Under the pieces are notes generated by a model. It searched no databases, was not told the origin of the DNA, and worked only from the letters and a program-made list of their open reading frames with translations. Positions 1-64,000 of a stretch of DNA of 64,000 bases are shown here, one piece after another. The position numbers and the translations under genes were made by a program. Position 1 is the stretch's first letter, and each line of letters opens with the position of its first letter. The DNA is from Paramacrobiotus metropolitanus (lineage: Eukaryota; Tardigrada; Eutardigrada; Parachela; Macrobiotidae), in assembly GCF_019649055.1 (NCBI RefSeq), contig NW_026570290.1, positions 124,001 through 188,000 on the forward strand. Direction: 5' to 3'.

Positions 1-533
1 GTTGAGCCATCAACTTCGAACATGATTGGCGACTGACTCATGAGCGGTTGGCCCTGGTCATGTGCCTTTGGACCAGGCTTTTGGCATTGGTCCTGCGCCT
101 CGTCTCCCCCTTTGGTCATCGTTGGTGCCCCAGGTTGGATCCGGTCCAGACCCGGTAGAGTTGGACTTGTTATCGAATCCTGGGCGACAAGGTTGGCCCG
201 GGCCAGATTCTCGGCACCGTGTCCCCGTCTCGTGTTCTGTCCGTTGGTTACCGTTGGTGCCTCAGATTGGGCTTGGCCCGGATCATGTATAGCCGGTTGG
301 CGCGCCGAAACCCGGGGGACACTGTTGGCCTGGGCCGGCAACTCGGCGCCAGGCTGGTTGTCTTGAGGCTGGTTGGCCTCAGGCAGCCCTTCGGACGCCT
401 CCAGGAATGTATCGTCCTGGGTGGCGTTAACAACTTTCCTAACTTGTGTCCTAGTCGGCAGGATTTGGTTTTGTCCCGCCTGGCTTTGGCCTCGACCTAA
501 CTCGTGGAGCCGGTCAAGTTTGGTTCGTCCGGG
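1..533 (-). other. Unrecognised open frame running off the left edge
   Basis: On the minus strand one frame stays open for about 177 codons, from position 533 to the window edge. It has no obvious initiator at its upstream end. The predicted peptide is rich in Gln, Ala, Pro, Gly and Asn with few hydrophobic residues, so it would be disordered. The DNA is GC-rich, which makes chance open frames likelier, and I recognise no domain. It could be an internal exon of a gene continuing to the left, or part of a repeat. Confidence 0.25.
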
Positions 534-1455
534 TCAGAACTAGTCCGCCTTGCGCCACGAAAACCGTATGGCCCCGTTGGTTCGCGCGTGGCGTAGGTAT
601 TCCCGCAAGGTTTGGCGTACTCATTGGTTTGGCGCCTGTAAATAGGACTGAGCAATCTCCGTTGGAGTTGCTCACGGCTGGTGTATGGCATCACCTTGGC
701 CAAGGCACTGTGAGTTTGGCCCATGGTACTGGAACATAGTAAAATCTTTGGTCTTGGTCTGAATCGGAATTTGTTTCGTGTCTGGACCGGATCTGAATCG
801 CGGGTCGATGCTGGTCAGGTGCGTTAGAGCTGAGGTTTAGCACTAGCTCCCTATGGCCCTATGCTACGTTACCGACCAGTGTGACGTCACGTACTTCGTG
901 GCCTTGCGATTAGCTCTACGTCACGAGTTGCGCGTCGCCACCTTCGTGCGGGCGACAGAGCAGTCCACAAGAGGTGTCTACCGCCTCGAGTGTGCGGTCT
1001 CTGAAATTAGCAACACTTATAGTGGTCTTTTTTGTCCCAGCGCTTTGGTCGGCTTAATGACGAACACGTCCGCCGGACGTGTTTGCTTGCCCAGACGTTT
1101 TGGCCGGGTGCACACGCAAGACGCCGTTCACACGGACTGCCGCTTTTATTGCTTGACCACAGACCGGTGACCATATGCACGTTTCGTAGCAATACTCCCT
1201 ACATCTGTTTTTCGCGCTCTTTTGGTGCCGCTGTTAACTGTTTGTGTGAGTTTTCGGCAAAAGTCCGGCATTGCGTTCTTTGTAGTTGTTGTCGCCCTGG
1301 CTGGTAAATGGCGAATTGTGGTATGAATGAATATAATTGTGATGTACAATTTTCGTTCCCCGGTTGCACCAGTGATGCGCTTAAAGGTGATTTCTGGCAA
1401 TAGCTTACACGCGGGAAGATGTTTCGGCCCCCGGACTTGCTTCCTTGCATTTGCC
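534..1455. other. No supported gene; GC-rich, repeat-like DNA
   Basis: Short frames occur on both strands, but none has convincing composition, splice signals or similarity to anything I know. A palindromic stretch ACACGTCCGCCGGACGTGT lies near 1064-1082. Confidence 0.4.
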
Positions 1456-1458
1456 AGA

Positions 1459-1640
1459 GTGCGGCAAAATAGCTGACGCGCTATTTTAACGCAGTGTGCG
1501 GTAAAATAGCCAAGAAGCTATTTCATCCACCACAGTGCGGCAAAATAGCCAACTGGCTATTCTGACGCAGTGTGCGGCAAAATAGCCTGAGGGCTATTTA
1601 GATCCTTATTGTCATACTGCGGCAAAATAGCCATAGCCTT
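1459..1640. repeat. Array of five short hairpin units (TGCGGCAAAATAGC)
   Basis: Five copies of a unit starting TGCGGYAAAATAGC recur every 35-45 bases. In the first four, the AAAATAGC half is followed 3-6 bases later by its inverse GCTATTTT or GGCTATT, so each copy can fold into a small hairpin. The fifth has only a short inverted arm. The spacers differ between copies while the arms stay conserved. Such arrays occur in subterminal regions of transposons, but I see no element ends here. Confidence 0.65.
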
Positions 1641-1828
1641 AAGAAAACTACATCAAGTTGAAAATTAGGGAAATGCATTAGCGAAAAATGAAAAACTGTA
1701 ATGAAGCGGACTACCAGTATGGTGATATAAGTGATTTTCTCTGAACATCCGATTACACTTACTAAATTTTTGTGTTGGTGAAAAGTTTGGTATAATTAAT
1801 TGGTGCAAAAAATTGATACAGAAATTTT

Positions 1829-2009
1829 TGCCGATCTCACGAGCGAGCCGATTTGCCAAAATAAAATTACGAGCGAGTTGAGCGAGCGGCAGCAAAGAAA
1901 AATTGGAAAACGAGCGAGTCGAGCGAGCGGCGGTTGGGGCGCGAGCGAGCTGAGCGAGCAGGAAGTTTCAGAAAGCTGAAACGAGCGAGCTGAGCAGCAC
2001 TTTTGCTGC
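1829..2009. repeat. GAGCGAG tandem motif array plus an 8-bp-arm hairpin
   Basis: Blocks of CGAGCGAGYYGAGCGAGC recur five times with 20-40 base spacers. The array ends in a perfect hairpin, GAGCAGCA-CTTT-TGCTGCTC, near 1992-2011. The pattern is seen directly; no function is implied. Confidence 0.55.
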
Positions 2010-2030
2010 TCGTGCAGGGCTCTAGCTGCT

Positions 2031-2354
2031 TATGACTGGGCAGCCGCAGCGCGCTTCTTGCGAGGATTTGTCCGGTATAACGTGGACACATGGGCTAATT
2101 ATGACTGGGCAGCCGCGTCGCGCCGCTTGCAGCGTTTTGTCCCGTTCGACCTGGATTTCTGGAAAGGGAACAATAACCGCCAGCCGCTGAGGATCCGCAC
2201 TCCGTCGCCGCCTCCTGTTCATGATCCGGCAGCGCTCGACCGCCTCCTCACGTTCCGGGATATATTGTGTCCTCTCTTCGCTCTTTTCTTCGTCTCAGTC
2301 GTCTGTATGTTTCGTGAAGCACCCGAAAAGGGGCGTAAATATGATTATCAGTAG
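2031..2354 (+). other. Open frame with an imperfect 23-codon internal repeat
   Basis: TATGACTGGGCAGCCGC occurs at 2031 and again 69 bases later. Across both copies one reading frame stays open and gives two related 23-residue units that each begin YDWAAA. The frame ends at a stop near 2354 after a hydrophobic stretch. There is no good start codon upstream of the first unit and I recognise no family. It may be an exon or a chance frame inside repeat DNA. Confidence 0.2.
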
Positions 2355-2574
2355 ATATCGGTTGCATTTTCGCCGAGGATGAAGAATGTTTGTACGATTT
2401 ATACCATTCGGAAAGCACCTTAATCCCATTTGCAAGAATTTGTTTCATCACTTCGTTCTGATTTTTTTTGTATATGAAACAGGCTTCAGTGTGCCTTAAC
2501 ACAAATCTCTTGCATAAATCTGCAGATATGTAATTCTGGAGGATATAATTGTAATACTTTTTTGAAATTGCCAT
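2248..2574 (-). CDS. Possible small protein, unrecognised
   Basis: A 108-codon frame begins MAISKKYYNYILQNY and is rich in Tyr, Lys and Glu, with a basic tail (RRLRRRKERRE). The first 60 residues look like globular coding sequence. A possible splice donor (AAG|GTGCTT) lies after the residues LANGIK, so this could be one exon of a larger gene rather than a complete protein. It overlaps the plus-strand open frame, and at most one of them is likely real. No homologue is recognised and no regulatory signal is seen. Confidence 0.25.
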   Translation of the reverse strand: MAISKKYYNYILQNYISADLCKRFVLRHTEACFIYKKNQNEVMKQILANGIKVLSEWYKSYKHSSSSAKMQPISTDNHIYAPFRVLHETYRRLRRRKERREDTIYPGT

Positions 2575-3090
2575 TCAAGTTATGATTGTGTTTATTCTAC
2601 AACTGTTGTATTTTTTTAATGTCTATATACGGTATCTACGAATGTGCGACTGCTTGCGTTAAGGCTTAAGACAGCTACCCTGGGTTATGCAACGCGATTG
2701 CGGTACGTACAGTTCTTACTGCAACCGTAAATCGTAAAATTAATTATTACAGTATTCGTTTCCATGTTCGGATTGAAAGACGACGTCTAGTCTGTCGGCG
2801 TTACCCAGTATCGTTGCATTGATTACCGTAGCATAGTTGACACAATTACAATATTGTTTTATTGCCATGTTGCCTATCTTCCGAAGAATAAAAGACACGA
2901 TAACCCTGTACACAAGTCGTCGTCTCAGTTACCAGTTTTGTCCCCAATGGAAACCGTACTGGGGTAAAGACTAGATAGCACTCTCAACAACAGCGAACTT
3001 TGCCGCGGGGGCACACATCACCACGTTGACATAACACTATCGGCACGTTCTACGTATACGAATCTACACAGTAATCAGAAGGTGTTTGAT
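2575..3090. other. Intergenic; 3' flank of actin
   Basis: No gene is seen. On the minus strand a polyadenylation hexamer (AATAAA; TTTATT on plus at 2858-2863) lies about 230 bases beyond the actin stop codon and could end that transcript. Confidence 0.4.
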
Positions 3091-6025
<2,935 letters not shown>

Positions 6026-7231
6026 ATGCAGAATAAAAGCTGCTCTGTATACTTGTTAACTGTAACGATTATATTGGTCGGATGCAAGTCCATCACCGCT
6101 GCTCCACCTGGTGATGGGCCGTCACGAGATTCCCGTTACATTGCGTCGGATAATAACCAGTACAATTATGTAAGTGTCCGAATAAGAAACGGGCAAATAA
6201 TACTGTATTAATTTTATGTAAACGCATTACTTCCCAGAAATCAAATGAAGGAGAGTTTGCATATCATAGTTAATCTGTGATTTTATGAAAGGGGAAACAT
6301 TTTTTTCCAAATTAAACGATAAGTATACAAACGATACATATGTATCTGTGTTCACCAAATACGGTGCAATTACGTATATTGCTATTATAAAATATCTGTT
6401 AGTCATTAAAAATTTTCGCAAGCCGAACTTGAACTTTAGATATTATGCTAATATTATGTAATTATTAGCATAATATGCAATCATGTGGCGGTAATGACAT
6501 ACTCGTATACAGGAATAAATACCGTGATAAATGTGTAAGTGTTGAGTACACAATAATATAGTGTTGGGTCTAATACTGTAACAATTATGCTTTTAAAATC
6601 ACAATGTCTTGGTAATGTTCCCAAGCAGTGTTCAACCTGATGATTTACTTTAGTGTAATATTAGTGCCATTTTCGGTGCTAATATGTACAGATGGTTCGC
6701 ACGGAATACTTATACCAAATTTAATGAAATGGCAGTGCTTTAATTTTAACTTATTGCTATGATATTGTTGTAGATTACAGGTTTTCTCTTGGACACTCTT
6801 GTACGGCAAGCACGACGTTCAAACAACGGGCAAAACAAGCAAACATGTTGTTCTTGATTTTGCAGCTCGGCAACAGCCGTACAGCCAACTTCTCGGTCGA
6901 CACCTTCCAGTCTCCGACCGGCCTGGGCCTGGATGCCCATATTCCTCCCCTCCCCAACGACGTCATGCAAGAAACGGGGAAGACGATCGCGGAGGGCATG
7001 GACGTGTTCCAGGATGCTCTGACTAAGTTCCTCGGCACCCTTTTCGGAACCGTGAAGGCGCTGAGTAAGAATCCACAAAAGAGTATCAACGTTATCAACT
7101 CCGTCATCGGGGCGGTTAATGCCGCCAGTGATGACTATCTCACCGCCGGCACCAGCATTGTGAATGGTTTCGATCAAGCTGTCATTAAAAACCGCAACAT
7201 AAGCAACTTGTTTGATCCTGCACGTCCCTAA
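6026..7231 (+). CDS. Small secreted protein SSP1 (paired with SSP2)
   Basis: Two exons, 6026-6169 and 6866-7231, join in phase 0 (donor GTAAGT; acceptor TTTTGCAG). The product is about 169 residues. The first 26 form a signal peptide (basic start, hydrophobic VYLLTVTIILVG, small residues before AAPPG). The mature part is predicted helical, with the core FLGTLFGTVKALSKNPQKSI and the end KNRNISNLF. SSP2 near 30.1 kb shares the exon structure, the phase-0 intron and the pattern FL..(L/V)FGT.K....KNP..(I)IN..N....AVN and NNRN(I/L)..LF, so the two are paralogues. AATAAA follows at 7284-7289. I do not recognise the family. Secretion is inferred from the leader; no enzyme motif is visible and no cysteines lie in the mature part. 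Confidence 0.75.
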
Positions 7232-7607
7232 AATTGTTATACTTGGTTTTAATTTGCGCGTGAAGATGCTGGAATTTATTATGAATAAACAAATGGCTGG
7301 TTGCTAAAACTGTTCAAGCGCCGTCGGTACTGTCGATTACAGACACAGTCATAACACCGGTATAAAGGTTCAAGATGGGCTTAAAAAGTACTTGTTAGCA
7401 TGTGGTTTTAACCGCGCTAGTCCTATGCGTCCTTCACATGGTCATTTTTTTCTCTTTGAACTACTAACACCGCAGAATTATATTACACTGCTGAGTTCCC
7501 AACAAACGATCAAACGATTAGGCAGAACATCTTGTATTTTGTTCTCGTAAAGACGTTTGAACACCTTTTCCGTTTGCGTTCCGCCAGCAATTTCCACCGA
7601 CACAACC
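7232..7607. other. Short intergenic region, SSP1 to LRS1
   Basis: Contains the SSP1 polyadenylation signal and presumably the LRS1 promoter. Nothing else is seen. Confidence 0.4.
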
Positions 7608-8938
7608 ATGAAATTATTACTTTTTCTCTTTGTCAGCACTATTCAACGAATGGCTTGCCTTGTGCACGGTAGCAAATCACTAGGTGGGTTACAAGATATA
7701 TAGGTTCAAAAAAAGAAGTGCTTCATTTTAACGCATGTTGCGCTAACAAATGCTTCGCAGTTTGAATTCATGCTGGCGATTCATGCACATTGGATTCGTT
7801 CTTGATGCACACTGATTGTCTATTTTGTTAATTAAATTTCTGAACCGACTGGCTGATGTCCCCATTTTGCATCCCTACATCAAGTGAAATGATTACAGTA
7901 CAATGAAAATTATAACAGTACTATAACTTTTTTGTATATTATCGATGCTTTTGCAGACGAGCATCCGGTACTGGAAACCGAGTGCAATACGCCGCCACCG
8001 GTTATCCAAGCAGCCGCTGTAGAGTTACCCACGTTTTCCTTCCGCACCGACCAGTTTTCACGAGATGAATGCCTGGCGCACGCGGAAATGAGAAAAATGG
8101 AGACTCTATGGTGCAACCCCGTTTTTTGGCCACAGGACTGTGATCGGTCGAAACCGCAAACGTTTATGGCAGTGACCTACGCCTACGTGTCGTGTTATGA
8201 CAGGAGCCGAGTCGAACTGGTATAAACATCACGCGGGGTATAAGTTTAATTAGCCCCTATCGGGCTGTTGACATGACGCTAAGAGAAGGAGACGGTCCCG
8301 CCGATCAACTCCATTCTGACGTAGTCGAACCAATCCGCCACCAGATCATCGACTTACGCGTGTACGTAATGGCACTCTCCCCAAGGTTAACCACAGCCAA
8401 GATTTTCGACGCTGGGATGCTATTGAATCTGTTACTCTTGAAAATTATATCCGGTAGCCGTTTGCAGATTCAGAAGAAGCATTTCTCGCGGATGCCGCAG
8501 ATCCGACGGATAGCGTTCAAGCAGTGCATCATCGCCGTACTGGAACCGTACACCATTACTGACTTGCCTCATTTACAGAGCTTGTCACTGGAAGACGGAG
8601 TCGGTCTGCATCTTCACAGCATATCTGAAAGGAGCGATTGGGCCATAGTACGTTTCAGTGACGAGGAGTACTTGGAGTTACTTCGGAAACTACACAGTGA
8701 CTGTGCGTATGCCTGGTACCGCAATTTTCTCAAGAAATACCCACGTCTTATTGCTTGCAAGGAGACAGGGGAATTGGGGGTTATAGGAAATTACCGATCA
8801 CCAGCTGTTGATGTGGTAAACTTTTCAGGTGTGAGGAGTGTGGACTGCGCGCAAAATTTGACTGATTTTCAGATAAACAATATTGCCGGCCACGAGTATT
8901 CCTACAACACTTCTTGCTATGGCCGTCAATGCGAATGA
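7608..8938 (+). pseudogene. LRS1, secreted leucine-rich protein with one frameshift
   Basis: First member of the LRS array. Exon 1 (7608-7668) encodes a signal peptide starting MKLLLFLFVSTIQRMACLVH. The intron is 7669-7956, and exon 2 starts at 7957 with a phase-1 junction that makes an Asp, as in LRS2. Exon 2 reads through the N-terminal cysteine domain to a stop at 8223-8225. The family sequence resumes in another frame (INITRGISLISP onwards) and runs to the stop at 8936-8938. Alignment with the paralogues puts a one-base length change at about 8217-8225. Everything else, including the leucine-rich segment and the C-terminal CxC cap, is well kept, so the loss is recent or is an assembly error. 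A 34-base GT-AG intron there would also restore the frame but is implausibly short. The tail differs from the others, ending YGRQCE. Confidence 0.8.
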
Positions 8939-9594
8939 GAATTTTCCTTTAACTGTGCATCAGTCCTGTCTGAGGCAATGTCTTTAATGATCAAAATTTA
9001 ACTGAAATGTTTGATGAGTGTTTCGGCAAGTTCCTTTTTTGTTTTAAAATTAGACATCGAAATGTATGCCGCATTAGCCTAGTTCCGCATGGAAAGTTTT
9101 TATGATGCTGAGTAAACCACTTTTGCACGCCGTTTGATAATATTGTTGATCCATACATGTACATGTACCCCGTAATACGAGCATGCATGAATAGGGCTTA
9201 CTGCTTACATTATTTTCTGACAATCATGTCCCAGAAAAGCGCACCACAGCTTATTATGTAGCGTAATTAATGTCGAGAGCACTTTGCCATGAATACGGTA
9301 GATTAAACACCATTCACCGGCTGATATTCTCACGCGATAACCATACGACGAAGTACGAACGATATGGATCTGTCAGCATAAATGGACTGGGGTTTTAAGT
9401 TTGGTTTTCAAGCGCAGTAACTTCTTTGTTGTATGTTCAGTATCGGTAAAACAATATAAACATGTGGACGAAGTATAAACCGTTATTTCAGTCGAAACAT
9501 CATTCAACTCAAACAGCTGTTCCGCACGCCCAGATGGTGGCACGGTTTCTCAGATTCTCCGATTAACTCGAATTGCTGTTACATTAATCACACC
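8939..9594. other. LRS1-LRS2 intergenic unit, also duplicated at 18.6-19.5 kb
   Basis: No gene is seen. The DNA from the end of LRS1 through this spacer has a diverged counterpart after LRS4. Examples are the blocks around 9211-9250 and 9500-9545 against 19095-19135 and 19395-19445. Confidence 0.5.
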
Positions 9595-10717
9595 ATGTTA
9601 CTGATCCTTAAGACCATAACAACAGTCCTTTTGCTTCCAGGCTGCTTTACGCACGGTGGGTCTCAAGCCTCCCATGATAATAAATTCTGCTTTGAAATTT
9701 CCTCTGTATGAAACAATGCACTATACCACATCTGCAGATGAACGGCCGGATCTAGAAATCGACTGTAATCCTGCACCAGCGACCACGACAGCAGCGCCTG
9801 CAGAGCCGACCGCGTTTCCATTTCGGACCGATCTGTTAACGCGAGAAGAATGCCTTGCATATGCACAACTGCATACCCACCGGAATATGTGCAGTCCGGT
9901 TCTCTCACCGCAACAGTGTGAGCCCTCAAAGTATGATCAGTACACGATAACACCACCATCCAGAACTTACATCGATGCCTCCTGTTCATGGGCGAATCGA
10001 ACAGCGCTGACAGAAGTTATGCGGAGTATCAACATTATTAGTCCGAATCGGGCGGCTATCGTAACCTTTGCGGAACAAAACGACACCACCTGTCCGATTC
10101 ATTCGGACGTCATCAATCCAATCCGTAACCAGATTATCGAGTTGTACGTCTTAGGATGCCGCACGACGCGTACCACCGCCAAGATTTATGAAGCTGGAAT
10201 TTTCCCAAATTTGATACTGTATAAGCTCCAGTCCGGGCTGCGCTTGGAGATTCAGAAGAAGCACTTCACACGGATGCCACAGATACGAAGTATTCGACTG
10301 GTGTACTGCACTATCGCTGCGCTAGAGCCGTACACGTTTACCGATCTACCACACTTGCAGAGCTTGGAACTGGAGGGCAACGTGGGCTATCATCTGTACC
10401 GCGTGCACGAAACTCCCGATCGGCGCATCTGGGATCCCGAGATATTCAGCGACGAAGATTTCGAGATGATTCGGAAACTGCACTGTGATTGCTCGTACGC
10501 GTGGTACCGCAACTTTCTAAGAGAGAAGCCGTATTTAACATTCGGCAAGGTCAAAGGAGAAATTGGCGTTATTGGAAACTATGCGACGCCGTTTGTTGAC
10601 GCTTCATTTCTCTCGGGTGCGCTTAGCGTTAATTGTACGCAAAAGTTGACGTACAACAATAGTAACGTCGGAAGCGAGTACTCGTACAATGTACCATGCT
10701 TTAACCTGCGCTGCTGA
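9595..10717 (+). CDS. LRS2, secreted cysteine- and leucine-rich protein (intact)
   Basis: Exon 1 is 9595-9655 (signal peptide MLLILKTITTVLLLPGCFTH), the intron 9656-9737 is 82 bases, and exon 2 is 9738-10717. The phase-1 junction creates Asp, giving DERPDLEIDCN at the mature start. The product is about 346 residues. The N-terminal part has five spaced cysteines (DCN, EEC, CSP, QCE, SCSW). The middle has leucine-rich repeats (FTRMPQIRSI, FTDLPHLQSLELEG). A cap starts LHCDCSYAWYRNFL, and two cysteines lie at the end (VPCFNLRC). This resembles extracellular LRR proteins with an LRRCT-like cap, though the cap is divergent. It is the most diverged intact copy together with LRS8. No reading-frame damage is seen. 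Role unknown; secretion or surface exposure is inferred. Confidence 0.85.
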
Positions 10718-12160
10718 TGAAAAGTGCACCTTGAATTAATGGCAGTCGATTGCCTCAGCCGTGCATGCCATCCGCGGCTTGCAAACCAGCCTGTAATGGT
10801 GTCAATATGTACTGTATTATGCGGTAAATTTCTTGGGTCACCTTGTTCCTGTACGGGTATTAAGCGGTGCAAGTTGCAACAAAGGTGGGATTTCCACTTT
10901 TGAAGTTGAACGTCGACCAGCTGGATAAGGTCATTTCTTTTACTTGTTGCACGTTTATGGGTAGGAGCGCTCATGTGCAGCAACGGTAAAGGGCCGCCTA
11001 ATGACGACAAGGAGTAAAACCTGAGACTGACAAGCGGCATTTTCTGTTTGACAAACGAAACAGCCAGCAACCAACAGGAATGTTACCCGTGGCTGGGCCG
11101 TAGACGATACTGAAAATTAACGGCAATGGCTTCGGTAGTAATCTGTACAAGCCGGTGCTAACTGGCATAAAGTATGGCTGCGAACTGCGACAAAAACTTC
11201 GGAACTACCAGCCTGTGCGCAGTTCGGGTAGCACGGCATCACCAAAAGGCAAGAAAGACTTTGAGAGGGTAGAAAATTCTCTAACAATACCAGTAGTGCC
11301 AAAGGGCGTACCAAACGTAACTTTCCGTGTTTTGTACCTCTCTTCACAGATTCATTCAGCAGTTCATACAGATATTTTTATTAACCACCTTTTATTCAAA
11401 GTAAATTTAAACTAGTCTAACTGCGATTTTGCCGCAGAGCATTTGGCTAAGTATTTTTATTCGCAAGCTTTTCAGAGCGTTTTAAAAACGTTATATTAGC
11501 ACGCTAGGACACCATAAGCATTTTCTATTAAAATACCCTGTTCAAAGCGTTAAGGAAGGAGAGAAGTGACAAACAAAGTTACAAAAGCCAGTTTTCAAAA
11601 TGACCGTGATTAGGGAGCCAAAAGTAATATCAGCTGATTAATTTTTTGTTTCTGTAGTTCTTCGTTGAACCTTCTAATTTTTATTTTCTATAATTATTAG
11701 CTTATGAATTTTTATTTTTTATATTAGCTTAGGAAACAATTCATGTGAATAAAATATAATGAGTTCCATATTTCTTCAAATGGCGTGGGGACATAATAGG
11801 GAAAGTTACTTTTGGGACGCCCTTTGTATGATACAGCGGTAGCTCGTGTTGCTCTCAGTCAGATTACATCACCAGAATGAAACAATAATTTGACTTTCTC
11901 AAGCGATCGGTTTGCGACTGACCGATAAGGATCCTCTGAGTTGAAGATAAAATCAATGTTCAGAAAATGGCGAGTCTCCTTGAATTGGCTCGTTAGTCCT
12001 TACATTATTACATATATATGAAAAAAGGCATACATGCGTAAAGCATAAGGCATTGCTGTAATAATAACTGATACAAACAGAAGATACCCTTTTCACCAGA
12101 GAAATCATAATTATTCCAATTAAAAATTTACGCCGTACGTCCGGTTTCACCTTATTGGTT
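10718..12160. other. Intergenic before LRS3, with shared upstream block
   Basis: No gene is supported; frames on both strands around 10.6-11.4 kb lack start, splice or composition support. At 11895-11928 lies the block TTTCTCAAGCGATCGGTTTG, which recurs upstream of LRS5 and, degraded, upstream of LRS4, LRS6 and LRS7. Confidence 0.45.
11895..11928 (+). promoter_or_regulatory. Conserved upstream block of the LRS genes (LRS3 copy)
   Basis: TTTCTCAAGCGATCGGTTTG followed by GACTGACCGATAAG lies about 266 bases before the LRS3 start. LRS5 has nearly the same block at 20435-20470. It could be a promoter element or simply duplicated DNA that has not yet diverged. Confidence 0.4.
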
Positions 12161-12309
12161 ATGGAGACTTTAAAAATCAGCGCCCTGAAATTACTGCAGG
12201 CATTGCTGATCAACATCATTTTGCTGCCGCCCTGCCTTATGCACAGTAAGCATATTACGTATTTACTCACTCGCCCATAACTTTTAGCACGGTAAATATA
12301 TTCTACCCC

Positions 12310-15300
12310 ACTTATATTCCACTTTTACCAGCTATTTATTGTCTTTTTTTTGTGGTTAATTATTTTGTGGTTAATTATTAATTTTGTGGTAATGTTCGGT
12401 ATTCCTACGGATGAAAGTCCGGGAGTCGCTGCAATGTTCACTGGGCCTTGAACGACACTACTTGGGGGGAACTTTTGTGAACCCCAGGTAATCGGGTATG
12501 TCGTTTCTCGCTGGTCGATGTCATATTTCTATTTTTGTGGAGCTGTTTTTCTGGGCTTTTAACACATTTGTAGCTCTTGGGTCCTGGTGAAATGGCGAAA
12601 GATCAACGATGTCAGTACTGCCAGAACCTGTTCGCCAAAGGCGCAGGGTTCGCCAACCACGTCAAGGCCTGCAGCAAGAAAGTTCATGCCCGACAGCCCT
12701 CGCTTGTTCCCCAGTCCGACTCTGACCAACACCCCCTTCGGTTTCTCCTGTCCGGGACACATTATACCCTCCCGAAGAGAGTGCCAAAAACAGTCCGACG
12801 CTCGTGTGCACAGGCCCTGACCCAACTCCTCCGTAAATGTGTACGTGATAACTCTTCCGCGTCTTGGATAGATTTGCTGCTTTTTGGTTCAAGAGCGCTA
12901 TCTTTACCTGCCACGAAGTCACTCCGAAAGGAATCGCTGCCTTCCATTATTCAGAGGAACCTGACCGATCTATCTCGCCACCATCATCCTCCCCGCACAC
13001 GTCCTAGCGGTGATACAACCCGTAAACGCGAATTGAATGAAGAGCGATTGACGGCTTTGGCCACATCCCTGTTGCAAAACAATAATGTGCGACGGGCTGT
13101 TGGAGTAGTAATGGGTGAAGACGCTCTTGCCCCGATGAATGCGGACACTCTGGAAGCCCTACGCGATAAGCATCCTCCGGAGCCCGAAGACAGTGATTAT
13201 CCTCCGCCGCCTGAGCAGTTACAGAAGCCTCCTTTTGTCACCCCTGCTGAAGTTTTGCAGGCCGTTCTAAGCTTTCCTTCTGGATCTGCTGGTGGTTGCT
13301 CGGACTTACGGCCACAACACCTTAAAGATATGTTGTGTGGGCCTGGAGCGGTGGAAAGTGAACTGTGCTCTGCTTTGACTGATTTTGTTAACCATGTACT
13401 GCACAACGACATCCCCGAAGATATCAGGCCTTTCTTTTTTGGCGCCAATCTAATCCCATTGGCTAAGAAAGACGGAGGTATACGTCCCATCGCCGTCGGA
13501 GAAACCTTCAGACGTTTAGTCTCGAAAATGGTGAGCCAGAGGTGCACGGATAAGATGAAGGAGCTGTGCAACCGAGTCCAGTTTGGTTTTGGGACTAAGG
13601 GCGGAGCCGAGGCCATTATTCACGGGATGCGGGCCTATTTGGAAACTCCCCATACGGAAGCTCGGGTCATTGTTAAACTATATTTTAAAAACGCTTTCAA
13701 TATGTTGAGACGGGACGCACTGTTAAGAGCTGTTCGTGAACATTTCCCCGCATACTACAGCTTTTTTTGGCAGTCCTATCGCTTCAGCAGTCATTTGGTG
13801 TGTGGAGAAGAAGCGTTGTTGTCCGCCCGGGGAGTGCAGCAAGGTGAGTTAGGTGACCCATCTGGCCCGCTTGGATATAGCCTAGCCACGTTACCGTTGT
13901 TCCCTGACTTGGACTGCGAATTGTATTTTGCCTTTCTTGATGATGTTACGCTGGCCGGGACCGTAGAAAAAGTGATGTCAGCCATTAAGCGGATACAGGA
14001 AAAAGCGGCGAAATTGGGTCTGGAGTTGAATTTCAGGAAATGCGAATTCTTTCCAGTCGTAACGAGCGATGCTGAAGAAGCGCATATCCGTAGATCTCTG
14101 CTAAGCTGCTGGCCGGAGATGTTACAACTAAGTGCCGAGAATTTCTCTCTGTTGGGAGCACGGATGACATCTTCTGCATGCGCGGGATTTTTGGCTGGAA
14201 AAACGAAGCAACTCCAAAATTTCGTCCAGCGTCTGAAAAAGCTACCGGCACACTACAGTCTCTTTCTTCTAAAAAACTGCCTCAGCATTCTAAAAGTTTT
14301 ATACGGGTTGCGAACTTCACGTAGTTATGAACACGCGCAACTGTTGAAAGAATATGACGAAATGTTGCGGTTGGGGGTGGAGCAGCTGGTCAACGTAAAA
14401 ATTTCCGAAGCTCAGTGGACGCAGATATCTCTTCCAGTACGGCGTGGGGGTTTGGGAACGCGACGCATAGAGACATTAGCTGTTTGTGCCTATTTGGCAT
14501 CGGTGTACTCTGTGCAACACATCGTTTCCGAACTTTATCAGCCAACTGAGGAGTGTCTGACGAAAACAGCTCAGGAAACCTGGGTACAGCTGACAGAAGG
14601 TGAGATTCCGGCAGAATTCCTTCGAAAGTTTCAGTTTGCATGGGACAGCCCAGTGATTGATCGGGATATTTCCATCCTGATGTCATCCACTGAAGGCAAC
14701 GACCGCGCTAGGGCAGTCTTGCTGGCTGCCTTAAACAAAGATTCGAGAGCGTGGTTAAATGCGTTGCCTGCGCCATGTTTGGGCACCTTCCTAAGGGACG
14801 ACGATGTGAGAATTGGTGTAGCCCTGCGCTTTGGATTACCGGTAGTGGTGGCACACAATTGCATCGCGTGCGGTACACAAGTCGAAACCAATGGTCATCA
14901 CGGGCTATCATGCAATAAATCAACCAAAGGACGATGGGCGCGGCATAAGGAAATGAACAGCATCGCAAAGAATTGTTGCGAAAGCGCTGGTTTTCCTTGT
15001 CAGCTGGAACCGACTGGGCTATCCAGCACAGACGGGAAAAGACCCGACGGGATGACGCTGATACCTGTTCGCCAAGGCAGACCGCTTGTTTGGGATGTAA
15101 CAAGCTGGTGTACTGTTGCAGATTCCCACGTCGCCGCAAGCTCGAAAAATCCGGAAGTGTGTCCCAACTGGCAGAAAATTCCAAGCGCCGGACGTATTCT
15201 TTTTTTGAATACGGTTACCTCTTTTATCCCCTGGTTATTGAGACACTGGGAGTTTTTGGCCCTGCCTTCAGTGAAATGCTGCATTTCATGGGCCGCAAGA

Positions 15301-15536
15301 TTCGGGACATAACGGGCGAAGCGCGTTCTACTGCTTTTCTCAAGCAGCGTTTTAGTTTAGCTGTTGTTAAGGGAAATGCTACGGCTGTTTTGAGTACATT
15401 GCCTTTTAATCCGAGAGAGGATAAGGATTTTGGTTGTTTTTTTAATGTTTAATTTTTAACTATTAAGTAGTGTACCAGCGCTTGCAATTATTGCTATTTG
15501 GGTTGCTATTGCCAATAAAGGTATTTATTCTACCCC
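12310..15536 (+). mobile_element. R2-like non-LTR retrotransposon (LINE) in intron 1 of LRS3
   Basis: The element includes a 5' leader of about 280 bases, one long reading frame, and a 3' end with AATAAA (15514-15519) but no poly-A tail. TATTCTACCCC occurs just before it (12299-12309) and again at its end (15526-15536), so these 11 bases look like a target-site duplication. The 3' end carries repeated TTGCTATT units. The architecture is a zinc finger, reverse transcriptase, CCHC knuckle and restriction-like endonuclease, which is that of R2-group LINEs; I cannot name the clade. Exact ends are uncertain by some tens of bases. Confidence 0.8.
12592..15452 (+). pseudogene. LINE protein: zinc finger, reverse transcriptase, restriction-like endonuclease
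   Basis: From ATG 12592 the frame runs about 906 codons to 15312. It has an N-terminal C-X2-C-X12-H-X3-C finger, then reverse transcriptase with motif C FLDDVTLAG (Asp 450 and 451). The knuckle CIACGTQVETNGHHGLSC is C-X2-C-X8-H-X4-C. The endonuclease core RPDG...LVWDVT is P-D-X15-D. Two lesions are visible. Motif A reads KLYFKNAFN, where relatives have an aspartate for the tyrosine (codon TAT at 13681-13683). The conserved C-terminus (FYPLVIETLG, GRKIRDITGEA) continues in another frame from about 15140-15175 to 15452, so a frameshift separates it from the endonuclease core. The enzyme would be inactive in reverse transcription. Confidence 0.85.
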
Positions 15537-16637
15537 TATTAATATCTATGCTCACCTTGATTTATGTTTCTAGAACAATTTCGCCTGGTTTTTGCTTATA
15601 CGTATGTACTTTATAGTACATTCTTAATAGATGGGCATACGGATCTGGAAACCGATTGCAATATCCCTCCAAACATGTCTCAAACGAATGTTGTGGACCC
15701 AATAGCATTTCCGTTTCGAAGCGATCTGTTGACACGAGAGGAATGCCTGCTTTATGCCAACTTGAGTCATAACGGTGCAATCTGCAGTCCGGTTTTCAGC
15801 GTCCAAGAATGCGAGAAGTCATCGAACGATGAACATCTGTTGACACCACCCTCTCGAACATACATCGATATTAGATGTTCTTGGGAGAATCGTACTCTTC
15901 TGAGCGATACTACGAAGAATATCCATTTAATCAGCCCAACACGAGCTATCATCATCAAATTGAAGGAGCGCAACGATTCTGTCGATCCAGTCCATCCGGA
16001 GGTCATTAGCCCGATTCGAAACCAGCTCATCGAGTTCCGCGTCAGAAGTCCGCACAACATTCATCAGTGCCAAGATATACGACACCGGGATGCTGCCGAA
16101 TTTAATACTGCTCAGGATTGAATCTGGGTTGCGTTTAGAGATCCAAAAGAAACATTTCTCGAGGATGCCCCACATACGAAGCATTACATTCGCGGACTGC
16201 ACTATTGCAGCGCTGGAGCCGTACACTTTCACTGATTTACAACAGTTGCAGAGCTTATCGCTCGAAGACCGCGTCGGTTACAATCTATATCAAATCGAGC
16301 ACTATGATGCCTGGGCGCAACCTGACTTCTATCCGGACACACTAACTCACTAAGTAACGCGAGTTTGGAAGTTTTCCGACAGTTGCACTGTGATTGCTCC
16401 TACGCCTGGTATCGCAATTTCCTCAAGCGGAAACCCGATCTAATTTCCAGCAAGAGACAGGGCGAAGTTGCGAAAATAGGTAACTATATGACACCTTCTG
16501 TTAATATGGTTTTTACAATTTCGGCAGCTGTGCTCCGAGTTGATTACGCGCAAAACCTGACTTTCAGCAATGTGGGTCGTAATATGGGTGGTAGCCAGTA
16601 TTCTTATAACACATCTTGCTATAATTTGAAGCGTTGA

Positions 16638-17446
16638 TGAGAACTTGAGCTTTTACGGTATTATCTGTCTAGAGCATTTTCTAAGTCGTTGTTTCTCGTT
16701 GCTTTTCTAAGTCGCAAGCTTTGGTGGCAATCGGAAAACGGTGTGCGGTAAGATTGGAATCGAGTTCTTAGCGCTTGCAAGTTGCAATGATTACTGTACA
16801 TCACGATCACAAAGTTGTGTGCCAGTAGAGCCTCTTATTTTAATTTTGCAGAATCAGTTGATACAAAATTTCAGGGTTAGAATTGTTTAATATTATGAAC
16901 ACTGAACTCAGTAAAAGTATTGTGATGCCACATCAATTGCAGACAGTTTCCCGCGCCATCTGACATAGAACATAAGTAAGTATTACAATAAAAATGTGGC
17001 AGTCCTTACTTTTGCGGTGAATTCACTGTTATTACAGTATATGATTGCCTACTGTCTACATGGAGCATTCGTGTAATTCAGTGTAGAACATAAGTACGAG
17101 GTAGATTTCTCAATTTACTGTTTAAATGGGCGATGGAGCGATTTGAATTTCTTGCAAGTTGAAGACAATTTCTAGGTATGCTCGCGAGCCACTTTTTGTG
17201 TTTTTTTATTGATATTTCGTAGTCCTCACACAATTATAATATTGTAGCCAAACTAGCATTAGCTTCGGTTACTGCACAGCACTTAGCTTGCGCATGTACT
17301 GGAAAAAGTATGTGCGCAAGTACTGTGCAATAACCGAAGCCACACAGGCTGTGCAGACCTCTACTTACTACTTAACATTCCATAAAACAGCTAATTCCGT
17401 TCCGTTCTCAGTTTGTTTTATTAGCGACATTTCTGTCAGCAATACC
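16638..17446. other. Intergenic, LRS3 to LRS4
   Basis: No gene. It contains a degraded LRS upstream block near 17105 (TTTCTCAA, then GATTTGAATTTCTTGC) and a long hairpin at 17262-17340. Confidence 0.4.
17262..17340. repeat. Imperfect hairpin with arms of about 35 bases
   Basis: GCTTCGGTTACTGCACAG at 17262 is mirrored by CTGTGCAATAACCGAAGC ending at 17340. The inner arms also pair (CTTGCGCATGTACT against AGTATGTGCGCAAG). It lies about 110 bases before the LRS4 start codon. Confidence 0.6.
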
Positions 17447-18738
17447 ATGAAATTACTGTTGACATTTTTCATCAGCGTCATCGTGCTCCAAGCCTTTCCT
17501 GCGAATGGTAAATGTATATTCTCATTCCTTATGCTGCAAATCAAAATAATTTTGCTGGAATTAAATAATTACGATCAAGTGATTGCTTTATGCACCAAGA
17601 TTAAAGAGCAGTAGCGTCACTGATCAATCCGATATTTCTTTTAACGTTTTTCTAGCGATATTAATTTCAAATTATAGTCCAGTCTTCCTGCTCGACTTCC
17701 CTACATAATGCAGGGATGCAAGTGGACCTGGTAACCGACTGTAATACACCACAAACGTCCCACAACCGACTGCTCTGGAGCCGATAACATTTCAATTTCA
17801 GAAAGATTCGTTAACACGAGGTGAATGTCTGATATGTGCCACCTTGAGACAAAATGGCACCATCCGCAGTCCGGTTTTCGCCCACGAATGTGAGCGTTCA
17901 TCGGATAACCAGTATCTACTGAAACCACTCTCTAGAATATATATCGATGTCAGATGTTCATGGGAGCATCGAACCCTTTTAACTGCGTAATAGTACACAG
18001 AAGATTCGCCTAATCAGCCGAACACGCGCTGCCATCATCAGCAGCAGGAGCGCAGCGATTGTCTCGATCCCGTCCACCCGGAGGTCATCAACCCAGTTCA
18101 AAACCAGCTCATCCAACTCATGCTCGTCCAGCTCATGTCTCAGAAGTGCGTACAACGCAAATCTGCGCAAAGATGTGCGACATTGGAATGCTGTCAAGCC
18201 TGATATTTCTCGGAATTCAGTCTGCGCTGGGCTTAGAGATCCAGAAGAAACATTTTTCGCGGATGCCACAAATACGCAACAATGGAGCGTCACATTCGCG
18301 CACTGCACTATTGCAGCGTTGGGGTCGTACATTTTCAGTGACTTACCACACGTGCAGAGCTTATCACTGGAAGATGGTTGCAGCTCAGATCTGTCTCTGA
18401 TCGACGACTTTCCCAATGCGTCTAAAAAGCGCCGCCGGCTCTATCTGTACATGTTCAGTGATAAAGGTCGAGAAATGATCCGGAAGCCGCATGGTGAGTG
18501 CTCGTATGCATGATACCGTTAGTTTCTCAAGAAAAACCCAGGTCTTATTGCACGTAAGGAGAGAGGAGAAATTGACGTTACAGGAAGTTACCAATCACCC
18601 CTTGTTTATACAGGGGTGCATTTCGGGTGTGCTGAGTGTGGATTGCGCGCAAAATTTTGACTGCCACTGTATTTCAGATAAACAATATTGCCGGCCACGA
18701 GTATTCGTAGGACACTTCTTGCTATGGCCTACAATGCC
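17447..18738 (+). pseudogene. LRS4 pseudogene, heavily decayed
   Basis: The leader exon (17447-17507) is still well formed and nearly the same as in LRS7, with donor GTAAATG. Exon 2 starts at 17714. It carries at least five disruptions, including an early frameshift after the NTP segment, stops around 17990 and 18510, and further indels. Recognisable islands include HFSRMPQIR and LPHVQSLSLEDG. From about 18600 on, the sequence matches the end of LRS1 (KQYCRPRVF arises from a frame-shifted copy of the LRS1 tail) rather than that of LRS7. The copy is therefore a mosaic, by gene conversion or unequal crossing-over. Confidence 0.85.
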
Positions 18739-19494
18739 GATAAGAATTTTCGCTTTTTTGTGCATTTGAGGCAAAACGTGAGGCCGAGTATGCGCCGTAT
18801 ATTATCAAAATTAGATCGGAGTGTTACATTAAATGTTTTGGTAAATGTTCTGGTTTTGTGTTTAAAGGCCATCGCGCAGCGAATTAATATAATCCGCATT
18901 GGCCATGCTCTGTTTGAGAAGTGTTGCGTATGTAGTAACAATACCCAAATGGCAAATACATTGGTTTTGCCCGCCATTTATATTCTTGATCAAGGCAACA
19001 ATCTGGTCTACAGTACATGCGGGAACAGCTACATAGGCAGCTACAACTACGGTACATGCGGGAATATGAATGTGCTGCCAGTGTAATTATGCATGTACAT
19101 TTCTTGACATGTCCCAAAAAAGGGCACCACAATTAGAGGGCATAACCGATAATTATTAGCAACATTGCGATGACTACTGTACATATAGCACCAGCAGATA
19201 TTCTCTCGCGATAACCATGCGAGGGACGATAATAATCAGTCCAAAAAATGAAGTGAGGTTTTAAGTGTGGCCTTCGAAAGCTGTAAGCATGCGAGTTCCT
19301 TGTTCGTTAGATTTTCTTGGATTCTCAACATACCAGTACTGGCAGTACAGACTAAATAAGCATACCAGCGGAGTATAGCCGGCTACCTCGGCCAAAAGAT
19401 TATTCCACTCGAACAGCTGCTTCGTACCCCAGACGGCACCATCGTACAGTGTGAAACCAATAATAGGGAATGTCTTCTTGAATTCGCGCGCCAG

Positions 19495-19572
19495 TTCTTA
19501 TTCTGTACATAAAAACATTCTTATTCTGTACATACATTCGGTTCTTATTCTGTACATTCTTATTCTGTACAT
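19495..19572. repeat. Four copies of TTCTTATTCTGTACAT
   Basis: Exact 16-base copies start at 19495, 19518, 19542 and 19557, with spacers of 7, 8 and no bases. Confidence 0.8.
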
Positions 19573-20434
19573 ATAAACGAGTCGAATATATTACTCGTAC
19601 GAGTATAGTATAACTCGCAGAACATACTGGAAAAGCGTCTGCACTCTATGGACCGATACCATTCCGGCATTCTGTGCAGTATGCATTAGTTAATCATGCT
19701 TTTACGTGGAAGGTTAAGTAACCAGGTACGTTTCTGAAATCTCTGAAAAAAACGAATGTTATGCTCAGGAAACGGACGGAGTCCAAATCACAGACCACTT
19801 CACGTTTGCTTCACAGAAACTTTTTTAAAATGTTTAAACCACATGTTTTTTAGAATGTTTAAACCACCAGCACAGTTGAACAAATGATTTTAACGCCAAT
19901 ATGTTTAAGTCATCGTGTGGTACAGTATCATAAACAGTACAAGAATTTCTTTGCGCACGAAAATTACGACAGGTGTTAGTTCACAAACGGGTACCATGTA
20001 CCAGATAACCAGATAATTTAATTCTGGGCAGCGCGTTGAACACCACCACGAACCTTTGGCAGCACTGCACTAGTGCCGGTGACTTCGGTAATAGTCTGTG
20101 CGATCCAAGTGCCAGCTAACCTGCAGGATGACTGCGGCATAGCTCTTGCGTCTGAAAATCCTGAATGGTGAATGACAGTACACAGAAGTGACAGCCACGG
20201 GTGCGGTTGGTGTCGCCATTTACAGTCAAACATCGAACCCACTAACGTCTTCTTTGACTAAACGCACGTTATTCCGAGATTAATTATCCTGAAACGGATC
20301 TGCATGTTAAAAATCTACGGAACTTGCACTGCTGTCTCCCATCCAACATGGCTGCAGCAAAAAGCTGCTCGTTTGACAACGGCAGTTCGCGTTGTTGTCA
20401 ATGTGAATAAAATTAATCACCGAAACTTAATTGA

Positions 20435-20470
20435 TTTTCTCAAGCGATCGGTTTGCGATTGATCGATAAG
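20435..20470 (+). promoter_or_regulatory. Conserved upstream block of the LRS genes (LRS5 copy)
   Basis: TTTTCTCAAGCGATCGGTTT then GCGATTGATCGATAAG lies about 278 bases before the LRS5 ATG. It is followed, as at LRS3, by a second shared block containing TCCTTGAA.TGGCTC.TTAG. Compare the LRS3 copy at 11895. Confidence 0.4.
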
Positions 20471-20712
20471 AACCCCTCGCGAAGTTTAGATCATATCAGT
20501 GTTCACAATATGGCTTGTCTCCTTGAACTGGCTCCTTAGTCCTTAAGTATAAAACATCAGGCATACGAGCTTCGGTTGCTGTATCGGTAAACAATAGTAA
20601 CTGATACAAACACGTACCTTTCATCAGTGAAATAATAATTATTTCACTAAAAACTTATTCTATACTTCCGGTCCCATCTTATCTTGTTATACATATTTCC
20701 AATAGCAGCACC

Positions 20713-21843
20713 ATGAAATTACTGCAGACGTTGCTAATAAACATTATTCTGTTCCCGGCCTGTCTTATGCACGGTAAATATATTCTATGCTCATCTTTAA
20801 CTATTTCCCTGAAAGAGTAATTGATAGCTTATCCCGTCTTAACAGATGGTCATACGGATCTGGAAACCGATTGCAACACCTTTCCAAACATCGCTCAAAC
20901 GACTGCCGTGGAACCGATAGCGTTTCCGTTTCGGACTGATTTGTTGACACGAGAAGAATGCCTGCTCTATGCCGAACTGAGCCAGAATGGCGCTATTTGT
21001 AGTCCAGTTTTTGATGTCGAAGAATGCGAGAAGACATCGAATGACGAGTTCTTGTTGACACCACCCTCTCGGTCATACATCGATGTAAGATGCTCATGGG
21101 AAAATCGTACCATTCTGAGCAATATTACAAAGAACATCCATTTGATCAGTCCAACACGAGCGGCTATCATCATGTTGAAGGAGCGCAGCGATTCTTTCGA
21201 TCCAGTCCACGCGGAGGTCATTGGACCGATTCGAAAACAGCTCGTCGAATTACGCGTCCCGGAAATCCGCACCACAATTATCAGTGCAAAGATATACGAC
21301 ATTGGGATGCTACCGAATCTAATACTGCTGGGAATTGGATCTGGACTGCGCTTAGAGATCCAAAAGAAACATTTCTCGCGGATGCCACAGATACGCAGCA
21401 TTACATTCTCGGGCTGCACTATTGCAGCGCTCGAGCCGTACACTTTCACTGATTTACCGCACTTGCAGAGCTTATCGCTCGAAGACGGCGTCGGTTATAA
21501 TCTATACCAAATCGAGAAATACGATGCCGCGATGCGCCGCGTCCATTCGGGCATGCTGAGTGACGAGGATTTAGAGATGTTCCGGAAACTGCACTGTGAT
21601 TGTTCCTACGCTTGGTATCGCAATTTTCTCAAGCAGAAACCCGATCTGATTTCCGATAAGAGAAAAGGAGAAGTTGCGATTGTAGGAAACTATATGACAC
21701 CATCTGTTGACATGATTTTTGCATTTTTGGCTGCGGTGCTCAGAGTTGACTGCGCGCAAAATCTAACTTATACCAATGTTGAGCGTACCATGGGTGGTAG
21801 CCAGTATTCCTACAACACATCTTGCTATAATTTACAGTGCTGA
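20713..21843 (+). CDS. LRS5, secreted cysteine- and leucine-rich protein (intact)
   Basis: Exon 1 is 20713-20773 (MKLLQTLLINIILFPACLMH, a clear signal peptide), the intron is 72 bases, and exon 2 is 20846-21843. The junction makes Asp and the mature protein starts DGHTDLETDCN. The product is about 352 residues. Its order is an N-terminal five-cysteine domain (mature 1-110), a bridging segment with PIRKQLVELRV, leucine-rich repeats (LPNLILLGIGSGLRLEIQ, FSRMPQIRSI, LPHLQSLSLEDGVGYN), the CDC cap and the end NTSCYNLQC. Several N-glycosylation sequons (ENRT, SNIT, QNLT) fit a secreted protein. Its close relatives are LRS3, LRS6 and LRS7. No damage is seen. The ligand and role are unknown. Confidence 0.87.
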
Positions 21844-23526
21844 GAAAAATTAGAATTTCGAAAATTAGAATTTCGGTGTTTTGTCAGGCATCTTTATCCC
21901 ACATTAAATTTTATCTTTGCAGACCAGAATGAGGTATCTCCGACCGTGGTTACCGTGGTATGAGAACGTGGTATCTCCGACTTTGACAGTGATCTGATTT
22001 TGCCGAAATCGTTTAATTAAAAACGTTTAAGAACAAAATCTCGTTAACGGGAATCTTAAATCGCTTTTAAAGATTCTTGCGGCAAAAAGATTATCAAGTA
22101 CTAGAAAAACGCACCAAATGATTCAATGGAAGGTCAGTCTACCATTCCGGCATTCTATACACTGTTCATCTGTAATGCAGAGCCTCGAATTTTGTGGCTA
22201 AGTACCCCCAAGATAAATTTCTGAATCTCTGAAATGCTTCATGTAGTGGTCAGGATATTGATGAAGTCGAAATATTAGACCGCCTCTCGTTTGGTGGACA
22301 GCGATGGTTTTAGAAAGTTCCTTTTATTATGGCACACGTCAGCAACCGGTTGTTGAGGCACAAATCATTTGTGCCAGTGCGCCGATACATTTAAATTATG
22401 TTACGTCGGCATATGTAAATTCAGTCATTGGGCTGTAGAATATTAATACTATAATACGATATACAACCTTTGCGTGCGAACGTTCCGGTGATGTACGTTC
22501 TGGAAATTGGTGCCATGTACCGGATAATCTAATTCTGGGCAATCGTGTAGTCACTAAATGAACAAGCATCAGTATTACGTCCGGGGAAACACAGTGTCCA
22601 GACCCTTTACTGCACACATGACTGTTACCATTCTCAAAAAATACACCACAGCCTCACCTGTGGCACGTTTCGCACCAAAGGAAAAAACTGGGTCGTTTTT
22701 TTTCTTCCTGTAGGCACGGTAGACATCTGCATACAGGCTGTAGACACCATATAGTCATGCCGGTAGTCACCTGATGTCTGCAGCAGTGACACCAGTCGGG
22801 AACAAAAACTTGACAGTGTCTACATGGTGTCTAGTTCTACAGGTTGTCTACAGATGTCAGATGACTACAGTGACTACAAGAAGAAAAAACACGTTTTTGG
22901 TTTTTTCTTTGGTACGAAACGTTCCAAGTTTAATGCATGTACACCGCACCAATCGATGGAAAGTTAGAGTTGGCAACGCCTGGGGCCAGCACTTTGCATC
23001 TACTGAAAAACAACTCAAAATGGTGCATTTCGGAAAATATAGCGTCATGCATTTTTGTTAATTACGATGGCGTCATAACAATGTATGCCGTTAAAGTCCT
23101 ACGGAAGCTGGACTACTTTTCTTCCCATTCGAGTATTCGACCATCCTGCAGGATGATTGACGCTGCCAGTTTGATAGCGGTAGTTCGTATTTAACTGGTA
23201 AAAGATTAAAAAATGCTCTGATTTTCCCAAGTGACAACCTTACGATCGAACGATATGAATTTCCCCAAAGCTGGAGATAATATCTCAGTTGGCCATGTCG
23301 TATAAGGAAAGACGGCTTCTAGCCTTCTAGGTCCTTATACCGTATGTATTGTCCTGTATATTATAATAATTATTATAAGGCACACTTTAAGCACTGTAGC
23401 ACATACAGAGTAATTGCTAGTGACTCTTCCACTCCCTGGTACTGAAGTAGTGCACCACTCCGAAAAGTGCTCCGCATATCCGGACCCTCGCCTCATTCTT
23501 TTACCGAGACGTGTATTAGTTTCGCC
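21844..23526. other. Intergenic, LRS5 to LRS6
   Basis: No supported gene. It holds DNA duplicated from before LRS5 (22.13-22.56 kb), an inverted-repeat element at 22662-22928, and a degraded upstream block near 23221-23280 (GATATGAATTTC, GGAGATAATATCTC). Confidence 0.45.
22662..22928. mobile_element. Short inverted-repeat (foldback/MITE-like) element
   Basis: The left arm starts GGCACGTTTCGCACCAAAGG and the right arm, reversed, GGAACGTTTCGTACCAAAG. Both arms continue through a T-rich block, a TTCTTC.TGTAG block and repeated GTGTCTAC/GTAGACA words. The arms are about 75 bases with several mismatches. There is no coding capacity, and the target duplication is not resolved. Confidence 0.55.
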
Positions 23527-24686
23527 ATGAAATCGCTGTTGGCAGTGTTAGTAAGCATCCTTTTGCTGCCAGCCTGCCTTATGCACGGTAAACAAACAAT
23601 ATGGTTACTGCTTACAGAAGGTTATTTGCCGAAGACTCCGGTAGCAGTACCTGTGCAGTTATCGTCAGGATATGTTCTTCTTTAATAGGTGGGAATATGG
23701 ATCTGGAAACAGACTGTAACATAGCTCCAACGGACACCCACATGACGGCATTGGACCCCCCAGCGCTTTCATTTCGGACTGATCGCTTGACTCGAGAAGA
23801 ATGTCTGACCTATGTTAACTTAAAACAAGATGGCGTCACCTGCAGTCCCATTTTTGGCGTCGACGACTGCAAGCCAAAATCGAATGACAAGTATCTGCTA
23901 AAGCCACTTTCGAGAACTTACATTGACGTCCGATGTTCATGAGAGAATCGCACCGTTTTAACGAATATTACAAAGAATATCAACCTAATAAGCCCAACCC
24001 GAGCTGTCATCATGACTTTAAAAGAGCGAAACGATTCTTTCGATCCAGTCCACCATGCAGTCATCAACCCGATTCGCAACCAACTTATTGAACTCTCCGT
24101 TTCAGAAGTTGTCACGCCGTTTATTTACAAAAAGATATACGACACTGGGATACTACCAAATGTGGTGCTACTCAAAATTCAGTCCGGCCTGGGCTTGGAG
24201 AGCCAGAAGAAACATTTCTCGCGGATGCCAAAAATACACAGCATAACATTTTCGCACTGCACTATTGCTTCGCTGGAGCCGTACACTTTCACCGATTTAC
24301 CGCTTTTGCAGAGCTTGTCGCTTGAAGACGGCGTTGGTTATGATCTGTACCGAATAGCGGAATATGAACGTTCGTTGCGCCTTCTCACTCCGGACATGTT
24401 CAGTGACGAGGATTTGGAAATGTTCCGGAAATTGCACTGCGATTGCCAGTACGCTTGGTATCGCAATTTCCTGAAGCACAAGCCCGAGCTAATTTCCGGC
24501 AAGAGACAAGGGGAAGTTGCGATTGTAGGGAACTATATGACACCATTTGTCGACATGCTGTCCGCGATTTCGGCTGCGGTTCTCAGAATTGATTGCGCGG
24601 CAAATCTGACTTACAGTAATGTTGAAAATGTCGAAAACGGGAGTCAATATTCGTACAATACAACTTGTTATAATTTGCAGTGCTAA
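23527..24686 (+). pseudogene. LRS6, otherwise intact copy with one nonsense codon
   Basis: Exon 1 is 23527-23587 (MKSLLAVLVSILLLPACLMH), the intron is 101 bases, and exon 2 is 23689-24686, the same length as in LRS5. The mature start is GGNMDLETDCN. The frame is interrupted only once: TGA at 23940-23942 replaces the TGG of the invariant CSWENRT motif. Reading continues in the same frame with no other disruption through the leucine-rich repeats, the CDCQYAWYRNFL cap and the end NTTCYNLQC. AATAAA is at 24747-24752. This is a very young null allele or a polymorphism. Nothing suggests selenocysteine, since the family has Trp here. Confidence 0.85.
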
Positions 24687-25687
24687 TAAGCAAGAGAATT
24701 AATTTTAAAAATCCGGTTTTGCTTGAAAAATGATTTTTTCGTCGCAAATAAAATGTAATAACTGAACACAAGTGACACAGCGATGTGAATGCCGTTTTTT
24801 TTGCTCAGTCTTCAGCACTGCATCTGAATGGTATCAGAGTGTTACAATGAAAAGATGACAATCCTATAGCTCTTGCAACGGATTCATTGCTATTATAAGC
24901 TTGACTGCTGTCTACAATTACAGCTGTTGTAATTTAATCTGTACCGGTTCGCGTTAAAATGTTGAGGGCGATACTATTCCATGACGATATTAATTGCCCG
25001 GAAAGTACAGACAGAACAAGTGTTCTGGACCTTGAAAGTAATTAAGTGGTGCAAACTGTATTACCATTTTTCAACGACAGTGCAAACTCGTTAAATACTG
25101 TACATAGTACATAGTACATACTGTGTTGTGTATGCAGTATGCGAACCAGAACAAGCTTCTATTTACCGCTGCTTTTATTAAGAAATTTTTTCATTATTTA
25201 AGCAGTAACTGTCCATGTAGCGATCTCCCGATACGTGCACAATGAGACGAAGTTGTTCTAAAATCTTTTCTTTGCGATAACACTGCAGCGTAGTTGTTGT
25301 TGATGTTGATCAGGATAAAATAAATAAATAAAGTAAGTAGCGGAAATGAAAATTGACAGTATGTAAGTAGATTTTCTCAAGCGATATGAGCGATGGCATG
25401 GAACGATATGAATTTCTAGCAAGGAGAAGATAATCTCCATGTATACTCGAGAGCCATCTTTTGGCTTGCTTTATTGATAGGATTTCGTAGTTAATAGGTA
25501 TTACATTCTTATATCATAGCCTTACTTGCATTTTAAACATACTAGGACAAGTATATTTTGCGTAAATAGTAAAATAACATACAACTACTAATGCCATAAT
25601 TTTTCATAAAACAACCAATTCGCATTGACTGTGTATCCGTTCTCAGTTTGTTTTACGAGTATCATCGAGATTTCCGTCAGCAACACC
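24687..25687. other. Intergenic, LRS6 to LRS7
   Basis: No gene. It contains the LRS6 poly-A signal and an upstream block at about 25372-25440 (TTTTCTCAAGCGAT, GATATGAATTTC, GGAGAAGATAATCTCC) shared in part with LRS4 and LRS6. Confidence 0.45.
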
Positions 25688-27022
25688 ATGAAATTACTGC
25701 TGATATTTTCCATCAGCATCATCGTGCTCCAAGCCTTTCCTGCAAAGGGTAAATGTGTAAAAGTATCTTCATTCCTTAGGCTAAGCTACATGATGACTTT
25801 GTGGAGATAAAATTAGAACGAGAGTGACTGCATAATGTTAAAAGGCTGAAGTGCGATAGCCGCCCCTAATCGAAAGCCGATATAGATTCCTTTTAACACT
25901 CTTAAGCGTTATTAATTTCACATAAAGTGCCAGGCGTCGTACTCTGTTTTCCTACATACATAAAGTGAAACCTTTATTCATAAAGTCTGTAGTTAAACGA
26001 GTGTCGTTATATGTGCAGGGGGGCAAGTGGATCTGGAAACCGACTGCAACACCGTCCCGAACGTCACACAACCGACTGCTCTGGAGCCGATAACGTTTTC
26101 GTTTCGAAACGATCTGTTAACACGAGGCGAATGTCTTATGTATGCCAACTTGAGCCAAAATGGCAAAATATGCAGTCCGATTTTCGGCGTCCACGAATGC
26201 GAGGGTTCATCGGATGACCAGTATCTGCTAAAACCACTCTCTAGAACTTACATCGATGTCAGATGTTCATGGGAGAATCGAACGCTTCTGACCAATATCA
26301 CAAAGAATATCCATCTAATCAGCCCCACACGAGCGGTTATCATCAAGCTGAAAGAGCGCAACGATTCTCTCGATCCGGTCCACCTTGAGGTCATCAATCC
26401 GATTCGGAACCAGCTCATCCAACTGCATGTCTCAGAAGTGCGTACAACGCTAATTTGCGCAAAGATATACGACATTGGGGTGCTGCCAAATCTGATATTT
26501 CTCGGGATTCAGTCTGGATTGGGCTTAGAGATCCAGAAGAAACATTTCTCGCGGATGCCTCAGATACGCAGCATCATATTCGCGCACTGCACTATTGCAG
26601 CGCTGGAGCCGTACACTTTTACTGATTTACCACACTTGCAGAGCCTATCGCTCGAAGACGGCGCCGCTTCCGATCTGTCTCTGCTCGACGACCATCCCGA
26701 TCCGGCCACAAAGCGCCGTCTCTATCCGTACATGTTCAGTGAAGACGGTTTAGAAAGTATCCGGAAGTTGCATTGTGATTGCTCGTACGCTTGGTATCGC
26801 AATTTCCTCAAACAGAAGCCCAGTCTAATCTTCGGCAGGGGACAGGGTGAAATTGCTATGGTGGGAAACTACATGACGCCATTCATTAACATGATGGACG
26901 CGTTTTCGGCTGCCGTGCTCAAAATAGACTGTGCGCAGAACATTACTTATCACAATGTGCAGAGAAACCTTCGCGGTAGTCACTATTCCTACAACACATC
27001 TTGTTATGACTTACAGTGCTGA
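25688..27022 (+). CDS. LRS7, secreted cysteine- and leucine-rich protein (intact)
   Basis: Exon 1 is 25688-25748 (MKLLLIFSISIIVLQAFPAK), the intron is 270 bases, and exon 2 is 26019-27022. The phase-1 junction gives GGQVDLETDCN. The product is about 354 residues. It has the full family plan: the N-terminal cysteines, LPNLIFLGIQSGLGLEIQKK, FSRMPQIRSIIFAHCTIAAL, LPHLQSLSLEDG, LHCDCSYAWYRNFLKQKP and NTSCYDLQC. Compared with LRS5, the variable loop after LSLEDG is reworked (ASDLSLLDDHPDPATKRRL). This is the most variable stretch in the family and a candidate contact surface. It is the likely source or sister of pseudogene LRS4, which has almost the same leader and the same DLSL loop. Confidence 0.87.
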
Positions 27023-27891
27023 TGCGAAACAAAATTCTAAAAGCGCGTTCATGTCTAGAATAATCGTCGGTAAAGCAAATGAAATTTAATGACTGCAGTT
27101 TGCGATGGTAAATTTCAGTTCATCGGTAATGTTTGATAACGGACGATGAATGTCTTGAATACCGAGTTATTATTAACAGTTGTTGACACTTCATTGCCTT
27201 TTTATGTTTATATATCACAATTACAAGGATTCTAGCAAAGGCTTTTTAAGTTTTACATCTGTCGGTTCATTTCAGAATTTCAAGGGTAATGACTTTTCTA
27301 GTCCACTTACCTATTTTAATTCAATAAAAGTTTGTTATTTATCGGCAACCGCAATAAGCTTTCGGCACATGGCGGTATCGAAACATTATATCTATTTGAC
27401 CAGTCTCCATTGCCGTTTTTAATAACTCTGCCTGGCAACATTTGACTGATGTACCGTTCGACTAACACCGTGATACAGATACTTTTATATCTAATTCTGT
27501 TTGATTTTCCCAGTCATGCTACGATCACGGGAAGTTGGGCAGAACCTTATCTTTATTTCCGGATGGGCATATATGAACCTACTATACCTGAATATTACTA
27601 GTGCCTTCTACAAGCATTGCGACAGGATAATCGTTAAAAACGCTACAGACACCTCGATGGAACGCTTGATTTTCTCATACGATAAGGATGCAATAAACGA
27701 TACAGCTGGAAATGTAAAAGATGTGTATTAATGTTAACGCAGTGCCAGTATTTTACGGCCGTTTGGTACGGCTCTTATCTTGATTGCTATACACTCACTA
27801 CTAAATCTCTATACCTTTTATAACAGGTCCCTGGAACTTCCGGTCCCAGCTTTTTACTAGCTTATTACTCCCGTTTCTGTCTTACAACACA
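27023..27891. other. Intergenic, LRS7 to LRS8
   Basis: No supported gene. A 76-codon plus-strand frame (27501-27731) is open but matches nothing I recognise and lies outside the LRS pattern. Confidence 0.4.
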
Positions 27892-29421
27892 ATGAAGTTA
27901 CTGCGCGCAGTATGGGTGTCCATGGTGCTATTTGTTCTTCCATCTGGTTTTTTGCAAGGTATTTTAATGAACAAACGGTGTATGTGGGGTGTTTCTAAAG
28001 CGTGGTCACCACGGTCGTGGTCGTGGTCGCTGTGGGCGTGGTCGGGGGGGGTGTTATAATTTTTGAAAAGAGTTATGTTAGTTAAGTGGAATAAAAAAGG
28101 GTGCGAGGGAATAACTGTAAGCATAATCATGAAACTTTCAGTCTTCTCTAATTATTCGACAGTAGCGTATGAACTAACAGTGCAATAGTTAAATACTGAA
28201 CAGTGAACAGTGAATCGGAGACTTCCGCCCACCCTCGACCACAACCACATTATCCCACACTCGACCACTAACGACCACGACCACTACCCCCCACGACCAC
28301 GCCCACAGCGACCACGACCACGACCGTGGTGACCACGTTTTAGAAACACCCGTATATGTGCACGCATTGCTGGACATAATTTCGTATACCGCCTTTTCTG
28401 TGTAAAAATTACTTAGTACTGAGTGATGCTTTGTGCAGACGCACCTACTGATTTGGAAATCGATTGCAACACCCCGCCAACGGCCACACAGATCTCAGCG
28501 GTGCAGCTGGATCCCAATCCATTTCGGACGGATCTGTTGACAAGAGAAGAATGCCTGGGATACGTTAGCCTGCACGAAAGCCGGAGCATATGCAGCCCTG
28601 TGCAGTCGCGAAAGGACTGTGAACCTTCGAGCAATGATCAGTATACGATAACGCCAATATCACGAACCTACATCGAGGTGTTGTGCTCATGGGAAAATCG
28701 CACCTCGTTCGCCGAAATCACGCAGAGTGTCAGCACAATTAGTCAACGTCGAGCTGTCACCATAAGACTCAAGGAACGCAACGACTCAACCGATCCGATT
28801 CACTCTGATGTCGTTAATCCCATCCGTGAGCAGATCATCGAGCTGTCCATCTTAGAATGCCGTACAACGCGCACAACCGCCAAGGTTTATGACGCCGGGA
28901 TGCTCCCAAACGTGATAAGGTTTACGATGCAATCCGGGTTGCGTTTGGAGATTCAGAAGAAGGATTTCTCGCGGATGCCAAAAGTACGAATGATCAGCTT
29001 GTCATCCTGTACCGTTGCCGTCCTGGAACCGTACACTTTTACCGACCTACCGCACCTGCAGAGCTTGTCGCTGGAGGACGGCGTTGGTTTCCATCTGCGT
29101 CGCTTGCAGATGCATCCAAACCGGAGCGAATGGGATCCCGAGACTTTCGGTGAAGATGATTTAGCGATGGTCTGGAAACTACACTGCGACTGCTCGTATG
29201 CGTGGTATCGCAATTTTCTCAAGAAAATACCGAGCCTTATTACCGGCAAGAATATCGGAGAAATTGGCAGTATTGGCAACTATAAGACACCTTATGTGGG
29301 CGGGGTGTCGTCGTTATCTGGCCTGCTTAGCGTAAACTGCACACACAAGCTGACTCCCGATAATAGTGATATTGGCAGCAAGTATTCCTACAATGTACCT
29401 TGCTATAACATACAGTGCTGA
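27892..29421 (+). CDS. LRS8, secreted cysteine- and leucine-rich protein (intact)
   Basis: Exon 1 is 27892-27958 (leader MKLLRAVWVSMVLFVLPSGF, two codons longer than in the others), the intron is 480 bases, and exon 2 is 28439-29421. The junction makes Asp, giving DAPTDLEIDCN. The product is about 349 residues. It shares features with LRS2 (LEIDCN, ECRTTRTTAK, SYNVPCYNIQC), so LRS2 and LRS8 form an older branch at the two ends of the array. All cysteines, the leucine-rich segment (FSRMPKVRMISLSSCTVAVL, LPHLQSLSLEDGVGFH) and the CDC cap are present. A 365-base inverted-repeat element fills most of intron 1 without touching the splice sites. AATAAA is at 29651-29656. Confidence 0.87.
27987..28351. 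mobile_element. MITE with terminal inverted repeats of about 60 bases in LRS8 intron 1
   Basis: The left arm GGGTGTTTCTAAAGCGTGGT at 27987 is matched by its inverse ending at 28351. The arms continue through GGTCGTGG repeats and differ at few positions. Nine flanking bases are nearly repeated: GTGTATGTG (27978-27986) and GTATATGTG (28352-28360). Long TIRs and a 9-base duplication are typical of Mutator-like elements, so this is a non-autonomous candidate of that group. It has no coding capacity. Confidence 0.7.
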
Positions 29422-30107
29422 TACAAAATGGCGTTAATTTTCAAATGCATTGCGGTCAATGCCCTTCATTGATAAACTGCTACCTTGCGTCAATACTTTA
29501 GTCTTTTGTTACTGTACATAGGTTTCAAAAGCAGCCTTGTCGTTAACAAATTATTATTGTTACGGTTACTTATGCCAGCAACATTCAAAGATCCACGCCT
29601 CTTTGCGTCGGGACTTGTTTTGGTAATCCAAGAATGTAAAAGAAATGGTCAATAAAAATTGTTACGAGCAGCGCGTTAGTGTGAACTGTCAAGTGCTCTG
29701 TTGCGATATTTTTATTAGCTTGGTACTATTATTAATATTTGCATATTGACGTACATTTTGACCGTTCCCTGCAGCCAACGGTTGTCGAACCTAAATCTGT
29801 GTATAAGGGCAGCAAAAGCTGTGACGAACGCGAATAATATTTAAGCGACGCAGCAGGAATTTTTGTCGCTTTTCAGCTGGGATATCCTGTAACAATCATG
29901 TACATGTGTTCAATATGATTATATGACTAATTTCTCAAGTGCACAATTCTGCTGTTCTTGTAAAAACTGAGGCCGTACCACTTCATCATGCTCAACAAGC
30001 AGCGGAAAAATTTATTTTTCGTAAAAACTGGACAAGAAGTTCGTACATCAGTATTGTACACGCTTTGGAATCTGCCAAAAGATATTACCGAGGTTAACAC
30101 GGCAAAA
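29422..30107. other. Intergenic, LRS8 to SSP2
   Basis: No gene seen. It contains the LRS8 poly-A signal. Confidence 0.4.
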
Positions 30108-30886
30108 ATGCATCCCGCACTTTTATCAGCCATGACCCTGCTGCTGGGGTTTGTGCTTGTAGCTGGCGCACCACCATTTGGCTTCCTTCCATCTCAGCTG
30201 AATACCGGTCAGGCCCAGATTAAACCAGTAAGTAATAATAATTTTAATGTTAATGTTATCAGGAAACTAAGGTATGAAACTGATTCTAATTATTTATAGA
30301 AACAGTGCATGAACGTTTATCTTGTGGCTTTCCCTGTTCGATGCATTTGAAGTAGTACAGCTTTCTATAATTTAACAGACGAATTGGAAAAGAGACAAAT
30401 ACCGTTAAAAATAAAAAGACTTGTGTTGAGATCAGTTTTTTGATTGCGCAGTTTGAAAGCGGTAGTAGCAATGTCGTTGCGGTCAATCCGGCTATCGGCA
30501 ACCCGGCCCCGGTCTTTGCTCAACAACCCGGCCCCACCCATTTCCAGATTCCCACATTGAACATTCCAAAAGAAACCATGCAGCAATATCAACAGGTCGC
30601 GGTAAACGGTGTGACGGCCATTCAGAATGCCGTACAGAATTTCCTCACTGGAGTGTTCGGAACCTTCAAGAAAATCTATGAGAAGAATCCCGATAAAATT
30701 ATTAACGCTGCTAATGCAGCGGTGCAGGCTGTCAACACGTACCAAGCAGAATACGCTCCCTTTGATAAAGAAATCAGCGATGCCTTCAGCCAGTCTTTTC
30801 TAAACAACCGTAACCTGACGTATCTGTTCGGTAAAATGCCGGATACACCTACGAACGGAAATGGTGCTTATCAACCTTATCACTAA
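30108..30886 (+). CDS. Small secreted protein SSP2 (paired with SSP1)
   Basis: Exons are 30108-30227 and 30452-30886, phase 0, with donor GTAAGT and acceptor TTGCGCAG. The product is about 184 residues. The signal peptide is MHPALLSAMTLLLGFVLVAG, with likely cleavage before APPFG. A Pro- and Asn-rich linker leads to a helical core (QNFLTGVFGTFKKIYEKNPD, NAANAAVQAVN, FLNNRNLTYLF), followed by a polar tail ending NGAYQPYH. The core and intron position match SSP1, so the pair comes from a duplication that now encloses the LRS array. There are no cysteines in the mature part. The family is not recognised; an extracellular role is inferred from the leader only. Confidence 0.75.
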
Positions 30887-31537
30887 CGAGATCAGCCATT
30901 TTTCTTGCCAGCAGCAAAATAATTTTCCCACGCAAATACAGCGGTCGTGAAATGAAAAGTGTAGTTCGATGTTAGTTATTTTGTCAATCTTTGGCTGTTA
31001 ATTGTGGTATTTGGGCGTAACTGCTCGCCTATAAAATTAATACGTACATAATAATGAGATGACGTGCGTTTGATAAGACCAATTTAATTGTCAAAACAAA
31101 TGACGTGAAAATGCATCAGGGATATATTCAAGGCACGGTACAAGCGTACGCTGAAAAGCAATTTACGCGCTTTGCAATAGTCGTCATCAAAACAAAATTA
31201 TTATCACAAAAAGCAACGAAATCCCGAGCACGACAATAAGCCGTTTACAAAAAATGCACAAAGCACCAATACAGCAAACGAACAGAACTGAAAATACCAA
31301 TAAACACAATACACTGTGCAATTGTGTATGCTGTACACTGTACAGTTTGCGATTAATGTACAGTAATTAAATTTTATCTACAGGTTTATTAATACTAATA
31401 GTAACAGACACTAACACTAATAGAAGATTCTTTAACCATGGTAATGCATGTACAAGTACTCGTACAAGTTTAGTGAGCAGGAAACAGAATTTTAGTTTGG
31501 AGTGTGGCAGCACCACAAATATTGCAGTTTCTCGTAA
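30887..31537. other. Intergenic, convergent ends of SSP2 and the acidic-protein gene
   Basis: No gene is seen in this AT-rich stretch. Confidence 0.4.
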
Positions 31538-31999
31538 TTACATTTCCGTCTTCGTTTCCGGAGTTGCGACATTCGACAGCTCTTCCTGCGCATCGCTAGG
31601 TTTTGCATCAGAATTATTAGCTTCCACAAAATCACGCATATATCCCACTTTATGTTGTGCCACATATTCCGCGCTCATATGCGGTTCGAAGACATTATCC
31701 GGAGTTGCATTCCCTTCGCCACCTGGAAGACATGTTTTCCGCTCCAAATTTAGCGGCTTTTCGTTGTTGATGAACTCGCTGTCCGAACCCAGGCGCTCGC
31801 CTTCGTAGTCTCCTTCGTACTTTTGCGAAGGCATAATGTGGGCAAATGGTTCTTGTTGCAAGTGAGTGAGCGGATCGCTCGAGAGGGGAGCATCCAGCGC
31901 TTCATCCATTTGTGTCACGGAAGAGGCTTTCATTCGCTCCAGCTCTTCGTCCGTTTGCAAATCTCCGAACTCGGTTATGGTGAAAGGACGGTCCGACAT
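31538..31999 (-). CDS. Acidic, probably disordered protein, unrecognised
   Basis: A 153-codon frame starts MSDRPFTITEFGDLQTDEEL and ends PETKTEM. It is rich in Glu, Asp, Ser, Pro and Asn, has one Cys and no Trp, and lacks a signal peptide, so it should be cytosolic or nuclear and largely disordered. A 5' untranslated exon is likely: upstream on the minus strand there is a donor GTGAGT (starting at 32129) and acceptor CTTTCAG ending just before GTGCGATCATG. The length, good coding composition and splice signals support a real gene. I recognise no domain. Heat-soluble disordered proteins are known in desiccation-tolerant animals, but nothing specific links this one to them. Confidence 0.6.
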   Translation of the reverse strand: MSDRPFTITEFGDLQTDEELERMKASSVTQMDEALDAPLSSDPLTHLQQEPFAHIMPSQKYEGDYEGERLGSDSEFINNEKPLNLERKTCLPGGEGNATPDNVFEPHMSAEYVAQHKVGYMRDFVEANNSDAKPSDAQEELSNVATPETKTEM

Positions 32000-33737
32000 G
32001 ATCGCACACTGAAAGGCTCTTCAGGGTCCCGGTGATCTATGCGCACATCAAAACTGTCTACACCGCGTAAAAAAAGGAGAATACATTGCTAATCAGTGGA
32101 AAAAGCTTGCAAGTATTTTGGAAACTCACCGCGTTATCTAATGGCACCAAACGGACCCAAATTGGCGTTTATACTGCGCAGTATCCCATGCCAGACACTC
32201 TACTATAAACATACAAACAAATCAGTGCAGCTCAAATCAGTGTGGTACGTGGTGCTCGCTTAAACGCTTGCGCAACTTTCGCTCGACTGTTCAGCGGTGA
32301 AAGCTTTGCAAATCGATGGTCGACCATGTGCAGTGCATGTAAAGATGGTAAACTGCCCAAAATCTGCATTCTCCATCAGGCGCATGAGCCATGTAGAGTG
32401 TGAGTGCACTCACTGCACTTGCCGTCAGTGCGTGCAACACACAATGAAATTGTGTGTACCGGTATTGGATTGCCGGTATGTATGCAGATAGCTACAGTAT
32501 AATCCACTTTATACAGCTGCGCTGTGTACATATTTTTTGAGTTTATAAAATACTTCTGGTTGTTGAAAGGGTTTTGTGCATATGCGATAACTAATTACCC
32601 GCAGAAACAGCAAAACCATTTTCTATTATAATTCGTAATTCTCGCACATGCTTAAATCTTACATACTTGTACTGTAAGAAATCAGTCCCTCTTAATTAAC
32701 AGAGAATTTTATACGGCAGCGTCTCAATAAGGATAGTGATGCGGTACATGGTGCCGGGTGTAACTGTACAGATATGTACATCTACCGATCGGTACATGCA
32801 CTCTCCCGAACTCCAAAGACAACAGCGGCCGAATGATTTGTGTATACTGGACGAAAACCGTTTGTGCGCAAAATATCCAGCTGTAGAGTCATGGCAGGTT
32901 AGATTCTGGGACGTTTATAGTATGCAAAAAGGTGTACAACGTAATAAAAAGTCACATCATGTGCCGACACTTCGAATGTAGCATTTAATCGCAGAACATA
33001 GGTATGCAGCCCAGAAGCTCGGTTCTAAACTTCTAGCATTCTTTTCGAATTTTAAATCAATGCATTTCATTTGATTCGAGAGTTTTTTTTAAATAATTGT
33101 TGAATTCTGGTTCGGAGTAAGAACGATTTACAAAATAATCAAGATGCAGTTATGAAGTACTATCATCAGTATTATAAGACTAATGACAGTACATATGTAA
33201 CTCTCACACGCACGATCATGCGCGAAGCCGTAATGATTAACCAAACAGAAATAAACAGCGGTAGCGCTGCGGGAAATAATTCGACTGTTACAAACCACAA
33301 AATTAAATTTTTATTTCTTACAGGCTTCTGGTAATCGTCTAGCGAAGTGTGTCTTGTTGCCATGCGCAGACGTGAGTACTTTATTTACGAGTATTTTACT
33401 GAAAACACCTCCAGTACTAAGTACTTACTCCATGGCACTGAACGTATGTTAATCAATGCATACAATATGTACATCATGACACAATGTGTACACTGTACAG
33501 GGCACACACATACATACTTATTGTAGTTCTGGCTGTAATATTATGACTTATCCATCTGAAGCGCTCGCGTGGTATTTACCGTTTCACGGTACATTGTACT
33601 CTGTAGTTCGTAACTTCGTATCATAAAAATCAGTTTAAGTAATTTTATCCATAGGTTGATGGGTTTCGGTCTATTGTTTATCTGCATTCCGACCATGCTC
33701 TCTGAACACCTTATAATGCAGGGAGTGAATATCACGT
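32000..33737. other. Intergenic with probable 5' exon of the acidic-protein gene
   Basis: Apart from the likely non-coding exon and intron of the minus-strand gene at 32000-32200, I see no supported gene. Short frames at 32297-32981 and 33152-33334 lack support. Confidence 0.4.
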
Positions 33738-34778
33738 GTGTTGTGCGCTCGTCGAGTTGCGATTAGGCAACAAAGTAATAATTTTGCGCTAACTTTTGCC
33801 ACTGGATGCGCTGTATCAGCCTGTGTTTTACTGATGGCTTATACGAGTAAGAAAACAACAAGGAGCATCAAACCTTGCAAAGCTTCGACGAAACTGATCT
33901 CGACGAAGAAAGCTGATGTCGCTACCGCCGGTGACCCCTACGATTCTTTGGACGATACCGTTGATTCGTCGACTACACCGACAAAGCCGGGAAGATTCTC
34001 CAGCTCGCCGCCTCCAGGTTTCGAGTGCGCTAAAGTGTCACGGATTCCGGAAGCATCGGCAACAAGCAATACTGACGTTCCCGAAATCACCAGAACACCA
34101 CTTCCAAATGCGAAACAACAAGGAAATTCCGCGCTACCCAGTGTACACAGACGCTCTCCCCAGTTTTCTCAACCACAACTGGTCTGTCGACACGCCTCTC
34201 CAATACGTTCTAAAAAGGTCGCCCCCCTTCGACCGTACAGCTTATCTGATTACAAGCAGCTGAATTTGAATGTGAAGCTGGGCGGACTGGGCCCTAATAC
34301 GGGGCCGGAACAAGAACGAATTCGAAGCGTCCAGAAACGATTACGCGATTTGGCTAAGCAGTGGCATACGAAGAACAAGGAGAAAGAAAGTGTGGCATTA
34401 GCGGCAAGAGAAGCTCGAGCTACTAGCAACCCGAGCGAAGTCACGACGCCGTCGGCGCGAGATAGTACCATCGACCGCGCTGCTGTGTCCAGTCACGGAC
34501 ATCTAAAACGAGAACGACTTGTGAATCCGATGCGCTACTTGAGGAAACAAAGTCCGCCATGTCGACCTATTGTCCTTCCCGTATTACGACTGAATCGTTT
34601 CATGAAAGAAAGTATTCCCGTGGAAACATCATCTAGATCGGCATCGACGACTCAGTCAGAAAAAAAGATACGTACGGAATTGAAAGTCCTCAGAAAATCA
34701 AAAGAAATGGACAAGTTAGCGGAAAACCAACTGGCCGTCTTGGGGAAGCTTTTGGATGATCAGGCTAATTTAGGTTGA
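33738..34778 (+). CDS. Basic low-complexity protein with C-terminal coiled coil
   Basis: A single frame of 346 codons. The first 36 residues include a hydrophobic run (FALTFATGCAVSACVLLMAY), which could be a membrane anchor. Alternatively the true start is ATG 33834 (MAYTSKKTTRSIKP), which gives a soluble basic protein of about 314 residues. The middle is Ser/Thr/Pro-rich. A more conserved-looking segment reads RPYSLSDYKQLNLNVKLGGLGP, followed by a charged helix (RIRSVQKRLRDLAKQWHTKN). A short coiled coil lies at the end (TELKVLRKSKEMDKLAENQL). The YSLSDYKQL...LGGLGP pattern reminds me of the JHY (C11orf63) family of cilia-associated proteins, but that is from memory and uncertain. AATAAA is at 34839-34844. 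Confidence 0.7.
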   Translation: MLCARRVAIRQQSNNFALTFATGCAVSACVLLMAYTSKKTTRSIKPCKASTKLISTKKADVATAGDPYDSLDDTVDSSTTPTKPGRFSSSPPPGFECAKVSRIPEASATSNTDVPEITRTPLPNAKQQGNSALPSVHRRSPQFSQPQLVCRHASPIRSKKVAPLRPYSLSDYKQLNLNVKLGGLGPNTGPEQERIRSVQKRLRDLAKQWHTKNKEKESVALAAREARATSNPSEVTTPSARDSTIDRAAVSSHGHLKRERLVNPMRYLRKQSPPCRPIVLPVLRLNRFMKESIPVETSSRSASTTQSEKKIRTELKVLRKSKEMDKLAENQLAVLGKLLDDQANLG

Positions 34779-35661
34779 GTTTCCTGTTTTCCATGAACTG
34801 CAAACTAAGAAACCTGGATGGCGACATTAGTTAAGACCAATAAATCGCTAAATATACCTCGTATTAGCGTTCTTTTTTTCACAGTCGCTTCATTGATACA
34901 ATTTCGCTCCCTCGTTCTGATACTCATGCACCTTTATAATTTTCCTCTTGCATATGTGCCTCTTATTAAAAAATGAACATTAGTCCGTCCCTGACCTATG
35001 TGCGTTTCAACTGCGCTAGCTTGTTAGTGTTGAGAAAAAAATTTCCCAGGACTTTTGACAAGGCTGGACGTTGTACCTACTCGCTAGGACCACGTGTCGC
35101 AAGTTGTGACTAGGTGATCATGACATCAGCAATCAGCATGTTGTCACTTGTCACTGTAGACCGGACGAGTGCAATGCAGCCAAGCGATTATCATTATCAC
35201 TCTCAAAGACGACTCGATAGAATACATCATGCTAATATGGAGAAAATAGTCTACGGCGTTTTCGAAAATTATTTCAGTCATTTTCAACCCGTTATCAAGT
35301 CTGATAGTCAGTACTCAGGATCGTACATCGTCTATATTAATTTTACATATAATATTTAAAGTAGATACTAAACCGATAAGACCGTCTCATTGATGACAGT
35401 ACCGCGCTGTGTCTCGGCATTCGGCGGCAGTTTTATCAACCACATGCGAGTTATTCATTACTTTCATCAGCTAGCACGTGAGCGCTATTATTGACTGCAT
35501 TGCTACACTTCATTATAAATTTTCTAAGTACCGGTAAGTAGCGATTTATATTACGAGCAATACGTTTTCCAAGCAGCCAAGAAGTTTTAAAGACCGGTAT
35601 CGTGCGAAAATTTTATTCGACCGGGTTTTACTTGCGTTGAAAAGCAGTTCACGAAGACATA
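34779..35661. other. Intergenic before the MATH-BTB array
   Basis: No gene is supported. A short frame at 35114-35359 has no convincing features. Confidence 0.4.
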
Positions 35662-37411
35662 ATGAACCAGTTCCTGCAACCTGTGCTGGTTGTCCGGGAT
35701 CGTACGAGCCGCGACACCAGACGTCGTTTCCAGCTGCAATGGACAATTGAAGATTTCTCGTCATACCGTAAGATTACGGCGTATCAGTACAGTGCCGGTG
35801 TGACAATGGCTGAACTGGGAATGGAGGCGTATGCCGGACGATGGCGTGTCTGTGTTGTGCCGCTTCATAAACCCGTGACCCCGAAAACCGAACCACCGGT
35901 AATGGATACCAAAGGATCCGCACAGCCAGCTTCAAGCGTCCTGGCTCCTCCAACTTATTACGTAAGTTTCTAGAACGTTTCTTTAACGATCACGGATGCC
36001 GGTCCTTATTTTCACAAATTATTTACTGCTCACGGTTTTTAAAAAAAACTTAAAAAACTACGTAATCAAAAATAAGTAGTTTCCAGACCTATTAGGTATA
36101 TAGATGAGCTTAATAATCACGCAAAAAAAAAACTGTGTGCAACAGATTTATATTTTGTCGTTACTGTAAAACATCTTTCGAAAGAAAGGCTTACATATCC
36201 GAGAATATGGAATATACAATTTGTACGTCGGTATCACCAACTTGGCTTATCATTCATTTTACGGTACGACGCACAAACTCAACGAAATAGCTACTTATTG
36301 GTATTGCTGAAACGAGGTTTGGTCACGATTTCTGCTTTGTAAATCGAATTGCTTTTATAAGTACACAGTACATAATTTTTCAGGTTTGGTGGTTTTTCTA
36401 GGAGGCAGTCCTTCAGCCGGAGGATCTGCAAGGAACTGATAACTCTAAAAGCCTGAACCCCCGAGAACAGCGCTTCCGCCAACGGAACCAGTGGAACCGG
36501 AATCCGAAACCCAGGAACAGAAATACGTTTCAGTTTATCTCTGCTTCAGCGACCCGAAAACAGCCTACAAGAAGTACAGCGGCGAACTCGGTTGTTTCGT
36601 ACAATATAAAACAAGGTGCGCATAGAAGAAGTGCTTGACTTTGCGAACAATTATTTATTGCGGTAATTTATTCTGCAGTGTGTTTACTGGAAAATTAATG
36701 GAAACGCCCGTTGCGTCTTGTCCGGTGTCCAGGCCCGTAAAATTCACCAATACTACCACCCTCTGGGGCTCCACAAAGGTGGTGACCCATGACCGTCTTT
36801 TCGGTGTCGATAAAGTGCCGGGGATTATCAAAAACGACTGCATCACCGTCATCATCGATGTCACATTATTCGAAGAGCCGGAAACTGTGCGTGTATCGGA
36901 GACGACCAACAAACAGTCACCGGCGATTTACGAAGCGTTCCTCCAACGTCAATTACAGATGCTGTGCTCCGAACAACATCGGCAAGCGGCGGACTTCACC
37001 TTGTATTCCAATGACGGTAATGATTTTCATGTGAATCGCTTCTTCCTCATGGCGCATTCACCGTTCTTCGCGGCCTTACTGACGGGTGATTCACCGGAAA
37101 AGCGTCAGGCCAAATATGAGTTTCCGGATCTGGATGGGAATAGTGTGGAGATTATGTTGGGTTATTTGTACGGCAGTTATGTGGACAAGATTCATAGCGG
37201 CAATGCGGAGAAAGTGCTGGATATGGCGGACAAATATCAGGTTACCGGTCTGCGTGTAGTATGTGAAAAAGCCATGGCGGAGAATATTAATGCGGGGAAT
37301 GTTGTCGAGTATCAAGTGCTGGCGCGACAGAAAAATCTAGATGTGCTGATGAATGCTGCCTTCCAGTTCATTGCGAATTACCAGTCTGTGCACTCGAAGG
37401 GCAGCAAATAA
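35662..37411 (+). CDS. MB1, MATH-BTB protein with split MATH domain
   Basis: Three exons: 35662-35961, 36452-36615 and 36679-37411, about 398 residues. Exon 1 has the first MATH half (VVRDRTSRD, FQLQWTIEDFSSY, GVTMAELGMEAYAGRWRVCV). It then has a Pro/Ser-rich insertion found in no other copy, interrupted by an extra phase-0 intron (donor GTAAGT, weak acceptor CTCTAAAAG). The second part (KYVSVYLCFSDPKTAYKKYS) ends at the family's phase-2 intron. The last exon completes MATH and carries BTB (DFTLYSNDGNDFHVNRFFLM, AEKVLDMADKYQVTGLRVVC). It stops about 30 residues earlier than MB2-4, inside the BACK-like tail. In other animals MATH binds substrates and BTB binds CUL3. The extra exon border is the weakest part of this model. 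Confidence 0.8.
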
Positions 37412-38300
37412 ACAGCGCCGGTTTTCGATAGTGCAGTACGATGGCTTTGTTTTATAAATGTGTTTGCGTTCAAGCACTTGTCTTACTAATTACTGTTGGC
37501 AAATTAGCATGATTAAGAAGCTATGCAAATGACCAATAATTATTTAAAAAACAGTTTACGAGCAATGGTCATTCTATTCAGAATTGGCTTACGAGCAATT
37601 TAATCGGTGGCAAAGCGCTAGGTGTAAACCACCGCGTTCAGTTATTTAGGAATTAGGATCATTATTTGGGAGGCCTTTCAGTTGATTTGCGGATAATAAA
37701 TTCGCCTCTACATTTCCGAATAAGCAGGAAGTCTTCACTGAGTCACGGACGAACGTACGAGTATTATATATTACAGCACATGATTATGTCGAATATTTTA
37801 GAGTACATTCTTATAATATGCCGCATATTGCGCGTATTAGTCAAGTATCAGTGTATCACCGATTCACCCTTGCACTTAAACTTTGAAGAGAGTATTGGAT
37901 TTTGCCCTCTGTACAGATAGAGCTGTGTACAATAATACTTGGAACTTTTAAGTGCTATTGTTTTAAATAAATATTCACAAAATAACACCAAATCCTGGCA
38001 GAGACGACGGAGCAAAGCATTGAATAATACTGAATAAGCCGGATGTGTATCGATTGTCTCACACATAGGGTAGGCTATAAAGATAGAAGAGCCTAATATA
38101 TCAGACCTACAGAGTACTCTAGGTTTTGTAGCAAACGAACATTTGACAGATCTCTCCATATTAAATTTTGGCACGACGTATTAAGCGGCTTTCGATCCTT
38201 CGTCTGATCACGTCTAGAATAACCAGGTTGACAATTCCGTTTAGTTTCTACCTTGGCACAGAGAGTATTACCCAGTGCTGCAATTAATCGAATTTTAGAA
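37412..38300. other. Intergenic, MB1 to MB2
   Basis: No gene seen; AT-rich sequence. Confidence 0.4.
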
Positions 38301-39627
38301 ATGGCAGTTTCTCGTTCCGGCAACCGGATCGTCGTGAAGGACCGTGCCCACCGCGAAAGCGTCCAGCTCACCTTGGAATGCGCTTTTCACAATTTCACTT
38401 CGTATATGAAAACCTCCTTGTATATCTACAGCAGGGGCGCCACTCTAGCCGAGCTTGGATTTCCTAACATGGGCGGTCGCTGGCGCATCGCAATTCTCCC
38501 TTGCCGAAAAAACGCCACCGACAACGAAAATTATGTGTGCGTGTATCTGTATCTGTGTGAAGTTGATCTGTTATCCACGGAGCCTTACAGCGGAACAGGC
38601 ACACTGAATGTTTCTGGCCACATAAGGTAAACTTTTTGCAGTTGCACTTCGTTCTCAAATCACTGCCAAGGTATTTTCGGAATTTTAAGGAAAGACCGTC
38701 GTAAGATATACTGCTATTCTACGTAAAGTCTCCTAAATAAAATAGTACGTCATATTACGCTAAAATTTTGTTGTAATTAGTGTGATACTGGCGATAATGT
38801 CACAGTGACTGGTTACACTTTGTTCTTTTAGTGCAGCGACGGGCAGTGCTAAGAATATTTCCGTTGGCGAATCACTGGATATTCCCGAAATCGAATTTTG
38901 CTACGATCGTACTAACTTCGGATCCGAGACGCTGATAAACCATCGCCAGCTGCTGGGCGCAAACGGCGAGGCTGGCCTGATACAAGATGACGTCGTCACC
39001 ATAAGAATCGATGTCTCCATGTACAGGAGCAAACCATCCGAACCGGAAGTGGTGCGGGTGCCGGAAGTAGCGCCACCAGCAACCGTGTGCCCCCTCGAGT
39101 TCCACCGCCGTCAGATGCAGCAAATGCAGCAGAATAATTTCACCGATTTCCGTCTGCGTTCCAACGATGACCGTGAGTTCGCCGTACATCGCTTTCTTCT
39201 GGCGGCCCATTCGCCGGTCTTCTTGGCCATGTTGACGCATTACTCACAGGAGAAGGTCCAGTCATACTGTGATTTAGCGGATACGGACGGGGAAAGTGTG
39301 GAGATCCTGCTGGATTATTTGTACGGATGCACCAGCGACCGCATAACCGGCGCTAATGTGGAAAAGACACTGATTATGGCAGATAAATACCAAATTATGG
39401 ATTTGCGCGCAGTCTGCGAAGGAAAGATGGCGGGCGATGTTGATGTTAACAATGCGATGCACCGTTTCCACTTGGCCAGTCAACGGGGACTCCAGGTGTT
39501 AAAAGCTGCTGCATTGGATGTCATCGCTCAGAATATGCGGGTGGTCGGCAAAGACAACGAACTGAAGGCAGTCATAAAATCCGATCCCGATCTGTTTGAG
39601 ATTATCATGCATTACTGCGCCAAATAA
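38301..39627 (+). CDS. MB2, MATH-BTB protein
   Basis: Exons are 38301-38626 and 38832-39627, phase 2 (AAG|GTAAAC; TTTTAG|TGCAGCG), about 373 residues. Exon 1 has VVKDRAHRESVQLTLECAF and GRWRIAILPCRKN...YVCVYLYL, the first MATH half; the usual WTI motif is CAF here. Exon 2 gives the MATH C-terminus (FGSETLINHRQLLGANGEAG, LIQDDVVTIRID). BTB follows (DFRLRSNDDREFAVHRFLLA, HSPVFLAMLTHYSQEK, DYLYGCTSD, MADKYQIMDLRAVCEG). The helical tail ends SDPDLFEIIMHYCAK. A start further upstream at 38253 is possible; 38301 was chosen because it aligns with the short N-termini of MB4 and MB8. It is a probable CUL3 adaptor by family. Confidence 0.85.
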
Positions 39628-40852
39628 AATCAACCGCTACCCAAACTGAGCACTATGCTTACTGTTTTGGATTTCTAACCTTTGGATTGTATAAATCGGC
39701 CTAGGAGTTGGATGTTTTCATGCTTTTAACCGTTCCGTTCATGCGTTCTGTTAATAAAAAACATACCGTACTCCTTCAAAAATTAATATCTATACTATAT
39801 CGTAATGGTTCAGATTGTGCGGCACAGAGGCAGTATTAATTGTAAAGCAGTTCTTGAAGTACCGATAATTATTTGGCATTATACGTGATGTATCGAATGG
39901 TACAATGAATAGAAGCAGAACAGCACTACGTAAGAATATCTATACACCATGCACGTAAATAATAACTGCTACGAACACCACACCACGTAATGGTGTCGTA
40001 TACGTCCACGTAATTATGTAGTATGCAAAAGTGTTTGCAAGTACGGTTGGGAAATACATCTGATTTTCGAGTCCAAAAGCTCAGCATTAATTAGCAGGAT
40101 AAAATACATACGTATACTTGCGTACCAGTTTATTACAGTCTTCAATGATGCTTTAGTCATAATTTAATTATTAATTTAAAGAACAGACTACAAGTATAGA
40201 AGATGCTCCTTGTTATGTCATCCTTAATTTATGGGCTGTGTATGTGCGCTGCAGTGTTTTTCATGGAACTGTGAAACCGCTTTTGTGTGATGTACGTACT
40301 TGTACATTTAATTTTATATGTTGACGATGAGCAAACTGTATCATTCTGTACATGATGCATTGACATGCTTTGTACTTATAGTAATCTTTTACCAGTTTAA
40401 CCATACAGTTCTGTGTATTGTACGCAACGCGAATACCAGCATTCGTTGCGCAAATTGAAATCCTGTTGGCATCACGTTCTGTGAAGTCAGAATAAGGACA
40501 ACTGAATGTTGCGTTGTCTCCAGGATGTTCGTCTGATTTTACAGCTCACCCTAAGTCTGTTTCTTGAGAATTTAAAATCAGTACAAAGTCGGATTTTCGA
40601 ACCTCCATTAGTGCGTAATGGTTATTGCGAACCAGTACGAGTTTTTTTATCAGTGCCTTTTGATTCCGTGATAATTTCGTGTTGGTCACTCGGCCAAAAC
40701 TGTGAACGTCGCTTGCTCCTTCTGACTACTTTTGACTAATTAATTTTAAAACACACAAAAGGTACCACTAGATTCAAACAAGTCTGTTTGTTGCAATACT
40801 CCACTGCCTATAATTTTTCTGTCTTGGTATTTTTGAAGCAGTTGGCGTAGTC
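39628..40852. other. Intergenic, MB2 to MB3
   Basis: No gene supported. The region is rich in GTAC-type words (TACGTA, GTACTTGTAC) without clear order. Confidence 0.4.
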
Positions 40853-42381
40853 ATGTCAGCAAAACGTCTTCGGACATCTGGGGAGTTCTCTGCAGTGAAG
40901 AGCCACCCCGAGAAGTCGACCATTGTCAAGGATCGGACGAGCCACAACAGTATCCCCTTCAGCCTGGAATGGACGATACAAGATTTTAATCTGTATAGAA
41001 CTACCTGCACGCTTCTGCACAGTCCGGGCATCACAGCATCCGAACTCGGCATCAACAGTTTTGCCGGACGCTTTCGCATCGGCATTTGTCCATGCGTCAC
41101 GGTGGAAACGGGGAGATATGTGAGCGCTTTCCTAACGCTCACGGATGCGGACGCGAAATCCAAGGCTTATACCGGAACAACCGAGGTTAATGTGACGTTC
41201 ACGATAAGGTGCGGTGGTTAGAATCAGTCTGCTAAAACTTTCATCCATAGAATACCGTTGACTGCAAATCAGAATTTAAGTTTATGAGATTTTATTACTT
41301 TTTTTGAAAATACGAATTGTTTCCAACCTGTTCTTATTTATTAACTGTTTTACATATTGTAAAAAAAAATGCACTGCAAAAGACCATTATGAAATCAGAG
41401 CTCCTCCATCCATACAACGTAAACTGAAAGCATGGAAGTCGACACGCAGTTAAAAAAATTATCAAGAAAAGAAAATCCACAACTGGAAACAAGTCAAGTG
41501 CACACAAATCGCCACCACTCGTTTGAATAGAGAAGCGTTAGTTCATAATTTACCTTTTTCGTTACAGTGCAACAACTGGAAATGCTATGGATGTACACAT
41601 CGGCGCGCCGCCGACTCCTCCAACTATATGCAGTTTCTATTCACCTGGCTCCTCGTATGGACATCACACGTTCGTCAGCCATGCTCAGCTGTTCGGTACA
41701 AGCACCGCCGTCGGCCTGCTTAAAGACGATGTCGTGACTTTCCGCATTGAAGTTACCATCTACGGTACCGACCCGACCGGAGCACCGGAAGCGAAAACCG
41801 TTCGGCTGTCGAAAGTCGAGTCACCTGTCAGTCTTTGCTACGGCGATTTCCGTCGCCGTCAAATGGACGAATACCGCGCAGCACCCAGTCTGTACACCGA
41901 TTTTATATTGCGTACCAGTGATGGTCAGGAATTTCCTGTTAATCGTTTCCTGCTGGCGGCTCATTCGCCGGTCTTTTCGGCCATGCTCACGCATGATTCC
42001 CAGGAGAATCAACAGGCACATTGCGATCTGACGGATGTGGATGAAGAAAACGTGGGAATTCTGTTGGATTATTTGTACGGATGTGACACGGACCAACTAA
42101 ACACGGATAATGTGGAGAAGGTGCTGTTTATGGCCGATAAATACCAGATTATGGACCTGCGTTCCGTGTGCGAGGGGATGATGGCGGAAAGTGTTACTGT
42201 CGATAACGTCGTTAACCGGTTCCTTATGGCCAGGCAGCGTGGTCTAGACGTTTTAAAGGATAGCGCATTGCGAATCATGGCACAGAATAAGCTGGTGGTC
42301 CTTAAGGATAAAGTACTGAAAGCAGCAATCCAGTCGGACCCCGACCTGCTGGAAATCATCATGGAATACTGTGCCAAATAA
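40853..42381 (+). CDS. MB3, MATH-BTB protein
   Basis: Exons are 40853-41208 and 41568-42381, phase 2 (ATAAG|GTGCGG; GTTACAG|TGCAACA), about 389 residues. The N-terminus is some 15 residues longer than in MB4. The MATH motifs are IVKDRTSHNSIPFSLEWTIQ, GITASELGINSFAGRFRIGI, YVSAFLTLTDADAKSKAYTG, then SYGHHTFVSHAQLFG and LLKDDVVTFRIEV in exon 2. BTB reads DFILRTSDGQEFPVNRFLLA, AHSPVFSAMLTHDSQEN, DYLYGCDTDQL and FMADKYQIMDLRSVCEGMMA. The tail ends DPDLLEIIMEYCAK and is nearly the same as in MB4, so MB3 and MB4 are the closest pair. No disruption is seen. Confidence 0.88.
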
Positions 42382-43221
42382 ATTTATTTGCAGTTTCTCG
42401 TATTCGGCATCGTTTGGTTTCTGTTTCATTTTTTTCAGTACTGTATTTCAGTACTGTATTCAGTTAACCTTAGTACCATTTTGCTCAATGCCTATAAGTT
42501 CACGATTATTTAGCGTTTTTTTAATGACATGCGTTGTTGGCTGGTGTTCAAATAGATGAGGCTAATTTAGAAAGGCACTGGCAGTATCCTTGTGATGTAA
42601 TCTAGTTCTATCATACTAAACTCTTGTATTCTAAAAATTTAACATCATTACTAATCATAAAACCCATAATTTATGGGATCTCAATTAGAAACTCGTAATA
42701 TTTTGGGCCGCAAACATGTGAAAAGCAACGATTCAGGACAGGTGCGGATACGCCGATATTGATGTACTGGGCAGTCAAAAAAGGAATTCGCAGCTGTTCA
42801 CTGCGTTGCGACCAAGATAACGACTCATTATTTGCTAAAAAGCAAATACTTTAATGCATAATATGGAGTCATATGCTGCAAATACTGGGAAAAGACAAAT
42901 TTTGCCAAATGGCGTATATGGGAAGTTAAACGGCTTGAGAAAAGTTTCCGCTAATCTGGCCTTTCACTATACGGCATATTGAACTTTGCTCGGTAAAATT
43001 TTCAACCTGTTCCTATCGCTTCCATTGGGAAATCGTCTAGTTTTGGACCATTTTGACCCGTTTCACACAAATCAGTTCCATTTTATTCTGATACCGGTCG
43101 TCAGAAATCAACGTGCTGCTGTACCTTATGATTAACCAGCAAAAATTTGCACAGCTTACCCTAAAGGCCAACGACTCCTATCAGCTCAGGAATCAATCCA
43201 CAAGCATTGGACAGCGGGAGC
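42382..43221. other. Intergenic after MB3; end holds part of an open frame
   Basis: No gene. From about 43137 an open frame enters the tandem duplication described next. Confidence 0.4.
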
Positions 43222-43901
43222 AATAAAAGCAGCCAGTAACGTGGTGACCTTGTCGACGTATTTCCATTTAATTGGCCATGACAAAGGCCAGGAAGAACTG
43301 TATGCCTCCGGTCTTACTACTTACACTAAGCCACTCGGGAATTTAATCGCCCAAAAAGAAGCCAACAAGACATGGTCCGTAAGTTAATGAAGCGTAAGTT
43401 AATGAAAATATATATCCACTTACAGTAAAGTTATTCGTCAAAACCTTGCCCTGACCAATCGACTAACTAAAAAAATTAAAATTTTGATATAAAAATTTTA
43501 AAATGAAAGAATATATACTGTCATACGGCTAATGTGCTGGTTAGCAGTTGTAATACTCAATAAAATAAAAGCAGCCAGTAACGTGGTGACCTTGTCGACG
43601 TATTTCCATTTAATTGGCCATGACAAAGGCCAGGAAGAACTGTATGCCTCCGGTCTTACTACTAACACTAAGCCACTCGGGAATTTAATCGCCCAGAAAG
43701 AAGCCAACAAGACATGGTCCGTAAGTTAACGAAGCGTAAGTTAATGAAAATATATATCCACTTACAGTAAAGTTATTCGTCAAAACCTTGCCCTGACCAA
43801 TCGACTAACTAAAAAAAGTAAAATTTTGATATAAAAATTTTAAAATGAAAGAATATATACTGTCATACGGCTAATGTGCTGGTTAGCAGTTGTAATACTC
43901 A
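43222..43901. repeat. 342-base tandem duplication, nearly identical copies
   Basis: Copy 1 is about 43222-43563 and copy 2 about 43564-43901, with only about four mismatches noticed. Each carries the same open reading segment (SNVVTLSTYFHLIGHDKGQE, ELYASGLTT, LIAQKEANKTW) followed directly by a donor-like GTAAGTT. In copy 1 the frame extends upstream to about 43137 (80 codons). This looks like an internal exon of an unrecognised gene or element that was duplicated very recently. No acceptor is clearly identified. Confidence 0.75.
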
Positions 43902-44448
43902 GTTCCGGTTTATCAAAACCTTTAATTTTTGAAAAATTCATCACCGATGTCGACGTTCAAAATTCTCCTTTTTGAGTTTATGATTTCTTTAGGTGTTCAA
44001 GTACTCGTACTGCTAGTCAGTCTGCAGCTGGTACAAAGATACGGACGGTATAACACACCGGCAAAAATGGTCACAACGCTGATGCCGCTTCCGGCAAACA
44101 CTGCAGAAAACTTTTGCCACTATACTAATGAGTCTATATAGGATTTCGAACGTCCGATAGCTCGTCGCAATTTTTCTTTTCTTATTTCTCACCGTAGGTT
44201 GTCTTATGTGACCTGTGTAGCAACGTAAATTGATGTACAGACATACATAAATGAACCTGGGGTGCCCGCAGAATTTCTGCATGGCATGGCGTAAAGCGCA
44301 CGTTCTGAACATATTGCATGTCCAGTCGCATTCCCTCGCGGTATTATGAGTGCTGTAGAACTGTAGAAGTAGTGGTAATAGCAAAAGCACTGCTCGGTAG
44401 GGTTTCAACGAATGCGCCTTACACACAGAGCGCACGCAATGGTTCAAT
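43902..44448. other. Intergenic, no supported gene
   Basis: A 256-codon minus-strand frame spans 44013-44783. It crosses the tRNA-like unit and is Cys/Arg-rich with no domain, so it is not accepted. Confidence 0.4.
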
Positions 44449-44450
44449 AA

Positions 44451-44612
44451 GCAGGGCGCTATCCACTGGAAACCGAGAAACGGCTGAAAAAGGCGCCGAT
44501 GGGGGAATCGAACCACGGCTACGTCGTTAGATCCGCATAGGCAGTACCACGGCACGTTGAAATCATTTGAAAGAATTTGTCGCTGTACGTGTGCCGCTTC
44601 TCTCCTCACACC
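44451..44612 (-). repeat. Duplicated unit with tRNA-like core, copy 1
   Basis: GCAGGGCGC...GGAAACCGAGAAACGGCTGA, the tRNA-like core and the flank GTTGAAATCATTTGAAAG...GCCGCTTCTC recur 350 bases further on (44801-44970). Both flanks are included, so this is a segment duplication or a short interspersed element, not two independent tRNA genes. Confidence 0.65.
44492..44554 (-). tRNA. tRNA-like sequence, D-arm truncated (probable pseudogene)
   Basis: The minus strand has a B box (GGTTCGATTCC), a 3' acceptor strand (ATCGGCGCC) that pairs over six positions with GTGCCG at the 5' end, and TTTTT immediately after, as a Pol III terminator. The D arm is largely missing compared with copy 2. The anticodon is not assignable. 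Confidence 0.35.
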
Positions 44613-44800
44613 CCCTTTGCAGCTTTCGCTACGTCCTCGTAGCAAGACTAAGCGATCCTTTAAGCGGCGGTTCCGGCTCACCGCATCCTCCATTCTTTTT
44701 ATCGTTTTATTCGTTTTTGCTCTGTTCCTCCCGTTCGAGGTTAGCACACCAGTCTCATAGGCGAAGTGGACGTACCGAACCACGATCTGCTACCATCTAA

Positions 44801-44970
44801 GCAGGGCGCAATCCGAGGGAAACCGAGAAACGGCTGAAAAAGGCACCGATGGGGGAATCGAACCCCGGCTACGTCGTTAGATTAGATCCGCGTAGGCAGC
44901 ACCAATGCACCACGGCGCAATACGTTGAAATCATTTGAAAGATTTTGTCGCTGTACGTGAGCCGCTTCTC
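44801..44970 (-). repeat. Duplicated unit with tRNA-like core, copy 2
   Basis: Second copy of the unit starting at 44451, with scattered differences and an extra five bases (TAGAT) in the anticodon region. Confidence 0.65.
44842..44918 (-). tRNA. tRNA-like sequence with A and B boxes
   Basis: The minus strand reads GCGCCGTGGTGCATTGGTGC (A-box-like), a CTACG/CGTAG stem with a 17-base loop, GGGGTTCGATTCCCC as the T arm, an acceptor strand ending GGTGCC, then TTTTT. The loop is too long for a normal anticodon loop unless a short intron is present, and position 8 is not U. It may be a tRNA-derived repeat rather than a working tRNA. Confidence 0.4.
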
Positions 44971-45721
44971 CGCTCACAGTTCTTTACGCCGAACTTTGCA
45001 GGAATTATTCAGGTTTGTTTTCCCCTACCAAAAGCCGCTTCGCCACCACAGACAGTCTGATGCTGCAAGGACGACGGTGTCCCAAAACCTTTTTCCAATT
45101 TTTTTTCAGAAAAATAGTCGTAACTGTCAACAAGAAATTTTCGGTTCAAACCAGCGGTCAGGAGCCCTTAGCCGCCTTGAAGGCCTATTAATCTGCCGTT
45201 TTTTCCCAGATGTGTGTGACTGTGAGCTATAGCATTTTATTTCTTTTAGCTACTTTGCTATTATTTCTTTCCTACTTTTTATTTCTTTATTTTATTGCTA
45301 TTATTTCTTTGTAATATTCTGTACATTCCTGTGCAGAAAAGAAAAGGATGGTTTTAGCAGTAAATGGCACAATCAGAAAGCTCATTACGTTAATCAACCT
45401 CCGGGATATCCGAAGTTTTATTCGCCCTCTCCGGTGACACTAGCGTATTCTCTGTATTCTTTAAAAAAAAAGGCAGTGCAAAACTTGAAATTCATGCTAC
45501 CCGTCATCGGCATACCATACCACATCATCAAAGCTCAGCTTTGATTAAGCTTAGGCATCGTGTTGGTCTGCATTTATTTAGCGGTTCAGTTATTATAATC
45601 GGCAACGAAGACCAGGCATAAATGAAACGTGTCTGAGAGAACTGCAAGTGTGATAGAATTCGTTCCGTAATTGTGTGGATTTATTTGTTTTAGGCAGCTC
45701 GATAACCCGCAGTTTTGTGCA
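44971..45721. other. Intergenic, with possible 5' untranslated exon border of MB4
   Basis: No gene seen. TTGTTTTAG at about 45696-45704 is a plausible acceptor shortly before the MB4 ATG. Confidence 0.35.
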
Positions 45722-47598
45722 ATGGATAAGAAGCCGATCGTTGTGAAAGACTGCTCAAGTCACGACGCTGTGCACTTCGTGTTGCATTGGACAATTCGGG
45801 ATTTTACACTGTACAAAGGTACCCAGAAGTGGATTAACAGTCCAGGCATCACGTTACTGGAACTGGGTGTCAAGAGCTTTACAGGGCGCTTTCGGATCTC
45901 TGTCAATCCCTGCGTTAAAGCCGACAACAATAGTCAGTATGTGGGAGTTTATCTGAAACTGACGGACGCTGAAGAGAATTCCACCGCTTACAACGGCCCA
46001 GCCAAGGTGTATGTGGCTTCCAGAATAAGGTGCGATTTGACTAGACTACTTAACATTGTGCTTCGGAGTGCTTGGCCGCCTTGGCGTGTCGTGCCAACGG
46101 CCATGTTCATGCGCTTGAAGTGCAGCCATGTTGGCTCGAGATTAAGCAAAGGCCTTCTTGATCATGAGCGGATGCACTGCGCTTTGTGTATAATGAGTTT
46201 CAAAATAAATTGCAGCACCGTTACATCATTCTGATAGCAAACTACTGATTGCAGATCTAGAAAACTCAGATTAGTAAAGATTCTTCTTGTTGCGTTCTGA
46301 AAAATGTTTTAAGGGAAGTGAGCTGGTGCATGGCGCCAGTTATAGGTGTAAAGTGTACTTGTACGAAAACTTTCGCGCACGTGTGAGCACTTTTTTGGAA
46401 TCTTATATAACGTTTTATAGCCTGGTGACAAGTATAATACATACATGGGCGTAAGTATAATACAAGTATAATACATACATGCACATATATGGGCGTAAAA
46501 ACCGTTTTTGCGCGCCACGTCTAAATTTTAAAATAATTTTTAAAATTTTTAAATTCATTTTAAGATATCAAAAACATGGAAATTTGGTTCGGGGTACAAA
46601 CGATCTTCATTCAAATATTACATGTTGTGCACAATTTGAAAAGATTGCGTAGTAATGAGACCTGATACAACTCAATTCGGCTGAACTATTAGAATTTAGA
46701 ATTTTATTGCACCCACTCCCCAACCGGATGTTGTCGTACAAACGATTTTCACGCCACTATATGTTATGGAATATTCTCTTGTTTTAGTGGAACCACTGGC
46801 AATGCCATGGATGTAGAGATTAACCAACCAGTAAAAACACCACTACGCTACTTGTATTCACCCGGAAGCAGCTCGGGATGGGAGACGTTTGTTAGTTACG
46901 CTCAGCTGTTTGGCACTGCCACTGAGCCTGGTCTGCTTAAAGACGACGTGGTTGCCTTCAAAATTGAAGCGACCATGTACGGCAGCGGCACCGCCGAGGT
47001 ACCGGAAGTGAAAAACGTTCGCCTGTCCAAAATCGAACCTCCAGCCACGCTCTGCTATCAAGACTTCCGTCGTCGCCAGATGGAGATGTATCGTGCGGAA
47101 ATACAACTGTTCTGCGACTTTCTGTTGCGATCCAGTGACGGTCGGGAATTTCGCGTTCATCGTTTTCTGTTAGCGGCGCATTCGCCGGTCTTTTTGGCCA
47201 TGTTGACGCATGATTCCCAGGAGAAACAGCAGTCGCACTGCGAAGTGACGGATTTGGATGGAGAGTGTGTGGAGATCCTGGTGGATTATCTGTATGGATG
47301 TGAGACGAATAAACTGAATGCGGATAATGTGGAGAAGGCGTTGATCATGGCCGATAAGTACCAGATTATGGATCTGCGCTCCGTTTGCGAGGGAATGATC
47401 GCGGAGAGTGTTACCGTGGAAAACGCTGTGGACCGCCTCATCATGGCCCGACAGCGTGGGCTGGATGTTTTAAAGGACACGGCGTTGCGGATTATGGCGC
47501 AGAATAAGCTAGTGGTTCTGAAGGATAAAGTTCTGAAAGCTGCTATCCAGTCGGATCCGGACCTGCTGGAAATCATCATGGAATACTGTGCCACATAA
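45722..47598 (+). CDS. MB4, MATH-BTB protein
   Basis: Exons are 45722-46029 and 46788-47598, phase 2 (ATAAG|GTGCGA; GTTTTAG|TGGAACC), about 372 residues. The MATH motifs are IVVKDCSSHDAVHFVLHWTI, GITLLELGVKSFTGRFRISV and YVGVYLKLTDAEENSTAYNG, then SSGWETFVSYAQLFGTATEP and LLKDDVVAFKIEA. BTB reads DFLLRSSDGREFRVHRFLLA, AHSPVFLAMLTHDSQEKQQ, DYLYGCETNKL and IMADKYQIMDLRSVCEGMIA. The tail ends DPDLLEIIMEYCAT. The start at 45722 was chosen because an acceptor-like TTTTAG lies between it and the in-frame ATG at 45671. It is very close to MB3, with intact frames. Confidence 0.88.
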
Positions 47599-48267
47599 AT
47601 CACCTCATGCGCCAAACGTGGTAAGTTTTTTTTCTAATTTAACCTATTTTAATGTTATTTCTGCTTTGCATTTGGATACACGTTGCGTTTACAGTAATTT
47701 TTATATTCAGGTTGCCATCCAAGCGCCAGGCGGAAATCATGGAGGTAATAATATTCCACCGTTCATTTTCTTCAGAGTTGTGTAAATTAAAAATCTAACT
47801 TTACGAGCAGGATTGCAAATGTTTAGTACACGTATAACAGTCGTATTCATTTGACTGCGAGGGCTGCCGCTTCTGTGAACTTACGCTTATATGTGTAAAA
47901 ATTATAAATTAACGGATGAATGTCCATTGTACATTACTTTCTCATTGCTTGCTTTACTCTTATGGTTATTAAAGGGTAATAATTAGTTTAAGGTTAGTTA
48001 ACGATATTACTGACCACAAAAGACCAAGCCCACAAGTTGAAGAGCTATTACACCAGAAAATAAGCTTAAAACTTTAAACGCTGCAATAATGAAAATTGGT
48101 TGAGAAACTTCGCCAGTCGTGAATACGCGTAACCGGTTATACCACACACAATGCATCCAACATAATCAATGCACACAACTTCAAGAAAATACCATAACTG
48201 TCAGAAAACATTTTCTTCCACCAAGTGCGTACTGGAATAATTTTTCAATTTGTACATTTTGTTTATT
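47599..48267. other. Intergenic between convergent MB4 and MB5
   Basis: No gene seen. Confidence 0.4.
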
Positions 48268-49598
48268 TTAAAAACAAGCAACGTAAATTTTATTGTGGCC
48301 CCCGAAACGCAACCAAGAAGGCCATTGTGACCTTTTCTGCTCATTCGGACCATTTTTGCCACCTGATACGGAGATACTAATCCCTTTGCTTCTAGTACAT
48401 TGGGGAGAGCTTGCACTCGTGCGGTCCGTATTAAGAACATACAAGGCCGCCTTCCTCAGTGCGTCTAGTTCGCGCCGTTCCGCTAGGGTGAGATAACTCA
48501 CCGCCTTCTCCGGAGTGATGTTGTTAACCAGCACTGATTCGCAAAAAGAACGGAGATCCGTAATATCGTACTTATCCGCCATGATCACAGCCTTGTCCGG
48601 ATTATCGCGATTAACCTTTCCCATTTCACACGCGTAGACATAATCGGGCAATATGGTGACACTTTCCCCATCAACGTCATCCAGTTCGCAAAGTGCGTGT
48701 TGCGTTTCCTTGAAATCGTTTTTAGGCATGGCAGCAAAGACCGGTGAATGCGCAATGAGCAGGCAGCGATGAACAGGGAAGTCGTGGCCGTCGCTGGAAC
48801 GGAGAACAAAATCTGCAAAATGCGTATTACCATCTCCAGGAAGCACGCCGGCAAGCCGCTGACGAAACTGCTCACGATAAGCTTCTTGGTATGGTGGCAC
48901 GGTGCATATGCGAAAGGTTTCCGATTTTCGCTCGACGAGGACTTTCATGATGATAGTTATGGAGTCGTCGCGCATTCTCTTGAACAAGTCCGAGTGCCTA
49001 ATGATGTTATTAGTTCCCCATCCGGTAATGTAAGTGCAGATGGTTTGCGTTAATTTGAAGCTTTTGGGGACAATTTTTGTCATGGTTCGTCAGGTACGTA
49101 AGCTAAACACTGTAATGCGGAAGAAGCGAACAGCAAATTTAGTAACAGGCAACTGAATTTGAATTAGTTTTAAGGAACATAATCCCCAACAGTTCCTGCA
49201 GTTTGGAGCAGAAGCTGCCGGAATCTTAACCTTGTATGTAAATATAAACTGGATTTTTATTTTAGCGCCTAGAACACCTTATTCCAAATCCTGTAAGGAA
49301 GCGCTCTGATCCTGTGTACGACCTCTAATCCTGGTTGACATCCGTAAAATATAAACACCTCTAGACTGTGCTTCTCTGCACTTGAATCTACGGGGTCCGC
49401 GCGGCATGGTTTAACTCCCATGCGCCAACGCCCTTTGCAGTTCTTGACTCCCGTTTCTTCCATGGTAATACCGTCATTGAATATCATAGTCCTATCATAA
49501 CGGTGTAGTTGAAAGCCATCAATTGTCCATCGTAATGTAAACTTGAGCTGATCACGGTTGGTATGCTCGCGCACAATGATTTGGGATTGTGGGCGCAT
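48268..49598 (-). pseudogene. MB5, MATH-BTB gene with damaged MATH exon
   Basis: Minus strand. Exon 1 starts at ATG 49598 (MRPQSQIIVREHTNRDQLKF, nearly as MB8) and keeps WTIDGF and GRWRMGVKPC. Alignment with MB8 shows a one-base deletion after VFIF and, in the original frame, a TAG a few codons later. Exon 2 follows a TTTAG acceptor near 49100. It opens with TGA where MB8 has GGA (TGRS), then reads on intact from ATG 49083 through BTB (DFVLRSSDGHDFPVHRCLLI, IMADKYDITDLRSFCESVLV). The end runs past the family's normal stop to GGHNKIYVACF. Three independent lesions fall before an intact BTB frame. A BTB-only protein from 49083 is conceivable but unproven. Confidence 0.75.
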
Positions 49599-50553
49599 CG
49601 TCAGCGTAGCAGGTGTCACAGCGTACAAAGATAATACACACATCAGGAAATTGTACGAATACACTTAAATTCCACCCAGCTCCTCTTTATCAAAAATGGA
49701 GCATTTAAAATGCATTTAGCATATACACCGTTCTCCTGCGGTGGTAGATAATTGGTATAAATGTAATCTATTAATACGTAGAACTGGGTTTTATCAGAAA
49801 ACCCTATCTACAGTCTAAACATACTTTTTTAACGCATCACATGACTGGGCGGATAAAAATGTAGGTAAGAGAAAAAACAGTTCTCGAACCTTCTGTGCAA
49901 AGAAAGCAGCATTTCCGCAGGCTGCTGCTGATGCAAACATTCGCGTTCTTGCATATGCGCGGGAGTAAACCTGCTACCTAGATTGTGGCACATCAAAGTG
50001 CGTAAGTTAAATTCCGGAATTAACTCACCTAAGGCGGCTGGATTTGCGTGTTGTTTGCTTTTTTATCTAGGTACAGTGAAATTTTGATTTCATTGCAAAT
50101 TGCTGCAGTATACGTAATCTACACGAGCTACTTCATAGGTTCTTATAATCTACGTATGGAAACGTGTTAATGATGGGCGTCAACGTCACAGAAATTACAT
50201 TAGATGACGACCGGAAACTATTACTTTACAATGGCATATTTAATAATGTAGCCGGTTACAGTTGAAAGAACTGTTAGCAAACTTCAACACCACAAACCAC
50301 ATGTAGAAAAAAAAAACTTTGGTACAGTCTCCAGTTTTACCACTTGAATGCAGTATTCCACAATATTATGGTAAGTAACAGTGGAAAAATTCTCGCAGAT
50401 CTTCGCAGCAAAACATAAGTACTCGTCTGGTGCTAGAAGAAATAAAATTGGTTGAACGTTCCGCCAACTGGCAGTGGACGATAATCAATGCAGTGAGATT
50501 GGGTCAACAACATAATTATAAGCATTACTGTAAATGGAGTTTCCTTTAATAAG
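49599..50553. other. Intergenic between MB5 and MB6
   Basis: No gene seen. Should contain the MB5 promoter. Confidence 0.4.
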
Positions 50554-52124
50554 TTAATAAGGTGTGTGTCGATGCAAAATACAGATCAAAAAGATCTCTA
50601 CCGCGATCCCCGGATACGCAGTCGCGGAAACCATCGTGACCTTTTTTTCTCTTTTGCAACATTTTCTTGAGAGGAAGTTGAAATATTGTCGACTGGTGCA
50701 CTGGCCGCATTTTGCGCCAGTGGGCGGTCTGTATCGAGAAGATATAACGCTTCCTCCTTCAGCGTGCCCAGATCCCGTTGTTCTGCGAGAGCAAGGTATG
50801 TATCTGGCTGCATTATCCACAGTGAGCATGCTGGCTAGCATCAGTTCGCAGAAACAGCGCAAATCAGCAACAGCATATTTGTCCGCCAGAATTAAAATCT
50901 TTTCCACATTATCGCCGTTGATTTTTTCCATGCCACAGGCGTAGATGTAGTCACACAGAATGCCCACACTTTCCGCATCCATGTCATCCAGTTCGCACCG
51001 CGAATTCTCCTTTTCTTTGGTATCGTGCGCTGACATAGCGGCGAAAACCGGTGAATGCCCCATTAGCAAACAGCGATGAACAGGAAATTCGTGGCCATCA
51101 TTCGAGCGGAGGAGAAAATCCGCGGAATGCCGGTCATCTTTAACTGGAAGCATCTCGGCAAGGCGCCGGCAAAACTGCTGACGATAGTATTCTTTATCCA
51201 GGTGCCTGCTGCATATGCGAAATGTATCGGATTTTATTTCCAGAAGCACATCCGCCATGACAGTGATCGAATTGTCCTGTAGTTTTTCATACAGTTCCCT
51301 GTGGCTGATCATTTGATAGGTGCCCCACGATGAAGTCGAACTACCAAACTCATAGGTCAGGATATCGTAAAGCGGAACAAGTGTTACCAACGACCGTCCC
51401 GTATATAAGCTAAAAAACACCAGAAAGCGAATGTTTACAAATACTTATTATAAACATTAAAACTTAAAACTTATTATAGCTTATTATCAAAACTTATTAT
51501 AAACACATTATAAACATTTACAATACGCATTAAAATTTTTTATTTATCTCTTATTATTACCGTATTAATACTAATTAGTAATTATAATTGTTTATTTATG
51601 TCTATTATTAGCGCATTATAGAGCCGAGTCAAGATGGCAACGAAACAGCTAAATCACCAATATCGTTATAGAATAAATTTGAATGACGTTTCGTGTTCCA
51701 GAATTCCCGTGCACCAAATTCCGATTTGAAAATGAAAATAGTGAAGAATAAACTGTAATTTTAAGACACAAAGAGATCCTGCTTTTGAACGCATAGCATA
51801 CCTTAGTTGGCATCCTACCAAGAATCTGCGTTCGCCTGTGTAGGATCTCGACGCGAGATCCGTATCAGTCAGGTACAAATACACCCCAAGTTTATGCTTT
51901 TCTGTATCCGGATCATCCTGATCACCAATGCATGGCATAATCCCCAGGCGCCAGCGTGCATTGCAGTCGTTGATTCCCAGTTCTTCCATGGTGATGCCGG
52001 CATTGTACATGGTTACTCGATCGTAACGATGTATGGAAAACCCAGCGATTGTCCATCGTAGCGTAAACTGGATATGCTGTAGATCAGTGTACTCACGTAC
52101 AATAAATTTTGAATGCGAGAACAT
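50554..52124 (-). pseudogene. MB6, MATH-BTB gene with a 4-base duplication in the tail
   Basis: Minus strand. Exon 1 is 52124-51802 (MFSHSKFIVREYTDLQHIQF, WTIAGFSIHRYDR, ARWRLGIMPC, VYLYLTDTDLASRSYTGE), the same length as in MB8. A phase-2 donor GTATGC leads to exon 2 starting at 51409 (TTTTTTAG|CTTATA). MATH end and BTB are intact (DFLLRSNDGHEFPVHRCLLM, ILADKYAVADLRCFCELMLA). After DNAARY the family sequence LALAEQRDLGTLKEEALYLL continues in another frame to a normal stop at 50598. The cause is a doubled ATAC (GTATGTAT on plus, about 50795-50802). The frame as it stands runs to 50554 with an unrelated Cys-rich tail. The damage touches only the tail, so a protein with working MATH and BTB domains may still be made. 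Confidence 0.75.
51440..51530. repeat. Degenerate ACTTATTATAAAC repeat in MB6 intron
   Basis: Several imperfect copies of ACTTATTATAAAC and TTATTATA follow each other in AT-rich DNA. Confidence 0.5.
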
Positions 52125-52160
52125 TGCCGGTGAAGACGGAGTTAAAGAGTTGCGATACAA

Positions 52161-53390
52161 AATCTGGATATGACTATATGAGCACCATTGGAGTGTATAT
52201 TTAACTCATTAAAATTTCTGTTTCGCCAGTCACATAATAAAAGGTAACAGTAGAAACTGATTTATAACTGATCAGCAGCCGGTGTATCATGTTAATGGGG
52301 CATTTTAATTTAAAAGTACGGTATGTTAGGTGTAAGTTTCTTAGATTGACCTTGAATCCTTGATCCTGTTGCGTCTTTGCCACAGCAAAAAAACGGATAC
52401 CAGCCAAATGAGACATCCTGTACGAGAAGCAGTAGGTCATTCAGGATTGCGAAATGCGACTGAAGCTATTAACATTTACATCATAATTAGATCAGCTTTT
52501 GGATCACGGAAGCCCTTCAGACACTCCAGTTTTACTGAACATTGGTGACTGGATTTATTTCGTTTCTGCTTTGATTTAATTGAGCCCTGCCTTATTTTAA
52601 TTGGGTAGGTATTGTGTGTGAAAATAAAAACTGCAGTATGGGCGCGTGGTAGAGGTGGCTGGCGACCGCCCCTTCGTCGACTTTTTCTGCGCCAACCGGT
52701 GCCCTGAAATCATCTTCTTCAACCGGTGCATCTCCACGTTTGTACCACGGTTTATATGCATACTCTGATCTGAAAGTGTTTCGCACAATCCTGCTGCTAC
52801 TTCCAGTAAACAATGCACAAAAATGCCATTAATTTTATGTTGTCTCCGCAATTAGTTCTTGGCCATATAACTTACCATTAGATGTCTACACTGTCTACAC
52901 AATATTATTATGTAATGTTTGTGAAATTCCCAGGATTACGGTGCGAGAAATAAATCGCCATTTTTTTTCCACTTTTGTTCGAGAACGTGAAAAGCGAGAA
53001 GGGGGGAATGTTACTTGAGGTAGCGCTGAGGATTATGAAAAGAGTTGCAGAGTTTGCGAAACAGAGTTCACCTAAATTAAACAGTCAGAGGTTTTCTCAA
53101 CTACCAATGGAAATGAAAAAGGGTGTTGAAATCAGTTCGCATCCGCTTTTTTTGTAGCTACCTTAATGTTCGACATACTCAGACGGAACAGGATCACGAT
53201 CAAATAAAACCCTGGTACCTGTACACCTGCCATGAATAATCAAAAGACCGCAATAAATTTATGCGCCACACAACCAATACAATCGATACCAGCGACCTCT
53301 AGTGTTGGTTATTTCTTTGAAGTTTCCTAGTGCACAAGAAAAAATAAAAATTTCACAAAAGGGCGTAATTGTTTCCATATTCTGTATCAA
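52161..53390. other. Intergenic between divergent MB6 and MB7
   Basis: No supported gene. A minus-strand frame at 52592-52813 (SEYAYKPWYKRGDAPVEEDD) has coding-like composition but no start, splice or family support. Confidence 0.35.
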
Positions 53391-53399
53391 ACTTTTGGG

Positions 53400-54750
53400 C
53401 TTTGCTACGATGCCCCGCAATAAAAAATCGTTGTACGTCAGTATACGCGTACTGATCCGCAGCGGATCCAGTTTACTCTACGATGGACCATCGCTGGTTT
53501 TCTTTCTACCGCTATGATGAGGGGAATCAACGATTGCAAAGGACGATGGCGTTTAGGAGTTCAGCCGTATTATGTGGATCCTGATGGCCCAAATCCAGCG
53601 GAGGCCCCCCTGGCGGCGTACTGATGCGGACCTAGCGTCCAGATCATACACAGGCGATCGCAGTTTTGTTGTCGGAAGCCGCATAAGGTTCGTAAGTGTT
53701 GCTTAAAATTGTTAAACAAGGTCCGTAAGAATCCGTAAGAACGTTTCCCGTAAGAATACAAAGTGCCAGTGGTTACTCATAATGCTGAATTCGATATACT
53801 CATACAGAAATTTCTGAACTACAAAAGTATGCATCTCGTTGTTGAACCATTGTGGAATGGCACTTTATAAGCTATTTCTGGTGTTCGCTAAATTCCGTGT
53901 CAATCACCTCAGTACTAATAACGTTACCTTTCTGTTATACTTTAGTGTATATACGAGACGATCAGTGGCGCCCTTGGTTGCCCACGATCTAAGGACGGGT
54001 GAGTTCAAGTGTTCAACAGCTCGGGTGATTCATGGGGCGACGATGAGATTTGCAGCCACGAAGAACTGTTCGAGAATCTCCAAAACGATTCCTTTACTCT
54101 GCTATGAATGTGACCGTGGAGACAAAATCCGACACTTTCCGCATATGCAGCAGGCACCCGGATAAAGAAGACTATCATCAGCAGTTTTATCACCGCCTTG
54201 CGACATGCTTCCGTGTGAGTTCCGTCTATAAACGACCAGCATGCCGCGGATTTGGTTTTCCGTCCTAGTGATGGTCAGGGCTTTTCCGTGCACCGTTGTC
54301 TGCTCATTCACCGGTTGTTGCTGCTTGCTAACGCACAATACCAAAGAAAAGAAAACTGCATTGTGCGAACTGGATGACATTGCTGCGGAAAGTGCCACCT
54401 CCCTGTATGACTACATCTACGATTGTGGCTTGGAAAAGATCAATGGAGATAATGTGGAGACAATTTTAAGTATGGCAGATAAATAGGCTGTTGCCGATTT
54501 GCGCTCTTTCTGCAAGCGAATTATGGTCGGCAAATTGCCGACCTTAATATTGCCGACGGCAATATTATTGTGAAGAATGTAGCCAGGTATCTCGTCCTCG
54601 TGGAACAACATGGAGTGGACACACTGAAGGATGAAGTATCGTATTTTCTCAATACTGACCGTACAGTCGTAAACAGTACAGCCGGCCCGGGCCAGTCATT
54701 ACACAGCATCGGTAAAAAATTGGTTCGTAAAAAACTAACGAAAAAGCAAG
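53400..54750 (+). pseudogene. MB7, decayed MATH-BTB pseudogene
   Basis: Remnants of both exons stand in order. 53400-53690 keeps FTLRW-type sequence, GRWRLGVQPY and YTGDRSF in shifted frames. 53950-54750 keeps TRRSVAPLV, SDTFRICSRHPDKEDY, YIYDCGLEKINGDNVETILS and ADK followed by a stop, then VARYLVLVEQHGVDTLKDEV. There are many frameshifts and stops. The IYxCGxEKINGDNVE wording matches MB6 best, so MB7 is an old copy from the MB6 branch, lying head to head with it. Confidence 0.85.
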
Positions 54751-54769
54751 AAATTTGCACTTGCTTTCT

Positions 54770-55283
54770 TGTCTGTGATTCTGGTATTCTTTATAGAAGT
54801 GCTATTGGTTTATATTTGATAGTAGGAACATGTGTAATTAAATTATGTGCAACTGTTTGAAGGAATGCCGGCGCTACATTCAAAGTTGTCCATATTATAA
54901 TATTAATCGACTGACTGCTACTATTTAATAATCTTATCATTTCCGGCTGCGGAAATTGTCCTTAATTACAGTTGTTAACAAATATTTTTGCAAAACATCA
55001 AGTAAGAAGTATCGTTTAAAAATGTCTTATGTGTATCCATGCGAGTGTCTTTTTTCATTTTCGCAGATTCGCAATTGCTATTACGGCTTTTTTTACTACC
55101 TTTCTGGAATTCGCCATAGAGATGGTAATGTTTTGTGTTTAACATTAAGAGCATGTGTTCCGGGTATGTCAGATTTTTGAAGGGAAATTAGCGCTTCACA
55201 CAAAGGTTATTGATTGTGGTACTTAATTAACTCATATGAGCCGAAAAACTATTTTGGCTAGCGGACGAAACGCTTAAATCTTA
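54770..55283. other. Intergenic, MB7 to Harbinger element
   Basis: No gene seen. Confidence 0.4.
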
Positions 55284-56277
55284 TGCTAGGTCCATACTTC
55301 AGTTGTAATTCGGAATACAGTAGAAATCTTACAACAATCGTAGAAAAAGTATGCACGATAGTCGAGTTTGTTGTAGCATTTTTTGTTGTAATTCTCAAAA
55401 GTATGGACGCTACAAGTTGTAATAAAAATGTTGTACAACAAAAAATTTGTTGAAAATCGATGTTACAGGAGGGAGGGGCTTCTCTTCCTTTCTGCAACGT
55501 TGTAGAAAACTGGCCAATGGCTAGTTTTCTCAGAATCACCATATGCATACTGTGCGTGCAACGCTTGCAATGATACTTATTTAAAATAATAATACTCATT
55601 ACTTGATATCATTATGATGTTATGAACTGATTATCATAATCTGAGAATAAGCACCTAAAACAATTTTATGCGCGACATTACCCAGGCGGGATCGCGACGG
55701 TACGCTCCTGCCGGGATGTTCCCGCCGGGTTCGTGATGCCGAGCAGGAAAACGGTAAATTTACTAAAGGGCGTTGGGCCGTAAAAGGCTTCCAATTAAAA
55801 GCCGTTAATAGTCTGCAGGTTATGCGGCATTTTTTATTACAGACCTCTGCGCTCTTTAGTAACATCAAAACTATGTTTCTCACACTGTATTTTTATAACT
55901 ATGGCGATACATTTTCAGAAACTCGATTTACTGTAGAAACTACAGTGAAACCTCATCGTACGTACACACCGAAGAAACGTACACCCCTCTATTACGTACG
56001 AAAAATTCTGTACCGAATTACGTCGTAGACTAAAGTACAGGGGGGAACCTCTACGTAATGTACACCTCAGCGTTGCGTACACGTACACTTAATCTCTGTA
56101 CCGCATAAGCATTTCACTGTACGCAATCACCTCGTGAACTCGTACACCGTTGTTTCGGAACTGAAGATTTTATACTTTTTGATGGTAAATTTGTGAAAAT
56201 CCACAGAAGGAAAGAAAACTATACACGAAATTGCTAGATTTTTGTATCCTGAGTAAGGATTTAAGGGGTATTACTAA

Positions 56278-56410
56278 AGTCTGTGACTGTGACTGGGTGG
56301 GACTGGGTGGGACTGTGAGTCTATGTGACTGGGACCTTATGTGACTGTGACCGTCTGTGACTGTGCCACACTGGGCCTGGGAATGATTGGGACTGTGACC
56401 TTTTGGGAGT
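56278..56410. repeat. Simple repeat of GTGACTG/GGGACTG words
   Basis: Imperfect repeats of CTGTGACTG and TGGGACTG lie within the Harbinger element. Confidence 0.7.
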
Positions 56411-56839
56411 GGGGCTTGAGGTTGTAGCAATCCGCTAACCAACTGACAGGGCACTTCCGGTCAAATTTTTTAACTGGCTTTTTGTGTTAAAAGGCAGTAC
56501 TTGCAAGCTTCTTCTGTAAGGCAGTACTTCGTAAGGCACACTTTTATCTTGCTAGGCAACGACTCAGACATATATCTCAACTACTCTCTAGCGCTGGCTG
56601 CCCATGGATCTTTTTTGTGTTCTCAAACCGCCTGCCGCCAGAAGGTTGGTCACGCTCCAGTCAGCGAAAAACCAAATTCTTTTGTTGGACTTATTTTTTT
56701 CAACACGCGCTTTTTTAACACACCGCTTTTTGGTTGAAACACTAGTTTCAATATATTTCACTGAATCGCCAAATTTTACTGAATCGCCAAGTCAAGATAG
56801 TATTTTTTTGGTAAAAAAAGATTTTTGTGGTACCCAATT

Positions 56840-57728
56840 ATGTCTGTGGAACCGGAAGCATCGCAGACCCAGAACCCTTTGAACAAACGTAAACGGCATT
56901 TGTGGACCCATGAAGAAGAATGTGGAGTCTTGCGTTCCTATCGTTTTCACGAAGGGTACTCGGTTCCAGCGAACAAACGTGGGCAAATGTGGGAAGACAT
57001 CTTCGAAGAATCCAAAAAAGATGGCGTGGACCTGAATTCCCCACGGGCTGTACGTGATCATGTTACCATAATGATCACCAAGTTCAAGAAGGACAATCCG
57101 AACTGGGAAAAGTTAACGGGTGATCCAGAGGATGGAAACTTTACAGAAAAAGAAGTTCTCCTTCTGGAAATCTGTCAACTGGAAAAGGAACATGCGCGCG
57201 CACAAGATAAAGAGAAATCCGAAGCAGATCAGCGAAGAGATCGCCACGAACAGAAGCTGATGTGTGCTGCCAAGAACAGCCGTAAAAAAAGAAAACTACG
57301 TAAGTTCCATTGCTAAATAAACCAGAAAAATATAGGGAAAAAATGACGTAGATAAACTTCAAGAATAATGTGTAATTGCAGAAGAACAAGAGAAAGACGA
57401 GGAGCCCAACACCGATGACGAATACAATGCGGGAACGAGCCTACAAAAACCAACGGGATCAGCGTTGAAGCCTACAAAGGGTAGGAAAAACTGGCAGTCA
57501 GCAATAGCGGGCTATTTTTCGGACAAGCGCGAAGAGAAGCTAGCTGATCGCAAATTGGAGGAGAGCAAACTGGAAATCGAACGCGAAAAGCTTCGCCTGG
57601 AAGAGAAAAGACTCGAACTGGAGACGCGAAAACTGGATCAGGCAGCACGAGACCGAGAAGCGCTGTACGAAAACAACCGCATGCTTGGGCAAATGGTCAC
57701 GCGTTTCACGGAGAAAAATACTGGGTAA
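56840..57728 (+). CDS. Harbinger-associated SANT/Myb-like protein
   Basis: Exons are 56840-57299 and 57382-57728, phase 1 (CTAC|GTAAGT; AATTGCAG|AAGAAC), about 268 residues. The N-terminal SANT/Myb-like region has RHLWTHEEECGVLRSYRFHE, MWEDIFEESKK and NSPRAVRDHVTIMITKFKKD. A long charged coiled coil (KLEIEREKLRLEEKRLELET) is in exon 2. In PIF/Harbinger elements this partner protein helps the transposase enter the nucleus and bind the ends. Both frames are intact and the fit to the transposon is good: it sits inside the TIRs, opposite the transposase. An ATG at 56825 would add five residues. Confidence 0.8.
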
Positions 57729-57984
57729 AAGCACAGCTACAATTTTGGGCACTGTGAATAATTTTGATGGAGGTATAATGAATATCGATGTACGTTTTGT
57801 ATTGGGTTCTATCCAGAAAACTTTCTGACTTCCGGTTTGGTGTTGTGGTAATTCTGATGGATCTGTTTTTGATATTCCCAGTTACTTTAATTTTTGTCAG
57901 AACGCACTGTTTAACTGCACTTTAATAGCAATTCTCAATATGGATACAGAAATTTCATGACAGCAGCACAGATCTTTTTTGCTT

Positions 57985-59075
57985 TCAATTATCATTAAAT
58001 TTTGCATTCCTTAAATATTCCTTTAAAGATGGAGGATCTACTCCGAAGTACGATCCCGTCTGACTACCATAAAGTGTGGTATGACAATTTGTTAGCAGAG
58101 CAGCAACCAAAAAGAATTTACCTACTGGCTGCATTAACACTTTCAAGTTTTTTGAAAAATCAACGAATGCAAAATATTGAACAATTTTATCAAATCCCCA
58201 TTCCACGCATATTCTGCACCTGCTCATGTCTTCATTAAACTGTTGCTGATCATCGGGCAATGGAGCCATGCGCCTTCGAAATGGAGCTTCGATGTACTGA
58301 TTTGACGGGTATGCCGGATCTCCGTACAAAATGAATTTCTTCCCAATTTCTGCCATTTTATCTCGTAATTTATCCATCAGTTTGCTGTCAGCAAGAATCC
58401 CGGCATCGTGCCTCCTCCCCGGCCAGGGGCCATCCAAGTTTACGATCATTCCATTGGGGCCACAACAGACTGAAATACCATGCTATGCATACGATAATGT
58501 GCGTTCCAAACTACTCGCTGCCCCTCTGAAGGTTTGCAAATTGGTCGCACTGTACCATCGATATATGCCCAAACATTCTCCAGGGGGGCTCCCTTGGAAC
58601 GCCCTGCCTCAGCGAACTCCTCAAGGTCCTGCCGTGTCAGCCAGCATAAATCAAGAGTCGTTAACAGGTGAATAAATTCGCTATAGATGTGTTCAATAGC
58701 CCAGTGAAAGGCAATGGATAGTTCCGCTATGGATCTATGGAATATGATTGTTAAGTCCGTATAACGACAAGGATACGCCAGGCGACGAAGAAGGATGCAC
58801 AAAGCTTCAGTTCCTTCAAATACGGATCATGTTTCACGGCGCACAACATCCGGGATGTGAAGCTCCTTGCGCAACTCATCAATATCCTCGCGGTGGAATC
58901 TGAACCACGCAATACAGTCCTCATCGCTGATATCATTAAGGTTGAACCTTTTTCTGTTTTCTTTTTCCTGGGATTTTTGATCGTGATAGAGGGACAGGAA
59001 TAGTGCGAGTTCTTCTGGTTCGAATTCATCCAGGGCGATAACTGTTTGAAGAAATTGTGTGAAGGAATTAGCCAT
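57985..59075 (-). pseudogene. Harbinger DDE transposase, two lesions
   Basis: Minus strand, about 363 codons. The N-terminal part starts MANSFTQFLQ. The helix-turn-helix-like region is ALCILLRRLAYPCRYTDLTI. The first catalytic Asp is in WAYIDGTVRPICKP, the second in YGDPAYP, and the Glu in RICVEWGFDKI, giving the DDE triad of the DDE_Tnp_4 (Harbinger) group. One in-frame TGA lies at 58829-58827 after VVRRET, where the family continues directly. A one-base deletion near 58457 separates QSVVAP from MIVNLDGPWPGRRHDAGI. All catalytic residues are retained, so the copy died recently. The SANT partner gene is still open. Confidence 0.85.
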
Positions 59076-59953
59076 GATCCCTTGAACAGGAAACGGTGAA
59101 TATCTCAGATGAATCCCCAGAGGACAGGTATTTTAGAAAACTTTGTATTTAATAAGATTCTAAAAGCAGCAAAACTAAAACCCAGTCTGAATTTTGTGGA
59201 ATTTATTTGAATTTATTCTCGAGATGATTAAAATTTTTCGCATTTATTTGGCTTTTGTTTGTCGCGACAGTGAAAATTTTGCTATGTGTACGTCACTGCA
59301 GCCGTATGGCAATCTAAAGCGCTTCCGGTTCGCCGTCGTACAGCCTATGTTACGTCGTAGTTTCTCATGTACGTGGGCCCAACTACGTGTAAATCTAAAA
59401 TTCCCTACTGTATTTCTGTATGTTTTCGTGTGGTCAGTGGTATTATAAAATTAATAAAAGGGTTTCTTCCGCTTGTTAATGGAAATAAGCGGAATTATCT
59501 CCCCCAATCGCGTCTGTGCTGGGTTGGCTTAAATTTTAGTTGTGGTTGAAGTATGGTCGGAAAGTGTTGCAGAAAGTAAAAATTGCACAACATTGCTACA
59601 ACATCCTGGTAACTGCAACTACGAATGTTGTAATCGTAGTTCCCATTTTAAGACTACGATTTGTTGTACAACTTTTTCTTACAACTGAAGTATGGACCTA
59701 GCACCTGAAGAATGGACCTAGTCTTTTTCGGGATTTTGTTCGAAGATGCACATGCTAAAGACGAGGTCGGTACAAGGTGCGACCAGGAAACAAGCAGGAT
59801 ATTATTACCACCATAACCCGTCAAAAAATGCAAGAAAAATTGAAAATAAGCTCGGTAGTTACTGAAACGAAGCAAACAATGTTTATCGTTTTATGTAGTT
59901 AATAATAAACCATTTTTCCAAACATTTCCCAAGTTTTTTTTTCCGACTTGCGC

Positions 59954-61092
59954 TTAAAGGCGGCCCCATAGTCAACCGTTTTCTGAGACGGAGAAAAAGT
60001 TTCTCGACGGGACGGCACTGACGGAGTTTCCGTGGTCACGGATTTCCCACGACACGGTCACTCCGACTTACCGTCCCGTCGTTGTGTCCGAAAGATGTGT
60101 TCCTCATAGTTGTCCGTGCTTCGGCTATATTCATTTGACAGGAAGTAGGCAACCGCCCGTTGCAACGGTTGGAAGTCACCGCCCAGGGCGGTTGAAGGCT
60201 GCATTATGGCAAGCCGGCATTAGGCTAATGGCAAGCCGAGTATTATAGTATGGTTTGGTAATAAGTACTGTCCAGTACATGTCGATTACGAGTAGGATGA
60301 GTGAGTAAAGGCTTTGCAATAGGTCAAACAACATTTCAACAAGTAAGTAACTATGCACTTTATACTGCATAATTTGCCAAATCTGAGAAACTAAATTTTT
60401 CATAAACTTTCAATTTGGCAATCTACCCACTCACGGTACTTTTTGACACAAAATACCTCATTAGTAGCTTTTTATATTTACTGTTATCTCCAAATGCCTT
60501 GCAATGCTTCACACAGCTGCTCTAAATTCCGAGTTATTCGGTATTAATTTTTTTATGCTGCTAATGTTTTACGAGGCATTTTGCTACAATTTAATAAGCA
60601 GATGTAAAACTTACGTAAACTTTCCAAACGGCTTACAGATGGAAAACATGTATAATATGTACTAACTTTCAGATATGGAAAAATGTACGTACAGATGTAA
60701 CTATTTAAGTAATTAAAATGTCTGTTTAACAAAAAGGGCTTGTGTTAGATGTGGATTCATGTAACAATTAGTAACATATGTATAGGTACAATACAGGATA
60801 TAAGTGTATTAATAATCTGGGCGTCCAGGTGGGCAGTGGCCGCTTTGGGCAAACGTATGTATGATTGGGCGAAAAAAAACGGAGACTGTATTAGGGAGGA
60901 GCCATCCTCTCCTACACCGAAGTCGTCGAAAACACGAATTTCGACGACTCGGTTTCAACACGATCATGTTCCCTCATAGTCATCCGTAAAAATGGGACGG
61001 AGAGTCGGGGAATGGTGTCCTCATAGTTATTCGAAGTTCGGACACCTTTTAGTCGAAACTGCCGTTTTCGGTGAACTATGAGGCGGCCTTAA
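59954..61092. mobile_element. TTAA-flanked inverted-repeat element (piggyBac-like MITE?)
   Basis: TTAA at 59954-59957 and at 61089-61092 flank a segment whose ends are inverted repeats: GGCGGCCCCATAGTCAACCG on the left and, reversed, GGCCGCCTCATAGTTCACCG on the right. CTCATAGT(T/C)RTCCG-type words recur inside (about 60092, 60974, 61020), as if the ends were reiterated. There is no transposase. A TTAA duplication is typical of piggyBac but not exclusive to it. Confidence 0.6.
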
Positions 61093-61764
61093 ATCATGCT
61101 GATGTACATTTTAATACATCAACCACTATGAAACTGTCAAAATGGTTTCTGCTGACAGTCAGCGTGGTGGCCTGCTTGCAAAGCAGTGAAATCCTGCTTG
61201 CGCGTGAACTTGGCCTGTGCACTTCCAAATTCCAATCCGCGTGCAGAAGACAAAATGCCAGTCACAAACTTAACACACATTCAATCTGCCATTTATGCAA
61301 ATGCAGCAACAAGAATAGGCCATCCTCCACTGAAACCAATAGGAACCAGGCAGGCCGTCGATGAAGGAGCAGGGTAGCTGTTGCTGGAAAGCAGGGCAGC
61401 TAGAACGGTCGCATGCAGAAAAGAGACAGGCGATCCGCTGGCAAACAGGTGCAGAGTATATTCCACGGCAATAGAGGAAAGGCAGTAGACCGCGCAAAGT
61501 CCAGCCGTAGTCTAGCTGAACCTGCTTGCTCTGTTTCTACTCTACCTCTCTGTCTGTTCAGCTAGACTGCCGGGTCCAGCGTGCTACATTGTTTACCCGT
61601 CGCAGAATAAGAGATCAGTCGTGTCGGTGTTTCTCTTATGTCGTTAACAAGTTAACGATTAGACGTCTTATACTCTTAACTTCAATTTTTAATATCCTGG
61701 CGAATTCCAAGATATTACTTATACAAAGTATTTTCAACAGCTCCGACCTACTCTGAATCGGAAG
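61093..61764. other. Intergenic before MB8
   Basis: Short frames around 61071-61497 have leader-like starts (MKLSKWFLLTVSVVACLQSS at about 61128), but the following sequence matches no family and is not accepted as a gene. The frame after the leader is short. Confidence 0.35.
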
Positions 61765-63209
61765 ATGCGCCCACAGTCTCAGATTGTTGTGCGCGAGCAT
61801 ACTGATCGTGATCAGATAAAGTTTACGCTACGATGGACTATCGAAGGCTTTGCAATACACCGTAATGACAATTTCACCGTGTATAATTCCGGCATTACCA
61901 TGGAGGAACTGGGAATTAAGGATTGCAAGGGCCGTTGGCGAATCGGAGTCCTGCCGTGCCGGGTGGATCACCATGATCCAAGTGTATCGAAGCAGACTTT
62001 GACAGTTTATTTATTTTTTACGGATACAAACCTCGATTCCAAGTCGTACACAGGACCAGAAAACTTCCTTGCAGGATATCAAATACGGTGTGTTATGCAT
62101 ATGCAGGGACTTGAGCTGTGCGAGATGCACTACACGTAAATATCATGCTTTCTTTATTTGAATCTAGGGTATTTCAAATACCCTAGATTGTGCTTGCGAG
62201 TTGCGACCACTTTGCAAGTGACCAGTTTGCGAGCGGAATCTACATACGTGCTGATTACGCCTACATAAGTACGAGTATTGATTGAGCGAGCCTTGTATCA
62301 AAACGCATGATTTTAGTTTGGTCTTGCTGTTTCAAGATTGTTCGAATCAATCGCCGTAAATAGTTTTCACCGGTAGCAGTTTATTAGCAACTGATATTTC
62401 TTATATCTTTTAGCCTCTGCACGGGACGATCAATGACCGAAATTGGCCCCAAAGCCACATTGTACACTAAAAAATTCTGCAGTTCAACTGAGCCGAGGGG
62501 AGGCCTTAAAATTATCAGCCATCGAGATCTACTTGAAAAGATTCAGGACGATACAATAACTGTCATCATGGACGTCGTCGTTGAGCTGAAATCCGAAACT
62601 TTCCGCTCCTACACCATACAACCGGATGCGGAAGTCTATCGTCAGCGGTTCTGCCAGCGACTTGCCAGCGTGGTTTCTGGAGACGCTGCACAGCGCACCA
62701 CCGACTTTGTTATTCGTTCCAACGACGGCCAAGACTTCCGTGTTCATCGCTGTCTGCTCATGGTGCATTCACCGGTCTTTGCCGCCATGTTAACCCATGA
62801 TTCCGAAGAAAACCAAGATGGCTTGTGTGAACTGAATGATATTGACGGGGAAAGTATTTCCATTCTGCGTGACTATGTTTACGGGTGTGAAATGGAGAAG
62901 ATTAATCTCGGTAATGTCGAAAGGGTTTTAATTATGGCGGATAAATATGCGGTTGAGGATCTCCGCTCATTCTGTGAGTCAATGCTGGCCAAGAACATCA
63001 GCCCGGAGAACGCGACAAAGTATCTTGCTCTCGCCGAACAGCGGGGTTTGGAAACCCTGAAGATGGAGGTTCAGTATGCGCTCAATACAGAGCACGCACA
63101 AGTGCAAAATGCCGCCAATGAGCTACTAGACAATATCTCGGGGGAAAATGTTGCGGAAGAGCAGGAAAAGTCCGGATGGTTTTCTTGGCTGCGTTACTGG
63201 GGATCGTGA
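61765..63209 (+). CDS. MB8, MATH-BTB protein
   Basis: Exons are 61765-62087 and 62414-63209, phase 2 (ATACG|GTGTGT; TTTTAG|CCTCTG), about 372 residues. The MATH motifs are IVVREHTDRDQIKFTLRWTI, GITMEELGIKDCKGRWRIGV, VYLFFTDTNLDSKSYTGPEN and IISHRDLLEKIQDDTITVIM. BTB reads DFVIRSNDGQDFRVHRCLLM, HSPVFAAMLTHDSEENQ, DYVYGCEMEKI and IMADKYAVEDLRSFCESMLA. The tail differs from MB1-4, with ATKYLALAEQRGLETLKMEV and the end WFSWLRYWGS. It is the only undamaged member of the MB5-MB8 branch and served as reference for aligning MB5, MB6 and MB7. In other animals this architecture recruits substrates to CUL3. Confidence 0.88.
62161..62189. repeat. Perfect palindrome with 14-base arms in MB8 intron
   Basis: AATCTAGGGTATTT, a single C, then AAATACCCTAGATT. 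The DNA can form a cruciform or a tight RNA hairpin within the intron. Confidence 0.9.
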
Positions 63210-63889
63210 ATCCGTGATGATAAACCAACTTGAAATTTTTACTGACTTCTTAAATCAATTATTTGTTTTTGGCACCGGCACGCGCTGGGTGTACTTTATG
63301 GTGACAATGTTAGAAAGTTACGACGAGTTTTGACATCATACTTTTTGCCTTTTCAACTGACAGCTGGAGAAGTTGTTCATTCATTCAGCCGAAGCGTTTT
63401 CATTATTGCAGTTTCTCGGAAAATTTGTGTGACCTTTTAACTTACCTTACAGAAATAACGGAGCAACTTTCGCATTTGTTTTATCGTTTGTATGTTTCTG
63501 TATAAGCTGTGCCTGTTAATATTGTATGCTATCAAGCGTCAACTTGTCAAGCATCGCTACCAAAAATACTATCATGTTTTAAACCTGAGATCGTGATGTT
63601 CAATAAAAACTTAAATCAGGCAGGACTTTATTATAAATATGTAGAATAGGTACCTTCCTAACCGCCTTCCGCTACCTTTCAAATGCAGACTGCACGTTAA
63701 ACTCTTTTAGTGCCGTGTATTTTTCCGGATAAACATCAGAAATGGCACTTTCATATGTCATGTCATAGCGTTCGCTGATTGCGTGCCTTATACTTCTGCG
63801 CGCTAATCTGGGCATGCGCTTAAAACAAAATCATTATGCACGAACATATTGTTCGTTACCATATCTATTCGAATTTTAACGTACTGCTA
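63210..63889. other. 3' flank of MB8, no gene seen
   Basis: Contains AATAAA near 63601. Otherwise nothing is supported. Confidence 0.4.
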
Positions 63890-64000
63890 ACGGTGTTTTG
63901 CTACACCCTTCTGATGGAACTTCAACGTACAGCGCCGATGATACCATCCGGAAACTGCTTCAGCAGCGGTAATGGCCGCTGGCGTTTAGCCATTAGGCTG
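63890..64000 (+). other. Possible start of a further MATH-type exon at the right edge
   Basis: The last bases read LMELQRTAPM...GNGRWRLAIRL, similar to the GRWRLGIMPC motif of the MATH exons. It is cut by the window end and the upstream sequence aligns poorly, so it may be a relic. Confidence 0.25.

What the first reader, a model, noticed from the sequence alone, without database searches (positions are those of the whole stretch)
7608..29421. Tandem array of eight secreted LRS genes in all stages of birth and death
Eight copies share one design: a signal-peptide exon of 61 or 67 bases, a phase-1 intron and one large exon. Four are intact, two have a single lesion and two are decayed. The rapid turnover of a secreted family suggests selection for variety, as in defence or surface recognition; that is inference.
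Basis: partly seen in the sequence, partly recalled or inferred. Interest (0 to 1): 0.7.

Follow-up and report, generated by a model that had tools for sequence, protein, structure and literature searches.

The report
Secreted LRR proteins related to astacins
An animal genome, probably a tardigrade's, carries a large family of small secreted leucine-rich-repeat proteins, and a related domain is fused behind the catalytic domain of many astacin-type proteases, a pairing for which no description was found in the papers searched.

Summary
The array is real: eight tandem copies, four intact (LRS2, 5, 7, 8), LRS6 with one stop, LRS1 with a frame break and a lost cysteine, LRS3 and LRS4 decayed. 'Rapid turnover, selection for variety' is mostly not borne out: intact copies are old (dS 0.86-2.4) and constrained (dN/dS 0.13-0.21). 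The loop after LSLEDG is fastest (0.59), not above 1. Site models show no positive selection in this clade and a marginal signal in one other. The array is a small part of a genome-wide family: 138 merged loci, broken ones included. Each protein is a signal peptide plus one cysteine-capped LRR domain, as a rule without membrane anchor. New: a homologous module lies behind astacin (M12A) metalloprotease domains. Of 145 scored places of that module, 72 have an astacin match within 4 kb upstream on the same strand, 40 within 100 bases; of 119 places found with LRS5, none has. Module exon boundaries at two loci, like the LRS intron, read as phase 1, as in exon shuffling. Best reading: LRS are catalysis-free secreted relatives of an astacin ancillary domain, acting as extracellular binders. 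Function is inferred only.

The parts
7608..8938 (+). LRS1: signal exon 7608-7668, large exon 7957-8938; broken (frame break about 8168-8225; invariant Cys lost)
9595..10717 (+). LRS2: signal exon 9595-9655, large exon 9738-10717; intact
12161..16637 (+). LRS3: exon 1 from 12161 (85 bases; usual ATG is CTG), large exon from 15631; two frame breaks (about 16044 and 16311-16338); intron holds a retrotransposon
12574..15312 (+). 912-codon reverse-transcriptase ORF (non-LTR type by recalled resemblance) in the LRS3 intron
   Evidence: PF00078 E=4e-14; multi-copy in the genome
17447..18740 (+). LRS4: signal exon 17447-17507 (or -17513), large exon from 17714, end uncertain; decayed, several frame breaks and stops
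20713..21843 (+). LRS5: signal exon 20713-20773, large exon 20846-21843; intact; reference copy
21487..21585 (+). LRS5 variable loop after LSLEDG (residues 211-243 counted from DLETDC), pooled dN/dS 0.59
21586..21690 (+). LRS5 LRRCT-like core HCDCSYAWYRNFL (residues 244-278), pooled dN/dS 0.05
23527..24686 (+). LRS6: signal exon 23527-23587, large exon 23689-24686; single in-frame TGA at 23940-23942, otherwise constrained
25688..27022 (+). LRS7: signal exon 25688-25748 (or -25754), large exon 26019-27022; intact
27892..29421 (+). LRS8: signal exon 27892-27958, large exon 28439-29421; intact

Best explanation
Each LRS gene encodes a secreted, soluble, cysteine-rich domain of about 330 residues: a short N-terminal tail, an LRRNT-like cysteine part, about four or five leucine-rich repeats with one variable loop, and an LRRCT-like cap. 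It is the stand-alone form of an LRR module that, in the same genome, sits in one to three copies behind the catalytic domain of astacin (M12A) metalloproteases. Where module exons could be read their boundaries look like phase 1, so joining one phase-1 signal-peptide exon to one module exon gives an LRS gene; the sampled stand-alone copies separate from the sampled astacin modules on one branch, as a single origin would give. The family then grew by old tandem duplications with ordinary pseudogenisation, under purifying selection. Most likely mechanism (inferred): the LRR domain binds an extracellular partner, most likely one of those that the module binds in the proteases (substrate, matrix or inhibitor), so LRS proteins act as non-catalytic regulators or decoys of an astacin repertoire, with the variable loop tuning the partner. 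Shown: signal-peptide-like exon, LRR homology, homology to the astacin module, phase agreement at the loci read, constraint. Inferred: binding, regulation, direction of the evolution.
For: Family census: merged in 46 (138 loci, 13 clusters of 3 or more holding 81). LRR and LRRCT: hmmsearch of A2 against PDB, TLR13 E=6.9e-19, LRRC15 1e-15, with the Cys/Trp cap aligned to TLR13's; LRR_8 in 32 of 40 members at E<=0.01. Astacin link: same open frame in L049 and L051 and in L053 and L054; 72 of 145 module places have an astacin match upstream within 4 kb, 40 within 100 bases; controls: 0 of 145 downstream within 1.5 kb, and 0 of 119 LRS5-found places upstream within 4 kb. Homology over profile columns 27-276, hhalign probability 99.8, E=1.2e-27. 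Phases. One branch, 100/100. Constraint. Signal exon: 37 of 40 open copies have a hydrophobic ATG-led exon with a phase-1 donor within 900 bases upstream, against 5 of 40 on the reverse complement, 4.65 of 40 in shuffled stretches, and 10 and 18 of 40 for phases 0 and 2; LRS2, missed by that cut, has one; none for L035 and L039.
Against: No expression, binding or structure data. The only AlphaFold model (window copies and pieces alone) has mean pLDDT 47.6, so the repeat count rests on sequence. The tree is unrooted, the astacin rows are only 10, and three are on long branches that the tool warns about, so the direction (astacin first or stand-alone first) and the single origin are not settled. 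Exon phases of modules were read at two loci without transcripts; in L049, L051, L053 and L054 astacin and module share one frame without an intron. Seventy-three of the 145 module places have no listed astacin within 4 kb. Whether stand-alone clusters lie near astacin genes was not tested; one astacin-module gene (L053) lies within the C131 cluster. LRR_8 for LRS5 is below Pfam's curated cut-off (23.4 against 27 bits).
Confidence: 0.45

Rival explanations
1. Secreted recognition proteins of defence: LRS copies bind microbial or parasite surfaces, like short soluble Toll-type or LRIM/APL1-type LRR proteins (recalled), and the loop varies under selection for variety.
For: Large tandem family, secreted, LRR and LRRCT nearest to Toll-like receptors among solved structures; the loop is the fastest region in the window clade; 2dlnL 6.05, P=0.049 for a class with omega 3.8 at 1.7% of sites in the C81/C37 clade.
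Against: dN/dS 0.13-0.21 between intact window copies, no pair of 780 above 1; no positive-selection class in the window clade; the marginal test is one of two; in the second clade the loop hardly exceeds the N-terminal parts. dS is high, so the test has little power.
Confidence: 0.2
2. Extracellular matrix, cuticle or egg-shell constituents: LRS proteins are structural LRR proteins laid down with, and trimmed by, the astacins.
For: Secreted, cysteine-rich, multi-copy, strongly constrained; in ecdysozoans astacins act in moulting and hatching (recalled).
Against: Pfam shows LRRs and no matrix domain in the 40 members at E<=0.01; no localisation data.
Confidence: 0.2
3. Digestive or salivary secretion: astacin-module proteases and LRS proteins are co-secreted in feeding; the LRR module holds food proteins.
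For: 164 astacin matches, some of them pieces of one gene, make a very large astacin set; large astacin expansions in predatory arthropods are known (recalled).
Against: No tissue data; stand-alone copies have no catalytic domain.
Confidence: 0.12
4. The LRS copies are relics with no function, duplicated passively.
For: Four of eight window copies are broken.
Against: Constraint in every comparison with dS<2 (69 pairs, maximum 0.40); 15 invariant columns over 40 copies; even LRS6 shows 0.15-0.27. The 40 were chosen for being open, which favours constraint.
Confidence: 0.03

Closest known systems
Ectodomains of Toll-like receptors (TLR13, TLR3) and other extracellular LRR proteins (LRRC15, ALS, LRRC32, Slit)
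   Same: Repeats of the 24-residue LRR type and an LRRCT-like cap with CxC and a conserved Trp.
   Different: Only about 4-5 repeats, family-specific N-terminal part (FRxDxLTxEEC) and C-tail; mostly no membrane span, no TIR match.
Astacin metalloproteases (M12A) with ancillary domains (tolloid, meprin, nematode NAS; domain lists recalled)
   Same: In this genome an LRS-like module takes the place of the usual ancillary domains behind the astacin catalytic domain.
   Different: Known astacins carry EGF, CUB, MAM, MATH or TSP domains (recalled); an LRR module in that place was not found in the papers searched (listings only). Stand-alone LRS genes have no catalytic domain.
Lamprey variable lymphocyte receptors (recalled)
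   Same: Short secreted LRR with caps and a variable loop near the C-terminal cap.
   Different: Variety here is in germ-line copies, with no sign of somatic assembly, and the loop shows no excess of amino-acid change.
Tardigrade Toll receptors (PMC7056985, start of abstract and passages)
   Same: LRR with cysteine clusters in tardigrades.
   Different: Complete ones carry membrane and TIR domains; LRS copies do not.

Membership tests
Extracellular LRR superfamily | Tandem LxxLxLxx repeats | tested here: met
   LRR_8 in 32 of 40 members at E<=0.01; PDB hits over about residues 150-224. LRS5 alone stays under Pfam's curated cut-off.
Extracellular LRR superfamily | Cysteine caps (LRRNT, LRRCT) | tested here: met
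   H-C-x-C and W invariant in 40 of 40 and aligned to the TLR13 cap. The N-cap is by sequence pattern only, and no Pfam cap model was among the matches.
Toll/TLR receptors | Membrane span and TIR domain | tested here: not met
   No 19-residue stretch above 1.6 in 38 of 40 mature parts (LRS7 and L045 are borderline); a Cys lies within the last 8 residues in 39 of 40; no TIR match.
Astacin M12A peptidases | Catalytic domain PF01400 | tested here: not met
   0 of 119 LRS5-found places have a listed astacin match upstream within 4 kb; no Pfam astacin match in the 40 members.
Ancillary module of the astacin-LRR proteins of this genome | Sequence homology over most of the module | tested here: met
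   hhalign 99.8%, E=1.2e-27, profile columns 27-276 of 330; BLASTP E=4e-17 with L049 over residues 117-260.
Ancillary module of the astacin-LRR proteins of this genome | Phase-1 exon boundaries | tested here: met
   L052 and L055 module exons read as phase 1 by splice consensus, no transcripts; stand-alone intron phase 1. Only two module loci; in others astacin and module share one frame.
Rapidly diversifying immune family | Positive selection in the binding surface | tested here: inconclusive
   None in the window clade, marginal in a second clade, low power through saturation.
Lamprey VLR | Somatic assembly | not testable with these tools
   No lymphocyte or transcript data; complete germ-line genes make it unlikely.

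The most novel reading that the evidence does not exclude
A protease-and-decoy system made by exon shuffling: a large repertoire of astacin-LRR proteases (at least 72 linked module places) and a comparable or larger set of secreted, catalysis-free copies of the same LRR module that compete for, or guide, the proteases' partners. A possible intermediate exists: the astacin-module gene inside the stand-alone cluster on C131 (L053) reads HLIMH where the catalytic HExxH is expected, a predicted dead protease.
Probability: 0.22. Interest if true: 0.75.

Novelty: new variant of a known kind. Interest (0 to 1): 0.5.

Why it matters
If right, a protease family gained an LRR recognition module not described in the papers searched, and that module exists free as a large secreted family of the animal. 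It turns an anonymous tandem array into a testable question: do non-catalytic copies control the proteases that carry the same domain? It would also give annotators a domain to look for in other tardigrades.

Tried and rejected
Positive selection in the loop: tested by region and by site models of my own writing (M0, M1a, M2a, and for the window clade M8a and M8); not supported in the window clade, marginal in one other. In one search M8 ended slightly below M8a, an optimiser shortfall, so I rest on M1a/M2a.

Structure: AlphaFold on nine window sequences or pieces gave pLDDT 47.6; no fold search was run on so poor a model.

Origin outside animals: no relative in the prokaryote genome collection or in IMG/VR; the scans used one and two peptide patterns, so this is weak.

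C6-C328 as an extra disulfide of the stand-alone form: both present in 34 of 40, both absent in 3, one absent in 3. The three double losses are relatives and one trimmed row may mislead, so I make no claim.

Species: the genome size (169.8 Mb) fits Paramacrobiotus metropolitanus (170 Mbp, PMC11191345, passages only). This is a lead, not a test. That paper's main text holds no word beginning 'leucine', 'astacin' or 'proteas'.

Full report
WHAT IS THERE. The window is G000:C70:124001-188000 of a 169.8 Mb assembly in 533 contigs. The eight-copy array of the finding is confirmed, all on the + strand. Every copy has a short signal-peptide exon, an intron that reads as phase 1 and one large exon. 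Exon 1 is 61 bases in LRS1, 2, 5, 6, 61 or 67 in LRS4 and 7, 67 in LRS8; in LRS3 the usual ATG is CTG and the nearest in-frame ATG makes the exon 85 bases. LRS2, 5, 7 and 8 are open. LRS6 has one TGA (23940-23942). LRS1 has a frame break and also lacks a cysteine that is invariant in 40 open copies. LRS3 has two frame breaks and a 912-codon reverse-transcriptase ORF in its intron. LRS4 is broken several times. A ninth, open copy lies 53 kb beyond LRS8 on the other strand (L009, C70:206174-207151).

THE FAMILY. Four searches of the own genome with single members, each scoring only 122-124 of 501-511 candidates, give 149 places as I listed them, or 138 loci after merging, broken and partial ones included; 13 clusters of three or more hold 81, ten pairs hold 20 and 37 are single. 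C143 and C366 share places of equal score and may be copies of one region. Nine of the 138 (read by eye) reappear in the astacin-module list, and six (C36 twice, C58, C173, C195, C238; by eye) have an astacin match close upstream, so these belong to the module group and not to the stand-alone one. I read 40 full-length open large exons: the 4 of the window and 36 others from 40 fetched stretches. The 40 share 15 invariant columns, among them five cysteines. The two-exon design is family-wide: 37 of 40 show a hydrophobic ATG-led exon with a phase-1 donor within 900 bases upstream, against 5 of 40 on the reverse complement, 4.65 of 40 in shuffled stretches and 10 and 18 of 40 in phases 0 and 2. 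LRS2 has one below that hydropathy cut; L035 and L039 show none; for the second L021 gene and L028 the candidates look doubtful.

ANATOMY. About residues 150-224 match LRRs and 246-262 match the LRRCT of TLR13; LRRC15, ALS, LRRC32 and Slit follow. LRR_8 matches 32 of 40 members at E<=0.01, although LRS5 alone is under the curated cut-off. By sequence I read: N-tail with FRxDxLTxEEC; an LRRNT-like part (C48, C57, C79); about four or five repeats from 101 to 243; a variable loop in the last repeat (211-243); an LRRCT-like cap (HCDCxxAWxRNFL) and a cysteine tail. 38 of 40 have no membrane-like stretch by a simple hydropathy cut. The model from window copies alone is poor (pLDDT 47.6), so repeat numbers are not structurally confirmed.

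SELECTION AND AGE. Between the four open window copies dS is 0.86-2.4 and dN/dS 0.13-0.21; with L009 added (five copies, ten pairs) dN is 0.165-0.366, dS 0.77-2.4 and dN/dS 0.13-0.25; over all 780 pairs of the 40, 69 have dS<2 with median 0.27 and maximum 0.40, none has dN>dS. By region, pooled over ten pairs: loop 0.59, variable C part 0.38, N-tail 0.29, LRRNT-like 0.21, LRRs 0.17, C end 0.09, LRRCT core 0.05. A second clade (15 of 36 pairs with dS<1.6) gives loop 0.41, N-tail 0.37, LRRNT-like 0.36, variable C part 0.32, C end 0.28, LRRs 0.19, LRRCT core 0.12, so there the loop hardly stands out. Site models: M2a equals M1a in the window clade; in the C81/C37 clade 2dlnL=6.05, P=0.049, which does not survive correction for two tests. 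LRS6, despite its stop, shows 0.15-0.27 against its relatives, so it broke recently or the stop is an assembly or allelic matter. So this is an old, constrained family with ordinary loss, not a fast one. High dS limits the power for sites.

THE ASTACIN LINK. The most distant hits had long open frames. Three were fetched: in L049 and L051 an astacin domain (PF01400, E=8e-30 and 1e-30) is followed in the same frame by an LRS-like domain, two in L049; L050 is the module part of a third, whose astacin match lies 40 bases upstream. L051 ends in a membrane-like stretch and a short tail. The genome gives 164 astacin matches, some of them pieces of one gene. The L051 module as query finds 145 scored places (of 507 candidates). 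Of these, 72 have a listed astacin match upstream on the same strand within 4 kb, 56 within 1.5 kb and 40 within 100 bases; none of the 145 has one downstream within 1.5 kb; none of 119 places found with LRS5 has one upstream within 4 kb. The other 73 of 145 are undecided, since only 150 astacin matches were listed. L052 holds an astacin exon and two module exons, L054 an astacin domain and three modules in one frame, L053 an astacin and a module in one frame. Stand-alone profile against the L051 module: probability 99.8, E=1.2e-27 over profile columns 27-276.

HOW IT AROSE. In L052 the astacin exon appears to end in phase 1, the first module exon to start and end in phase 1 and the next to start in phase 1; in L055 a module exon shows a phase-1 donor at the same residue (264) and phase-1 acceptor candidates. 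These are readings by splice consensus at two loci, without transcripts. Stand-alone genes use the same phase after the signal exon. This is the exon-shuffling pattern. On a tree of 40 stand-alone domains and 10 modules the two groups part on one branch (100/100), so one origin is enough; the tree is unrooted, three module rows are long, and the sample is partial, so direction and single origin stay open.

HOW IT MAY WORK. Established here: a signal-peptide-like exon, LRR with caps, relation to the astacin module, constraint. Inferred: LRR domains of this kind bind proteins or glycans; a module kept behind a protease domain most simply guides substrates or partners; a free copy would bind the same and so regulate or decoy. 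One observation fits an intermediate: L053, inside the stand-alone cluster of C131, reads HLIMH at the catalytic HExxH, one of five astacins where that stretch could be read; L049, L051, L052 and L054 keep HExxH.

LITERATURE. No description of an astacin-LRR protein or of this family was found in searches (listings with starts of abstracts only; one search listed 15 of 53). Three papers were opened, for passages only: PMC5531438, whose table has a leucine-rich-repeat family with 19 in its first column among those shared by tardigrades and arthropods, whose identity with LRS I could not test; PMC7056985, on tardigrade Toll receptors; PMC11191345. Most subscription-journal papers and all bioRxiv preprints are missing from the library, so absence in print is not shown.

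VERDICT. Observation confirmed with corrections; interpretation partly supported; the main result is the tie between a large secreted LRR family and a large astacin repertoire.

Noticed in passing
L053 (G000:C131:69000-71700), ORF from 1129: An astacin-module gene within the C131 stand-alone LRS cluster reads HLIMH where HExxH is expected: predicted to be catalytically dead.
   Followed up: partly
L051 (G000:C36:431700-433700), - strand: An astacin-LRR protein with a C-terminal membrane-like stretch and short tail; C36:428-521 kb holds a tandem cluster of astacin-LRR places.
   Followed up: partly
window 6728-7231 and 30371-30886, + strand: Two related small proteins (35% over 89 residues) flank the LRS array on both sides; no Pfam match above cut-off.
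   Followed up: partly
window 12574-15312: Reverse-transcriptase ORF in the LRS3 intron; multi-copy, 50 places at E<=1e-60 (50 scored of 2108 candidates), many open; besides itself identities up to 93% over part of the ORF.
   Followed up: partly
window about 27988-28352: The LRS8 intron holds a long inverted repeat (GTTTCTAAA-GCGTGGTCACCACGG... and its complement), like a short terminal-inverted-repeat element; read by eye.
   Followed up: no
window 36626-63209, both strands: A second tandem family follows: several pairs of ORFs that look like MATH and BTB parts of SPOP-like proteins (recalled resemblance; not scanned).
   Followed up: no
L018/L019 (C158:216358-217317 and 221764-222723): The youngest LRS pair in the sample of 40: dN 0.011, dS 0.073, so duplication has gone on until recently.
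   Followed up: no
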